NCBI GenBank assembly: GCA_020466095.1
Contig: CM035808.1
Location: forward strand, 8,518,012 to 8,582,011
DNA length: 64,000 bases
Reading direction: 5' to 3'
Source of the DNA: Chlorops oryzae
Taxonomy: Eukaryota; Arthropoda; Insecta; Diptera; Chloropidae
Below the pieces are notes generated by a model. It made no database searches. It saw nothing but the letters and a program-made list of their open reading frames with translations, and was not told the DNA's origin. Below are positions 1 through 64,000 of the stretch, piece by piece. Positions within the stretch are counted from its first letter, which is position 1. Each line of letters opens with the position of its first letter. The translations under genes were made by a program, and so were the position numbers.

Positions 1-1485
1 ATTTTGGGCGCGTTTTTCTTAAATTTGGGTTTGATTCGGGTGTCCTTTGGGTTCGATTTTGGCGAGTTTTTATAAGATTTGGGCTTGATTTGGGCTGTTA
101 AATCCGCCACTGCCAATAGAGGAGTTTGTCTTATACACTTGATTTTCACGTTCCCATTTTTGTGGAAATGGAAACCCTGGTAAGGGTTCGCCCAATCGAT
201 TTTCAGGTTTGAATGACTGTAACACCCTTAATAGCCCTTAAATTTAAATTATGATTTTTATAGGAGCGAGAATTGATCCATCGGAAAATGGTGACTAAGC
301 GCGCCTACTCAATGAGTATTTTCTTACATGTAATCTTACTCACCTTTTATAGCCTTTCCTTGAGCGTCCATTTCTCAACTTCGCACGGTTTGATCGAACG
401 CAATATTTTTGTGTAGATAATTATTGGGTATCCGTAGAGTATTTCGTTACAGAAAAGATAAACAAAGGCGCGCAATTGAAAGTAGCTTTCATACAGAATT
501 TGCGTCTTTTGCAGTTTTTTAACGATTTTGACACGCGATTCTCATAAGAAGGTTATTGGATAATTCCGGAGTCATTGAATTTGAATGCGGTTTGTCAAAA
601 ATTCACTTTTCCGCTTTGATTAAAAAATTGATTTCAGAAACTTTTCATTTCATTTTTATGTCATTTTATGTCACTCTATAAAAATTTTTGACTGATTTTT
701 CGAAGGTCTTCATGACTACTGAGAGTAAATCTTTCGGTGGAAGATTTATCTTGTTCTTGCTTGGTTTTGTTTTGCTTTGTTTTGTTTTTTTTTTTTTTTT
801 TGTGGTTGGCATCATTTGGAGCAGATCTTGTTAAAATATTTGCTCAAGTGTGATTGCTATTGTTAGAGAAAAGAAAAACAATAATTATTATTCAAAGAAG
901 AGAAGACAACAGAGAAATAAAAAAGAAATAAACATATTTGAATTAAACTATTGAAACTGAATCGTCTCTGGGCGTGGATGGGTGGATGGATGGATGTTTT
1001 CCATGGAATGGAAGCTGAAAGAATATTTTTCGTCATTCTTGGAAGAGAAAGAATTTTTATTGCTTAACAAAGAAATCTCACACATGTGGCAGATAATGGC
1101 AGGGTTTTCAATTTTAACAACAAACCTCGTTGAGAACGGGAGAAAGATGTTGATACAGCAGTTTCGAGAAGAGAAGTTGCTAAAATTGGTATTCTATATA
1201 TGTTATTTTTAATTCGATTCGCTTACATTTAAGATATTCAGATGTTAAACCTCACGTCGATGCCAATAAACCATAAGACGGATAGTTAAAAAAAAATAAA
1301 TAAAAAATGCGAAGTTAGAAATTGTGTTCCGGTGGGGAATATAAACAAACTTCAATTATTTCGATTTTTTTTCGATAAACGATTATTATCGATATATTCC
1401 ACCAAAAGATATATCGATTCTGTTCGCTTTTATCGAAGCCGATACTCTTTCAAATATCGCCCGTCCCTAGTTTATGGGACCAAAT
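1..1485. other. AT-rich unique sequence, no recognised gene
   Basis: No convincing coding region. Bases 1-250 end in a GACTGTAACACCCTTAATAG-like string, which resembles the 3' end of the mini-me-like copies near 20.3 and 55.0 kb, so an old fragment may start outside the window. A strong minus-strand donor (AAAAG then GTGAGTAAG) lies at 343/344 behind a 9-codon ATG frame. A poly-T run sits near 788-801. ATCGAT/ATCGAA strings cluster at 1370-1450. Confidence 0.5.
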
Positions 1486-1845
1486 CAGTGATGCCAGATT
1501 TTATCGATAAAAAAACCCTCATATATTGGAAAAAACCAGTTTTTCCCCATTTTCAAAAAATAAAAACCCACGAAAAAACCCAGAATAATTTTTTGAAAAT
1601 ATGGGCGTACCGATTTCAAAATTGAACATTGGATTTAAACGCAATATTTTATATTTTGATATTTTAATAAAATTATCAAGAAAATAACAAAAAAAAATAA
1701 AAGTAACTTAAAATTGTAGTAGTAAATATACCATAAATGTAGTGCATAAATTTCGATATGAAATTACCCATACTTTTCCCCATGTCACGTTTTTTGAGTG
1801 AAAAAACCCACAATATGGGGAAAAACCCACAATCTGGCATCACTG
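1486..1845. mobile_element. hAT-type non-autonomous element (360 bp)
   Basis: Terminal inverted repeats CAGTGATGCCAGATT / AATCTGGCATCACTG bound 360 bp. They are flanked by a perfect 8-bp direct repeat GACCAAAT (1478-1485 and 1846-1853). CAGTG ends and an 8-bp target duplication are the hAT signature. The interior is rich in AAAAACCC and codes for nothing recognisable, so any movement would depend on an outside transposase. Confidence 0.92.
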
Positions 1846-1861
1846 GACCAAATATCCCATT

Positions 1862-2387
1862 CAGCGTTGCCACTCACTTTATTTTTTTCGTATCCAAATA
1901 AGTTTCAAAGCGTATCCAAAATGTATCAAATTTTTTTTTTGCGTAATTATCGATTATTATAGTTATCGATATGTGTACAACCATACTAGTTATTTGGTAG
2001 GTTCATATTGTTTACTCATTGAATAAAATGTCTGTTTTTCAGTTTTACAAATTGTACAGAAATTTTATTTTTTAATAGTTGCCCAATTTTCCAATTCGGG
2101 AATTGATGCATCAAAGATATCGAAATTTTCCTTCGATAAATATTCATTCTTCACACGGCGAGGCATTTCGATAGTTAAACATTGTTTAAATGTATGTTAG
2201 GGACTGAAATCTTCTGTACAGTGTTAAATCCTGCCATACAAATTTACTAATTGATGCTGATAGTCATGTTTTAATATATCGACATATCAAGTGTCTCATT
2301 AATAAATATGTAATCCATTTGAGAGCACTATTATATCATTTTGAAAGTATCCAATTTGATACAATTGTATCCAAAACCGCAACGCTG
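1862..2387. mobile_element. hAT-type non-autonomous element (526 bp)
   Basis: Ends are CAGCGTTGCCAC and GCAACGCTG. An exact 8-bp duplication ATCCCATT flanks the element (1854-1861 and 2388-2395). The left duplication starts at the base after the right duplication of the neighbouring element at 1486-1845. No coding capacity; the interior has GTATCC strings near both ends (subterminal repeats). Confidence 0.9.
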
Positions 2388-2422
2388 ATCCCATTGTCAT
2401 TGAAATTTTTTTGAAAAATAAG

Positions 2423-2592
2423 TGTCGTATTTATATTAAATGCAATCATAAATCATTTGAGAATTATAAGGACACTAAGGTCAATTTTTAAATATAACAT
2501 ATAGAACATAATAGCCGTATTTATACTAACTCCATTCATAAACCATTTGAGAATTATAAGGACAATAAGGTCAATTTTTAAATAGAACACAA
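2423..2592. repeat. Tandem duplication of about 86 bp
   Basis: Two adjacent diverged copies share CATTTGAGAATTATAAGGAC and AAGGTCAATTTTTAAATA. A third, weaker relative of the core (TTTGAGAATTATA) lies near 4045. No function is evident. Confidence 0.75.
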
Positions 2593-3026
2593 ACTACTTA
2601 TATGAAATAATTATCCAATGGTCAAGAAAACCTATTTAAAACGAAAGTATTATTAAATTTTCACCCAAAGGCAGTTTGTTCATAGACGAATCTCCGATTA
2701 GACTTTATTGAGCATCGAATGACTTTTTCTCACTATTCACGGATAACTTTCGTGTATTAGCTATTCGTGAATAAGACCGATTATACGGTAAAATTCGTTT
2801 TCGCGGTTTTCTTATTCGTGAATAAGACGTTCGTTCGTTCAAACGTAGTCGTCTCGATACAAATATGTATGTATTTCCGCGATAGATAAGTATCGATAGT
2901 ATCGATTTGATACTGAGAGCCGCCAATATTGTCGAAATCGATATTCTTGCAAATGTGGCCCATTCCTGCCAAGGAGTTTCAGAATTCGAACCTTTTTTTC
3001 TCACACGCATGTATGTATGCATATTA

Positions 3027-4017
3027 GGGTGTCCGAAAAACAATTTTTTTTTTAAATGTTAAAATGTCCACACGAAATTCGAAAGATAATTTTCTAAAAT
3101 TGGATTGGACTTTAAATCTTCATACTCAGATTTTACATTTAAAACGAATATTTTTTAATTTTTTTTTTTTTGGTTTTTTCAAAAAGTTTTCAATATTTTT
3201 CGCGGCCTAGCGGGTCCAGAAAAACGATTTTAAGCCCCCTGTAGACCCCAAAATAAAGCTCAATTCATTATTTTTCGATATGATTACATTTCACAATAGA
3301 ATTTTACACGTAGGCATCCATTTGAGGTATAAATTACAACCCTTCCCTCAAAAGTGGGGGTTTCGCCATAAAATCCATTTGCGCGACCTCTAAACGTCCT
3401 TCAAAAAATCTGAAAAAATTCTCAAAATCTTTTTGGGCAATTATATTTCGAATTCCGTGTGGACTAGGCTTGGCCAAAAAATATCGATAGTATCGAAATA
3501 TCGAAAATATCGAAATATCGCAACGATAATTATACTCGATACTTTATTTTTTGATATTTCGATGTATCGATACCGATTTGGCAGGATCGAAATACGATAT
3601 TTTTTTGTCAATAAGAAAACCAGTGCTGCCAAATCAGTGGTTTTTATCACTAAGACGAGATTTACACAGTAAGACTTTCGGATAGAAAAAAATTTTTTTT
3701 TGTCAAGAGACGCACGGGAAAGGAAGAAAAATGCTTCCATATCACATCCCCATGCATCCCTTATTAAAACAGTATTTTTTTTTTAAGTACTGGGGGGATT
3801 TGGAACTAATAAAACACTAGAGTTTAACTATACGCGTTTCCTACAGGGTATGTGCTGCCGATAAATCGATATATCGATATTTTTTCAAATAATATTTTGT
3901 CGATATTCGATATAGTTTTGAAATATCGAAATATCAAAAATCGATTTTTTTTTATTCTGGACACCCGTAGTGTGGACATTTTAACATTTCAAAAAAAATT
4001 TTTTTTTTCGGACACCC
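3027..4017. mobile_element. TA-flanked inverted-repeat element (991 bp)
   Basis: About 50-bp terminal inverted repeats begin GGGTGTCCGAAAAA and end TTCGGACACCC. Both sides carry a TA (3025-3026 and 4018-4019), as in the Tc1/mariner superfamily. Both arms include the shared string ATGTTAAAATGTCCACAC or its complement. The middle (about 3470-3620 and 3855-3955) is packed with TATCGATA/ATCGAAATATCG, possibly a second nested element. No transposase is visible. Confidence 0.85.
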
Positions 4018-4019
4018 TA

Positions 4020-5443
4020 ATGTATATATGTATGTCATCATAAAGCTTTTGAGAATTATAGCCAAAAAGGCGTGAAATCTGACTATATTACTTTGGGTTA
4101 CAATCGCACTCAAAAGTATTATTGGTTTTATTATGGGTTTTATTAATTAATTAATTTCAAAAGATAAGATAAATCCATCAGCATCTTTATAAAGGAAGAT
4201 GTTCAATCTTCCAACATTTATCAAATGAAAAAACTGATAAAAACTAGAATAACAAAATAAAATTTTGACTTCTCATCTTGCTTTCAATGACTCTGCGCTA
4301 TGGTTTTAGTTTTTAGTTTATTTTTTTTATTTTTTTTTTGCAAGATCATGAACGATGAGATCAGCTCGATTGACACTTTCACGTCAATAGAACTTTCACG
4401 TGTTTGCATTTCATGCTTTTTCTTGTCTCGCTATCAAAACAGATTAGTTTAGGCAAAAGATAAAAAAAAAAAGAAATTTAAGTAAATTAGTTAATGAAAT
4501 GACGTGAAAGCAGAAAAACCGACCGACAGTCGAGTAGTTAACTGATTCAGTAATAAGTAAAAACCATGTCGAGTCGTGTTGCCCCTTTGTCTATACATGG
4601 CTCTAACAGACGCCGTTAAAATGTACTATTGACGTCGCTCAAAGCCGATAACAACAGCTCTACGTCTCGTGAAAATGTGTCTCATGTCTTGCTATAAGAT
4701 TTTTGCGTATTGTTTGCCATGGGTTTTCCAGCTCATCGCCATCCATCACCAGCTCATCGTGCACGGCGGAGCGGCGGCGGCAGCGACGGCGGCGGACTCG
4801 GCTATCATCCAACGGCGTATCTTGTCGGAATGTTTTCATTACACTTTCCTATCTCTTTGAACTATACGAGTTAAGTACGAGTGCGAGTTTGTATTTACCT
4901 TTCGAGCATCCGTCGTCTTGGTTGCCGTCGGTTCATCGGATACTGGGCTCTAAGTATCTTTCGCTGTTGTGCCTCAGACATGCGACTCATTGATGACAAA
5001 CTCACAAACATTCCGTTTGGAATCGATAGCGTCGGTGAATGTCGCTTTCATCGTTTATCTTTATCGCTGCGCTTCTTTTTGTAGTCCACAAAACACACCA
5101 ACATACATATGCCACATACATACATACATAGATACATTTAAACATTTCGGCATACACATATGTTTGTACGTGCACGCGTACGTTGGGTTAATATGTAAAG
5201 TATTAAGCGCTTTTGTTTGTTGCGCAAATCTTTCGGAAGTTGATAAGACTATTTGCTCACATCACTCATTCTTTGGATTTCACAGTCTTCAATTGAGAGA
5301 GGAACGGGCAGGGCAGAGTCGAGTTCGAATGTGAAGACTATCAACAGGCTACATATAATCATTTTGCACTATCATCCGGGATAAATAGAAAGTGATAGAA
5401 AGATTTATTTAGTTTAAAGACTTAAGTAAGATAAATAATTTAA
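4020..5443. other. Unique region with a GC-rich patch
   Basis: No gene is recognised. Bases 4730-4960 are GC-rich and exon-like, with a GGCGGCGGCAGC tract, against an AT-rich background. Several short frames are open there on the plus strand, but none shows recognisable protein features. Microsatellite TACATACA lies at 5100-5150. It could be a 5' UTR or regulatory block. Confidence 0.35.
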
Positions 5444-5445
5444 TA

Positions 5446-5585
5446 CAGTGGAGTCTCGATGATCCGAGCATCAGCTATCCGGATATCCGACTCTTCGGGT
5501 ATTTGATTATCCGGAAACTCGATTATCCGGTTATCCGACTATTGGGATATTATTATCCGGATATCCGATTTTTCCAATATTCGAT
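5446..5585 (+). mobile_element. Pogo-like terminal fragment with ATCCGGATATCCGA repeats
   Basis: A TA is followed by CAGTGGAGTCTCGATGATCC, an end typical of pogo/Tigger-type elements, and then by about ten imperfect repeats of ATTATCCGGATATCCGA. No matching right end was found nearby, so this is probably a truncated copy. Confidence 0.55.
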
Positions 5586-6191
5586 TATTTTTTATACCGT
5601 ATTCCCTAAATTACGTTCCCGCCATCGGACCGCCTTCAAATGGTAACGGGTATATCGAAACTATGGACCATACAAGTTTGTAGGTTTTGTGGGTATTACT
5701 AGTAGGCATTGGATCAAAGTGGTAGGATATTGTTATGGATGCAACGCCCGAAAGATCGATCATATTTTCAGGAGCCTTAAGACTGTGTAGGTCCTCTTGT
5801 TTGATCTATGGAAGGCCGTCCTTTTGGGAGTCTCACTAGGGCTGTGGTTTGGATGGGGCAGAGGATGACAAGGGTCTCGACACTCACTGAGTGCCATAAA
5901 GTTGGGCCCTTTGAGCCATTTTCTTTGTTCAGTTCCTGACTTGATTTTTGGATGCTGTCATCCCGTGGTTTTCATGGATACTGCCCAACGTAACTACTTA
6001 TAAATTTATAATTATAAAAAGAAAAGTACCCTTTCATTTTATTTTTCTAAGCGTCAATTAAAGAAAACAAGTAATCAATGGACGCTTTATATTCCCATTC
6101 CCAATATGCTTAGAATGGGAGAATTTCTTTCAAATATGGAGACTAAAACTCCACGAGAATATGTATGTAGAATTAAAATAGTACTCTTCAT
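5586..6191. other. Unique sequence, nothing recognised
   Basis: Mixed-composition intergenic or intronic DNA. Frames are short and interrupted and no repeat ends are visible. Confidence 0.4.
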
Positions 6192-6193
6192 TA

Positions 6194-7093
6194 GAGTTGT
6201 AAAATTTAAGAAAAAATCGATTTTCGATTAATCGAAGACCTGCATAGTTATAAATCGATGTTGGATGATTAATTGAAGCAATAAATCGATTAAATCGATT
6301 TATTTTTCATTTTTTCCAAACCAATTTATAATGCCTATTTTTTGTTTTCTGAAGTTTATAAAATAATAGAGTAACCGTATTTTTAAAAATATTCCTTCGC
6401 GAATGGGGTAAAAGTCGAAAAATAACAGTTGCCGTTCAACGCAACTACAAAGGGGAATTGCCAAAGAATCGAAGAGCAAGATTGACTTATGTTTAAGCAG
6501 TCAATCAATAATTGAGGTCTTTTACACTGTAGAAGTTGCAGATCGGAGGAAGAAGAAAAACCAGCAAGCCACCTTATGTGTCACTGCCCGAGTCTGGTCA
6601 GGAGAAAATCCAGGCTGCTCGACTCCTTCTTCTTCTCCTCCCTCACCAAGCTAACATCTGTTCGAATAAAAGACATGGCTCGCTTCATAAATGAGTCTAA
6701 CTGGCTCCACCAAAGGTGTAACTAGGAAGGCATGCCTTCCCTCGTGGTATCACAACGGGCCCATATGCGACCTAAGTGTGTCCCCTTAAAGGGGGCAGCC
6801 ACCCTAACCTAACCTTACCTAACGCTAGTCAATTAATGATATTCAATTATAGTTCTGTTCACTTTTGGAGGTGGATTCAGAAGAATTGACCGTCAATTTC
6901 TGTATTTTTTCCATTTTTACATATCGTTTTGCTCATATTTTAAACATTTTCCAGAGTTTCCAAAAAAATTTAACATCGAAAGAAAAAATCGATTTTATTA
7001 AAAATCGAAAAAAACATAATCGATTCTAAAAAAATCGATCGAAAGCCGAAAAAATCGATTAATTCGAAACTTTGAATGTTTTTTTTACAACCC
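6194..7093. mobile_element. TA-flanked element with ATCGAT-rich arms, split by a LINE tail
   Basis: Ends GAGTTGTAAAA and TTTTACAACCC are inverted and flanked by TA (6192-6193 and 7094-7095). Both arms are rich in AAAAATCGATT strings (6215-6320 and 6975-7065). The interior carries a 5'-truncated LINE at about 6512-6826. No transposase frame is seen. Confidence 0.7.
6512..6826 (+). mobile_element. 5'-truncated non-LTR retrotransposon (LINE) 3' end
   Basis: The plus strand is open from 6516 to the stop TAG at 6723-6725 and reads as the C-terminus of a Jockey/I-type ORF2. The terminal zinc-knuckle is visible (CRSC, then EEEEKPASHLMCHCPSL), followed by the usual leucine-rich tail ending in FINESNWLHQR. 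The 3' UTR has GTGGTATCACAACGGGCC and ends in CTAACC repeats. A likely 12-bp imperfect target duplication AGTCAATYAATR flanks the insert (6499-6510 and 6827-6838). The reverse transcriptase and endonuclease are absent, so the copy is dead. Its 3' UTR matches the SINE tails at 53.7-54.3 and 61.5-61.7 kb. Confidence 0.85.
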
Positions 7094-7095
7094 TA

Positions 7096-8710
7096 CTCTT
7101 CGTAGTTTCAGTTGAATTCGAGAGGGTTAAACAAGGTCTTCGCCGAAGGGAGAAATAGCCATCTTTATACTCCTCGTCATATAAGCCTTTTTATTGACAT
7201 TTATTCCATTGATGGGATATTCGGAAGGTCTGCCATTGGGCCCGGAGAATATTTTTCCTTCCGTCTTACTGAAAAATATCAAAACTAAGAAAAGGACCTA
7301 AGATAGTTTCAGATTTAGTAAAAAACTCGAAAGCCGTGGAGAGAAAATCCGGGTCCCTTGATGTGAATTCGAGGTAAACAAATTGACCTTGGTTTTTAAA
7401 AATTTTAATTTCTCTGTTTTAAATGGAATTCTCTTAATCATCTTTTCTCCCCCATGATAACTATCTAGAAAATCGACCTAGAAATCGTAAAAGTGTCTCC
7501 ATCAAACCGATAATATACAACATAATCCTACATAAAAGAAGGGCACTTCCATTTTGTCACATCTGACACACTATCTTTTTTTTTTTTTTAGGTCTTAGCT
7601 TATAATATTAAAAGTAAGGATGTGATTCTCAAGGATTTGAAATCTTTTAACAACAGTTAAGCAATGAAATTACCTCATTTTTGCTCAAAATGTCTGTGAC
7701 GGGTGTCATCTTTAGGACCGTTTTGTGTAGAATTTCCCAGAACCGAAAATGTGCACATATTTTTCATGGTGGATAAAATATTTTATGTCCAGATATTTCA
7801 GACTACTACTTCTAGTTTCGTATGTAACCTTCTAACAGTATCCGTTGCGTAACTTTCAAATTTCACAATTTCTCGTTAGCACAAAATCAATTATGAAAAA
7901 TTTTATTTTCCATTTACCTGTAAGGCAGGTGAGGGCTTAGCTTATCGGTTTTTGGTTTTCTTTCGAGTATATTGATGGGGGCTCTGCTTATCATCTAAAA
8001 CAGAGAAGACAAATACGGAGAGACTTTTTTTTTTTCGCAGCGCAGCGTACTTTGATGTTGAAATTATATTCCGAACTCTCCTATATCTTCAACCACCCCG
8101 CGATCATCGAATCATCGGTCGTAAATGTGCTCAGTTATCATGCAATGCCATACCATAAAATCGATAAGTCAGAAAGTCCAAAACTCTGTTAAGATTGGGT
8201 CCGTCCGATGATTGATAACTGCACTTTTCTCATTTCATTCGCTTTTCGTGGCTTCTGATTAAAATTCGAAAATCTATACAATATATGGTTTATATGTAGG
8301 TATATATATAGTATTGCGTCTCAAAGAAATACGATCGGGAGAGAAAAGACTTTGGGTAAAGGTGCGTTGGTCTCGTTGATTAGAAACGGAAAAATAAAAT
8401 CATTCAATTCGAGATAAAGAAGAATTTTGATTAGAAAAAATTCTGCCGACACCATGTGATTGAGATGTTTATGGTATTTCCATTAATTCCGATAGAGATG
8501 TAGGTCGAGCTTTCTTAAGACTGTTCTGATCTAAGTTTTTGATAAGCCACATTTTGCCTGGTAAAACGTTCCGATAGGCTTTGAAATTGTTAGTAGGTAC
8601 ACTTTGTCTTTATGGTAGAATGAATATGCTATATATTATAGGGATGATTCCTCTCGCCAGGTCTCCAAAAATGGCCTCATAATACCCTCGACGAATCCCT
8701 TTTTAAGCAG
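7096..8710. other. Unique sequence, nothing recognised
   Basis: No coding region or element ends. There is a poly-T run near 7575-7590 and a short GATAAG-rich stretch (7935-7990). It is plausibly intronic or regulatory. Confidence 0.4.
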
Positions 8711-8719
8711 GGCGATGAC

Positions 8720-8904
8720 AGGTGTCTTAAGTGCCACGGTCCTTTTTTGGTATCGAAAAACTGAAGTGCTTATTGTGAGGTGCTTTTAGGTGCAATTAAC
8801 GGAATGAGGAGAAATGTTAAAGTGTTCGTCCCCTTTTCTCTGAAAAAGGGGGCTTAATGTACTGCCCAGCTATAGGCAGTATAGCTATGGCACTTAAGAC
8901 ACCT
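8720..8904. mobile_element. 185-bp MITE with 9-bp target duplication
   Basis: Perfect 17-bp terminal inverted repeats AGGTGTCTTAAGTGCCA / TGGCACTTAAGACACCT are flanked by an exact 9-bp direct repeat GGCGATGAC (8711-8719 and 8905-8913). Nine bases fits Mutator-like elements better than hAT (8 bp), though the superfamily is inferred. Non-coding. Confidence 0.88.
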
Positions 8905-8935
8905 GGCGATGACCTATTTTTTCTTTGAAGATGTA

Positions 8936-9117
8936 CAGTGTACTCTCTCCTTGCGAATACTAGTCTTAAGCGGACACCCCTCTTAAACGGACTCGTTTTG
9001 CGAATGCTCTAGTATTCTTGCTTATCAAATAGTATACTCTTAAGCGGACACCTCTGTTAAGCTTACATAGGTGTATTTTTCGGTCCAGTAGGTGTCGGCT
9101 TAAGAGAGAGTACACTG
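8936..9117. mobile_element. Pogo-like MITE (182 bp)
   Basis: Ends CAGTGTACTCTC and GAGAGTACACTG are inverted. Internal strings CTTAAGCGGACACC recur in both orientations. The left flank is TA; the right flank is TG, probably mutated. Relatives lie at 46387-46561 and 61789-61929. Confidence 0.8.
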
Positions 9118-9468
9118 TGCCTACTTTCAGGTGTTGTCAAGGTCGTGAGGGTTTCTGAAAATTATCTTTGAAGATGCCCGAATTTGCCTAGGATACACGG
9201 AATGATTTTCCACCTCTGAGACAGTCTTAGAACATAAACCTTCCTATGCTCTTGTGACAAGTCAAGAGTATTGTCGTAATAAATAATTACTCACAGGGCC
9301 CTGAAGGGAAAATTTGTCCATTGTCCCCGAATTTCTCTTTACAGGTCTAATTATTGTACGTGAATCTGATATAGCCATGATACCCGAAGAAAATCCCAAA
9401 AATCAGGACTTCTCGTATTTTCAGAAACTGTTCAGGTCGTAGGACCTATGGGAAGTTAATAAATATGC

Positions 9469-9791
9469 CTCGGAATTGGAATATGTAAAAAAATGAAGAA
9501 AAAAAAATTCAAAAAAATATTCAAAAAAATGCAAAAAATTCCAAAACAATTCGAAAAAATTCAAACAAAAATGCAAAAAATTCGAAATATTCAAAAAATT
9601 CACAGTCAAAAATTCCAAATCAGTTCGATTTAGTATGCCTATTAAAATGTCGAATTGTCAAATTAACAAAAAAAAAAAGCCCACATCAGTGAATAAAATA
9701 TTCAAAAAGCACAGTTAAAAGCAAAAAAATTCAAATAAATTTCAATAAATTCAAATAATTTAAAAAAATTCAAAATATTCAAAATCCGAGC
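9469..9791. mobile_element. AATTC-rich inverted-repeat element (short, intact copy)
   Basis: Bounded by CTCGGAATT and its inverse AATCCGAG. The interior is AAAAATTCAAAA repeats around a unique core (TAGTATGCC...GTGAATAAAATATTC). The reverse complement of the core matches 52327-53102. This copy has an uninterrupted CATACTAAATCGAACT-type site (about 9624-9640, opposite strand), which serves as the empty site for two insertions in the other copy. Confidence 0.75.
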
Positions 9792-9799
9792 TCTATTAA

Positions 9800-11215
9800 C
9801 CCTGCTGTTACCTTAAGAAAATTGCACAAAATGGTTTAGGAAACATGTGATCCACGGTGTATTTGTCATACAAAATATTTAGTCAAAATAAGAATTTGAG
9901 CTGATTACAAGAAGATTGTTATGGCTGAAAGTAAATAGATTTTTTATCAATTTCCAGATATTGGCCTCAAAAAAGTTGAATTTTGGACCAAATGGTCCTA
10001 AGGCATCAGCAGGGTTAATAACCATGTATCATAACATTTTTATGATCCAGAATGATCCCGTTGAAAAACCTTATTACCCTAAATTCTGAGCACTGGATAA
10101 ACGACGTGTGTTTCTGGGCTTTCCCCAGCCTTTTTTGGTTCCTTTCAGTTTCATTATGAAACATCCTGAAGCACATTTAATTGGAAAATTTTCCATTTTA
10201 TTTCTGAAATTTTGTGAAACTCTTTTCTTTGTTGGCAAATATTCTCATTTAAATTGACTCACGACTCATCGGGCTTGTGTTAATATTTGAAGTCATTAAA
10301 TTTTTTTAAACGATTCAAGTTAAAAATGAGTTTCACGCGGCAAAAGCGAAAAATGAACAGATTTTATCTATCTAACGCCCATAGAAATCCTCCGATCGAG
10401 TATTGGAAACTTCGAACTAAAAAAAAATAATAGCACCAACAACAACAACACTTCATCATCAGTCACTATATATCTTATCTGTAGCTTTGAGCTTTGACAG
10501 AATTATATTCACTTTGCGAAGAGTTTAAGAGTCGTCTTTCCATTTTTCTGTCTTACTGCACACACACTCTTTACAATTTCTCAAGGGGAATAACTCTGGG
10601 GCATGTTCATACCTATAAGAATTTATATGTACCCATATGAATATACATATATATTTTTACATTTATATTTATATTTTTATAGCGTCAATTTTAGAACGCA
10701 GATACCTTCTATTGATTCCCGATATTTATTTTCAAAGATATCTAAAGAGGAACTCAAAAAAAAAAAAAAAAAAAAAAAACAGCGAACACACAGAATAAAG
10801 ATAGATAGAAATTTGAATCACCAAGAAGCCTTGTCTCTACGTGTTTGACAAGAGACGTCATGCTATGATATTTAAAAAGAGACACTTTTTCTTGTTGTTG
10901 TTGTTGTTGTTGAAATTCTATAACTGTGTTCTTTGGCCCATTGTTTATTTAGTTCATAAATGTATTAGAAATCGAGATGATAAAGAATTTATATATTGAT
11001 TTATTGGGGCATGTAATCTTAAGGCAAGCGAAACGAATAGATTGCTCTGGCTGCATCGGCTCTTCGAAGTGTTTATAGAGAATTATTTTGTGCTACGATT
11101 GCTTGCGCGAGAAATCAATAAAGTTTCATTGCTATTTGCAGTTTCAAATTGCCTTCGGTTCTCGATTGCGAATTACATATTTACATACATGTGTTCGAAA
11201 TATGGATTTCAAGTC
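9800..11215. other. Unique sequence with microsatellites
   Basis: No gene is recognised. It holds a poly-A tract (10757-10780), GTT/CAA triplet runs (10435-10450 and 10894-10912) and an ATATGTA-rich patch (10600-10680). Confidence 0.4.
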
Positions 11216-11221
11216 CTTTAA

Positions 11222-11956
11222 GGGGGTCTTCTCATTGAAAACCCGTTTTTTGGACCCTTTTTAAAAAAATTCTTATTTGAAAACGCAAAGAATAATTGAA
11301 AACTTTTTTTATTTATTGTATTACAAAAGGTTCAAAGTAAATAAAAAAATTTTTTTTGCCCCGATACGTGGGCTGTTCAAAAAGTAATGAGACTTCAAAG
11401 TTGGTGGTGAAAAAAAAGGTGCCCGTCACGGCGGCCACGATTCCGGGTCTCCGGAGCGTCCGAAATGGAAAAAAAAACGGGGTTATAATCAGTATAGATG
11501 TAATTCTCGGGTGAACCTCAAGCTTAATTTTGTGATTTTTTTTTACAAAATGGCGGCCATTCAAAAAAAAATTTCAATTTCGGGCTTTTTTTTTGTAGTT
11601 TAGTGTAAAAAAAAAAATAGTAAAAAATTTTTTAAAATTATGGTCGAGGTTCACCCGAGAATGGTGACAATTCTGCGTCGATTCCACTTTGTTTCATGAA
11701 AATCGGTTCAGTTGAACTGGAGATATCATGGCCGCCAGTTCGAAAAACGTGGTTTCGAGATAAACGCGTTTAAGTTTGAAGCAACGCAAAAATTACTCGT
11801 TTTAGCGCAGATCTTGCTCGACAAAGAAGGCTATATCCTCTAAACTATTTCGAATTTCAAAAAATCCTTTTAGGGGCATATTCACAACTACCAAGCTATA
11901 AATAAATGCAAAAAAAAAAAAAGTCGAAAAAAAAGTTGCTCAATGAGAAGACCCCC
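11222..11956 (+). mobile_element. TTAA-flanked MITE, copy 1 (735 bp)
   Basis: Terminal inverted repeats GGGGGTCTTCTCATTGA / TCAATGAGAAGACCCCC lie between TTAA sites (11218-11221 and 11957-11960). TTAA target sites are typical of piggyBac and Kolobok elements. The three other full copies (32181-32914, 39323-40061, 44317-45047) are almost identical by eye, implying recent spread. Internal frames are spurious and no transposase is present. Confidence 0.92.
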
Positions 11957-11960
11957 TTAA

Positions 11961-13010
11961 CCATAGCAAAAAAAAAAAATAATAATAAAGGTGACTTTAT
12001 TCAATGGTCCACTTCGATTCAATGCTAGAGGAAATCTCAATCGAGAATTTTATGCGATTTCAATGAATTCGCTTTCGGAAAGCGGAGGAAGGAATTACGA
12101 AAGGACACGCAAAGCTTTTGTATCCTTCTTTCGATTAGTCATACGCTATGTGGCCTTATGGCTTTGCCTTTGAACATTAGTTAAGGTACACGTAAAGATT
12201 TCTAATTGGATTTCCCAAGACCGCAATTACAACAACAACAGCAGCAACAAAATCTAAGTAGAAAAAATATTGCGTTCTTTACTTGAAATCATCGCGTCTC
12301 AGTGCCACCCCACAATTTATCACGGAGGGTGGACGAAAAACGTCCTACGTCTCTATATATACATTGTACGGCTGACGTGTCTCAGTTCGCCGTTTCTGTT
12401 GGTTTCATTTTACCTTGGTGATTCTCTAGCACACACACACACATGCACATGCACAAACATACATACCTACAGGCATAAGATATAAATGAAATATATGTAC
12501 ATATGTATGTATTTTTTGTACGTATGTAAATTCAGAGACCTGCAGGTGTATTCAGAAATGCTTAATGAGCGCACATACGTATGCATGTATGTATGTATGT
12601 ACATATGCACATTCGCCATTACATACATCCATATTAAGTTCCTCTGGATTCGTGATATTTCATTGATGTTTTCTCGTATTTTCCATCATCGCCACATTTT
12701 TTTTATATTTTTTTTTTTGCTGCTATTTATTCTCTTTCTCGCATAGGGGGCGGCGGCTGGTGGTACTTTAATGGCTTTAGATAGCTTTCGTATACACATA
12801 CCACATTCACCTTCAACAACCACCTGACTAACCCTCATGCGGCCACCTTCTTCTTTTTTGGGGTGCATAGTAGCACCGTATATGTATGTATATGGATATG
12901 TATATCGATATGTGTATATATAGCGAAGCGAAACGAAACGAGCGAAAATCGATAGTTTCAGTCTGCGGCAAGAAGATATGAATCTCTCTTTTTCTCTAGA
13001 TGTTACTACA
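11961..13010. other. Unique sequence, microsatellite-rich
   Basis: Holds TATG/CATA microsatellites (12480-12610 and 12880-12920) and CACACA (12430-12445). Nothing coding is recognised. The 11990-12175 patch is less AT-biased and open on the plus strand for 60 codons, but has no recognisable features. Confidence 0.4.
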
Positions 13011-13439
13011 AATGGCGTGTGTCATTATGAGTGCATGTGTTGATCGGAAAATATGTGAAACGAACGAATTCTTGTATGAAATGATTCCTTTTTCGCCCCC
13101 CTTTTGAATATAAAATCGTGAAATTTGTTTTTTGGAGCAGATAAATAGCTATTTTATCAACAGGCGCGCAGCCAGGATTTCAATTTGGGGGGGTTCGCAG
13201 AAAATTTTTTCTAAATATTTTTTGTTTTTATTTTCGTAAAAAGCTTATAAAATAGATAATTAAAATATATTTACATAAATATTTTAAATTCTTTATGTCT
13301 CGAATTGTTAGAAAATGGCGTGTGTCATTATGAGTGCATGTGTTGATCGGAAAATATGTGAAACGAACGAATTCTCGCCCCGGCTTTGAACATAAAATCG
13401 GTTGCTTTTTTGGAGCAGATAAATAGCTATTGTTATCAA
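13011..13439. repeat. Direct duplication flanking a hAT end fragment
   Basis: A segment at 13011-13161 (ATGGCGTGTGTCATTATGAG ... GCAGATAAATAGCTATT) recurs at 13314-13439 with small deletions. The copies are separated only by the hAT fragment at 13162-13313. The flanking repeats, about 125-150 bp, are far too long for a transposase target duplication, so the arrangement arose by segmental duplication. Confidence 0.85.
13162..13313 (-). mobile_element. Solo 3' end of the hAT element found at 20826-22055
   Basis: Starts CAGGCGCGCAGCCAGG followed by a G-run and AAAATTTTTTCTAAATATT. This is the reverse complement of the last roughly 150 bp of the hAT remnant at 20826-22055. The other end and the transposase are absent. 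It sits between two copies of a host duplication. Confidence 0.8.
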
Positions 13440-13589
13440 TCACAAGGGCCTAATGCTGGCTCTGATAAAGAGGGGGAGGGGGTTTAGCTAATTTCCTATC
13501 AGCTCGATTTAAAATATTTCCGGGAACTTTTCCCTGCGGATTTGAAAAAAATTTACCTCATTCTACAGCTGCCCATTAACTATACAATC

Positions 13590-13999
13590 CAGGGACGTAG
13601 CCAGAGAAAGGCTGCTTTGGTAGTGCTCATATTGGCCTCAGTGGTATATTGAACAATTATAAGACATTAACCCAAAAAAAATTTGGCGGGGTTAGAGGAA
13701 GTTTATAGAGTTGTGGACCAAAAACCCATAAAATCCAAAAATTTCATGATGTCCGATTTTGATGAAAATTTATATATAGAATAAGTGAAAAATTCTAAGA
13801 ATTTTGGCACTAAAATTTTTTCAAAAAACTGATTACAACTACTCCTTTTTGGACCAGTTTGGAACTAGACCCTAACTAGACTAGTTGTAATCAGTTTTTT
13901 GAAAAAATTTTAACGCAAAAATTCTTAGAATTTTTCACTTATTCTATATATAAATTTTCATCAAAATCGGACGTCATCAAAATTTTGGCTACGTCCCTG
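13590..13999. mobile_element. hAT-type foldback MITE (410 bp)
   Basis: Terminal repeats CAGGGACGTAGCCA / TGGCTACGTCCCTG are flanked by an exact 8-bp duplication ATACAATC (13582-13589 and 14000-14007). Much of the element is a long inverted repeat around CTGATTACAACTA / TAGTTGTAATCAG near 13835-13890. A truncated relative is at 17341-17647. Confidence 0.92.
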
Positions 14000-14007
14000 A
14001 TACAATC

Positions 14008-15635
14008 TATCGTACGTGCACTGAATGTACTACAAATCGATCCGTTAGTGATCTTGTAGAATAAGTGCCTAGCTGTTGGACGGCTTGTTTGACGAAGTTT
14101 CAAATGATTTAATTTTTTCGTTTCTAGTACGACAAATTGCTATTTTAGTGGAAGAGTTTGACAGATGTTTTACTTTTCCCATTTCCTAAACTGGCAGGAT
14201 CGCCGAATGAAATTCTTTTCATAACGTTGTTAAAGTAAATAGCAAGGAAGTAACGAGCTAATTCTTTTGAAGAAAGGAAATCAGAGTTGAAATTTCGATG
14301 ACAGGTCGACAGAAATATAGAAAATGTATGACTTAAATGCAACCCTGTGAGTCCGATTACTTGTAATAAGCGTACGCGTTCAAGTAGCGAAAGTAAGTCA
14401 AATTACTTATTTGTTTTTTCTACATGTGTTTCGTATATGAAAATATCACTTGCTGCTTTAGAGCGTAGAGCCCTTAACGAAGAAAAATTCTGCATATAAA
14501 ATTGATATTTTATGTAAAATGTGGGGGCGCTGTTTGAAAGTTAGTGGCGAGCCATACTAACTGCAGTACAATCGCATAAGAATACTAGGAGGGTAATATA
14601 AAGCGATCATGAATTTTAAACATTCTCAGCCAAAGTTCATCACATTCTTCCTTTAATTGATCCTTAGAAGACTTCCTTTTATCGCTTGGAAGAAATTCTA
14701 GGGAAAAAATTCCCGGTGAATATTCACTTACTTAGAATATGTAGGTCTGTATTTAATTCAAAATGAAAGTAGAGTTCAATTTATTGCTCGATGTTCAAGC
14801 TGATTCCTTCTTAAAGCTAGTTAGAAGCATTGCCTCGTCGGTCCGCCCTTGATTAATCGTATTCCCCCTCAATCGACCCACGTAGTGAGTAAAGACTAAG
14901 ATAAAAAAAAAAGAAAGAAAAAAATGATATAATACGGCAGGAGAGCGAACGTAAGAGAAAACCTAAAAGTTCAAACAGCGAAAGCAGCAATGGCTCTACA
15001 AGGGCAAATCCAAGCCATGCGGAACGATTCCTGGCTGCTGTTATACGAATTCACGGTGTTAAAGCTGCCGGTTGATGAATTCACAAAAATAAAAAAAAAG
15101 AAGAAAAAAATATTGAAAAATAAAAGAATCTATTTTCGTTCTACGAACGCGTTGGGCTATGATTTCATCATTATTTTTCGGAAGTTTTTTGGGACTTGAA
15201 ATGGAATTGCGGAAGGAAAATTCCATCAAATTTAAACAAGAATTAGTTTGTCAGAAATTCCTCTCAGAAGTATTGGAATTGGAATAAAATTTCTTCTCTT
15301 AAAGTTCGTTAGGTGGAATTCTTATTTTCATTCATCGAGACTTTTATTTTTGTTTATTTATTTTATTGGCTTTGACTGTATTTATCTGTAGAGCTTTTCG
15401 AATTTCATTCATTCGGATAGCGATCGGCTTTCAAATTCTCTATAAAGTTCCATTTTAAATAGAAAGCGTTTTTAAAGCAAAGAAGCGAATGAAGGGAGAG
15501 CACAATTTTTTTTTTCTGTTTATACAAACAAACATATTTACATGCATGCATACAAACATAGATGCATAGATACATATGTATGTATGCATGTACCCTTGAA
15601 TTCGAATGAATCTGAACAGGCAGTCAGCAGCCAAC
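14008..15635. other. Unique sequence, nothing recognised
   Basis: No coding exon or element ends are recognised. Poly-A-rich tracts lie near 14900 and 15090-15120, and an ACATACA/TGCATGCA microsatellite at 15525-15595. Confidence 0.4.
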
Positions 15636-15639
15636 CAAA

Positions 15640-15830
15640 GGCAGAGATTGATTATATATGTGCATATATCTCTGCGCAGCCGCAGATAAAGCCGCTCAGC
15701 GAAGATTCTGATGCGGGAGAATTGTATATACATATGTACATCTGCTTTTATATACGTAGGTATTTATGTACAAAGCTAGCAGGTTATCGGTAGCTAATTA
15801 TAGCCAGAATCGCAGCCATAATTTGGCGAC
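15640..15830 (-). promoter_or_regulatory. Conserved block paired with 58375-58555
   Basis: Shares AGATTGATT, ATATCTCTGCGCAG, GATGCGGG and AATCRCAGCCAT in the same order with 58375-58555. Each block lies downstream (minus-strand sense) of one of the paired 18-codon exons, about 0.6 kb here and 1.5 kb there. Conservation in short islands within diverged DNA suggests a duplicated intronic enhancer; the function is inferred. Confidence 0.45.
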
Positions 15831-16381
15831 CATTTTTAAATGTAAATCGTCTGTTGTTTTTGTTGGTGTTGTTGTTGTTCTCTGTAATCAAGAAATTCGT
15901 TACTTTTTCATGGAATGAGATAAATTAGAGCTTGGAACCCTTAAGAATATATGATGGAAAGAAAATTTCAGGTCCCTTGCGATCATAATTTATTTGAAGG
16001 TAATATTTATGGTTATATTGAGGTCCCATGATCCACTGGGTGTCGAGGATGACATAAGAAGATGAATCCACATTTCTCTTTCTCATCAATGGTGGCAATT
16101 TCATGCTCTCGATGGCAATCGAAAACATCGCCCAACATTGCAATGCATTGATCTGAATTATAGTTTGATATTAATCATAGATAGAGTGAGAGAGGGGAGG
16201 TGCAGAATCGTTTGGAGCCGTTATTCATGCAATCAATAAAATGATTGGCTCTTTTTTCAGAAGCTGTTATCTTCGCTCTAGAAATGAACCATCCCCACCC
16301 ATCTTTTATAGGTATAAAAAAAAAAAAAAACGATTAAAATAGAAGATCACGAAAACCTCGTCATGTCGAAATGCTCCTCAC

Positions 16382-16435
16382 TTCTTCCGGCCAGACCTTG
16401 AAACAGTTCAAAAGCGTGCACGGTTCAGTGATCAT
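16382..16435 (-). CDS. Candidate alternative first coding exon, copy A
   Basis: On the minus strand an ATG at 16435 opens 18 codons, MITEPCTLLNCFKVWPEE, ending exactly at a donor (GAAGAA then GTGAGG, boundary 16381/16382), phase 0. The exon at 60102-60155 has the same length, start, donor position and 51 of 54 bases. The differences give F to C and V to L. Flanking DNA is much less alike, so the exon itself is constrained. I read these as homologous alternative first exons of one minus-strand gene, each with its own promoter to the right. The peptide is not recognised and has no evident signal sequence. Conserved non-coding DNA is the alternative reading: all three differences change amino acids and none is silent, which is odd for a coding exon under simple purifying selection. 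Confidence 0.55.
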
Positions 16436-16479
16436 ATGTATGTAGAATGACTGAGAAAGAAAAAAATAATAATAATAAA

Positions 16480-16810
16480 AGATAATGATTGCATCTTCAA
16501 GCTGGGGCTGAAATGATGGAGTTGGGTCTGATCTTCTATTTGTTTTTATCTTCTCGGTTAGTCTTTTGTTCTGTCTTTTTTTTTCGCATCTTTCATGTCG
16601 AGAGTCGAGCAGTATGAACCCATAATGGTTGTTAAGAGCAACTTTTTATATACACACAACACATATGTATGTTTATAGGTACATACTCGTACTTATAAAT
16701 GCCAAATGGAGCTAGAGAATCGCTTTGGGTATCTAACTGCAGTCGTTAAAAAAGAATAAACCGAGATCCGTCTGGCGAATCGCTCAAGCGTTAAGACCCA
16801 GACAGTTCTT
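16480..16810 (-). promoter_or_regulatory. Putative promoter/5' UTR of exon copy A
   Basis: Upstream of the 16382-16435 exon in minus-strand sense. Shared islands with 60200-60455, in the same order: AAGATAATGATTGCATCTT, GCATCTTYCATG, a CAGYATGAA string, and AAGCGTTAAGAC followed by CAG. The sequence between is diverged and interrupted by ATGTATG microsatellite. The promoter role is inferred from position relative to the exon; no clear TATA box was identified. Confidence 0.4.
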
Positions 16811-16819
16811 TAGTTTAAC

Positions 16820-17307
16820 ATTTTGTGGCCTTAAGTTGTTGAATTCCATGTTCTGTGTTCATGAATTTTCTGAGTTCGTGTTGCTCTTTTAATCACGATA
16901 TGGTTATATTTTACTTATTGAATTAAACTGGAAACTTATATCAGATTAGTGCAATAATTCCACTTTGTGAGATCTGAAGGACTTAAAGCTCTTACCAATT
17001 GTCTGAGAAGAATTTTCCCCACTTGCTAGCATGGTCTATAAACCGGTCGGGAGGATTCCCAAACCAAGGAAAATTTCTCTTTTGGGGCACCTTTGGGTAG
17101 ATTGTAAAACATTCTGAGCCGCCTATATCAATTCTTCCGTTCCCCTTTGAGATAATTTCTCTGCAGAGCTGTTAAGTCTAAACCTTCACTTTTCTCTAGA
17201 GGACGCTGTTGCCAATTTAGGGCAGTGATGCTAGTATTTGAGTACCATTTTTGCCCCGGATATTCAAAAAAAAAAACCCCCATTTGTTCCGTTTTCTATA
17301 GAAATAC
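16820..17307. other. Unique sequence, nothing recognised
   Basis: No gene. A CAGTGATGCTAGTATT string at 17224 resembles a hAT end but has no partner. Confidence 0.4.
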
Positions 17308-17647
17308 AGTAGACTCTCGTTAATTCGAAACTCGAGGAACCAAGGGCGTACCGAGAGAAAGAGTGCTTTGGTAGCGCTTATATTTGCCACTGTGGTATAT
17401 TGAGCAATTATAAGACATTAACCGAAAATAAAATTTTGGGCGGCAAGAAGAAGTTTAGAGAGTTTTGGACCAAAAACGTAAAAAATCCGAAAATGTCATG
17501 ACGTCCAATTTCGATGAAAATTTATATATAGAATAAGTGAAAAATTCTAAGAAATGTGGCAAAAAAACTGATTACAACTAGTCTAGTTTGGGTATAGTTC
17601 CAAACTGGTCCAAAAAGGACTAGTTGTAATCAGTTTTTTGAAAAAGT
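17308..17647 (+). mobile_element. Pogo-like end joined to a truncated hAT-type MITE
   Basis: A TA-flanked CAGTAGACTCTCGTTAATTC (17308-17340) is a pogo-like terminus. From 17341 the sequence follows the hAT-type MITE of 13590-13999 (GTATATTG, AAAATTTATATATAGAATAAG, the CTGATTACAACTAG inverted pair) until about 17647, where the right arm is lost. Diverged and defective. Confidence 0.75.
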
Positions 17648-18265
17648 TCTAGTGGGGGAACTTTTATTGGAACAAGTTCTTGTTTTCAGAGGGAATTTGA
17701 GGGAATTTTCGCCTTACTTTGAGACACATACCCCTGGTATATGAATGTCCTACAAAATTCTCAAAGTGTTCCAGGAAATGAGAAAAAAATTAAACATATT
17801 TTTCAGTCCTTTGACTTTTGGATAGCCCGTTGACCGTTTAAGGTCCCTGACCAAAAATAATCTGACAGGATTATACCTCCATGAAGACCTCAAAATAGTC
17901 ATACCTTTGAGTTCTAGTATTGACTAAAGCGCTCTAGCACGCGGAAATTCTGACCCTAGAAAACAAAATAATGGAATCAGCTGTGGCATGCCATGTAAAC
18001 GGAACTTCAATCCATGCCGCGGCGGGTAAAGAAGAACGAAATGGAGAAATAAAAAAAGAGAAGGCAACGATGCATATAACGTTAGACGCAAACCTCAACA
18101 ACCAAAAACGTGTTGCCGGCAGCAATTAATTTAAGCACCTGCCCACGTGTGTTGCTGAAAGAGGCTTGGGTAGGAAAGCGTAATTTTCAGTGTGAAGGAA
18201 AAATTAAGAAAAAGTCTAGCGTTGAGCTTTCCAATTAGAAAATCCATTTTCCGTTTGAATTTTTT
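17648..18265. other. Unique sequence, nothing recognised
   Basis: No supported gene or repeat in this interval. Confidence 0.4.
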
Positions 18266-18273
18266 TAAACGGC

Positions 18274-18428
18274 CAGTGCCGTAGCAACCATAGGGGAAAG
18301 AGGGGGCTTTGCCCCCCACTCATTTTTGTTTTTGCCCATGAATAAAATTGAAAAAATAATTTTTTCCCCCCACGCAAATTGGGAAAATAATTTTCCCCCT
18401 CACGCAAAACAGAATTGCTACGGCACTG
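18274..18428. mobile_element. hAT-type MITE (155 bp)
   Basis: Ends CAGTGCCGTAGCAA and TTGCTACGGCACTG. Exact 8-bp target duplication TAAACGGC (18266-18273 and 18429-18436). The interior has CCCCCCAC strings and is non-coding. Confidence 0.92.
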
Positions 18429-18436
18429 TAAACGGC

Positions 18437-19630
18437 GATAGTGACACAAGTGGGGATGGGGACAGGAATAATTTGATGTCGGTCATTTTTAGAGCAATTT
18501 GTTACATTTACTTTGGAGACGCTACAAATTTTCTATAAATATTGGAGAGATTCCCTGCAACATTTGTTCGAAAAAGAAATTTTTTCCCTTTCCATTTCGA
18601 TTCAATTTTTTTAAGTCCCTAAAGATGGTAAGCAGTTGGACACAATAGCACGAGCCAAACTCCATGCTCTTCTCTGTAAAAAAAAAAAAAAATATTCTCC
18701 CACGAAATCACCAAATCAACCGATGCGATACGAATGCCACATCTTTCTTAGCGGCCTTCTCAGGTGGATGACGCCATCCATGTTATGAAGATGCGCTTAA
18801 TTGATTGAATTCCATGGATGGAGTTGTTTATATTTACTTTCGAAATTTTTATTATAAACGTCTGAAAAGTGGTGGCGATGGCGACGAGGATGATGATGAT
18901 GACAAACGAAGTGATAAACGAGAATATTTGATATTGAATATATTGAGACGCATCTGTTTTGAAGGCAGCATGCTAAACATTTGCTTTCGCTCTCGTCAAT
19001 TTTTTTTAAGCAGTTATATTCATCTCTCGAACACAACGTGAACAAAAAAAAAAACAAAAACAAAAACAAAAATTCGACCCGAAACGGAGACTGCGAATCA
19101 ACTGTTTGCCTTGAAACTGAAGACGAACGAAGGCGAGAAGATTCATTAAATGTTGATATTGTAATTTAATAGTTTTATTTTCACTGTGTAATAGCTCCGA
19201 GAACAGAGAACAGATACACAGCGAATAAAGTTACCCACAGTCCATTTGATAAACACTTTTTTTAAAATATTTTTTTCATTTTTTTCTTCACATGACTGCA
19301 CCATTTTCACTGCTTCGAATCGGCCTTTTCGGCGCTTGTTTCGTGTTTATTTTGTCTACACGTGCCATTATTATTTTTGTTTCACATTAAACATTTCTGC
19401 ATTGATCAATAAAGTCATTTTGTCAGCCAAAACTCTTAAGGGCCGCTCCCTCGGAAACAATAAAAAATAAAAGCGACGAACAATTGTAGCTGAGAATGGG
19501 TTTGATTGAATTTTCTTGCGGTAAAAAAGTGGGATTTATTTTCATCGCCCATTCGTAGCGTTAGCTTTTGAATTTTATTTTATTTTGTTTTTTCTCATCT
19601 TAAAAGGAATTTTAAGTTTAATGGATGTTT
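18437..19630. other. Unique sequence, nothing recognised
   Basis: AT-rich DNA with a GATGATGATGAC patch at 18880-18905 and AAAAACAAAAAC at 19045-19070. Open frames here are short and low-complexity. Confidence 0.4.
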
Positions 19631-20421
19631 TTTTTTTTTTTGGAATAGTATGGACCAAAGATTTCTTGTAGCTCATTCCATTCCATTCTTCTCTCATTCT
19701 ATTGTCCATTTTTATACCCGGCACATGAGTAAGAACAAGTTCGAGAATGGACCCGATCGGACAATTTTTAGGGGTACCTCCAGTACTAGGGTCTGTTACG
19801 AAAATCACAAAAACTGCTCTTAAATCGAAGTTTTTCAAGATATTTTCGTGAAATTTGATAGTTCAACATATTTGAAGTCAAGTTATTCAATATCCAAAAA
19901 TTGGAAAAGTGGGCGTGGCCGAAAGGCGTTTTTCTAAAATGGCTTCCTGCACCCAAAATTCAAATGGGAATTGAACGAAATTTGGCTGTTATGCTTCCTT
20001 TGTAGCCATAGACATCCTCTCCAAAAATTTTGATAGGTCCATTATTAAGGGTACCTCCAGTACTAGGGTCTGTCACAAAAATCTCAAAACTGCCCCAAAT
20101 ACGGATTTTTTTGAGACATTCCACTGAAACTTAGAATTTCAGCGTATATTAAGGCCTCCGATTAGCAAAAAAAAAAAGGAAAAGTGGGCGTGGCAAAAGG
20201 GCGGTTTTCATAAAGAAATTAAACAAAAGCCGGTATATGGGGCCCCTAATGGCTTTAAACACCTCTTGATATTAAAAATTATTTGAACATGTGTGTCTGT
20301 GTCGGGTATTTTATTGTCAGGCTCGCCTGACTATAACACCCTTACTTGTTTTTTTTTTGGAATAGTATGGACCAAAGATTGCTTGTAGCTCATTACATTG
20401 TCCATTCTTTTTTCATTTTTG
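19631..20421. mobile_element. Mini-me-like retroelement copy with internal and flanking duplications
   Basis: The core 19709-20350 begins TTTTTATACCCGGCACATG and ends GTCAGGCTCGCCTGACTATA then ACACCCTTACTTG, matching a mini-me-like 3' end also seen at 54960-55020. Inside, a unit of about 275 bp is repeated in tandem (GGTACCTCCAGTACTAGGGT at about 19775 and 20051, each followed by AAAAGTGGGCGTGGC). About 60 bp of host sequence (GGAATAGTATGGACCAAAGA and on) flanks both sides (19643 on and 20358 on). Non-coding. Confidence 0.6.
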
Positions 20422-20825
20422 GATAGCTGAGATATTTAAAAATATCGTGCTAAAAGGATTTTTTTTAAATTCCGAAATAGCTTAGAAGGTATAACCTTCT
20501 TTGTTGAGTAAGATTTGCGCTAAAACGAGTAATTTTAGCGTTGCTTCAAACCTTAAACGCATTTATCTCGAAACCACAATTTTTGAACTAGCGGCGACGA
20601 TTTCTCCAGTTCAACTGAACCGATTTTAATGAAACAAAGACGCAAAATTGTCACCATTACGGCGGGAAGCTCACTCTCAATTTTAACAAATTTATTACTA
20701 TTTTTTACACTGAAAAAAAAATGTACCCGAAATGGATTGGTCAGTATTCAATGGCCGCCATTTTGTAAAAAAAATATTCGCAAAATAATTTTCGAGCTCC
20801 CGGCCATTATGACATCTAAACTGAT

Positions 20826-22055
20826 CAGGCGCGCAGCCAGGGGGGGCTTTTGGGGGTTCAAACCCCCCCCCAAATTAAGGAAAAAATACACGACACAGCT
20901 TACATTTCTACATCGCCGTCCTACAAACTCTTTTATTAAGTTTTATGATGCAATAATTTTAGTTCTTGACCGAATTTCCTCTTGGAATGATCAAAATGTG
21001 TCAAGTCAGTCTAATTTATTAAAATGTGCCTTACAAAAAGGCGAATTTCTTATATCTCTTCATTGTATAAATCAAGTTTTTAGTTACACATTTGTTCTAT
21101 GTAAATATTTACAAGGTAGAAACATTGATCTCAAATATGCTGTTGTCCTAGCAGATATATGCTTAGAGAATATTCAAACCTTAAGAAGTAACGCTGAGGA
21201 AGAATTTCAGAAATTGTTTAAAAACGCTGAGAAGCAAGCTTTATCAAGCGGACTTATTTTGAAAAAACCTAGGCTCGCACATTCTCAGGACCACGAAGCA
21301 CATTTTCATACTAAAAGTGTTGAATATTATTATCGTATTTCCCTTTATTTACCTTTTGTGGATGCATTTATTGTCAACTTAACCAATCGCTTTTCAAAAC
21401 ACAAGGATATTCTTCTTGGTTTTCAAGTTTTATTTCCTCAAAGCGATACTGCAAAAGTTGATGATTTTTTAGACAAATTTAAAAAACTCTTTCAGTTTTA
21501 TCAAGATGATTTAGAGGGATATTTTGATGATTCAAAAATGGAGCTCACTATTTGGTATAAATTAATTAATAATTTAGAAAAAAATGAAAGACCAAAAACA
21601 GTGTTTGACGCTATAAAATTTTGTAAAAAAGATATTTTACCAACTATTTTTATTTTATTAACTATTTTGGCTACTCTTCCAATAACCACATGTGAAAATG
21701 AGAGTTCGTTTTCAACTCTCCGCCGACTCAAAACTTATCTTAGATCTACAATGACAGAACAGAGGTTAAATGCCTTAGCACTCCTCTACGTCCATCGAGA
21801 TCTTACTCCCAGTGTAGAGGACATACTAAATAAACTTGCTGAAAGCAAGCGCAGACTTAACATTGCACTTTAAATTGAATAAGTTCCTTCGAAAATACTT
21901 TTTTTTACTTTGTACACCTTATAAAAATGTAAAATATTTATGTAAATATATTTTAATTATATATTTTGTAAGCTTTTTACGAAAATAAAAATAAAAAATA
22001 TTTAGAAAAATTTTCTGCGAACCCCCCCCAAATTGAAATCCTGGCTGCGCGCCTG
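20826..22055 (+). mobile_element. hAT element, internally deleted (1230 bp), perfect TSD
   Basis: Terminal inverted repeats CAGGCGCGCAGCCAGG / CCTGGCTGCGCGCCTG are flanked by an exact 8-bp duplication AAACTGAT (20818-20825 and 22056-22063). Just inside both ends are C/G runs (CCCCCCCCAAATT). At 1.2 kb it is about half the length of an autonomous hAT, and the N-terminal half of the transposase is missing. A solo 3' end of the same family is at 13162-13313. Confidence 0.95.
20904..21873 (+). pseudogene. hAT transposase C-terminal half (DUF4371/ZMYM1-like)
   Basis: About 320 residues, open to the stop at 21871-21873. It resembles the C-terminal half of hAT transposases of the DUF4371 / zinc-finger MYM-type 1-like group: a helical SSWNDQNVSSQSN-like segment, a long AEEEFQKLFKNAEKQA coiled region, then the hAT dimerisation motif CENESSFSTLRRLKTYLRS followed by MTEQRLNALALL. 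The BED finger and first catalytic aspartates are absent, so it cannot transpose alone. An upstream in-frame ATG at 20629 would add about 65 residues, but these are translated from the older MITE, not from transposase. Dimerisation with a full transposase is conceivable. Confidence 0.85.
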
Positions 22056-22233
22056 AAACTGATTATAATAACGTTTTTGTTTTGCATAACGTACAACTTG
22101 GAGACGAGGAATCGTGGTCACCAGCACTACACCTTTTTTGGGGGGTTCCCCGTTTTGACGGCTGAGAACTTTTAGAACCGCCCTCACAAAAGTGCTTTTT
22201 TTTTACTAAATTTTTTAAATTTTGAACACAATA

Positions 22234-22402
22234 GGGGTATTCACGAAGGCGTGTTAAAAAACGCTGCAACTTCGGAAAATCGGAAAATTGCGACTTCTTA
22301 AAAAATTTTTAAACTTTTTTTGTAATTTGCACAAATTTCTAAACAGTTAAAATTTTCTAGTTTTCCGACTTTCCTATTTTCCGACGCCTTTGTGAATACC
22401 CC
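22234..22402. mobile_element. TA-flanked MITE, copy 1 (169 bp)
   Basis: Ends GGGGTATTCACGAAGGCGT and ACGCCTTTGTGAATACCCC are inverted and flanked by TA. The interior has CGGAAAATCGGAAAAT and its inverse. A second copy is at 22694-22844. Confidence 0.87.
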
Positions 22403-22585
22403 TAATAAAAAAAAATTAAAATGCTCTTTTGGTTTTCGGTAAGGAATTTAAAAAAAAAATGGTCCAACAACTTCGTGAAGGAGACAACCCCCTAAAATTA
22501 ACTTTAGCTAATCATCCTTATGACCATAAATTTCCTTTCTAGACCAACGCTTAGTCCAAATGGCAATTGAGAAACCAAATGTAAG

Positions 22586-23534
22586 CAGTGCTCGGACTTG
22601 AAATTTTTTAAAGGTGGTAGATTTTTAAAGAATAAGTGGTAGATATTTTTAAAAAGTGGTAGACTTGAAATTGTTTCATATAGTAATACGATAGGGTAAT
22701 TCACAAAGGCGTGTTAAAGACGTTGGAAAATCGGAAAATCGGAAAAATCTGACTTCTTAACAATTTTTTAAACTTTTTTGTACCTTGCACAACTCTTTAA
22801 GCCGTTAAAATTTTCCGATTTTCCGACGCCTTTGTTCATACCCCTAATTTTTTTAGAACCTATCTGCGTATTTATGTGTAGAAAAAGTAAAAATAAATTT
22901 AAGTCTATCGGTATCCAGTGCTCGGACTTGAAAATTTTTTAAGGTGGTAGATTTTTAAAAAAGTGGTAGATTTTTATAAAAAGTGGTATATTTTTATATA
23001 AAAAATGATAGATTTAAAATTTGTTTAAAATGATAATACAAATCGATCGGTATCCACTGTTCCGACTTGAAAATTTTTAAAGGTGGTAGATTTTTAAAGA
23101 ACAAGTGGTAGATTTTTAAAGAACAAGTGGTAGATTTTTATTTAAAAAATGGTAGATTTAAAATTTGTTTAAAATGATAATACATTATATCACATCTGAT
23201 AATGTAGAAAATTTGGAAACTTACGTTTTTAGGTATTTTCTCTTATTATAAAAATATGTTCCAATATTTATTGGATGCCGTTAAGCGTCAATACTGCCAT
23301 TCTTGACAACATTCTTGACAATAGGAAGCTGCCAACATATTTTTCAATAACACATAATATTGAAGCACATTTTTTGTGTTCTCATTTATTCTAATGATCA
23401 TAAAATAAATAAAACAAATGCATAAATAAGTAAAAAAAAAAAAAAGTGGTAGATTTGGACCTAGCGTGGTAGAAGTGGTAGAATGTGAAAATAGTGGTAG
23501 ATCTACCACTAAAGTGGTAGAAGTCCGAGCACTG
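22586..23534. mobile_element. hAT-type composite with GTGGTAGATTTTT repeats (949 bp)
   Basis: Ends CAGTGCTCGGACTT / AAGTCCGAGCACTG, exact 8-bp duplication AATGTAAG (22578-22585 and 23535-23542). The interior is a minisatellite of roughly 15-22-bp units built on GTGGTAGATTTTTAAA. The 5' terminus is repeated inside at about 22917 and 23056. A TA-flanked MITE (22694-22844) is nested in it. No transposase. Confidence 0.93.
22694..22844. mobile_element. TA-flanked MITE, copy 2, nested (151 bp)
   Basis: GGGTAATTCACAAAGGCGTG ... ACGCCTTTGTTCATACCCC, flanked by TA. Same family as 22234-22402. Lies inside the hAT-type composite 22586-23534. Confidence 0.85.
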
Positions 23535-23542
23535 AATGTAAG

Positions 23543-24586
23543 TCTCCTTTTGGGACATTCCCAGAAGATCTGATTACACCAGAGATCCAAAAAACTTTTT
23601 CCACTCATTTCTTTGAGAGTACATATGAACCTACAACCGTCATTGGTTTCCATTCCGAAATGGGCAGATTTCTAAGAAAAAGTCTCCGAACAAAAAACAA
23701 AAAAAAAGCACCTTGCATGCAAGGAACGAAAACGAAAGTCGTCCCCACAGTCGTTCATTATAGTTTTAACACCTTCTCTTTCTAATGTTGCACTGTTCTG
23801 TGCTCATAAATCTAAAATTATAGGTATACCTATTTATCAGCCTGAGTTTTCATACATATCTACATAGGTACACGAAAAATTGTTGCAAAGCTTGACTCAT
23901 TCGTGGGGGGGATGTAATTATTGAGTGCTAGGGAATATGTATTTAAATACCTATATATTCATATGACAATTTATGTTTATGAAAACGATGAGGAGTGCAG
24001 GGGGCAACTATAATTATCGATAATCACAATTACATGTATTATTCTTATGCATGTAGCTTTGGACTTTCGTAATATTATATTTCTTTGTGTCATTCACCTG
24101 AAATATTTTGCATTTGTCACGACACAGATACTGGCTTTTATTGGTATATTTTGTTGTTGTTGTTCTTATTTTTCTTCTTCTTTTTTGGAATCACAATGCA
24201 ACAAAGTGATGATCATGCAGTCAAAATATGCTATCGGATATGTTTTTCTGGACAACTCAGACGTATTTTGTGATTCTTTTCCAACTTTTTTCATCGGAAT
24301 ATATACATATGTATGTACGTGTATATATGTAAACACATACATATATTCATTTTTCTTTTTATCATTTCTTATGAAGTTTTTCTTACTCTCTTTTTGCGTT
24401 TTTAGACATAATTTTTGTTTAAGATTTCATGCGCGGAAAAAAAATCTTGACTGGAAAAATTTTGTAACATCCGCTTTGATTTTTTATCATTTTACTACAA
24501 AACTGACACAATTCATGCTATAATAAAATATTTTATGTAGCTTTAAAGCTATCCGTTCATAGCAGGGGTCTTCCTTTAAACGTGTA
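23543..24586. other. Unique AT-rich sequence
   Basis: No supported gene. A 158-codon plus-strand frame (24047-24523) is Phe/Cys/Ser-rich low-complexity translation of T-rich DNA. Contains a TACATATGTATGTACGTG microsatellite near 24305. Confidence 0.45.
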
Positions 24587-24594
24587 TTTGCCTC

Positions 24595-24759
24595 CAGTGG
24601 CGTAGCAAGACGTTTCGTCGCCCGGGGTCCGATGGAGGGCACAATGCAAGAAATGCCGCCCGCTCCAACCGGCCTCAGTAAAAATACCTTCATAAAAATT
24701 GAAATATGATTTGGCGCCCGAGGCGGCTGCCCCCTTCTCGCCCCCTCACTGCGCTACTG
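24595..24759. mobile_element. hAT-type MITE (165 bp)
   Basis: Ends CAGTGGCGTAGC and GCGCTACTG, exact 8-bp target duplication TTTGCCTC (24587-24594 and 24760-24767). GC-rich interior (CGCCCGGGG, GCCCGAGGCGGC), non-coding. Confidence 0.92.
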
Positions 24760-24891
24760 TTTGCCTCGAAAACTTCGAAAACTCGTAAATCGAGAAGGCT
24801 TAGAAATTAATGAACGAAGTTTTGTATGAAAAATTTTACATTTTTCCGCTTTTTCGATCTTTTCACGTTCAAGGGAAGACCCCTAGTATTA

Positions 24892-25403
24892 AGCCAATAA
24901 TCCAATATTGCGAGAGCCCGATGCGAGAGTGCGCGATGTCACGAAAATGTTTTGCGTGACGCATTTCAATCTCCAATGAGAGTTTTGCGTCACGCAGATG
25001 ATAGCATAATTTCGCTTCTATTAATGCAATATTTGAACCAAGCACCAATCTAACGAGTACCGAGTACTCATAAAATTTATACGTAATCACTTGAGCTAAA
25101 ATTTTAATTAAAAATTTTCAAAAATTTTCAAAAATTTTTCAAAATGAATCAAAACTCGCGAAATATTTTAAAAGCTCGGCATTTGTTTTATTAGTTTAAA
25201 CGAGTACCCAATACCGAGTACTCAAAAAATAGCTACATCTTAACCTGTCAAATTGCCTCGTAACGAGAAATATTCAATTTTTCAAACTTTTCTCGCTACG
25301 AGTTCTCGCAGTGCGATGCATTGGAGCTTGAACCATATGATTGAATGTTTTGAAATTTGTGTGCGTCTCGTCTCGGGCTATCGCAATATTGGATTTGCGG
25401 CTT
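24892..25403. mobile_element. TA-flanked inverted-repeat element (512 bp)
   Basis: About 40-bp inverted arms beginning AGCCAATAATCCAATATTGC and ending TATTGGATTTGCGGCTT, flanked by TA. Inside, two CGAGTACC...CGAGTACTC strings (25056-25075 and 25201-25227) suggest further nesting. Confidence 0.75.
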
Positions 25404-25426
25404 TAGACGTATACGCAGAATATTAA

Positions 25427-25513
25427 GGCTGATTATGTATTCCGAGGATTTTTTTCATTCATAAAAATGTGAAAAATACGAAAGGACTCGATCCGTCGGA
25501 ATACATAATAGGC
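25427..25513. mobile_element. Small inverted-repeat MITE (about 87 bp)
   Basis: GGCTGATTATGTATTCCGA ... TCGGAATACATAATAGGC form terminal inverted repeats. The target duplication is unclear. Confidence 0.55.
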
Positions 25514-26005
25514 CCGATTATTTTGGGAAGGTTTTTCTTGGCTTGACAATTTACTCTTGTTCCTTTCGGAGGGGGTTTGAATCAGACCTATTACATACGA
25601 GATGTGATTAATTGTCCAAAATCCCTGGGCCCCCAGGAGTTCTTTGTTTTCTCACTAGTAATACCCAGTAGTCAGCGGAACCACCATAACACTAGCGATT
25701 TCACTAGTCACTGGGTGTCGGGGGTCGGTCCCTTTCCTATCCAAGACGCTGGCGAATTTAACATAAGGATCTCATTGCCGGGGACAGGTCGTCCTTTTAT
25801 GCGCCACCTTTACCCAAACATTTCGCTAGCGAAAAGGGGCAGGAAAGTGGCCTAGCACCAGCGACTGAGAAAAAAGAAAAATTTCATTTTTTGTTTTGAC
25901 TTTTTTTAAATTTATTTATTTTATTAATTATTATATTTTGTTGTTTATCTATTTTTTATTTTTTATTTTAAATCTTTTTTATCTTACTTCTCTTAAAATT
26001 TTCTC

Positions 26006-26080
26006 GCCTCCACCGAGCCTCGAACCGCTGACCACCAGATCGCTGGGCGAACGCCTTAACTATTACGCTAAACGAACGAA
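26006..26080 (-). repeat. tRNA-like sequence (possible SINE head), copy 1
   Basis: On the minus strand it reads TAGCGTAATAGTTAAGG (A-box-like), an intervening 25 bp, then CAGCGGTTCGAGGCTC (B-box-like GGTTCGA), followed by GGCGAGAAAATTTT. Spacing fits a type-2/3 polymerase III internal promoter. It does not fold into an intact tRNA, so I call it tRNA-derived. Confidence 0.5.
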
Positions 26081-26317
26081 TTTAATTTCTTGGTCAAAAT
26101 GCTCACTTGAGTTTAGCGTTGCTCAGATTTTGGGAAACGTATTTAACGAATTTTTTCACTCCAAAAATTGTTTACTTGAGAATGAACCATTAAAAAAAAA
26201 AAAATAATACAACTTTAAAAATTTAGGGGAAAATGTTTGTCTTCCAAAATAACTGAACTATGAACAAAAAAAAACTCTAATTTATAAAAAAAAGTAAAAA
26301 ATTTAGGAAAACTTCTC

Positions 26318-26392
26318 GCCGCCCGCAGTGATTGAACCTCGAACGTCCCGGCTATCGAGTCATAGTTTGAACCACTGCGCTATCGAACGCTT
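26318..26392 (-). repeat. tRNA-like sequence (possible SINE head), copy 2
   Basis: Minus strand TAGCGCAGTGGTTCAAAC (A-box-like) and GAGGTTCAATCACTG (B-box-like), then GGCGAGAAG. Same orientation as copy 1, about 310 bp away, with a similar GGCGAGAA string downstream, so they are probably related. Not an intact tRNA. Confidence 0.5.
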
Positions 26393-26583
26393 AACGGGCA
26401 AATGATCAGAATGCGAAGTAACAGCAGACAACAGCAAAAACAATCATACGCAGCGAATAAAGAAATGTGAGCTGAGGGCTATCTACTCTTTCAGGTTCAT
26501 GTGGTAGGTGAAATGGCTAGTCATCAAGGACTGGCACTTTGGCATGTCACAAATATCGGGGGCGACCTACTGACTACTGGGTA

Positions 26584-27624
26584 TAGATGGAATAAAGTAG
26601 TGCTAGTATATTCTTTGAGTGTGTGGATACCTGCTAGCTTTGGTCGACGACAATTCATAAGTACCAGGTACAAAAGGTACCAAAATAAATACAGCACCCA
26701 CTTTTCTTAAGAACTCAGTGCTGATTTTTATATTTATTATAGAGAACAAGTCGCGTACCCTTACCAGACACTTTGAATCTCCAAAATCACTTCTTGAACT
26801 TGAAAATCGATAATTGTTGAATTATTATAAGGAATAGGTTACTTCCTCCCATCATAATTCTTGGGAATCAAATTCTTTAACTTCAAACTTTTTCCCCTCG
26901 AAAGTAATACATATTTCTGACTAATTTCCCAATGAAATATAATTATTCATTTGAACGGCCTTATGACTCATTTCTTATTGGGAAATGTGAATTTTGTTTT
27001 TCTAATCTTTGGCAAATAGAGATTAGTTTTATGGGATACGCAGAACTGTTCGTCGAGAATCCACAGCTCGATATTTAACGTCACCCTTGTGTTTTTTTTT
27101 TTGCGGCGCCTCATCTCAACTCGAATAGCGCGCCCAACAATAAAAAACATTGTCCGATAATAATATCAGATTAAAAAGCTTTCATTTCAAGGGGATCAAT
27201 ATATTTGTCTTCTCAGGTGCAATGCCTGCGGTAACGAAAATTTGACAAAGGAAATCTTTATTTTATTAAATTTTTTGCGATTTTTTGCGAATGAGAAAAA
27301 CTATAAAGAGAGAGTGAGACAGCCAGATGTTTTTTTTTTGAACATGTGACTCTGTTATCAGGCTTATAATGAAGGCACTTTAGCATGGCTTTTGATAAAA
27401 TACCTCCGAGAATAGCAATGAACATTACGGAGCAAGGCAATTCGAACCTTCCGAATTTTAATGCATTAAAAATTAAACCAATTAACTCTGCACCTTCCTT
27501 CCTTCCTTGTTCCGTTACAAGATCATTTTAAGGCGAATTGCTTCCGAATCGTAATCATTTCGTGCAATCAGGAAACTAATACAAACGCAATTCGCGATTA
27601 TCACATATAGGCACTTTCGCTTTT
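26584..27624. other. Unique sequence, nothing recognised
   Basis: No gene or element ends are supported. Confidence 0.4.
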
Positions 27625-27632
27625 GTGCAAAG

Positions 27633-27723
27633 CAGTGATGTCCAAACCTATAAATTGATTTGCATTGACGAAGTTTGTCTTGTACACGCATGTGCTTGGG
27701 AAATCGAATGCTGGACATCACTG
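27633..27723. mobile_element. hAT-type MITE (91 bp)
   Basis: Ends CAGTGATGTCCA and TGGACATCACTG. Flanks GTGCAAAG and GTGTAAAG agree at 7 of 8 bases. Very short, non-coding. Confidence 0.82.
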
Positions 27724-27959
27724 GTGTAAAGAGAAAATTGTAAACTAAGCTGAATATCACGCATAGAAGAGCAACGGATTGTAACGGAATTAAGCCAGCT
27801 AAATGGATTAATTTAATCAATTTACGGTATTCCAGCTCATAAAAGATGTCACAAAATCTGTGGCATATAATTCAAAAATTATCTCAATTATCAGAAAGCA
27901 ACAAAATTAAACTTCCTTAACTTGAATTCTTTCTTCTCGCTTTCGGTCTGAAATCTTTC

Positions 27960-28480
27960 TTTTTATATCAGACAATCTTTGTGTGAAGGGTATTTCGCGT
28001 TTGTGTGTCCGTATGTTATGTCTAGTAATTCAATAAATAGACCATGTCATTCTGTCTGTCCGTGTACAATTTTCTTATCAAAAGAGTTGAGCTTTCTTGG
28101 AGAGTTTCGGTGTACCTACGGATTTTTGGAGACATTAGAATAGGTTCGAGCATAGACTTGACAGCATGGACTTCAGCAGGCGCGTAAGCAGCCTTATGAA
28201 TAAAAAAAACTTCATATGGAGACTATATTATATGAGTCCTCGCATTTCGGAGGGGCCACTAACCTCCACCACTAGAATCTGCTAAAAAAAAAAAATCACA
28301 AAAACTGTTCCTGGATCAAAATTTCGAGATATTCATGAAATCGGTTCTATTTTTTCACAGCCATTCACATTCTTACTGTGTTTAGATAAGTAGGCGTGGC
28401 AAAAGGGCAGCTTAATTAAAATGTTTCCTCCATCGACGATTAAATATGGTGGTTGAAACGAAGTTAGTATATTGGGTTCA
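27960..28480 (+). mobile_element. Diverged mini-me-like copy
   Basis: Carries GACCATGTCATTCTGTCTGT (the GTCY proto-microsatellite region), then strings related to 19775-20290: CCTCCACCACTAGAATCTG, ATCACAAAAACTG, and AGGCGTGGCAAAAGGGC. Degraded; boundaries uncertain. Confidence 0.5.
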
Positions 28481-29115
28481 GGTTGTTTTAACTATGCTCA
28501 TGAAAATTCAATAAATAATTTTTCCTTGTCACGGTCTCGAGCCTATTTGAAAAAATATGTCCGTATTTACATTAGGGAAATTGTAGTTGCTCGAAAAGTT
28601 CTGAATTTCTTCTTCGAAGTCTCTTTCGCGTTTACACAGAGAAACTTATTTCGGCGACACTTTAATTTTATTCGTTTTTTTGCATTTGAATAAACAAAAT
28701 AAAAATTTGATCAAATTGTCGATATGGGCGACAAGAACCCCACTGATTTTTCCGTACGTTTCTCATCCTCAAAGTAAGATTTGCGATGACAAAAGTCTCC
28801 AAACAAGGACTTCATTAATAAAATACTAACACCTTTTGTTGTCCCTAGGAAGGTTCCAATCTAATTCCGAAGAACTGAATTAAAACAAGCAATGAGGCCC
28901 CCTAAACTAAAGAGGATGCTTCTTTCTCAAGTTTTTGTTGATGGACAAACCATCGCTATATCTTCACAATTTAAGCCTCTAATAAAAAAAAGCCATCGTG
29001 TTCCTTATTTGAGTTGAGAAAATCTTAAAATGTAGGAATACTTTTGCCAGTTAAGGGGAATCTCTCCCAAATTAAAAGACACTTACGATGTTTAGTGGAG
29101 TCGAAGAGCAGAAAA
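28481..29115. other. Unique sequence, nothing recognised
   Basis: No supported gene or repeat. Confidence 0.4.
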
Positions 29116-29122
29116 ATGGTAC

Positions 29123-29585
29123 ACAGAGAAAAAAATCAACCAGAAAATTGGTTAAATCAGAAGGTAAAACATACAAAACGGCTTCAACAAATGGATTTAA
29201 ATTTGAATTGTTGAACTAACCACGGACATAATTGAAATGACAAGATAATTTTTAAAACAAAAAAAATTGTTCTAAAATACCTATAAAAGAAGAAATGTCA
29301 AAACAAATTTATTAAACGTTCAAAGCAAATGGCCACAGAACCCTCTGCTGAACATAACCCCAAAAATAGCCATCGGATGGACTTCATCCGATTTTGTCAC
29401 TCCGTTGTCGTGTGACTGCTTTCGCAATGCTTAAAAAGTTCTAAGATGAATAAATATCTTATATGTCCTATTTTATAAACCAAATGAGAATTATACGGAA
29501 CGTAATGTAATTAAACATATTTCCTTTAAATCAACCAAAAATGTTGTTGACTCAACCATTTTTCTTTTGAAATTTTTGTTCAGTG
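29123..29585 (-). mobile_element. TA-flanked CACTGAG/CTCTGTG MITE, copy 1
   Basis: Reads CACAGAGAAAAAAATC ... TTTTTGTTCAGTG between TA dinucleotides. The reverse complement matches 35455-37096 (split), 48393-48937 and 59240-59509. The conserved core includes CGGATGGACTTCATCCG (a hairpin), GTCGTGTGACTGCTT and CCTCTGCTGAACATAACCCC. Tc1/mariner-type by TA target; no transposase. Confidence 0.85.
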
Positions 29586-29716
29586 TAAGGAAAATTTTTA
29601 TGGGACCAAGTTTTGGTTTTGAGAATATTTAAATATTAAATTTTAGGCAATTTTGGCATTGTTTTGAGAAATTCAGGGGAATGCTTCCCTAAAAAACTGG
29701 TAACAGTCTGTAGTAC

Positions 29717-30065
29717 CCCTGCAGTAATGAGCCGGTCCTCCTCCTACCGGTTATATTATGGCAGTTCGCTCCATCGAAATCGCTTAGCCGGCGGTCGGTA
29801 TTAAACGGGATGCTTTAAGAGTAGTCTGTATATGACACTTTCATCAATTTAGAATATATATAATAAATTGGTTCATTATTTTTCCTATTTAATTATCCTA
29901 AAACCAGATAAAACTACAACAATTGACCCAAAAAAACTGGCCTATGATCAGCCGTTTTGCGGACGAGTCCCTCTCTAATGCCAGGCCGATGTTAAAAAGG
30001 TTAGTTGAATACATAAGATGTGGAATTATGAGGCTACTCTTGGGTCAGTCCATATTACTGCAGGG
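29717..30065 (-). mobile_element. MITE with CCCTGCAGTAAT ends, copy 1 (349 bp)
   Basis: CCCTGCAGTAATGAGCC ... CAGTCCATATTACTGCAGGG. Inverse-orientation relative of 62422-62757 (shared ATCCTAAAACCAGA-type, CAATTGACC and GGCCTATG strings). Contains CCGGCGGTCGGTA. Non-coding. Confidence 0.8.
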
Positions 30066-30813
30066 ACACTTTCTAACGTAACTGTTTAGATACATGTTTG
30101 TATGTATGCATGTATGTATGTCTATAAAACGATTACAAAACGGTAACTCAGAATTGCTCAAACTCGAAAATGATTAACTTTTAATAATGATATAATTCGA
30201 CATTGAATCGAATTGGATTGACTGCATCAAGGACTACAACCCTTCAATGAATCCTTTGAATACATATATGCATATGTTCAATTACATACATCAATACATA
30301 TATGTACATACAGCATGACTTCTCTGACGATATGAAGTGAACTAATTTCCAGGGGTGCTTTGCAATTGTGGGACGTAACCTATTGTGCGATAATCCGTTT
30401 GTTGTCAGGATAAACGCTATTGTGGGCTGTTGTGTATATCTAAAGGACTCTTACGTATTGTGTGCCATTTACTTCCCGCTGCTTGTTTGTTTCAAAATAA
30501 TGTGACAAATCGCGTGAAATTTTGTAATTATCTGAAAAAGTTCAAGTTGGAAAATTGAAAAGGTCATTATTCAGTGAATTTTGTCCTAAAGGGCGTTCAG
30601 TCTTTTGGTACTTTTTTCATTTAATTTTTTATTTTTTATTTTTTATTTTTTTTTTTTTTTGGTGACATTAGGGTGGGAATGATGATGATAAGCGTGTAAT
30701 GAAGATTTTTTTTCTATTAAGAGACACTCTCATCCAGAACTTCAAATGATAGTCGTGTGCTAGATTGCTTGAAATTTCCTCTCCAAGCGACATAATCCGC
30801 TTGCGTGTCTCAC
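30066..30813. other. Unique sequence, nothing recognised
   Basis: TATG/ATAC microsatellites at 30090-30125 and 30260-30315, T-rich tract at 30615-30660. No gene outside the candidate exon to the right. Confidence 0.4.
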
Positions 30814-30940
30814 CTTTAATGACTTCCTTTTCGCCCATCGCCCCCAAATGATTTAAGAAACGCAACCAGCGCGATGGCATGAGCTGCAATACATTCATAT
30901 CGCAGCTCATTCTTTCCTGCTTAATGTGGACACGACACAT
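30814..30940 (-). CDS. Candidate coding exon, phase 1 donor
   Basis: The minus strand is open from an ATG at 30940 to a donor ATTAAAG then GTGAGA (boundary 30813/30814), 42 codons plus one base. It includes MSCDMNVLQLMPSRWLRFL and ends GEKEVIK. Composition is more balanced than the surrounding AT-rich DNA. An internal acceptor-like AAGCAG would begin the exon near 30916 in the same frame, so it could be an internal exon; it would then join in frame to the phase-0 exon at 33025-33139. No domain is recognised. The frame stays open for 48 more codons past the donor, which weakens the splice call. Confidence 0.33.
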
Positions 30941-32170
30941 CAGTATATCCTCTCTGGCATTAAGTGTCGTCCACTAAGAGAATGAGAGAGACGTGAGAAT
31001 GGGCTGGAGTGGGAGAGTCACATGGACTCAGACTCTTCTGTGCTCCCTTTCGATCGATATTTTTAAGGCGGATGAAAGTTTTCAATGGGTGTGTTTTGTA
31101 TCTGTGAAGGAAAGATAATTGACCCCAGGCACAGTACTGTTATGAGAGCTATGGACACATGAGAAAAAGTTTCGACTAAATTTGTTTACTTATCCTGTTT
31201 TTACTTTTGCGAATTGTGGAAGAGGAAGCCCCGAAATGGGAATATTTCTAGAACAGTATAATTTCTATCGATTGAACTGCCACGTCAGCCTGTGTTGCAC
31301 TGCACTTTGTTGTAGTTAGGTACTTAAACAAGTTCGAGCAAGACAACAACTCCACAAGACGCAAGTAAAGTGGACATTCAACAAAGCTTTTACTTTCTTT
31401 CCTTGGAGAAATTTTTTTATTTCCACCGGGTGTTATTATTTATACACCTTTTTTTTTATATTCTTCCGTACCATTTGATTAATTACTCCTTAGTGATTTT
31501 CTCCAAACATGAGGCCACATGTCTTCAAACATGATTTATTTGGATAATGAGAGCGCATTTATCATCTGAAAGGTTATTCGATTGAATGAAAACGTTGTCT
31601 AATGACTTTAAAGGACATTTCGATTTCAAGAAGGACATTCAATGAGAAATATTCAGTCTCAATCAAAAAGCAATTAATGAGTACTAATTATGGACTACCC
31701 AGTGGAGAGCGCTCACAACTTTCGACTGGTTTCTCCTTGTAGACAATCGGTTGCTTTTATTTATTAATATTTTTATATTCGCCGCGGCTGCACTGTTGTC
31801 ATCAAATAGTATTCGAAGTGACCGCCAGGCTTCCTCTAGGGGATCGCGGTTTGTTAAGCTTCCCTGTGACAGTCTGAGGACCCTTTTTTTTTGGATTGCA
31901 CTGACATAAACTGGCACATTCTAAAGAGTTCCTAAGAAATTTTTGCCGCAGTCCCGAAATTCCTCTGAACGGATCTAGATTTGATTTAAATTCTTCGGGC
32001 TTAGGGTCCAAAGTTTTTCTTTTCCAAAGGAGATGGTAATTTTAAAAATGGTTTTATATCTTTTATTTGAGGGTGATTGCGATAGATTGTGGGATATACG
32101 ATCTACCACATTCCAAAGGAAATGATAGCCTTTAAAATATGGTCAAGAAATATGGGCAACATTAACGTTG
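30941..32170. other. Unique sequence, nothing recognised
   Basis: No further exon supported. Short minus-strand frames at 31684-32011 overlap each other and have no recognisable features. Confidence 0.4.
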
Positions 32171-32180
32171 AACTCTTTAA

Positions 32181-32914
32181 GGGGGTCTTCTCATTGAAAA
32201 CCCGTTTTTTGGACCCTTTTTAAAAAAATTCTTATTTGAAAACGCAAAGAATAATTGAAAACTTTTTTTATTTATTGTATTACAAAAGGTTCAAAGTAAA
32301 AAAAAAATTTTTTTTGCCTCGATACGTGGGCTGTTCAAAAAGTAATGAGACTTCAAAGTTGGTGGTGAAAAAAAAGGTGCCGTCACGGCGGCCACGATTC
32401 CGGGTCTCCGGAGCGTCCGAAATGGAAAAAAAAAAACGGGGTTATAATCAGTATAGATGTAATTCTCGGGTGAACCTCAAGCTTAATTTTGTGATTTTTT
32501 TTGACAAAATGGCGGCCATTCAAAAAAAAATTTCAATTTCGAGCTTTTTTTTTGTAGTTTAGTGTAAAAAAAAAATAGTAAAAAATTTTTTAAAATTATG
32601 GTCGAGGTTCACCCGAGAATGGTGACAATTCTGCGTCGATTCCACTTTGTTTCATGAAAATCGGTTCAGTTGAACTGGAGATATCATGGCCGCCAGTTCG
32701 AAAAACGTGGTTTCGAGATAAACGCGTTTAAAGTTTGAAGCAACGCAAAAATTACTCGTTTTAGCGCAGATCTTGCTCGACAAAGAAGTCTATATCCTCT
32801 AAACTATTTCGAATTTCAAAAAATCCTTTTAGGGGCATATTCACAACTACCCAAGCTATAAATAAATGCAAAAAAAAAAAGTCGAAAAAAAAGTTGCTCA
32901 ATGAGAAGACCCCC
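32181..32914 (+). mobile_element. TTAA-flanked MITE, copy 2 (734 bp)
   Basis: Same termini as copy 1, TTAA at 32177-32180 and 32915-32918. Differs from the other copies mainly in homopolymer lengths. It lies only about 110 bp downstream of the candidate exon donor at 33025, i.e. within the presumed intron. Confidence 0.92.
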
Positions 32915-33024
32915 TTAAGATTGAGTCACTTCCCGGTCACAGAATGAGGCCATCTTAGCTTGCGGAATGAACTGTTAAAAGAGGTCACAGTCACCTCTAT
33001 TTATTTTTTTAAAAAACTACTCAC

Positions 33025-33139
33025 CTGAAAGATGAACGTCCGATCGATTGAGCCGTCCGAAAGGTGCACTTCTCCGACGGCATTCATCAGATCTATGTCC
33101 ATCATTAAGATTATCTTTTATCTTTTCACAAAATTTTAA
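33025..33139 (-). CDS. Candidate first coding exon (27 codons)
   Basis: On the minus strand, ATGATGG at 33105-33099 opens 27 codons that begin MMDIDLMNAVGEVHLS and end DRTFIFQ. The frame stops exactly at a strong donor TTTCAG then GTGAGT (boundary 33024/33025), phase 0, like the exons at 16.4 and 60.1 kb. A good acceptor (CTTTGCTACAATTTACAG) ends at 33140, so the exon may span 33025-33139 with a short 5' UTR. Codon use is balanced and the stretch is GC-richer than its flanks. The peptide is acidic-to-neutral with no signal sequence and is not recognised. It is probably another alternative N-terminus of the same gene, or its common first coding exon. Confidence 0.5.
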
Positions 33140-35454
33140 CTGTAAATTGTAGCAAAGGGAAGCGTGATCTAACACCTTAGATCCTTTTTAGCAACACATT
33201 TTCAATTTAATAACAGTCAATTAGTTCGGGAATTTAATTTTGCCAAATTTTCAAACTTTTTTTTTTTTTTGGTATTAAATTATGCTCATTATCAGCTGCG
33301 ATGTGATGGAATATATCAGATAGATCGGATGATCATCAAACTAAAGAAGGTGTTATGAAGATCATTCTTGAAATATGGAAAATGTTTGCCTTAAACGATG
33401 AAAGCTCAAAACATTCGCAATGAAATTTCGTGCAAAATTACCCAAAAGTACGTTTAATCACCTCAGAATGGTGGACAACAATTTCACACATCAATTGTGT
33501 GGCGTCTTTGGAAGTTTCACTGGAAATGGTTTGTCTCCAAGCAAAACAAGTTGCTTATGACATCTCGCCAAAAACGGTCTCCCATTAACGAAAGAAGACT
33601 GAAGTCCCATTGCCAGAAAGAAAGACGTCTCATTTAAAGTGACTTTCTCAGCACCTTTTGACCCATGTACCAAAAAGTCAAAAAAAAACCCAAAAAAAAA
33701 AAAAACAAAAAAAGGGTAAAAAAAACAAAAAGGAGAGAAAAAGTACAGAAAATTTGTATAAAGACTCCTAAAGAAGTACCACAGAGCGGATGAAATGTAA
33801 CATGATCTGCAAATTAAATGACTTGAGCGTCTCGGAAGCACAAGAGAAGCATCACAATAATAGCTTTTATTAAAACATGTTCAAGCAAGCTTCACCGCAA
33901 ATTGTCCAGTTGGTTTCATTTTTATAGTCTTCAAAAGGTCATTTGAACGCAAAAAAAAAAAAAAAAATAACAACAAACTTTTTATGACTCAAAACCAGTA
34001 GCTTACGGCATGATTTTAATAAAGCATTAAAGCTTTTTGGGTTTTTTTTTTTTTTTTTTGCGTGGCGTCCAAAGAGAAGTCGCTGATCACATTCGATACC
34101 GTAAGATCTTCTAACTGAATGTTTGTGAACATGATGAGCTTTTAGAAAAGGTGCAATGAAACCGTTCATTCAAAGGGAAGACCCAAAAATGGGGGGCAAA
34201 AAAAAAATTACAAAAATTGGTATAAGAAAGATAAATAAATGCATTTAGAAAAAGAGCCCTTCGCGGACAGAATGAACATAAGTCAAAGCGCTCGAATTGA
34301 GGTCATCGACTGTGTATCGTCGTAGCGATAAAAATTACAATATGAGAGACAACAGAAGCCGAGAATCGAACGAACAGAACGAACGGTACGGGCGACAGAA
34401 CAGAACGACGGCAACAGGTGCATCATTAAAGAACGCGCGCGCGTATCTTGCATCATGCAAGTTTCATCTCGAAACGTCATCGTAAACAAAGCGACGCGAC
34501 GCGACGCGGCACGTTCCAATGCAGCTAAACCGCGACAGGGGCATCATTAAATGCAACGAGCTGCATCGCTGCAGCGTTGACCTCATTATTTCCTTCCCTT
34601 TTGCGAAGGAGAAGAGAATTTTTATTTTATTTTTTTTATTATTATTTTTTTTTTACGTTGAAAGGACCAAAGACTTAAGGACATCGTCATGTGTGCGTTT
34701 GGAATGGACCAGGACAATTCAAAAGTAAAGGGAAATAAAGAAAAAAAAAATTCGATTTGGTCTTAAATTCAACAGTTGCAGCAACGATGATCACCGTTTC
34801 ATCGCGATTGCAATATCGGTGAAAAAAATTAAAGCGTTTCATTAAATGTGGCAGCACGTGTCCTGGAGATGATAAAGGAAGTTAAAAAAAAAAAAAAAAA
34901 CGGTCAAAAAGATATCAAGGAATGTATTTAAATGAGAAGCCGTGTGGCTTAAGAAGCTGTCGAAAGGAGCTTTTCAAGAATTCATTCATTTTGATGTTCT
35001 TTCAGTCAATTTAAGGGGCTTATGCATTAGGATTGGAGTAAGTCTTTCCATATTTTTTAAATCGACCTCATAAGAAGGGAGTTTTGCCATATAGAAATAA
35101 AACCCGTCATATTTCAAAGAGCGTTAAAACGCGAAAATGCTCAAATAAGTCATTTTACGGCATTGCCTGAAACACTTACTGCTCGAATTACTCCTGATAA
35201 ACTTCTTAGAAAATAATTGCCGCCCTCAATGAGCTTCTTTTAATGGTTCAATAGTTCCCTTTCAATCAAAAAGTTCAGACCTGACCTTTTAAATTCGAAT
35301 TAAAATTAAATATTTTATTACTTAGGCCTCATATGGGCCTCACAAGGACACAGGATTTATGGTAAATCACGTTAGTGAACTCGAATTCAAAAACGTTTCA
35401 TTGACACCAATATTCTGATATGTCCATCTTTGTTTACCCAGCTTCATGAGCGTA
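33140..35454. other. Intronic/regulatory sequence with a GC-rich island
   Basis: Mostly AT-rich with homopolymers (33700-33740, 33950-33966, 34044-34060, 34884-34900). 34340-34600 is markedly less AT-rich, with GAACGAACAGAACGAACG, GCGCGCGCG and GCGACGCGACGCGACGCGG runs and two GCATCATTAAA strings (34421 and 34541), also echoed near 40945. A regulatory role is inferred only from composition. Confidence 0.35.
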
Positions 35455-36117
35455 CACTGAGCGAAAATAACCATGATTTTTTTAAAAGGGCGCATTTTGT
35501 TATTCACAGTCCTTTTGATTTTCAGGCAGATCAAAAATTTCAAAAGAAAAATGGTTGAGTCGACAACATTTTTGGTTGATTTACAGGAAATATGTTTAAT
35601 TACATTTCTTTTTGTTCGGTATAATTCTCATTTGGTTTATAAAATAGGACATATAAGATATTCATTCATCTTAGAACTTTTAAAGCATTGCGAAGGCAGT
35701 CACACGACAACGGAGTGACAAAATCGGATGAAGTCCATCCCATGGCTATTTTTGGGGTTATGTTCAGCAGAGGGTTCTGTGGCCATTTGCTTTGAACGTT
35801 TAATAAAATTGTTTTGACATTTCTTCTTTTATAGGTATTTTAGAAACAATTTTTTTTGTTTTAAAAATTATCTTGTCATTTCAATTATGTCCGTGGTTGG
35901 TTCAACAATTTAAATTTAAATCCATTTTTGAAAATTATCATATCAATTCAACCTGAAATATATTTCATTCAAAGAGAAAAATCTTTATTATACCTTTTCC
36001 GAAGGAAAGGGTATATTAAGTTTGGCTCGGAGTATGTAACATACCAAAGGAGTCGCGATAGATATAGACATATATATATATTCTTGATCAGGGCGACAAG
36101 AGAAGTCGATCTAGCCA

Positions 36118-36149
<32 letters not shown>

Positions 36150-37096
36150 GGTCACACTTTAGTTTTTCGTAATTTACTCCTAAGCCATGAAAGACATCAT
36201 ATTGAAATTTTTCATGGACTTGAACCAGGTAAATGTCCGAAAAACTGCATACACATTTTTTTCGTAGTCCCTTCTTGGGTCGTGGGAAGTGGTTCAGAAG
36301 TTTCAAAAATCACGATTTTTAACGTTTTTCGTGAATAACTTTTTTACTATACATCCCAGCTTATTGAAATTTGGTGTGTATATAGCTACTATGTAGACTT
36401 AAGCTTTCGCTGAAAAAAAATTGCGACATCGCTATAACTATGGTCAACATCCTACACATTAGAAAAAAACACTCTCTCTTATTCTCATATCTGTATACAA
36501 AAATGATTTTTTTTGCTTCTTCCGATTGTGTATTTTGCCGCCAAATAAAGTCGTCACATAAGATTAAAATGTGACCATGACCACAATTCGCGAAATTCGC
36601 GAAAATTTGATTTTCACTATTTTGAATTGAGGATCTCGCAGCTAGACAAAGTGGCCTCTATCGATTAAAATTTGACCATAACCACAATTCGCGAAATTCG
36701 AAAAAAAATTTTTTTCACTATTTTGAATTGAGTATTCCGCAGCTAGATATATGGCCTCTTACGGTTAAAATTTGATCAAGACCACCATTCGCGAAAATTT
36801 TGTGCTTAATAATAATCTCGAGTTTTAGAAGCTAAATCGAAGTACAGATAAGGTATAAATAGATATCCAAGCTAGAACAACGAAAACGGCAGGAATTTTC
36901 GTTAAGGTAATGTTTTAACATATTTTCGGCTGAGGAAAAGGTATGTGTGCAATCGGCTTAGCCGATGTAAACTTCTTTCCTTGTTTTTTCCAACACGAAA
37001 AATTGTTAAAATTAAAAATATTCCTTGTTGAAGCCATTTTGTATGTTTTTCCACTTCTGATTTAACCAGTTTTCTGTTTGATTTTTTTCTCTGTGT
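35455..37096 (+). mobile_element. CACTGAG/CTCTGTG MITE, copy 2, split by mini-me
   Basis: TA-flanked CACTGAGCGAAAATAACC to TTTTTCTCTGTG. The body runs 35455-35990 and resumes at about 36988-37096. The interruption is a mini-me element. The 48-kb copy shows the uninterrupted AAAAATCTTTTTTTTCCAAC-type junction. Confidence 0.85.
35991..36987 (+). mobile_element. Mini-me retroelement
   Basis: Begins TATACCTTTTCCGAAGG, has the diagnostic (TA)n stretch, the core ATTCTTGATCAGGGCGACAA, GTCGATCTAGCCATGT, then (CTGT)n at 36117-36147, and ends CTTTCCTTGTTTTTT. This order (TA repeat, conserved core, GTCY repeat) is that of dipteran mini-me elements. Three related tracts with GACCATRACCACAATTCGCG recur at about 36575, 36670 and 36775. 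Non-coding. Confidence 0.85.
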
Positions 37097-37302
37097 ATAT
37101 TTATGAAGCTTTAATGTTTCCACTTTCGGACGGAAGTAACTTTTTCCGCATAATTTTTGGTTTGTAACATTTAAACAGAGTTGCATCTAGCAAAAAGCGC
37201 TCACAATGCTTAGAAAAATGATTGGATGTCATTTTCGTGGCATCCCCTTGGGTATCATGACATTTCGACCCCTTTATATTAAATTATGTGTCTTTAAAAT
37301 AT

Positions 37303-37874
37303 CCCTGCAGTCAGTCGAGCCATCACAAAACTAGCGATGTCACTGGTGGTGGGGATCAGTCCCTCGCCTATCCACAACACTGTCGAATTAAACATGGCGA
37401 TGTCATTGCCAGGGACGAGTAGTCATTTGATACGTTATCTTTAATGGAGAAGAGCAGTTATTCAACTAGGGAAGGTTGACGGCTCATCTCGCCGGTTGAA
37501 TAGCAATTGTGTTTAGGGCATAGAAGAGGGACGGGAACACTTGCCATTCTTAGAAAACGTTCTTTCCTTATATTTAAAGTATGAAAATTAAAATGAAGTT
37601 TTCGCACATTTCTTCACATGCCGATATGTGCTTTGAGCATTATTACAATTTTTCATTTTAACATTGAAAATAAATTACTATTTTTGCCACCACTTGGCAT
37701 CACTGAAGTAATATGAAGTGCGTCATGGGAGAAAAAGCCTTCCTAGATTTGATTTGAAAAGAATGTAGCCTGTCTATTATTTTTCCCAGTTTGTGACTAG
37801 AAAAATGGTTAGTCACCAAAAACTGGCATAGTGGCAAGATCACTTAGTTCGCTGGCGACCTTCTGACTACAGGG
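37303..37874. mobile_element. Element with CCCTGCAGTCAG ends (572 bp)
   Basis: CCCTGCAGTCAGTCGAGCC ... CTTCTGACTACAGGG, flanked on both sides by AT. The end regions match 25664-26581. Uninterrupted by the tRNA-like segment. Contains a CTTGGCATCACTG string that could be a hAT remnant (about 37704). Confidence 0.7.
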
Positions 37875-39318
37875 ATGTGTCTTAGCGATGTCCATTTCTC
37901 TAGTGCACTAGGTACTACAATACTGTCATTAGTCATTACTAGAAAAATGTCCAAAAATTATTAAAACTGCGTTAAAGTCTACAAATTAATGCATCTGAAA
38001 AATATTCTCAAAACCTTTTTAATGCTCTACACTTCACAATTATTGCAGTAGGGAATACTTTTTTCTTCGTTTTTTTAATGTGTAGTTTTCTTGTGGCATC
38101 CATAAAAACGATCGTCGCAGTCGAAAAGATCAATCGATTCGTATAAAATAAATTTCAATGGAAATAAACAAACGAAAATCATTGCTCATTTACGTGATTC
38201 AAATACTGAATTTCGAAATAAACAAATTAAATGAGCATTTCGAAAGCTTTCAACAAAATTGAACCTGAGATAGATGTGTCTCTATCATTAAGTTTTATCG
38301 ATCGACGAGCATCTGTGCACGGGCATGATTTACGATCGAAGCTCATCTTTCGGTAGCACATTTCACATGCATTCATTTCCACATTTGTGGGAATCGCCGC
38401 AATAAAATCAAATTGTTGAAAAAAAAAAAATTAAATAAAAAAAAAAAAAAATAAATAAATACAACGGAGAAGAAATTATTTACTACCGAAACGTGAGGAT
38501 GCCAAAATGTAACTGTCTTTGATTAATTTGTTATTCCGAACTTGTCAAAGCCGAGTGCCCATGATGCAATTATGTACATGATCAAGCCATGATCTTCAGT
38601 GTCAACCATTGTGCGTACGTTTGTACGATCACATCCTGAAAGAGGTCAAAATTTTTTTTTTTGTTTTCGTGTTTTTTATTTTTTTATTTTATTTTTTTTG
38701 TGTCTTTTGTTTTCTCGCCTTTTCGTACATCTCTGTTTGGCCCTTTTGTGATCGTCTTCAATGATTTTCAGATTCATTGTGTTTTCCGATCAGGTGCGCA
38801 TTCGTGAAACATGAAACCCCGGCCTGAATGCATGATGTGGCTTCTGCGTATCATTGTCACACAATTCGATTACCTTTCTTTCTCACTTATTGATCTTTTG
38901 TTATGAGACTTAAGCATCCTTTCGGGTCTATTGCACACGCATCCTGAGGAAGTCAAGTGGTTAATTGTTTCCGATTAAAGAGAAGGTATCTTTTTCTTGG
39001 GAATAAATGCGGCTTACCAACGTCGAAGAAGATTTCTTGGTACCATAACATCGATTGAAAGCAAAGGGGATCAGTTGATCTACCAAAAGTTGTAAAGAGT
39101 GATACTGGAAAATTGTTCTGTTTAGATTTTTAAGGTGTTAAAGATTGCTTAACAGAATCTCTACAGGATGATGGACAACATAGTTTCTTTTATATAGACT
39201 ATGGTTAATGAAACTTATTTCTTTTCGATTGACTTCTGATTGAAGTCCACTGATTGAGCCTTTAATTTAGAGAGTCAAAGTTTGAAGCACAACAAATCAC
39301 AGCCATTCAGAGGCCAGC
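37875..39318. other. Unique sequence with less AT-rich islands
   Basis: 38560-38640 and 38760-38960 are information-rich (CATGATCAAGCCATGATC, CGGCCTGAATGCATGATGTG) between poly-A/T tracts, suggestive of conserved non-coding sequence. A weak minus-strand exon candidate (39018-39051) has a donor GTTG then GTAAGC. Confidence 0.35.
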
Positions 39319-39322
39319 TTAA

Positions 39323-40061
39323 GGGGGTCTTCTCATTGAGCAACTTTTTTTTCGACTTTTTTTTTTTTTTGCATTTATTTATAGCTTGGGTAGTTGTGAA
39401 TATGCCCCTAAAAGGATTTTTTGAAATTCGAAATAGTTTAGAGGATATAGCCTTCTTTGTCGAGCAAGATCTGCGCTAAAACGAGTAATTTTTGCGTTGC
39501 TTCAAACTTTAAACGCGTTTATCTCGAAACCACGTTTTTCGAACTGGCGGCCATGATATCTCCAGTTCAACTGAACCGATTTTCATGAAACAAAGTGGAA
39601 TCGACGCAGAATTGTCACCATTCTCGGGTGAACCTCGACCATAATTTTAAAAAATTTTTTACTATTTTTTTTTTACACTAAACTACAAAAAAAAGCCCGA
39701 AATTGAAATTTTTTTTTGAATGGCCGCCATTTTGTCAAAAAAAAATCACAAAATTAAGCTTGAGGTTCACCCGAGAATTACATCTATACTGATTATAACC
39801 CCGTTTTTTTTTTCCATTTCGGACGCTCCGGAGACCCGGAATCGTGGCCGCCGTGACGGCACCTTTTTTTTTCACCACCAACTTTGAAGTCTCATTACTT
39901 TTTGAACAGCCCACGTATCGAGGCAAAAAAAATTTTTTTTATTTACTTTGAACCTTTTGTAATACAATAAATAAAAAAAGTTTTCAATTATTCTTTGCGT
40001 TTTCAAATAAGAATTTTTTTAAAAAGGGTCCAAAAAACGGGTTTTCAATGAGAAGACCCCC
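39323..40061 (-). mobile_element. TTAA-flanked MITE, copy 3 (739 bp), reverse
   Basis: Same family in the opposite orientation, TTAA at 39319-39322 and 40062-40065. Nearly identical to copies 1, 2 and 4. Confidence 0.92.
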
Positions 40062-40065
40062 TTAA

Positions 40066-42595
40066 TGTTCCCGCCTAAAGCTGTTTTCATGAACCATGGC
40101 ATGGCGTTCTTCTCCCAATAGACATCTAAAAATTGAATTTCGATTCGAAGAGATTCTTCGTGCTGGAAATTTAGAAAGCTTATAAGCGATTCGCATTCAC
40201 GATTGCAGTTAAAATTTCTCCGAAGTTCATCGATCATAGGAAATAATGAGCTTTTTTTTTCTTTTATCAGATTCATCGCTTTCACCCCGGACGATCAATA
40301 ATCTTTTGAAGTCATTTAATTATTAATAACGCATAGTTAGGCTATAAATTTCTTTTTTCATTAAATTTTTTTTTTATTTTATTACTTTTTTCCTCTTGCA
40401 TTTTGATTTAGTTTTTTTTTTTTTTTTTTTGGACGGCACGATTTCCAAATATAATTAGCATAACTACGCATACATTGCACAGCCGCTGAAAGAGCACAAA
40501 AGTCGATACCTTCAAGCTGGCTGTCCGGCTGTTTGGCTGAGCGCGCGTCTTTGAAATATTTGAATTCGAAAATGACTTTCCAAAGTACCAAAGCTGTGCG
40601 GCCATTGTTTTGCCGATGACGATGATGGTGTGTGCATTGGAAAGAGCCGCGGGTGGAGCATTAAAAAGTTAACCCAAAGGCGGTCATAGCACATAGCCGA
40701 GACGATCAAACGATAGACGCGTATTGACACTTCTTCTTTATGGATTTCTTCTGGCTTCCATTTTCGTAGATAGATTCATTAAAGATTCATCGGGTGTGCT
40801 TGATAAACCGAAGAACGAACGACCGAACGAACGAACGAACGAAAAATATGGTAGGCACGAAAGTAGAAAATCGAACATCGGAGAAAACCTCAACCAGCGG
40901 ATGAGGCAGCACACGCACCAACGAACCCCAAAACGACTTATGTCGCATCATTATCGAGCATTAAATGACCACAAAACTTATTTCGCTGGCGATTGCTGGT
41001 GCTGCTGCTGCTGCTGCTGATGTGCGTGAGCTGCCGGCACACATTCGTACATTTATATGTACTAAACATCATTATAGGCCCCAAACTTTCTTTTCAATCA
41101 ATACACAACACACATGCACGTGTCCAAAGAGGCCGTCATTTTTTTTTTTTTTTTTTTTATTTCATTTTTATGTTTTTATTTTTATTTTATGTATCTTCTT
41201 ATTCGATGTTTGGCCAATCAAAGATTCCATCAGCCGATCGTGCAGTCGGTCTGAAGTCTTTGCATGTGTCTCGTCTTTGGATGGTTTTCTCGTCTCGTCT
41301 CTGTCTCTTCTCGTCTGGTCTGGCCTGGTCTTGGCTAGCCATGCGTTTTCTTTTATGGCCACGGTAGGCCCTTCTATGGTCGAGGTATTTTTTTTTATCA
41401 AAATAAACGGGATGTTGGCATGTTGGACACCGGCCATCGTCGTTGTCCGTTGGCCTAAAATGCTTCAAATCGAGACATTTAAATGCAACGCCATACTTTG
41501 ATTTAACGCAACAAATTCCATATCCAGTCGCCATATTCAACAAGACGATTTTTCATCATTGCCATCTTGAATGATTAGCATGAAATGCTTTTATAGTCAA
41601 TGTGGTCAATGATTTCTCAATGGAAAATTTAAAAGGCATCCAAACTGTAAAGCTTTGAAATGAAATGAAGGATTTTTCTTAGACGATGAAGTGGTTGGAT
41701 GATTGTAAGTCGATTCTGATAATGTGTCCTATCAAATCAATCAGGTCTAAGAGTCCTAGGGTAGCAGGACTCTATATTATAGAGTCTATAACAATGATAG
41801 ATCCTAGAATTTCCTAAAGAATCTCAAAGACAATTATTTTCAAACAAACTTTTCCAGGCAATTGAGAGATTTCCCTTAAGCCACCTGCTTAATATGTTGC
41901 TTAATAGTTATACATACATATATGTACATATGTATGTAAAATATTTTGATACCTTCTACCGAAATCGCATTCCACAATCATGCGAGAAGATTTACAATTT
42001 TGCGTCCGTTTTTATTATAATTTGCATAACTCAATGGAGAAACATTGTCTCCACGCCAGCGTCTGACGTGACGAGACGAGCCGACATGCGAATCGTTTCG
42101 TTTCGTTTCGAGCTCGGAACATGAGCTTCGGCAGCGCGACCTCGTAGCCTTTTTCTTTGAAGATATCGTATCGGAGCTTTAGACTTGACTTTTGAGGTTT
42201 CCATTGCAGCACTCGACCGTGGGAAGAATGAGATAAATCCACTTTTAATTACATACACACGTTATCAACGACGCTGGCCCGCTGGGGTTGGGGCTTGCGG
42301 GTTTTCGGTTTAATTTAACAAATGAGCAATCAAATTTGCTTATCACTATTTTCCTATTTATTTTAATTTTATTTTTAGATTTTTTTTTTTTTTTAAACTA
42401 TCTTGTTTTAAAAATACAGTTAAAGGCTCGTTTATGTTTTGAGGTTGCTCAGTAGGAAGGCTCTTCATTATTGAAGGATGAAGATAGAAATGATTTGAGC
42501 GACATTTTAAAGGGACTTGGACGCTGTTTTTTCTACCCATTGCCTTTTGTATTGAATCGCTTAAAAACGAATTATAAAGTCAAAGAAAGCATGGC
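40066..42595. other. Unique sequence, possible regulatory islands
   Basis: 40480-41050 is the least AT-rich part (GCGCGCGTC, GCCGCGGGTGG, GAACGAACGAACGAAC, and a GCTGCTGCTGCTG run at 40999-41020). Frames of up to 178 codons on the plus strand pass through poly-T and are not credible. Nothing else coding is recognised. A TACATATATGTACATATG microsatellite lies near 41915. Confidence 0.35.
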
Positions 42596-42829
42596 AAAGA
42601 GAGAGAGAGAGAGAGACAGAGAGAGAGACGAGAAAGAGACAGGGAGAGACGAAGAGAGACGAGAGAGCAGAGAGGAAGGGAAATACAAAGAGTGAGGGAG
42701 ATAGAGAGTCGAGAGATAGAGAGAAAGAGTGAGAGAGAGAGAAATAATGAGAGAGAGAAAGAGTGAGAGAGAGAGAAAAGAGTGAGAGAGAGAGAAAGAG
42801 TGAGAGAGAGAGAAATAATGAGAGAGAGA

Positions 42830-42871
<42 letters not shown>

Positions 42872-42882
42872 GAGGGAAGAGA

Positions 42883-42946
<64 letters not shown>

Positions 42947-43022
42947 GGAGAGAGAGACAGAGAGGGAGAGAGAGACAGAGAGGGAGAGAGAGAGACAGAG
43001 AGGGAGAGAGAGAGAGGAGAGG

Positions 43023-43053
<31 letters not shown>

Positions 43054-43059
43054 AGAGAG

Positions 43060-43090
<31 letters not shown>

Positions 43091-43124
43091 CAGAGAGAGG
43101 AGAGAGGAGAGAGATGAGAGAGAG

Positions 43125-43165
<41 letters not shown>
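42596..43165. repeat. 570-bp polypurine (GA)n array
   Basis: Almost pure GA on the plus strand, broken by occasional C or T. Between 42690 and 42900 a higher-order unit (GAGAAAGAGTGAGAGAGAGA, with GAAATAATGAGAG) recurs. Open frames of up to 227 codons on the minus strand are Ser/Leu low-complexity artefacts. Such tracts can bind GAGA factor or form H-DNA. Confidence 0.97.
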
Positions 43166-43166
<1 letters not shown>

Positions 43167-44245
43167 AGAACTGTCTCGTTCGTACCGTTCACTGCAAATT
43201 TTTTGGAGCGCACCGATTTTCTCTAATTCCCTCCTTTTTTCCACCGTAAGTTTTTTATGGCATCGCCAAAGGCTGGCTTTAAATTCCGTAAGCGTGGAGT
43301 GTTTCTAAGAGCCCCTAGCGACTGTCTTACGCTCTTTCCGATTTTCATAATGCTCGTAAGGACCTAAGAGAAAAATCCCCCTCGGATCCGAAATTCCTCT
43401 TTATGAACCCGATCTTGGGTCATCAATATTTCATTACCCGTAAGTAGATCTTCTTCCTTTGCAAAGTTGATGCCCAATGATATTTGAAAAAACAAATTTC
43501 TTAACTAAGGAACGTGACCCGTATCCCATTTATCAGATTACTCAATCTCACTAAATGATTTGCTTTCTCTGCGTGATTCATGAGATCACTCTCCGTAGGC
43601 CACTAAGATTCCGAAATAAATTAGGCATTTTTTCTTGCAAAATAACTTCTTCATTAGTCATTCCATAATTTATCATTTAAAGAATTCCTTCGGTAAATGT
43701 TTTCGTAGCTTCTTTGCTTCGTAGATTGCTTTGCACTTCTTCGATCCCGCAAGATCAGCCGGAAATGGAAAACCACTAAAAGATAATAACAACCTCGAAG
43801 TTATGTGACATCGTGGTGATAAAAACGAGCTCTTCCTCTGCATTATCGTCTTCTTTTACAGTAGGTACCTACCTACATCCTCATCCTGACAATGATTGTC
43901 CAACGACAGAAAGACAAAAAAAAAAAGAGAGACAATATTATCTATCCGGAAGTCAATGGCCAGTCCATTAGGTACTCATGCATATTTATTGTATGTCGAC
44001 AATTGTATAAGAGCCCGAGAAGTGGATTCAGAAAACCCAAAGCCATGTAAGTTCTGTCTTTTTCCATTGCGCTCGTTTTTGCATCTAATTGACCAGACTG
44101 ATCTCTTGTGGTGATCGCTTTTTCAGTCACTTTCGAGCTGAGCTAGCCTCTGACGGAAGCAAAGATAGAGAAACACATATTCATTTTTCTTCAAGTTAAG
44201 CCGACGTGAATGTGAGCTACATTTTTTTTTTTAATTTCTTTAAAT
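43166..44245. other. Unique sequence, nothing recognised
   Basis: No gene supported. Less repetitive than its neighbours. Confidence 0.4.
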
Positions 44246-44312
44246 GAATGAAATTGATATTCGAACGCAATTCAATGTAAAATCAGTTATCCTCATCTTA
44301 GGCATGATCTGG
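44246..44312 (-). repeat. Duplicated block paired with 47963-48030
   Basis: Shares GAATGAAATYGATATTCGAA and AGTTATCCTC then TCTTAGGCATG with 47963-48030. The minus strand reads ATGCCTAAGATGAGGATAAC (MPKMRITDFTLN), but the donor present in the partner is lost here (TTGCGT). A TTAA element has inserted immediately to the right. Confidence 0.6.
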
Positions 44313-44316
44313 TTAA

Positions 44317-45047
44317 GGGGGTCTTCTCATTGAAAACCCGTTTTTTTGACCCTTTTTAAAAAAATTCTTATTTGAAAACGCAAAGAATAATTGAAAACTT
44401 TTTTTATTTATTGTATTACAAAAGGTTCAAAGTAAATAAAAAAAATTTTTTTGCCTCGATACGTGGGCTGTTCAAAAAGTAATGAGACTTCAAAGTTGGT
44501 GGTGAAAAAAAAGGTGCCGTCACGGCGGCCACGATTCCGGGTCTCCGGAGCGTCCGAAATGGAAAAAAAAACGGGGTTATAATCAGTATAGATGTAATTC
44601 TCGGGTGAACCTCAAGCTTAATTTTGTGATTTTTTTTGACAAAATGGCGGCCGTTCAAAAAAAAATTTCAATTTCGGGCTTTTTTTTGTAGTTTAGTGTA
44701 AAAAAAAAATAGTAAAAATTTTTTTAAAATTATGGTCGAGGTTCACCCGAGAATGGTGACAATTCTGCGTCGATTCCACTTTGTTTCATGAAAATCGGTT
44801 CAGTTGAACTGGAGATATCATGGCCGCCAGTTCGAAAAACGTGGTTTCGAGATAAACGCGTTTAAAGTTTGAAGCAACGCAAAAATTACTCGTTTTAGCG
44901 CAGATCTTGCTCGACAAAGAAGGCTATATCCTCTAAACTATTTCGAATTTCAAAAAATCCTTTTAGGGGCATATTCACAACTACCCAAGCTATAAATAAA
45001 TGCAAAAAAAAAAGTCGAAAAAAAAGTTGCTCAATGAGAAGACCCCC
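44317..45047 (+). mobile_element. TTAA-flanked MITE, copy 4 (731 bp)
   Basis: TTAA at 44313-44316 and 45048-45051; termini and body as copies 1-3. Confidence 0.92.
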
Positions 45048-45051
45048 TTAA

Positions 45052-46178
45052 GTTCGTTTCTTGGTATTACTTAATTAAAAATTTTTGATCAGTTTTTGTC
45101 TCTGCCTATTTGGAGTGGAGAAATCAAACATATTCTTTCATTGAATTTATTCAATCAAAAAGGTCTTATCTTTAATCACCCTGTCAGGCTGTCTCTATCC
45201 ATCTCATGGTCAACCTCTTCGAAGAACCTCGAACAACCTTCGTTCACATGCATAGCGATCGGTTCAATAAAAAAAAAAAAAAAAAAAAATAAAAACAGCT
45301 ACTGAATGGCTGCGCAAATCACACCTTAATCAGACTGGAAGACAGCGTGATCAGCCAGCGAGTGTGCTTGACTATGCATTTTAATTAAAAACAAAAAAAA
45401 AATTGTTTCTTTCGATTTCCATTTTGATTCTCATTTTCGATCTGAATAAATACATTCAAAATGCCGTTTCGGTCATTTTCCTCTCGAATGAAGAAAACAA
45501 CGGATCATTTAAGCGTCTGCATATTGATATGATTTGTATATATGTATGTATATAATTGTGAACGTATACCTACATTCATACATGCGCAATAGGCTCGAAT
45601 ATCTCCCTGAACAGAGGCCAAACTAATTTGCATACATCAGCAATGCAGTGGACTCATTTGGACGACGCGCTCGCTATCGCTATCGCTATCGGTTCAACCG
45701 TCACAAGCACATTGCTTCATTAAATCGACATGTTTACACCATTCGAAATTCGTTATTCGAATAATTCAATCGCATGAAACATATTTACCAATAGAGGCTT
45801 TTTCCTACCTACACGCGAGACATATTTACATGCATTTACATTTACACGGATGTGTTAAGTTGTAACGAAATAATGTCGCAACTAACACGAACAGAAAATT
45901 TCGGTTTTATTACCTTAGATGTTTGGCATTCGAAAACCGAAAAAAAAACTATCTTTTTAGCTTTAAAGTCCCATGCGACTTACCTATTGAACACGGGTGA
46001 ATTCCCTCACGGAAGTAAGTTTTATTGTTGGATTAGAAAGCGAAGAATTGAATTCAATAAAATTATAACTGAAATCCCTAGGCGATTTATACCGAATATG
46101 TGCTCTATGAGGGTAGATCTTCCCACTGAAAGATGGTCTGAACTGTGACCGCCTTAATTTAGCTGGCTCAATATACAT
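45052..46178. other. Unique sequence, nothing firmly coding
   Basis: A 98-codon plus-strand frame (45852-46148) and an overlapping 64-codon minus-strand frame both lack recognisable features. Contains CGCTATCGCTATCGCTATCG (45670-45690) and an ATGTATGTATAT microsatellite. Confidence 0.35.
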
Positions 46179-46180
46179 TA

Positions 46181-46369
46181 GGGTGGGTCGATTTTTTTTT
46201 TTTTTTTTTTTCGAAAAAGCGTATAGACAGAAACGTAAACTAGATAAAATTCTATGAAAATTTTGCCTACAAACCTAGGGTCTAAAATGAATTCCTAGCT
46301 CGCGCAAATCAACCTCAAAATATTGCTTATGGGTTTCAATGAAACCGCTCCATACAAATCGACCCACCC
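46181..46369. mobile_element. TA-flanked MITE with GGGTGGGTCGATT ends (189 bp)
   Basis: GGGTGGGTCGATTTTT ... AAATCGACCCACCC, TA on both sides. A Tc1/mariner-type MITE widespread in insects. Confidence 0.87.
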
Positions 46370-46386
46370 TAATATATATACATATA

Positions 46387-46561
46387 CAGTGTATTCTCGC
46401 TTAAGCGGACACCTACGGGACCGAAGAATCATATTCCTCAACATAGATGTCCGCTTAAGAGGAAACTATTTGAGAAGCAGGAATACTAGAGAATAATCAA
46501 AAAGTGTCCGTTCAAGGGGGTGTCCGCTTAAGAGGAGTGTCTGCAAAGGAAAGAGTAGGGG
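46387..46561. mobile_element. Pogo-like MITE, copy 2
   Basis: TA then CAGTGTATTCTCGCTTAAGC; repeated GTCCGCTTAAG; the right end is diverged (GCAAAGGAAAGAGTA). Relative of 8936-9117. Confidence 0.7.
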
Positions 46562-46886
46562 AATATCAGGTCCGAAGAGATTTATCCCGCCTTTTAAGAA
46601 TTGATACTAATTAAAAAACCGGACTCAATTCTCATTTTCGGACAGAAGTCCTTGAAAAATTCCGGGGCTAGAGGAAATCATCAGGTTTTTCTCCCTTTCT
46701 ATAGAATTGTTGGAGAATAAAATTTTTATCTTTGATTTGTCTTAGTTTTAACTTGCGGTACCTAAAAATGTTGTCGCATTGGACGTTTCAGAACCTCTAC
46801 GGTTGGTTTTTTAAGTTCGAGCGTCATCCGTCCGAGGCACTGCGTCTGTGTAGACTATTGTGCCAAGGTATTCTATGTATACAACC

Positions 46887-47091
46887 CGATTCTGAATATT
46901 CCCGGGGAATTTACTTTTCTCTACAGGAAACTTCTTCATTTTCAGATATTTGGGGGAAGAAATTTGATGGCGAATGGGTATTTGACCCATACCCATATTT
47001 TTCTTTTCCCTATCTATTTGCAAAAGGAGAATTTTAGTCTCGAGAAAAGTTAATTCCCCGGGAATTTGTTCCCTGGGAATATTCAGAATCG
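46887..47091. mobile_element. Palindromic MITE (205 bp)
   Basis: CGATTCTGAATATTCCCGGG ... CTGGGAATATTCAGAATCG. GAGAAAAG / CTTTTCTC strings extend the palindrome inward. The target duplication is not clear. Confidence 0.65.
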
Positions 47092-47960
47092 AACTGATAG
47101 TCTTTCTTCTTTCTTGTACTATCATTGCCTCCCATGGAGCATAGAGCCTCGATTTATCACCCAAAAGATGCTTAAAGAATTATAATGTTCAGCTCTTCGG
47201 AGAAGGGGTGTGAAAGAGTTCATTGCTCCTGGACCCGGAGTCCCTGCACACACCCACGTATTCCGAAGGATATTTTATTTTTTTTTTTTTTTGTCCTTTT
47301 CTACAATGTTGAGGTTGCTCAGTAAACAAGTTATCTTCAAGGATCACAAGCTCTTAAGCATCAATGTTGATGTCTTAGAGCTTATTTAATTTTTTTTTTT
47401 TTGGGTTGGCGTTGCGAAGAACTAATTTCCCCCAGGTCCAAACACCTCGCTACGTCTCTATTAAAATTTGTCATTTTGTTTGAGATTCACTGTATAAAGG
47501 TCGAACCATTACAGTTATTATCTTACTATGAGATAACTTATCTCATATCATCATGTATGTATATACCAGTATCTTACTGCGAACTGTCACTGACCGGTCA
47601 AATACCTTCAACCCCGAAATTTTTTCTTTCATTATAAAAACTTCAAGCCTTTTTATTTTCATAAGAAACAGAAAAACAGAAAAAAACAGAAGAAAACAGA
47701 AAAAAAACAGTTTCTTTAAAAGGGACTCCCGTTGGGTTTTTTCATTTCCGATTTCCGATCAATGTCTTAAATTACCTTCAAAAAAAAAAAACTTCAGAGG
47801 AGAGTATTAATCCACACATTAGCCATGTCGACTGCAACATTGACGCAAGAGTTCCTCTGAACATTCCGCTTGATCGCACGCCTTGCTTCATTCTCTTAAC
47901 CATGGGACGTTGGCTCTTCGTTACTCGGTCCACCTCGGTTACGAAATGTAACTCTATACA
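47092..47960. other. Unique sequence; one short duplicated anchor
   Basis: TTGAGGTTGCTCAGTA at 47310-47325 also occurs at 42439-42454, in the same order relative to the 44.3/48.0-kb duplicated block. Nothing else recognised. Confidence 0.4.
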
Positions 47961-47962
47961 GT

Positions 47963-48030
47963 GAATGAAATCGATATTCGAACACTCACTTCAAGGTAAA
48001 AGCAGTTATCCTCTTCTTAGGCATGTTCTG
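47963..48030 (-). repeat. Duplicated block with possible 35-nt first exon
   Basis: Partner of 44246-44312. On the minus strand ATG at 48024 opens MPKKRITAFTL and meets a consensus donor (TTGAA then GTGAGTG, 47990/47989), phase 2. Conservation continues past the donor, so the coding reading is weak. Confidence 0.4.
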
Positions 48031-48392
48031 TCGAAGTTCTTTTGGCTGTGGCCAACATCCTCGAAAGGACAGGTGCGCGCCGTTGGATGCAACGATCTGT
48101 TTAAACGAAGTGTCTGAGCCGCACGAGCAACATTATAATACCGTTTAGAGGTGACCGTACAAATGTGAAATTGAAAACCATTTAAAAAGGGGAAAACATT
48201 GACCAGGAGGACCAAAGGATGGGTGTGGTGCAAAAAAAAAAATTTTATTAAATTCAAAAATGTTTCATTTTCTTCAGCCGAATTTTTATTTTAACCCAAA
48301 AAGTGTTGCGTGAATCTAAGAAATTGCCCGTTGGACTATTAATCGTAGTTGGTAATAAAAGTAACATAAATACACCCATACAAATATAGCTA

Positions 48393-48937
48393 CACTGAGC
48401 GAATTTAACCATGATTTTTTTTTAAATGGCGCATTGTTATTTACAGTCCTTTTGAATTTAGAGCAGAACAAAAATTTCAAAAGAAAAATGGTTGAGTCAA
48501 CAACATTTTTTCTTGATTTGAAAGCATATATAATGTTTAATTACATTTCTTTTCGTTCGGTATTAATTCTCATTTGAAAGAAGAATTCGATATTTCAGTA
48601 TAATAGGACATATAGATATGATTATTCATGTTAGAACTTTTAAGCATTGCGAAGCAGTCACACGACAACGGAGTGACAAAATCGGATGAAGTCCATCCGA
48701 TGGCTACTTTTGGGGTTATGTTCAGCAGAGGGTTCTGTGGCCATTTGCTTTGAACGTTAAATAAATTTGTTCAATCAATTCAACCTGAAATATGATGGTT
48801 GATTCAAAAAGAAAAATCTTTTTTTTCCAACAAGAAAAATTGTTAAAACTACTAAAGAATATTCCTTGTTGAAGCCGTTTATGCATGTTTTTCCTTTTGA
48901 TTTAACCAGTTTTCTGTTGATTTTTTTTCTCTGTGTA
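48393..48937 (+). mobile_element. CACTGAG/CTCTGTG MITE, copy 3 (about 545 bp)
   Basis: TA-flanked CACTGAGCGAATTTAACC to TTTTTTCTCTGTG. Lacks about 130 bp present in the 35-kb copy and has no mini-me insertion. Confidence 0.88.
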
Positions 48938-49519
48938 CAAATAGTTTTGCAGTGTCTAGTCACTGCGTACGATTGATAGATTCCATTCCTCTTGAAGATA
49001 AGCTTTCGACGTGAATCTTATGAATCGATATGGAGAACGGAACGCGTTTTCGCCACGAAAGAACTAAACAAATATTTGAACTATCATGTCAGCCGCTCTC
49101 GAGATCGATAAACCCTTCAATTGATAGTGTGTGGAGATATAAAGGATTTTCGATTTTTGATTTTTGATTTTTCCACTAGCAGATCACGTTATCTTAAAAT
49201 ACGACAGACGGACGTTGGAGCGTATGCAGCTGCCCCAGAAAATGTTGTTCAGCAGATAAAGTGCTTCAGTTGGGTTCCTAGACTTACTTACATGCGATAG
49301 ATTAGAGTACTAAATATTTGGGTCTCGTATATTTTTCTCTCGAAAAAATTATTCATTGATGAGAGAATTTGGACCGGATGTAAGATTTGCGAAATTTTGA
49401 GCATTTGAGCTACATTTTTGGGCCAAAGAAATTTTTCAAAGTTCTCTATTGAATCTGAAGGTACTTAAAGAAGCAATCAGCCGTTTGTCTTATTTATCGA
49501 TTGTATCGCGTTAAAGCTT

Positions 49520-49790
49520 CAGACCTATCAATAATTCAAACAATCGATCATTGAAATAATCGATCGTTAAAAAAATCGATAATTAAAATAATCGATAATT
49601 TTAATAATCTTTAGTTAAAGTCATCGATAATCTTAATAATTGTTGGTTCAAATTATCGATAGTTCAAAGAATCGATACTTCAAATAATCGATAGTTTCAA
49701 TAAACGGTATTTCAAATAATCGATAATTTCAATAATCGATCGTTCAAATCATCGATTACTCAAAAAATCGATCATTTCAATAGTCGAGAG
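49520..49790. repeat. Minisatellite of 16-17-bp units, TTCAAATAATCGATAG
   Basis: About 15 imperfect tandem units, each holding ATCGAT or close variants. A further cluster of ATCGATAG palindromes at 49875-49950 follows. CGATA clusters are the recognition pattern of the fly insulator protein BEAF-32 and TATCGATA is the DREF site; function here is inferred. Confidence 0.85.
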
Positions 49791-49950
49791 CGAACGTTTT
49801 TAGGGATCTCTCCATTTCGGAAAAATCTCCAGCACCACCTTTTCAAAGCCAAAGTAAATATCAATGGTTTTAAACTATCGATAGTCGCAAAAAACCATCG
49901 ATGTTTTCGATAGTTTGAAACCATCGATAGTATCGGTAGTGCTATCGATT

Positions 49951-52320
49951 GTTTCTCCACCTCTACTCCAAACTATCTTCAATGGGTTCGGGCTTTTTCT
50001 ACCAGTTGTCTGTTGCTGTCGTAGGACCATATTTTCGCTTTGTACTTTCCATAAAACTGAAGGGAAAATTTCCTCGGACACGAGACTACCCTATACTGAG
50101 AATCAACCAATCAATTAATCAATAAATCAGCAAGGGATGTAGCTCTCTTATATGTACCTACATTGTACATATGTACATAAAATGAAATCCAAAAAGATAA
50201 CATCATACCCCACCATCCCCATTTGTTTTCTGCTCCCATTTCGTAGTAATTCCATTTGACAAGAATGGTGGGTTCATTCAATGGGCCCTGCGTAATCATC
50301 CCATGAAATGAATAAAATTGCGACGAGGAAGACCAAAATCATTAGATACTGTTGCCAGGTAACGATCCAAACGAACAGAAATGTACATAACAAACCTCAC
50401 TAAATGCACATGGTGAGAGTAAACAAAGCTACGCCAGAGCACGACTACGCAGAATAGAGCGAAAGCAGGGAGGGAAATTTTGTTGGCAGGCCATCCACTC
50501 ACGCATGGCCAGCGCTATTTGGGGCTGCAGAGTCTCCGCGGTAGAGCTCCCTCGCACCCACGCTCGCGATGGTTGATATCACCTGGCTAGATGAAATCAT
50601 TGGACGCAGTGCAATTGAAATCAATCGATAAAAAGCACACGAAGCACAGCTGCAAAAGAAGCGTTGTTTGGGGAAGTGGATTTCAAAAAAAAATAAGTGG
50701 ATGAAATCGTCCTTAATTCTAAATTCGATATGACTTTCCTGATTGTCTTTCATCCATCCCGACTCCTCATTCAGATACAGAACAATATAGATACCAAATT
50801 CCAGCTTGTATTTCCTGCATTATACCGATAAAAAAAAGAGTGAGAGAGAAAGATTGTATGAGAGAGAGAAGAGAGAGAGATACGAAAAGCCTCGAGATAG
50901 CGAGAAAGAGAACAAAAGACACTATCCAAAAAGAGCTACGCACATCGACTCCTGCATCTGTGGCAGTAATCGATTTTATTTCAACTACACACTACCCGAC
51001 CCCCCCGCCTCACACCTCAAATCTTCCACCGCGCAACGCTTCGCTCGCATAATGGCTACCGCGCCTTATGTACCTATCTCTTTGCTTATTGCTGCTGCTC
51101 CTCCTTTTTCTGCCACTCCATCCTTCATCTCTCCGAATCCAATTGAAGAACAGATTTGGCCAGATTTTTTTCTCTTTTTTTTTTTCGTTGTTTTACTCTC
51201 ATCCTATGTTTGCAGATGCGCAATGCGCATAGACCCTAGAGGAGTCGGTGAACGTGTATCTCGAATCGGAATTGTCCAAAAGCGTCGCGTAATCTTCGCC
51301 ATGAGTCTGTGTGCGTGAGCATTCGTATTTCGTTTACCAATTGCCGAGAAGCAGTTTATCACCGACCACCACCGACGGACGTCTAAGTAGCTGCTGCTAC
51401 CATTTGAAGGCAATGCTGGCGGTGCTGCTGGCGCTGCGCTGCTGCTGGTACTGTGCTCGCTCGCTCGCTCTCTCTCTTTGTTTTGGTCTCCACCGATTGC
51501 TACTGCAGCGAAGCATTGTGTATGTCCGCTCAGGGACAATCCAGAGAGTGAGAGAGAGAGCGAAAACACATTTTGTGCGATTGTGAAAAGTATCTATGTA
51601 ACCAGTTGATTAGTAGTGGTGTGTCTGTGTGTGTTGAGTGGAAAAATGTTGAGTGCAATTTTTGTTTATTTTTTCTTTGCTTCGCGCGGGGGGATTTAAT
51701 TGAGTGTTCTTTCTATCTTTATCTGCATTTCAATTTAGTTTGTATCTAATTCTTGTTTATTAAATAAAATTGAAGTTAGTCAAGATAAATGTTGGCATCT
51801 TTTCACGATCGTTTGAGCATGAGACTTTTTTTGGGGCCACTATTGACACAAAATAATCGATAATTGTTAAAATGCATTCATTTGACTTCAATCTTTTTTG
51901 TTGTTGTTGCGTTTCTTCGCATTCGTAGTTCGCTATCTGCCGGTTATCTATCTTTGTGTAGCATCCGCTATATTTGCTAAAGTACATTTCGCTGTTTGGA
52001 AGCAATGTAGGGTCAAGTGAGGCTTGTTGTGCAATTGGGCGACATGCAAGTTAATGCACCTCAAAAGCAAATGATTGTCTCTAATAAATTGTCTAGGAAA
52101 GAGGCTTTCAAGATGTCCATATAAGGGGTTAATACTCATTGAAGGAATTCTATCTAGAACCTAAAATCTTCTCTTCTGCTATCGAAAATTATTTATGATT
52201 GCAGGTAAGGTACTTCAGTCAAATAAGTCCATGGTCCTTAATAAGGCCCGATTAAAAAAAAAAAAATATTTCTAGCACTCCCAGCATAATGATTTTAGGC
52301 ATGTTTTAGAGGGCTTATAA
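49951..52320. promoter_or_regulatory. GC-rich, GAGA-rich region; possible promoter
   Basis: 50500-50600 and 50990-51600 are far less AT-rich than the window average. They carry GAGAGAGA at 50838-50880, CTCGCTCGCTCTCTCTC at 51460-51477 and GAGAGTGAGAGAGAGAGCG at 51543-51561. A minus-strand donor GCCATGC then GTGAGTGG lies at 50509/50510 behind an open GC-rich stretch (about 50510-50600). Direction and start site cannot be fixed from sequence. Open frames up to 170 codons are arginine/serine-rich and unrecognised. Confidence 0.3.
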
Positions 52321-52483
52321 GTAGAGCTCAGATTTTGAATTTTTTTGAATTATTTGAATTTATTGAATATATTGAATTTTTTTAATTTTTTTTGCATTTA
52401 ACTGTGCTTTTTGTATATTTTATTCACTGAAGTAGGCTTTTTTTTGTTAACTTTAAAATTCAACATTTTAAAAGGCATACTAA

Positions 52484-52707
52484 GGGTCGTAGTCTTCGAC
52501 TCGGTTTAAGCGCTTCGAATGTTTAAATTCTCTAATATATTCCCTTAGTCTTCATGCCAGTTTAAGTCAAAAAAATACTTTGGCTGTATTTGAAATTTTA
52601 AAAAATTTTCATATAAAATTAATAAACCTAGTTTAAACTCTCCTGAAGACTATCATTTGAAAGTTTAAACCTTCAAATAGTTTAAACTAGGTTGGAGACT
52701 ATGAGCC
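52484..52707. mobile_element. PIF/Harbinger-like MITE 1 (224 bp), TAA target
   Basis: Ends GGGTCGTAGTCTTC and GGAGACTATGAGCC (imperfect inverted repeats) with TAA on both sides (52481-52483 and 52708-52710). An internal CTAGTTTAAACT / AGTTTAAACTAG pair is palindromic. Three-base TWA targets and GG-ends fit PIF/Harbinger. Confidence 0.75.
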
Positions 52708-52710
52708 TAA

Positions 52711-52846
52711 GGGCCGTTTTCTCATCCTACTTTTAAGCTCTATCTGCCAGTTAAATTTCAATTTCTTTGACTTATTAATCAAATTTGTATGAAATTATCA
52801 TCAGGATAACTTAACTTACAGATAAAAAAAGATGAGAAAACGGCCC
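52711..52846. mobile_element. PIF/Harbinger-like MITE 2 (136 bp), TAA target
   Basis: Perfect inverted ends GGGCCGTTTTCTCATC / GATGAGAAAACGGCCC, TAA on both sides (52708-52710 and 52847-52849). Shares its left TAA with MITE 1. Confidence 0.9.
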
Positions 52847-53176
52847 TAAATCGAACTAATTTAGAATTTTCGACTGTGAATTTTTTTGAATATTTTGAAT
52901 TTTTTTTTGAATTTTGTTTGAATTTTTTAAAATTTTTTTAAAATTTTTTTTAATATTTTGAATTTTTGGAAATTTGTTTAAATTTTTTTTAAATTTTTTT
53001 TTGAATTTTTTTGAATTTTTTGAATTTTTTGAATTTTTTTGAATATTCTTTGAATCTTTTCTTTAATTTAAAAAATTTTTTTTTCAATATTCAAATTCCG
53101 AGTCATACTTATAAGTATTTTTAGAAAAATTTTTTTAGTTTCTTACCTTGTGATTACGTTGGGCATCCAATTCCAT

Positions 53177-53664
53177 CGAACGATCGCAATCTCGCTTATC
53201 TTTTGGGATTTTTTGAAGGCTTTATGAAGATGTTTATCATTTTATTTCTTTGTGATTTCTTAAGTTGAAAGCTGAGAGAAAAGCACACCGGAAATAACAG
53301 TTTTATTTTATGGGTTTAGGCATGGGATTTGAGAGCACGAAATTAGAATAATTTTTTTTTTTTTTCCATTACGTTATCTTGAAAGACCTTTTAATCGATT
53401 TATGATGGTGTCGATAAGTTTTGGTTTCGCTGCAAATTTTGGTAACGTTCGATAAGAAATTACAAGTATTATCTTAAATGTATTAAGAGAAGACTATCTA
53501 TTGTGGAAATAGAAATTCTTAAGATTTGCAACTGTTTCTGTTTTCAGACATTTCCATCCAAGTCTGATACTGCAATCAAACTTCTATGGATCGAATTCAG
53601 GCTCTAATTTCTGGCGCCTCAAACAAATTACCAAAAAAAAAAAAATATTTTAATATTCGTGATT
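53177..53664. other. Unique sequence; weak exon candidate at its left edge
   Basis: Just left of this interval, a minus-strand ATG at 53176 opens MELDAQRNHK and meets GTAAGA at 53146/53147, phase 0; a stop lies 22 codons upstream. No conservation evidence, so not called as CDS. Confidence 0.35.
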
Positions 53665-53676
53665 CTATAGCCGAAG

Positions 53677-54269
53677 TAGGTATGTATGTATGTATATTGC
53701 AGTGGATGCCACTTCCCAGCAGTTATTTGTAACCGATGGTAATGCAAAAAGTAATTCAAAAGGCGTACTTTTACAGAATCGATTATTTTTAACACGGCGA
53801 TGTCGTAGCGAATGTAATGCATGCTTATTTGCATAACCAATTGTACGAAAAGTAATCGAAAATACTTGATTTTGTAATGCATTACTATTTGCATTCTCAA
53901 GTAATGCTATAGAAGTATGTAACGCTCTGCTTTGGGAGTGTGAACATATTAAGCAACACATTACCTTTTCGATTACCTTTCCATGCAAATTTGTTCAATT
54001 TACTTTGCATTCCTATTTCATCGATGAAAAAATGCATTACTTTGGTAATGTACTTCCTAAATAACTGCTAGGTTAGGCCGTATACCGGGCCCGTTGTGAT
54101 ACCACGAGAGGTCTTTCTTGTGTTTGTAGTGTGCCCCTAACATGCGATTTTTTGAAAAACCAATGCGAGGCTTGGAATATTACACTCTGTTTCGCCTGTG
54201 CCGGGAATCGAACCTCGGACAATGGGATCAAGAGCATAGCACGCATCCCCTACGCTACCCCAGAGCCAC
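53677..54269 (-). mobile_element. tRNA-headed SINE with LINE-derived tail, foldback nested inside
   Basis: Minus strand: head with GGGGTAGCGTAGGGGATGCG (A box) and CGAGGTTCGATTCCCGGC (B box), body GAGTGTAATATTCCAAGCC and CGCATGTTAGGGGCACAC, tail GTGGTATCACAACGGGCC, ending in CATACATA repeats. An exact 12-bp target duplication CTATAGCCGAAG flanks it (53665-53676 and 54270-54281). A foldback element (53715-54072) interrupts the tail at CCTAA/GTGG. The tail string matches the LINE 3' UTR at about 6747. Confidence 0.85.
53715..54072. mobile_element. Foldback element nested in the SINE (about 358 bp)
   Basis: CCCAGCAGTTATTTG ... AAATAACTGCTAGG with many GTAATGCATTAC-type palindromic strings. The flanking SINE sequence rejoins as CCTAAGTGG, the order found in the LINE and in the SINE at 61.6 kb. 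Confidence 0.75.
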
Positions 54270-54283
54270 CTATAGCCGAAGAA

Positions 54284-55370
54284 ATTTATCTGAACTTTTT
54301 TGGGGGGCAAATATTGGCATTAGAGGGTTAAAGTTTTTCCAAAAATTTTGTTAACCTGTGGAGATTTTAATTTGAAGAATTTTATGTAAAGTTTTATTGT
54401 TAGCCGAGAGCTTGACTGTCGGATGACGAACTTGGCATACAGTGAGTGAAAAAATTTAACGTACACACCTACTTTTAAAGCAAACACTTGCTGCTATTTA
54501 GGTTAAATAAACAAAATTAAATGTTTTTCTTTAACCATAAAATACTATCTTTCCTCAAATAAAAGGTAACCTTGAAAAAAAAATTTAAAAAAATACGAAA
54601 ACATTCGAAGGGGAAGCCAGTAATGAGTCATTATTTTCGCTTTAACCCATATAATTTCATCCTTTTGTTCTCGATAAAAGATGTCTAAAAGTTTTTGCTT
54701 TCGTTGTTGTTGTTTTTGTTGTTGTTGTTGTAACGATCATTCTTCACATCGTGAAAACCCAAAGATGTGTCATTGTAACGGAACAGGAAAACGTGATCAA
54801 ATTCAAAGTCTCGCACCTCATTATTTCCATGCGATTCTGAGTGGAAAATTTATTTGGAGTATTTATGCCCGACACACTCTGTGTCGAGGGAATATTGCGT
54901 TTGTGTGGTTGTGTGTAACACCCAGAATCAGTCGGAATGGAAAACATATTTAGCTAACCCATCGCCTGTGTCGGGTATCGTATTGTCAGGTTCGCCTGAC
55001 TATAACACCCTTACTTGTTTCTAACTGCATTCATTCAGACCTCATCCCGGTATCAAGTCTCCTCGATTCTTTCGAATTTGGTAAGCTTCTCAGACAAAAG
55101 TAGGTACGTAAGTTGTAAGCTTTTGAAGCTACCCGCGTAAGACGATATTCCAAAAGATTATTTCTTATCGCTCGAGAAGTGAAAAGCTCAGAAGCTTAAC
55201 GAACTGGTCGCGAAACTGCTTAGATGCGCAAATATCGATCGACACGTGCATTTTGTCGGCATGGGCCTTTTGAGACTTTATGATCTGCTTAAATCTCTTT
55301 ATACTATAGGTATAGGTACCTGCCTCGAATCAGTATTTAGTCATTCTTTCAGATAAGTAAGTGCAGTCAA
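54284..55370. other. Unique sequence with a mini-me-like 3' end
   Basis: 54956-55020 (GTGTCGGGTATCGTATTGTC, CGCCTGACTATAACACCC, TTACTTGTTT) matches the 3' end at 20300-20350. No gene recognised. Confidence 0.45.
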
Positions 55371-56260
55371 GAGCAGAAGGGGAAATCGAAGCTCTTGAAA
55401 AAAAAGAAAAACGATCGGGGATATTTTAAAAGGAAATTGGGGATATTATTAAGACAATCAATAAATAAAATGATTGCAAGTTTTTTACCCGGTTATATCT
55501 GACCACAACGTGGACGTTTATCGATATCTTTACTATTGCTATAGAGACGAAATATTTTGTAATTGTTTGAACGATTTTAAATATTTTAGACCATTAGATA
55601 TCCCTCATTAATATTGCTATGGAACATTTTGACAAATCTCTGAACATCAAGATAAAGAGAGTAGGATACGGAGAGAGGAAGAGAACGGTGGAGAGAGAAG
55701 AAGTTTAGAAAAAGGAGGCAAGAGCAGAAGGGGAAATCGAAGCTCTTGAGAAAAAGGAAAAACGATGGGGAAGTTTTAAAAGGAAATTGGGGATATTATT
55801 AGGACAGATCAATAAATAGAGAGAAGGATTGCAAGTTGGATATTTGGTAATTAAAGTGGACGATTATAAATTTAGACATATAGAGACGAAATATTGATGG
55901 AACGATTTTCAATATTAGAACATAGATAAAGGAGAGATAAGGAGAGAGGAGAGAGGTGAGAGAAGAAGATAGAAGGAGAGGGAAGGATAGATAAGGAGGA
56001 AGAAGGAGAGAAGGAGAGAGAAGAGAGAAGAAGGAAGGAAAGAGAAGGAAAGAGAAGGAGAGAAGAAAGAAGAGGAAGAGAAAGGAGATGAAAGAGAGAA
56101 AGAGAGAAGAGAGAGAAGAGAGAGAGAGAGAGAGAGAAGAGAGATGAAAGAGAAAAAGAGGGATGGTAGAGGGAAGGAGAGAGAAGGAGGGTGAAGGAAG
56201 GAATGGAAGAAAGAGTGAGTGAGATATTATTTACAGGGGGAGAGAGAAAAGGTAAAAAAA
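55371..56260. repeat. Direct duplication grading into a polypurine tract
   Basis: 55371-55590 and 55722-55930 share AGAGCAGAAGGGGAAATCGA, AAAAGGAAATTGGGGATATT and GAACGATTTT. After 55920 the plus strand is GA/GGA-rich to about 56245. Confidence 0.85.
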
Positions 56261-56815
56261 AAATTTTTTTTAAACTTCTTAACCTGGTTTTTCGAAAATT
56301 TTTATTGATTTTTGAACACTACTTTCTTCTGAGACGGTACGAAGCTCGCCGAATTTGGTTGTTGTTGTCAGCACTAGTTTCTTTAACTTTTTTTAAGACT
56401 ACAGTGAAACCACAATAGCTCAGAATATTCAGCAACTTGAACTTTTCTTTTCCGTTTAAAATTAATTGTGTACCTTCTTGTTTCAAGTCTTAATTAAAAA
56501 TTTTTTTATTAGTACGAGCAATTGTGAGTTCACTGTACATTTACCGTTTTATCACTCTCAAAATGACTTTCGAATCAATTTTCTCAGAAATCTATATAAA
56601 AGTTTCGAGATAAAGTTGCGATTACTATGGACTATGAAGCGTAATCTAAAGACTTAGATTCTTTGGAATATTTTTGGACGTTTAAGATTGTCCAGGCTGA
56701 GCTTTTGGGCTTTAACACTGCTTGCAGCTATAAATCTAACTGGTTCTTTAATATTTATTGCAACTTAAACACATATATGTATATTTTTTTCCAGTGGTTT
56801 GAAAATAACTTATAA

Positions 56816-57797
56816 AAGGGTCTGGCGGGTTAAGCAAAGGCATGCGGCATCATGAAAGGAATTTTTAAATTTTGTTGATTTTTCGATAGGTGCCATCTAA
56901 AAACACTGTGGAGATTACTTTTTAGATTTTTATTATGAACGGTCCTTGAAATATCCTTGAAAATCCTCTTTTATTAGGTTTTTTTCAAAATTTTATATCT
57001 CAAAAACTAATTACGATAAGAAGATGAAACAAACGTTGGGCAATTGCCAATATAACAGGAAATCAAAAAAATTTTTAAAAATTTTTTACACTGAGAAAAA
57101 TTTTCCCACGAAACTAAAAAGATAATTTTAACATTTTTTTTCAGTGCATTCCCAGTTTGTCGCCACTCTACAAATTTTTTTAAAAATACCTCTAAGTATT
57201 TTGCTTTTCATTTAAAAAAAAGTTTAATTCAAATTCAATGGAGCAACAGTGAGATATTCAAAAAATTACAAGTGCACATAGATGCTCTAGTACTAATATC
57301 CAGTACAAATGTGCGAAAATGATACAAAACACATTACTCATACGGCATGTTTTTAAAAAATTAAGTATCTCCAGAAATAATTAAAATAAAAAGATGAAAC
57401 AAACGGTGACTTATTGTTAATAAAACAAGGTATTTTTTTAAAACATTCAAAAGGTTTTACAAAAAACTGAAATACACTGAAAAAAATTGTTAAAATTATA
57501 TTTTTAGTTTTGTGCAAAAATTTTCTCAGTGTAAAAATTAAAAAAATTTTTTTTTTTATTTCCTGTTATATTAGCAATCGGCCAACGTTTGTTTCATCTT
57601 CTTATCTTAATTAGTTTTTGAGATATAAAATTTTGAAAAAAGCTTATTGAAGAAGGATTTTCAAGGATATTTCAAGGACCGTTCATAATAAAAATCTAAA
57701 AAGTAGTCTCCACAGTGTTTTTAGATGGCACCTATCGAAAAATCAACAAAATTTAAAAATTCCTTTCATGATGCCGCAACCCGCCAGACCCTTTATG
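56816..57797. mobile_element. Large foldback/inverted-repeat element (about 980 bp)
   Basis: Arms of about 280 bp: AAAGGGTCTGGCGGGTTAAG ... and ... AACCCGCCAGACCCTTT. Each arm includes CATCATGAAAGGAATTTT, GGTGCCATCTAAAAACACTG and GATGAAACAAACGTTG or complements. The spacer (57120-57510) contains weaker repeats of the arm motif GATGAAACAAACGG. Confidence 0.85.
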
Positions 57798-58370
57798 TCT
57801 ATGAATCTCTCCAAAACTTCTGGTGGACCAGGCATTGAAGTTATTAGGAAAAATTTATATTTTTCCACGTGCTTTAACAAAGTATTTAAACACTTTTTAT
57901 ACTATATATTCTCCCAAACGAATCTACCTTGTCGAAACAGCATTAGGTGTAAATATACAAGGTGCCTATAACTTCTGAAATTCCCCCACACAAAAAAGTG
58001 ACTCATAAAAAGTCGATACATTCAATTGAACAATATGAACAATATGGGTGATTGGAGTGTTTGAATACTGACGCATCGACTTTTTTCCCACTTAAGATCA
58101 AATCTTTTAAAGCGATGAAATCAATAAATCCCAGGCATTAATGTCGACTCCCTTCGCGAACGAAAATGCCAATCAAATGCACTCATAAACCAGTAAACAG
58201 CAAAAAACAACAAACCATCAAGCATGTGTGTATGTATGTATGTCTGTAACTTACACACGTATTCACCAGTTTATGAAGCTGAATAAAAGAAATGAAACTG
58301 CTGAAAGCCCGCATCCGAAGTTGAATTAAATCTCAGCACAACAGAAAGCGAGCACCCAAGCACCGAATGA
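57798..58370. other. Unique sequence, nothing recognised
   Basis: No gene or element ends supported. Confidence 0.4.
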
Positions 58371-58374
58371 ATAA

Positions 58375-58555
58375 AAAGATTGATTGTATATCTCTGCGCA
58401 GGCGCAGACACAGACACAGCAGCAGGCGAACAGCGCGATGGCGTCTTTGTTGTCGTCGTAGGCGATGCGGGCGAACGAAATCCAAACATTCATTCGATGT
58501 ATGAATGTGCTCCCCGTTGCTATTTTTAACCGCAATCACAGCCATCATCCAGCAG
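58375..58555 (-). promoter_or_regulatory. Conserved block paired with 15640-15830
   Basis: Contains AAGATTGATTGTATATC, TCTGCGCAGGCGCAG, GATGCGGG, CGCAATCACAGCCATCAT. Lies about 1.5 kb downstream (minus sense) of the exon 60102-60155. Enhancer function inferred. Confidence 0.45.
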
Positions 58556-59239
58556 CCATATTGTGAGATCTACCGCGGCAGGGCATTGGAAGACGCCCAT
58601 AATTTAAATCACTCGAGCACTTGAGTAACGAACGAGTCGTGACCGAAGCTGTTGGACTTCTTTGTGAAAAATTGTGTGTAATTTTTTTTTTTCCATTTTT
58701 AAGTTGGAATTCTGATTCATTTTTACAGGGTGTGATGATCATTATATTGTTGGGTGTCTTTCGTATTGTGAAAGTATAACGAATAAATTGGTGAAATCTT
58801 TAACAACTCTTAAGTGGAAAAGATGATGGGCTCCATCAAAAATGGAAAAATGATGATTTCACCTATTTCCCCCCCAACTAAATTTATTGCTTTCTAAAGA
58901 TGCCTTATGAGAAACTATTGGACCAGTAAATTGCCATCGCAGCTTGTCTTCTAAGTAGCAATAATTTCATGCTCCCGATGATAACCGGCGACATAAAAAA
59001 AAAAAAAAATCATCACAATCTCAAGCAGGGCCGCTAAAAGCTTCTATTAGGGCCTAATGATGTTTCTCTTTATGATTTTCATAACCTGCTGGATCATAAA
59101 CTCTAGAGAAATAAGATTGCTATGGGATGATTTCGCCACTGCACTGATTTCCAGTAAACGGCCGGAGAGCCGGCAAGACCGATAACAGATGACATGATCC
59201 AGGATCGGAATGTCTGCAGAAGGTTGCTGAGATCACATA

Positions 59240-59509
59240 CACTGAGCGAACTTTACCTTTTTTTAAAAATGCGCATTGTTATTCACAGTCCTTTTGATTT
59301 TCGAGCAGAACGAACATTTTAAAAGGAAATAGGTTTAATTACATTTCTTTTCGTTCGGTATAATTCTCATTTGTTTTATAAAATAGGAAATATAAGACAT
59401 TTATTCATCTTAGAACTTTTTTTTAAAATAAAAATATTCCTTGTTGAAGACGTTTTGTATGTTTTTCCTTTGATTTAATTAGTTTTCTGGTTGATTTTTT
59501 TCTCTGTGT
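59240..59509 (+). mobile_element. CACTGAG/CTCTGTG MITE, copy 4, internally deleted
   Basis: TA-flanked CACTGAGCGAACTTTACC to GATTTTTTTCTCTGTG; the core (hairpin region) is deleted after TTATTCATCTTAGAAC. Confidence 0.82.
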
Positions 59510-60101
59510 ACCCTTTACCTCAAAAAGAGCTTGTGCGAAACCGAAAAGATTTCAAAATAGGTTTAAGGAAAAGAAGAAGGAAGAAGATTTCCTCATAGTA
59601 AGATCATTCTCAAGGGGCCCAGGCATTTGAAAGTGTGCTCAGAATTGCTTAATAGCTGGCGAAATTTTTATTTGGTATTGGTATTGGTCCCCTTTACTAG
59701 CTTTTGGGGAAAATTTCCAAAATTGTTGGACCTGCTTAAACCCAGATTTTTTCAATGGCTCTCGGTAATTTTTCGAATCATCCGGCGGGCGGGCCCCTCA
59801 AACGAATTCGCTTGGAGCATCGGCATTAACTTTTCTTCGGCCCTGTAACTAGCAAAAGTCTGTCAAGCCATTTAATCATTCATTCAAAGAAATGATTGGC
59901 TATAGAAAATCGTAAAGTACAGCATTAATAAAAATAAAAGCTCCGACTCCCCCTGCTCCACTCTTCAGTCTCAATTGTCTCCACGAACCGAACGAATACT
60001 CTTAATAAATGATCACGCACGCTTCGTCTGACATGAATACGACTTGTACAAACGAGAGCGTCTCCCCATTTTGGTATGGTACATGCAGCTATGGTACTCA
60101 C
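59510..60101. other. Presumed intronic sequence
   Basis: No element ends or exon. The string CAAAGAAATGATTGGCT (59884-59900) has an echo at 16228-16241, extending the paralogy with the 16-kb region. Confidence 0.4.
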
Positions 60102-60155
60102 TTCTTCCGGCCAGACCTTGAAACAGTTCAAAACCGTAAACGGTTCAGTGATCAT
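60102..60155 (-). CDS. Candidate alternative first coding exon, copy B
   Basis: Minus-strand ATG at 60155 opens MITEPFTVLNCFKVWPEE and stops at a consensus donor (GAAGAA then GTGAGTACC, boundary 60101/60102), phase 0. Near-identical to 16382-16435 in an otherwise diverged context. Its donor is a better match to consensus than copy A, so this may be the more used copy. Transcription would start to its right, where conserved islands lie (60200-60455). The gene family is not recognised. Purely non-coding conservation cannot be excluded. Confidence 0.58.
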
Positions 60156-60199
60156 GGATGTAGAAAATATAAAAAAAAAATTCAAAAAAATTAAAAAAC

Positions 60200-60455
60200 A
60201 AAGATAATGATTGCATCTTTGAGTTGGGCTGTCATGATAGAGTTTGGTCTGGTCTTGTTCTGGGCTCTGGTCTCCCTCTCTCTCTCTCTCTCTCTACTCT
60301 CTATCTCTCTCCAGTCTAGTCTGGTCTGTTTTGGTCTTTGTTGCTTTTGCATCTTCCATGTTGTAAAGCAAACAGCATGAAGCCAACGGAGTCGCGTGGA
60401 GTGGATTTTAAGTCGCCAAGTTAACGCTTAAAAATCGTTGAAGCGTTAAGACACA
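60200..60455 (-). promoter_or_regulatory. Putative promoter/5' UTR of exon copy B
   Basis: Islands shared with 16480-16810: AAGATAATGATTGCATCTTT, GCATCTTCCATG, AACAGCATGAA, AATCGTTGAAGCGTTAAGAC. A CT/GA run (60274-60294) lies between them and could be a GAGA-factor site. Promoter role inferred. Confidence 0.4.
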
Positions 60456-61496
60456 GCTGCCTGACTGAGTGAGGATAATTCTCTGTTTCTTTATTCATTT
60501 ATTTATTTTTTATTTTTTTTTTTTGTCGCAGTGGCGATTTTCCTTCGCTTTAGACTTTTTTAAAAGTCTGTAAAATTGAACTTAAAAAAAAAAAACAAAA
60601 AGAGGAAAATTGAATTTTAAGAATGAACATCTCGCGACAATAATTCCATCTTCGGCGGACAGTGAAACCGAGCCCATATTTTTATTTACTCTCGAAGAAA
60701 ATAAACCGTAATGAGTCATAATTTCTGAATTGGAATCGAAATATCTTTATTCAGCATTATGTAGACTCGCTTTCCAGCGTATGCATCCATCCATATGAGT
60801 GTATGTATGCTTCTTGTTTTTCGCATTTTGCGCCGGTATTCTTATGTTATTGCGATGTTCACGTGTACCGATGTCATTAACCCGCAATGTTTTTCGCATC
60901 GTATGACAGACGGAATTATTCACGGCGACACAGATATCGGTTCATATTGCCGCAATCGCCAAACGATAAACTGATGATCATGCAATCATGAGTGGGATCT
61001 GATGGAGCTCTGCTTCGAAGACCGACCGATATACATAATATCAGGTTCAATTGAATACCTACTGATTTCGGGTGTTGAAATTCAATGGAAGTCTGGTGTG
61101 TCTCGCCTTAAAAAAAAAAAAAAAAAAAACCGTTAAATCATGGAAATTTTTGATGTTTGTGAACCTATCGAATAACAATATCTGCGTTGGATACTGCTCT
61201 CCAGAAGAAAAACAATAATTTTTCTCGCTTCCGTTTTCAGTAACTACCTACAAGCAATTATTTTTCTGTATGGCAAATACTAATCCGTTCCAAAAATAAA
61301 CAAACAACAAAGTGGCATAAAAAAGAATGAAGTTCTTAGGAAATAAATCATGATGAATTGCTAAATAATCGTAAAACAATCGGTATTCTTTCAGATTTAA
61401 GAAAAACAAATCTGAACTTTTTGAAAAATTATCGAAAAATAATCCCAATTAAATTTCGATCATTTTGAACTAATTTTAATAATAATTTAAAGTAGG
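60456..61496. other. Unique sequence, possible conserved islands
   Basis: 60835-61000 is information-rich (CCGCAATGTTTTTCGCATCG, CGGCGACACAGATATCGG) without an open frame of note; could be regulatory. The remainder is AT-rich with a poly-A tract at 61110-61128. Confidence 0.35.
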
Positions 61497-61508
61497 TAAC
61501 CGAAATTC

Positions 61509-61672
61509 GGAGTGTAATGTTCCAAGCCTAGCACTAGTTTTTCAAAAATCGCATGTTAGGGGCACACTACATAAAAAGACACACACTCAGACAAACACAA
61601 GAAAAACTCCTTGGTATCACAATGGGCCGATCAATGCCCTAAGTGGCAGTCACTTCAACCTACCTACCTACC
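61509..61672 (+). mobile_element. Headless SINE copy with perfect 12-bp TSD
   Basis: GGAGTGTAATGTTCCAAGCC, CGCATGTTAGGGGCACAC, GGTATCACAATGGGCC, CCTAAGTGGCAGTCACTTC, ending ACCTACCTACC. Flanked by TAACCGAAATTC (61497-61508 and 61673-61684). Same family as 53677-54269 but without the tRNA-like head, i.e. 5'-truncated. Confidence 0.88.
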
Positions 61673-61788
61673 TAACCGAAATTCACTCGAGGATTTTGAT
61701 TTTTTTATTAACCCATTTTGGTCCACTTGTCGATTTCGTAACCAATTAATAGGGGAGAAAGTCCATCTATCCTTCCTAAAATAAACTA

Positions 61789-61929
61789 CAGCGTACTCTC
61801 TGCTTGCGGACACCCCTCTTAAGTGGACACCTCTTTTAGACGGACAAATTTTGGGAATCCTCTAGTGTTCCTGCTTCTAAAAAGGTTTCGATTGGTCCGG
61901 TTGGGGTGCGCTTAAGAGAGAGACTACTT
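61789..61929. mobile_element. Pogo-like MITE, copy 3
   Basis: TA then CAGCGTACTCTCTGCTTGCG; internal CTTAAGTGGACACC; right end CTTAAGAGAGAGACTACT. Relative of 8936-9117. Confidence 0.72.
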
Positions 61930-62420
61930 TAAGACTTTTTACGTTGGAATCACTCTCATGTTCAACCTGCTTCTAATATCACTTTTTTGGACCGAGTTTG
62001 GTCACTTAAGATAATACACTGTAAACTTTTAAACAATTGATCATCATCCAAATTACAACTGAGTTTAATGATCAGGCGAACTTTCTGGACCGATTTATCA
62101 ACTAGATAATAATTATATTCAAAAAAAACTTAAACTTAAAATATTTCAAAAACTACAAAATTTTAATTAATCAAAAAAAGCAAAGCTTTCTGATAAACAA
62201 AATTTTTTAACCTCTCCCTCCCTCTTCTTACGTACTTTCTCCCCCACCCTACCTCCCTCTCCTTCGCGTCTTTCCCTCTATTTCCGCTCACCATCCAGCT
62301 CTTGTTAAATTCGCGCTCTAAGGAATGCTTATTGTAGGTTATCCCTAAGAGATAGTGTTTCTCTACTATTTTATGCATGTATTATACATATATATAAAAC
62401 CTCCCCTTGAATCACTCTAT
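61930..62420. other. Unique sequence, nothing recognised
   Basis: CT-rich patch at 62210-62285; no gene supported. Confidence 0.4.
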
Positions 62421-62421
62421 A

Positions 62422-62757
62422 CCCTGCAGTAATATGGACTGACCGAAGTGTAGCCTTCGGTCAGTCCTTCATGTTACCAGTACAAGTCCCCTCATATTTC
62501 CATTTCTAATGCATTCAACTGAACTTTTTAACATGGGCCTGTCATTTGAGAGGGACTAGTCCGAAAAACTGCTGACCGTAGGTCAGTTTTTTTTGGTCAA
62601 TTGTCCTCATTTTCTCTGGTTTTAGGATAGTCAAATAAGTCAAACCAACCCGTTGATTACCGACCGCCGGCTAATCGAATTGTGCGAACTGCTCCGGTAG
62701 AATTTGGACCGGTCAAAGGCCAGTCCTTAGGAAATTGACTGGCTCATTACTGTAGGG
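62422..62757 (+). mobile_element. MITE with CCCTGCAGTAAT ends, copy 2 (336 bp)
   Basis: CCCTGCAGTAATATGGACTG ... CTGGCTCATTACTGTAGGG, TA on both sides (62420-62421 and 62758-62759). Includes the perfect hairpin GGACTGACCGAAG / CTTCGGTCAGTCC (62437-62467). Opposite-orientation relative of 29717-30065. Confidence 0.85.
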
Positions 62758-62830
62758 TATATTAAAAAGTAAGAAAGCTATAGTCGGTCAAGCCCGACTT
62801 TCATGTACCCAGCGTTCTGACAATAATGAC
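62758..62830 (-). mobile_element. Mini-me-like 3' end fragment
   Basis: AAAAAGTAAGAAAGCTATAG, TCGGTCAAGCCCGACTTTCA is the reverse complement of a mini-me-type terminus (GTCGGGCTTGACCGACTATA, GCTTTCTTACTT). Confidence 0.55.
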
Positions 62831-62872
62831 GCACAATTTTTTGCCTTTCCGTACAGAAGCTACACGGAGAGA

Positions 62873-63571
62873 AATAAGTTCCCGAAATATAATTTGAACC
62901 AATTACATATGTGATTGGAGCCTTGCCCCGATTGCATTATTAATTGGAGCCAATTACAATATAATTAGAAAATGAAAAATACTAATTGTGCTCAATTACT
63001 TATATAATTGCATTTAAATTTATCATATATGTAATGCGTTCTGAATACATATGTAATTACATCTGATTACTTTTACAATTTAAAGCGTTGATGCAAATAT
63101 ATATGATTGTATTTATTTTACAGTTTGTTCTTATATTTCTCAAATGGTTTATAATTTCGATCGTATATAACGTGTTTGAATTTTCAAAATCCTTAGGCAC
63201 TCCAAGGGGCAGGTGGACCACGAATATGACATGGTGAAATATATTCCGCCCAATCGTGGAGAATGCCCCTTTTTTATATTGCTATATAGAATGTATTTTA
63301 AATTGCAGGGGATCACAAATTTAATTAGATGCAATTATGTATACAATTCGATACAATTACATACATCATTGCAGCCGATTATATATTTAATTGGACGGAA
63401 TTAATATGTAATTGAAATTAAATTTTTATTTATTTGATACAATTACATATAAATTGGAGGCAATGAAAAATATAATTGGACGCAATTATGAAAATATAAT
63501 TGCATCATACCCAATTACATATGTAATCCCTGCAAAATATAATTGGGTATGTGATATTTTTTCTCTGCGTG
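62873..63571. mobile_element. TA-flanked element of CAATTACATATATAATTG repeats (699 bp)
   Basis: CACGGAGAGAAATAAG ... ATTTTTTCTCTGCGTG between TA dinucleotides, the same type of end as the CACTGAG family. The interior has dozens of ATATAATTG/CAATTACAT units on both strands around a unique core (63170-63270). Confidence 0.75.
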
Positions 63572-63589
63572 TATAGAAAATCAATGTTT

Positions 63590-63960
63590 ATGGGCGGCGC
63601 AGTCGAACCGTTTGGAATGTGATCCGACCACAGACGGACGAACAGACGGACATGTCTAAATCGATTCAGTTTTCGACCCTGATAAGGAATAGATATACTT
63701 ATACATATAGGTACCATATTTGTCTATACCTACGGACCTTAGTAGATAAAACACTGTCGTCCCGAGGTATTTGTCTGTCTGTAGGTATGTTTAGATGTTT
63801 AAAACTATATAACGACTTGATGCGATTCTTTTTATACCCAAAGAAGGCAGGGTATACATGTAAGATTTGTGCGTATCTTGTGATAGCTAGAACTAAGCTC
63901 CGCAATTATAGAGAAATATATTTAATGTACAAATATTATTGATCAGGTTTGATTGGTCAG
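63590..63960 (-). mobile_element. Mini-me element, reverse orientation
   Basis: CAGACGGACGAACAGACGGA, CATGTCTAAATCGATTCAG, GACCCTGATAAGGAATAGAT is the reverse complement of the mini-me core (GATCAGG, GTCGATC, CCATGTCCGTCTG). TTTTTATACCCAAAGAAGGC, AGGGTATACATGTAAG lies at 63829-63863. Confidence 0.7.
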
Positions 63961-64000
63961 ATTTCCTTTGGTTATTATTAGTGATGCCACGAATAGTGGA

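Follow-up and report, generated by a model that had tools for sequence, protein, structure and literature searches.

How does a fly genome come to hold two nearly identical short exons that each run from an ATG straight into a splice donor, and what would such a pair encode? We address this question in a window of 64,000 nucleotides from Chlorops oryzae (contig CM035808.1, here C3, positions 8518012-8582011); seven-digit coordinates refer to C3 and five-digit coordinates to the window. A preliminary description had read the pair as alternative first exons that give one protein two nearly equivalent N-termini. The twin 18-codon exons on the minus strand are real, copy 1 running into GTGAGG and copy 2 into GTGAGT:

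16382..16435, minus strand: copy 1, ORF part of putative leader exon 1, MITEPCTLLNCFKVWPEE
16376..16381, minus strand: copy 1, predicted splice donor GTGAGG
60102..60155, minus strand: copy 2, ORF part of putative leader exon 1, MITEPFTVLNCFKVWPEE
60096..60101, minus strand: copy 2, predicted splice donor GTGAGT

The claimed identity of 51 out of 54 bases holds, as does phase 0 at both predicted donors (GAA before GTGAGG in copy 1, GAA before GTGAGT in copy 2), and at the peptide level 16 of 18 residues are the same. Two codons account for the three base differences, TGC/TTT (two bases, codon 6) and CTT/GTT, so that codon positions 1, 2, and 3 are each touched. It had been stated that all three differences change amino acids; this is a miscount, since the third-base C/T difference in codon 6 leaves the amino acid unchanged whichever substitution came first, and the inference drawn from the supposed lack of silent changes therefore falls away. 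There are two replacement changes and one silent change between the copies. The informative third positions are unchanged in 15 out of 16 cases (P = 0.095), which is weak evidence. Nucleotide constraint or gene conversion may possibly act on the 54 bp.

The likeness of the two places extends beyond the exons. Comparing the window with itself by BLAST, we find that 16371-16535 pairs with 60091-60256 over 169 columns at 80% identity (E = 5e-36); this pairing is not due to chance. The flanking DNA had been described as largely diverged. This is true of the downstream (intron) side, where 61 of 300 shuffles score at least as high as the best local match, but not of the 5′ side, where the likeness continues: Among the first 120 bases, 86 out of 111 aligned bases agree (77%), with 18 further gap columns, and patches of similarity reach to some 300-370 bp upstream of the ATG. 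The features of the 5′ side are as follows:

16478..16497, minus strand: copy 1, 20-bp block identical in the two copies, AAGATGCAATCATTATCTTT, with an upstream ATG (MQSLS...)
60200..60219, minus strand: copy 2, the same 20-bp block as that of copy 1, AAGATGCAATCATTATCTTT
16436..16602, minus strand: copy 1, similar proximal 5′ side (limits approximate), with a block common to both copies, CATGRAAGATGC, and an ATG at 16596
60156..60365, minus strand: copy 2, similar proximal 5′ side (limits approximate), with an ATG at 60359 and a GA-rich insertion
16778..16801, minus strand: copy 1, distal upstream block CTGGGTCTTAACGCTTGAGCGATT, 21 of 24 bases in common with copy 2
60433..60456, minus strand: copy 2, distal upstream block CTGTGTCTTAACGCTTCAACGATT, 21 of 24 bases in common with copy 1

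Relative to the ATG, the distal 24-bp block is located 343-366 bp upstream in copy 1 and 278-301 bp upstream in copy 2. Its score of 33 is equaled by none of 300 shuffles, whose best scores in the two tests were 31 and 27. Farther upstream than this block we detected no significant likeness, the observed score being reached by six of 100 shuffles. The gap-free block of high identity starts at the ATG, right after a two-base gap, and stops five bases beyond the exon end. The two copies also agree better over the 54 bp than over the proximal 5′ flank (in a post hoc comparison, P = 8e-4 for three or fewer mismatches). The best model for this pattern is an old duplication that took in a promoter together with the first exon. 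The idea of duplicated first exons thus stands as the best model, given the upstream similarity, the same strand, and the good donors; that each copy has its own promoter stays a prediction.

We searched for further copies in the species' own genome (assembly of 442 Mb in 1,044 contigs), scoring the best candidates alone, so that a strongly diverged copy could escape. A 21-residue query finds three places: copy 1, copy 2, and C612:5226-5285. In the part that we compared, C612, a contig of 10.5 kb, is 95.8% identical to the surroundings of copy 1 over 3,157 columns and has no difference in the exon. C612 is most simply taken as a haplotig of copy 1, which would make it the other haplotype, and it is an independent sign against copy 1 being an assembly artifact. 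Besides this haplotig, no third exon copy was found among the best candidates scored. Nor did one turn up above the window, where a stretch of 20 kb (5,000 bases of it N) has a best match of six of 18 residues; the same 20 kb contain one open frame of 120 aa, on the plus strand. With two genomic places plus the haplotig found, an origin from a repeat family was rejected. The remaining matches listed in the DNA searches of the own genome cover the GA-rich insert of copy 2 alone.

Other searches returned little. The window gave no match to Rfam at gathering scores and no tRNA, and the peptide had no match in the PDB. A protein search with a 52-aa piece that runs into the intron found no relative, and a degenerate DNA pattern of the peptide was, as expected, found nowhere in viral and prokaryote contigs. 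Out of 10 ORFs chosen for a Pfam search from the 96 of at least 80 aa, one scored above the curated cut-off, as the end of a hAT transposase.

Which gene might the exons belong to? The first recognizable gene downstream of copy 1 on the same strand is pebbled/hindsight, 29 kb away, and we take CG12212 to be its gene number in Drosophila. We examined 200 kb below the window; the only unread stretch in this region, of 7,500 bases, sits below pebbled. The long open frames of the gene are C3:8504717-8505526 and C3:8499780-8504234, both on the minus strand. Residues 200-700 of the latter (L012:1769-6223, minus strand) have 464 relatives (best E = 6.4e-172), and at the top of the best 120 of these are RREB1/pebbled proteins of Teleopsis (58%), tephritids, Glossina, and Musca, with 51%-58% identity; the Glossina and Musca relatives are named "zinc finger protein pebbled." Since these relatives are RREB1/pebbled proteins, we identify the downstream gene as pebbled (hindsight), the fly homolog of RREB1: It encodes a C2H2 zinc-finger protein with conserved fly Pebbled sequence.

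The Pebbled protein starts here with MLSTQMATDVK..., in exon 2. This is comparable with the starts of its relatives: Of the 23 N-termini inspected (P0001-P0022 and P0044), 16 begin with ML and two with MI, four belong to pieces, and one is the MKRQL of a sand fly protein. Exon 2 has a pyrimidine-rich acceptor at C3:8505563 (...GTTGCAG followed by ATGAAATATTAA), about 12 kb below the window and 88 nt before the Pebbled ATG. We ranked acceptors for direct joins with a home-made score of pyrimidines plus AG, in two versions, which is not a trained splice model. The interval from copy 1 to pebbled has 1,390 AGs, of which C3:8505563 ranks third in the first scoring and fourth in the second. The sites above it are 8531472 and 8506943, joined in the second scoring by 8532906; such higher-scoring acceptors leave room for different or additional leader exons.

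Either copy joined to C3:8505563 reads MITEP...WPEE-MKY-stop, a frame of 21 codons that is out of the Pebbled frame. Relative to the predicted junction, the ATG of this frame lies at -54, its stop at +9, and the Pebbled ATG at +88, in both copies, and the MITEP ATG stands 142 nt before the main ATG in either predicted spliced leader. Both the start and the stop of the short frame are thus upstream of the main ATG, as in a uORF. Out of the 40 AGs that score at least 3 in the first scoring, none leads directly in frame into Pebbled, and in-frame junctions to the main ORF are offered by weak sites only. The claim of two N-termini for one protein accordingly fails as the main reading: The Pebbled ATG is in exon 2, and the best exon-2 acceptor leads the exons to a stop after three codons.

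The acceptor and frame evidence makes two alternative pebbled leader exons the most likely anatomy. We put slightly better than an even chance on the reading in which the two copies are alternative 5′ leader exons of pebbled with a duplicated 21-codon uORF, produced by an old local duplication and spliced to exon 2. The transcription, splicing, translation, and regulatory effect that we infer would run as follows. A unit of promoter plus leader exon of pebbled/hindsight would have been duplicated locally, long ago. Each unit would be transcribed from the minus strand, with predicted introns of 28,829 nt for copy 1 and 72,549 nt for copy 2, and both leaders would be spliced to the common pebbled exon 2 at C3:8505563. 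The 18 codons would run on into MKY-stop, giving a 21-codon uORF that closes before the Pebbled start, and ribosomes engaged on it would lower the translation of Pebbled or make it conditional. Leaky scanning past weak start contexts, or re-initiation across the next 76 nt, would still allow Pebbled to be made. With the uORF in both leaders, the control would be the same whichever promoter fires. A further step, that a uORF of pebbled acts through its peptide and is important enough for both leaders to have kept it nearly unchanged after duplication, is a tentative suggestion.

The start contexts bear on this mechanism. Those of the MITEP frames, ACATATG and ATCCATG, are without a purine at -3 and presumably weak, while the Pebbled start has CAAAATG, which we take to fit the fly start consensus. 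Additional upstream ATGs are present in both leaders, one of them inside the identical 20-bp block. In copy 1 the frame from this ATG closes at a TGA sharing bases with the ATG of MITEP; in copy 2 it closes farther on.

Four other explanations must be weighed against a duplicated leader with a uORF. The copies might serve pebbled, or else a noncoding RNA, as leader exons that are spliced to unrecognized exons in the 29 kb before pebbled, which would give another short frame. The acceptors that outscore that of pebbled exon 2 (8531472 and 8506943, and 8532906 in one scoring) are consistent with this, and a join to 8506943 keeps the frame open for 48 more codons. The interval also holds nine same-strand open stretches of at least 90 aa, the longest of 181 aa (C3:8517696-8518238), which could serve as exons. 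However, none of these nine has a Pfam match above cut-off, and the higher-scoring sites are without other support; a pyrimidine score would be expected to yield such sites by chance in 29 kb. We regard this explanation as unlikely, if the strongest of the four. It is less probable still that the 54 bp are kept mainly as a DNA or RNA element, such as a core promoter, an enhancer, or a splicing element, with the frame incidental. The conservation is indeed without bias toward silent sites, the changes falling at codon positions 1, 2, and 3, and there are more conserved blocks upstream of the frame; yet the gap-free block of high identity runs from the ATG to the donor. A structured RNA was rejected, since folding of the 54 nt does not stand out from that of shuffled sequences (z = 0.41 and 0.37).

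That the exons supply two alternative Pebbled N-termini remains less likely than a duplicated leader with a uORF, which we favor at moderate confidence; the two N-termini we hold to be improbable. The join that would produce such termini, for example at C3:8505502, keeps the frame and stays open for 262 codons (MITEP...WPEE-ISLLIQRIK-MLSTQ...), and four still weaker in-frame AGs lie further in (8505442, 8505439, 8505370, and 8505343). But C3:8505502 has a score of 0.3, whereas the site lying 61 nt upstream has 7.0, and the motifs MITEP, KVWPEE, EPFTVLN, and NCFKVWPEE (the last with at most one error) occur in none of the best 120 of the 464 Pebbled/RREB1 relatives, although gene predictors favor the longest frame. 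Least credible of all, and very improbable in our judgment, is a tract of gene conversion that holds the exons similar without selection. It would agree with an identity that is about 77% in the proximal 5′ flank and climbs to 94% within the exon, but such a tract would not be expected to end at the ATG and the donor, and it would leave the separate 20-bp and 24-bp blocks unexplained.

If the duplicated leader with its uORF is real, the output of both promoters would pass through a single translational brake on a developmental regulator, and a short leader frame, kept through the duplication of a promoter, would control the translation of a developmental transcription factor. The paralogous pair would then be a natural test of whether peptide or nucleotide sequence is the conserved thing. 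The pair would also illustrate that an ATG-to-donor exon can resemble an alternative N-terminus yet be part of a 5′ leader. Pebbled/hindsight is tied to Notch and JNK. It is also a developmental regulator tied to EGFR signaling (PMC6945037).

No pebbled uORF or duplicated pebbled leader was met in the literature searched, although supplementary uORF lists may include one. Term counts or passages from PMC7530721, PMC4528330, PMC6945037, PMC4613772, PMC6070289, and PMC4568590 contain no pebbled uORF, and the names Pebbled, hindsight, peb, hnt, and CG12212 have no occurrence in the main text of PMC2276209. The locus nevertheless has likenesses to three known systems. The downstream gene matches fly pebbled/hindsight, the RREB1 homolog. 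The conserved peptide uORFs of Drosophila are short leader frames (Hayden and Bosco 2008; PMC2276209), and the frame predicted here is likewise short, in the leader, upstream of the main ORF and separate from it; in contrast to them, it occurs twice, once in each of the duplicated leader exons, and would extend across a splice junction. As with alternative first exons under alternative promoters, two promoter-side units are predicted to share one acceptor, but unlike the usual case, the pair here is paralogous and probably does not encode the N-terminus of the protein.

Upstream of the paired MITEP exons, the putative pebbled leader exons, the two copies also share a second ATG on the minus strand:

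Window 16494 (copy 1) and 60216 (copy 2), minus strand: second shared upstream ATG (MQSLS...), inside an identical 20-bp block.

In copy 1 the stop of the MQSLS... frame overlaps the MITEP start codon. A 10.5-kb contig of the species' own assembly (G000:C612) matches the copy 1 region at 95.8% over 3,157 columns and, by sequence, looks like a haplotig of it. At the distal upstream block of copy 2 (window 60433-60456 and the next bases, minus strand), we read TTAACGCTT and, shortly after it, the same sequence inverted, AAGCGTTAA; in our reading of the copy 1 region, the inverted second half was not seen adjoining the counterpart of TTAACGCTT.

The window also carries probable mobile-element sequence, the repeats being located by comparison of the window with itself:

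Window 20587-21873, plus strand: 428-aa open frame matching the hAT transposase C-terminal dimerisation domain (Pfam PF05699, E 5.6e-11).
Window 11216-11960, 32175-32918, 39318-40065 (inverted), and 44305-45052: four copies of an element of ~745 bp.

The four copies are mutually ~98% identical in the self-comparison, with a more distant relative (~77%) at window 20405-20825, and they probably represent a young mobile element.

Around pebbled (hindsight), the fly RREB1 homologue, there are further open frames:

G000:C3:8517696-8518238, minus strand, overlapping the window at 1-227: open frame of 181 aa between copy 1 and pebbled, sharing their strand.
G000:C3:8451659 and 8459780, plus strand: two neighbouring open frames.

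A Pfam search with the 181-aa frame gave no match above the cut-off. The two neighbouring frames, named by eye from their translation, resemble calcineurin A catalytic subunits.
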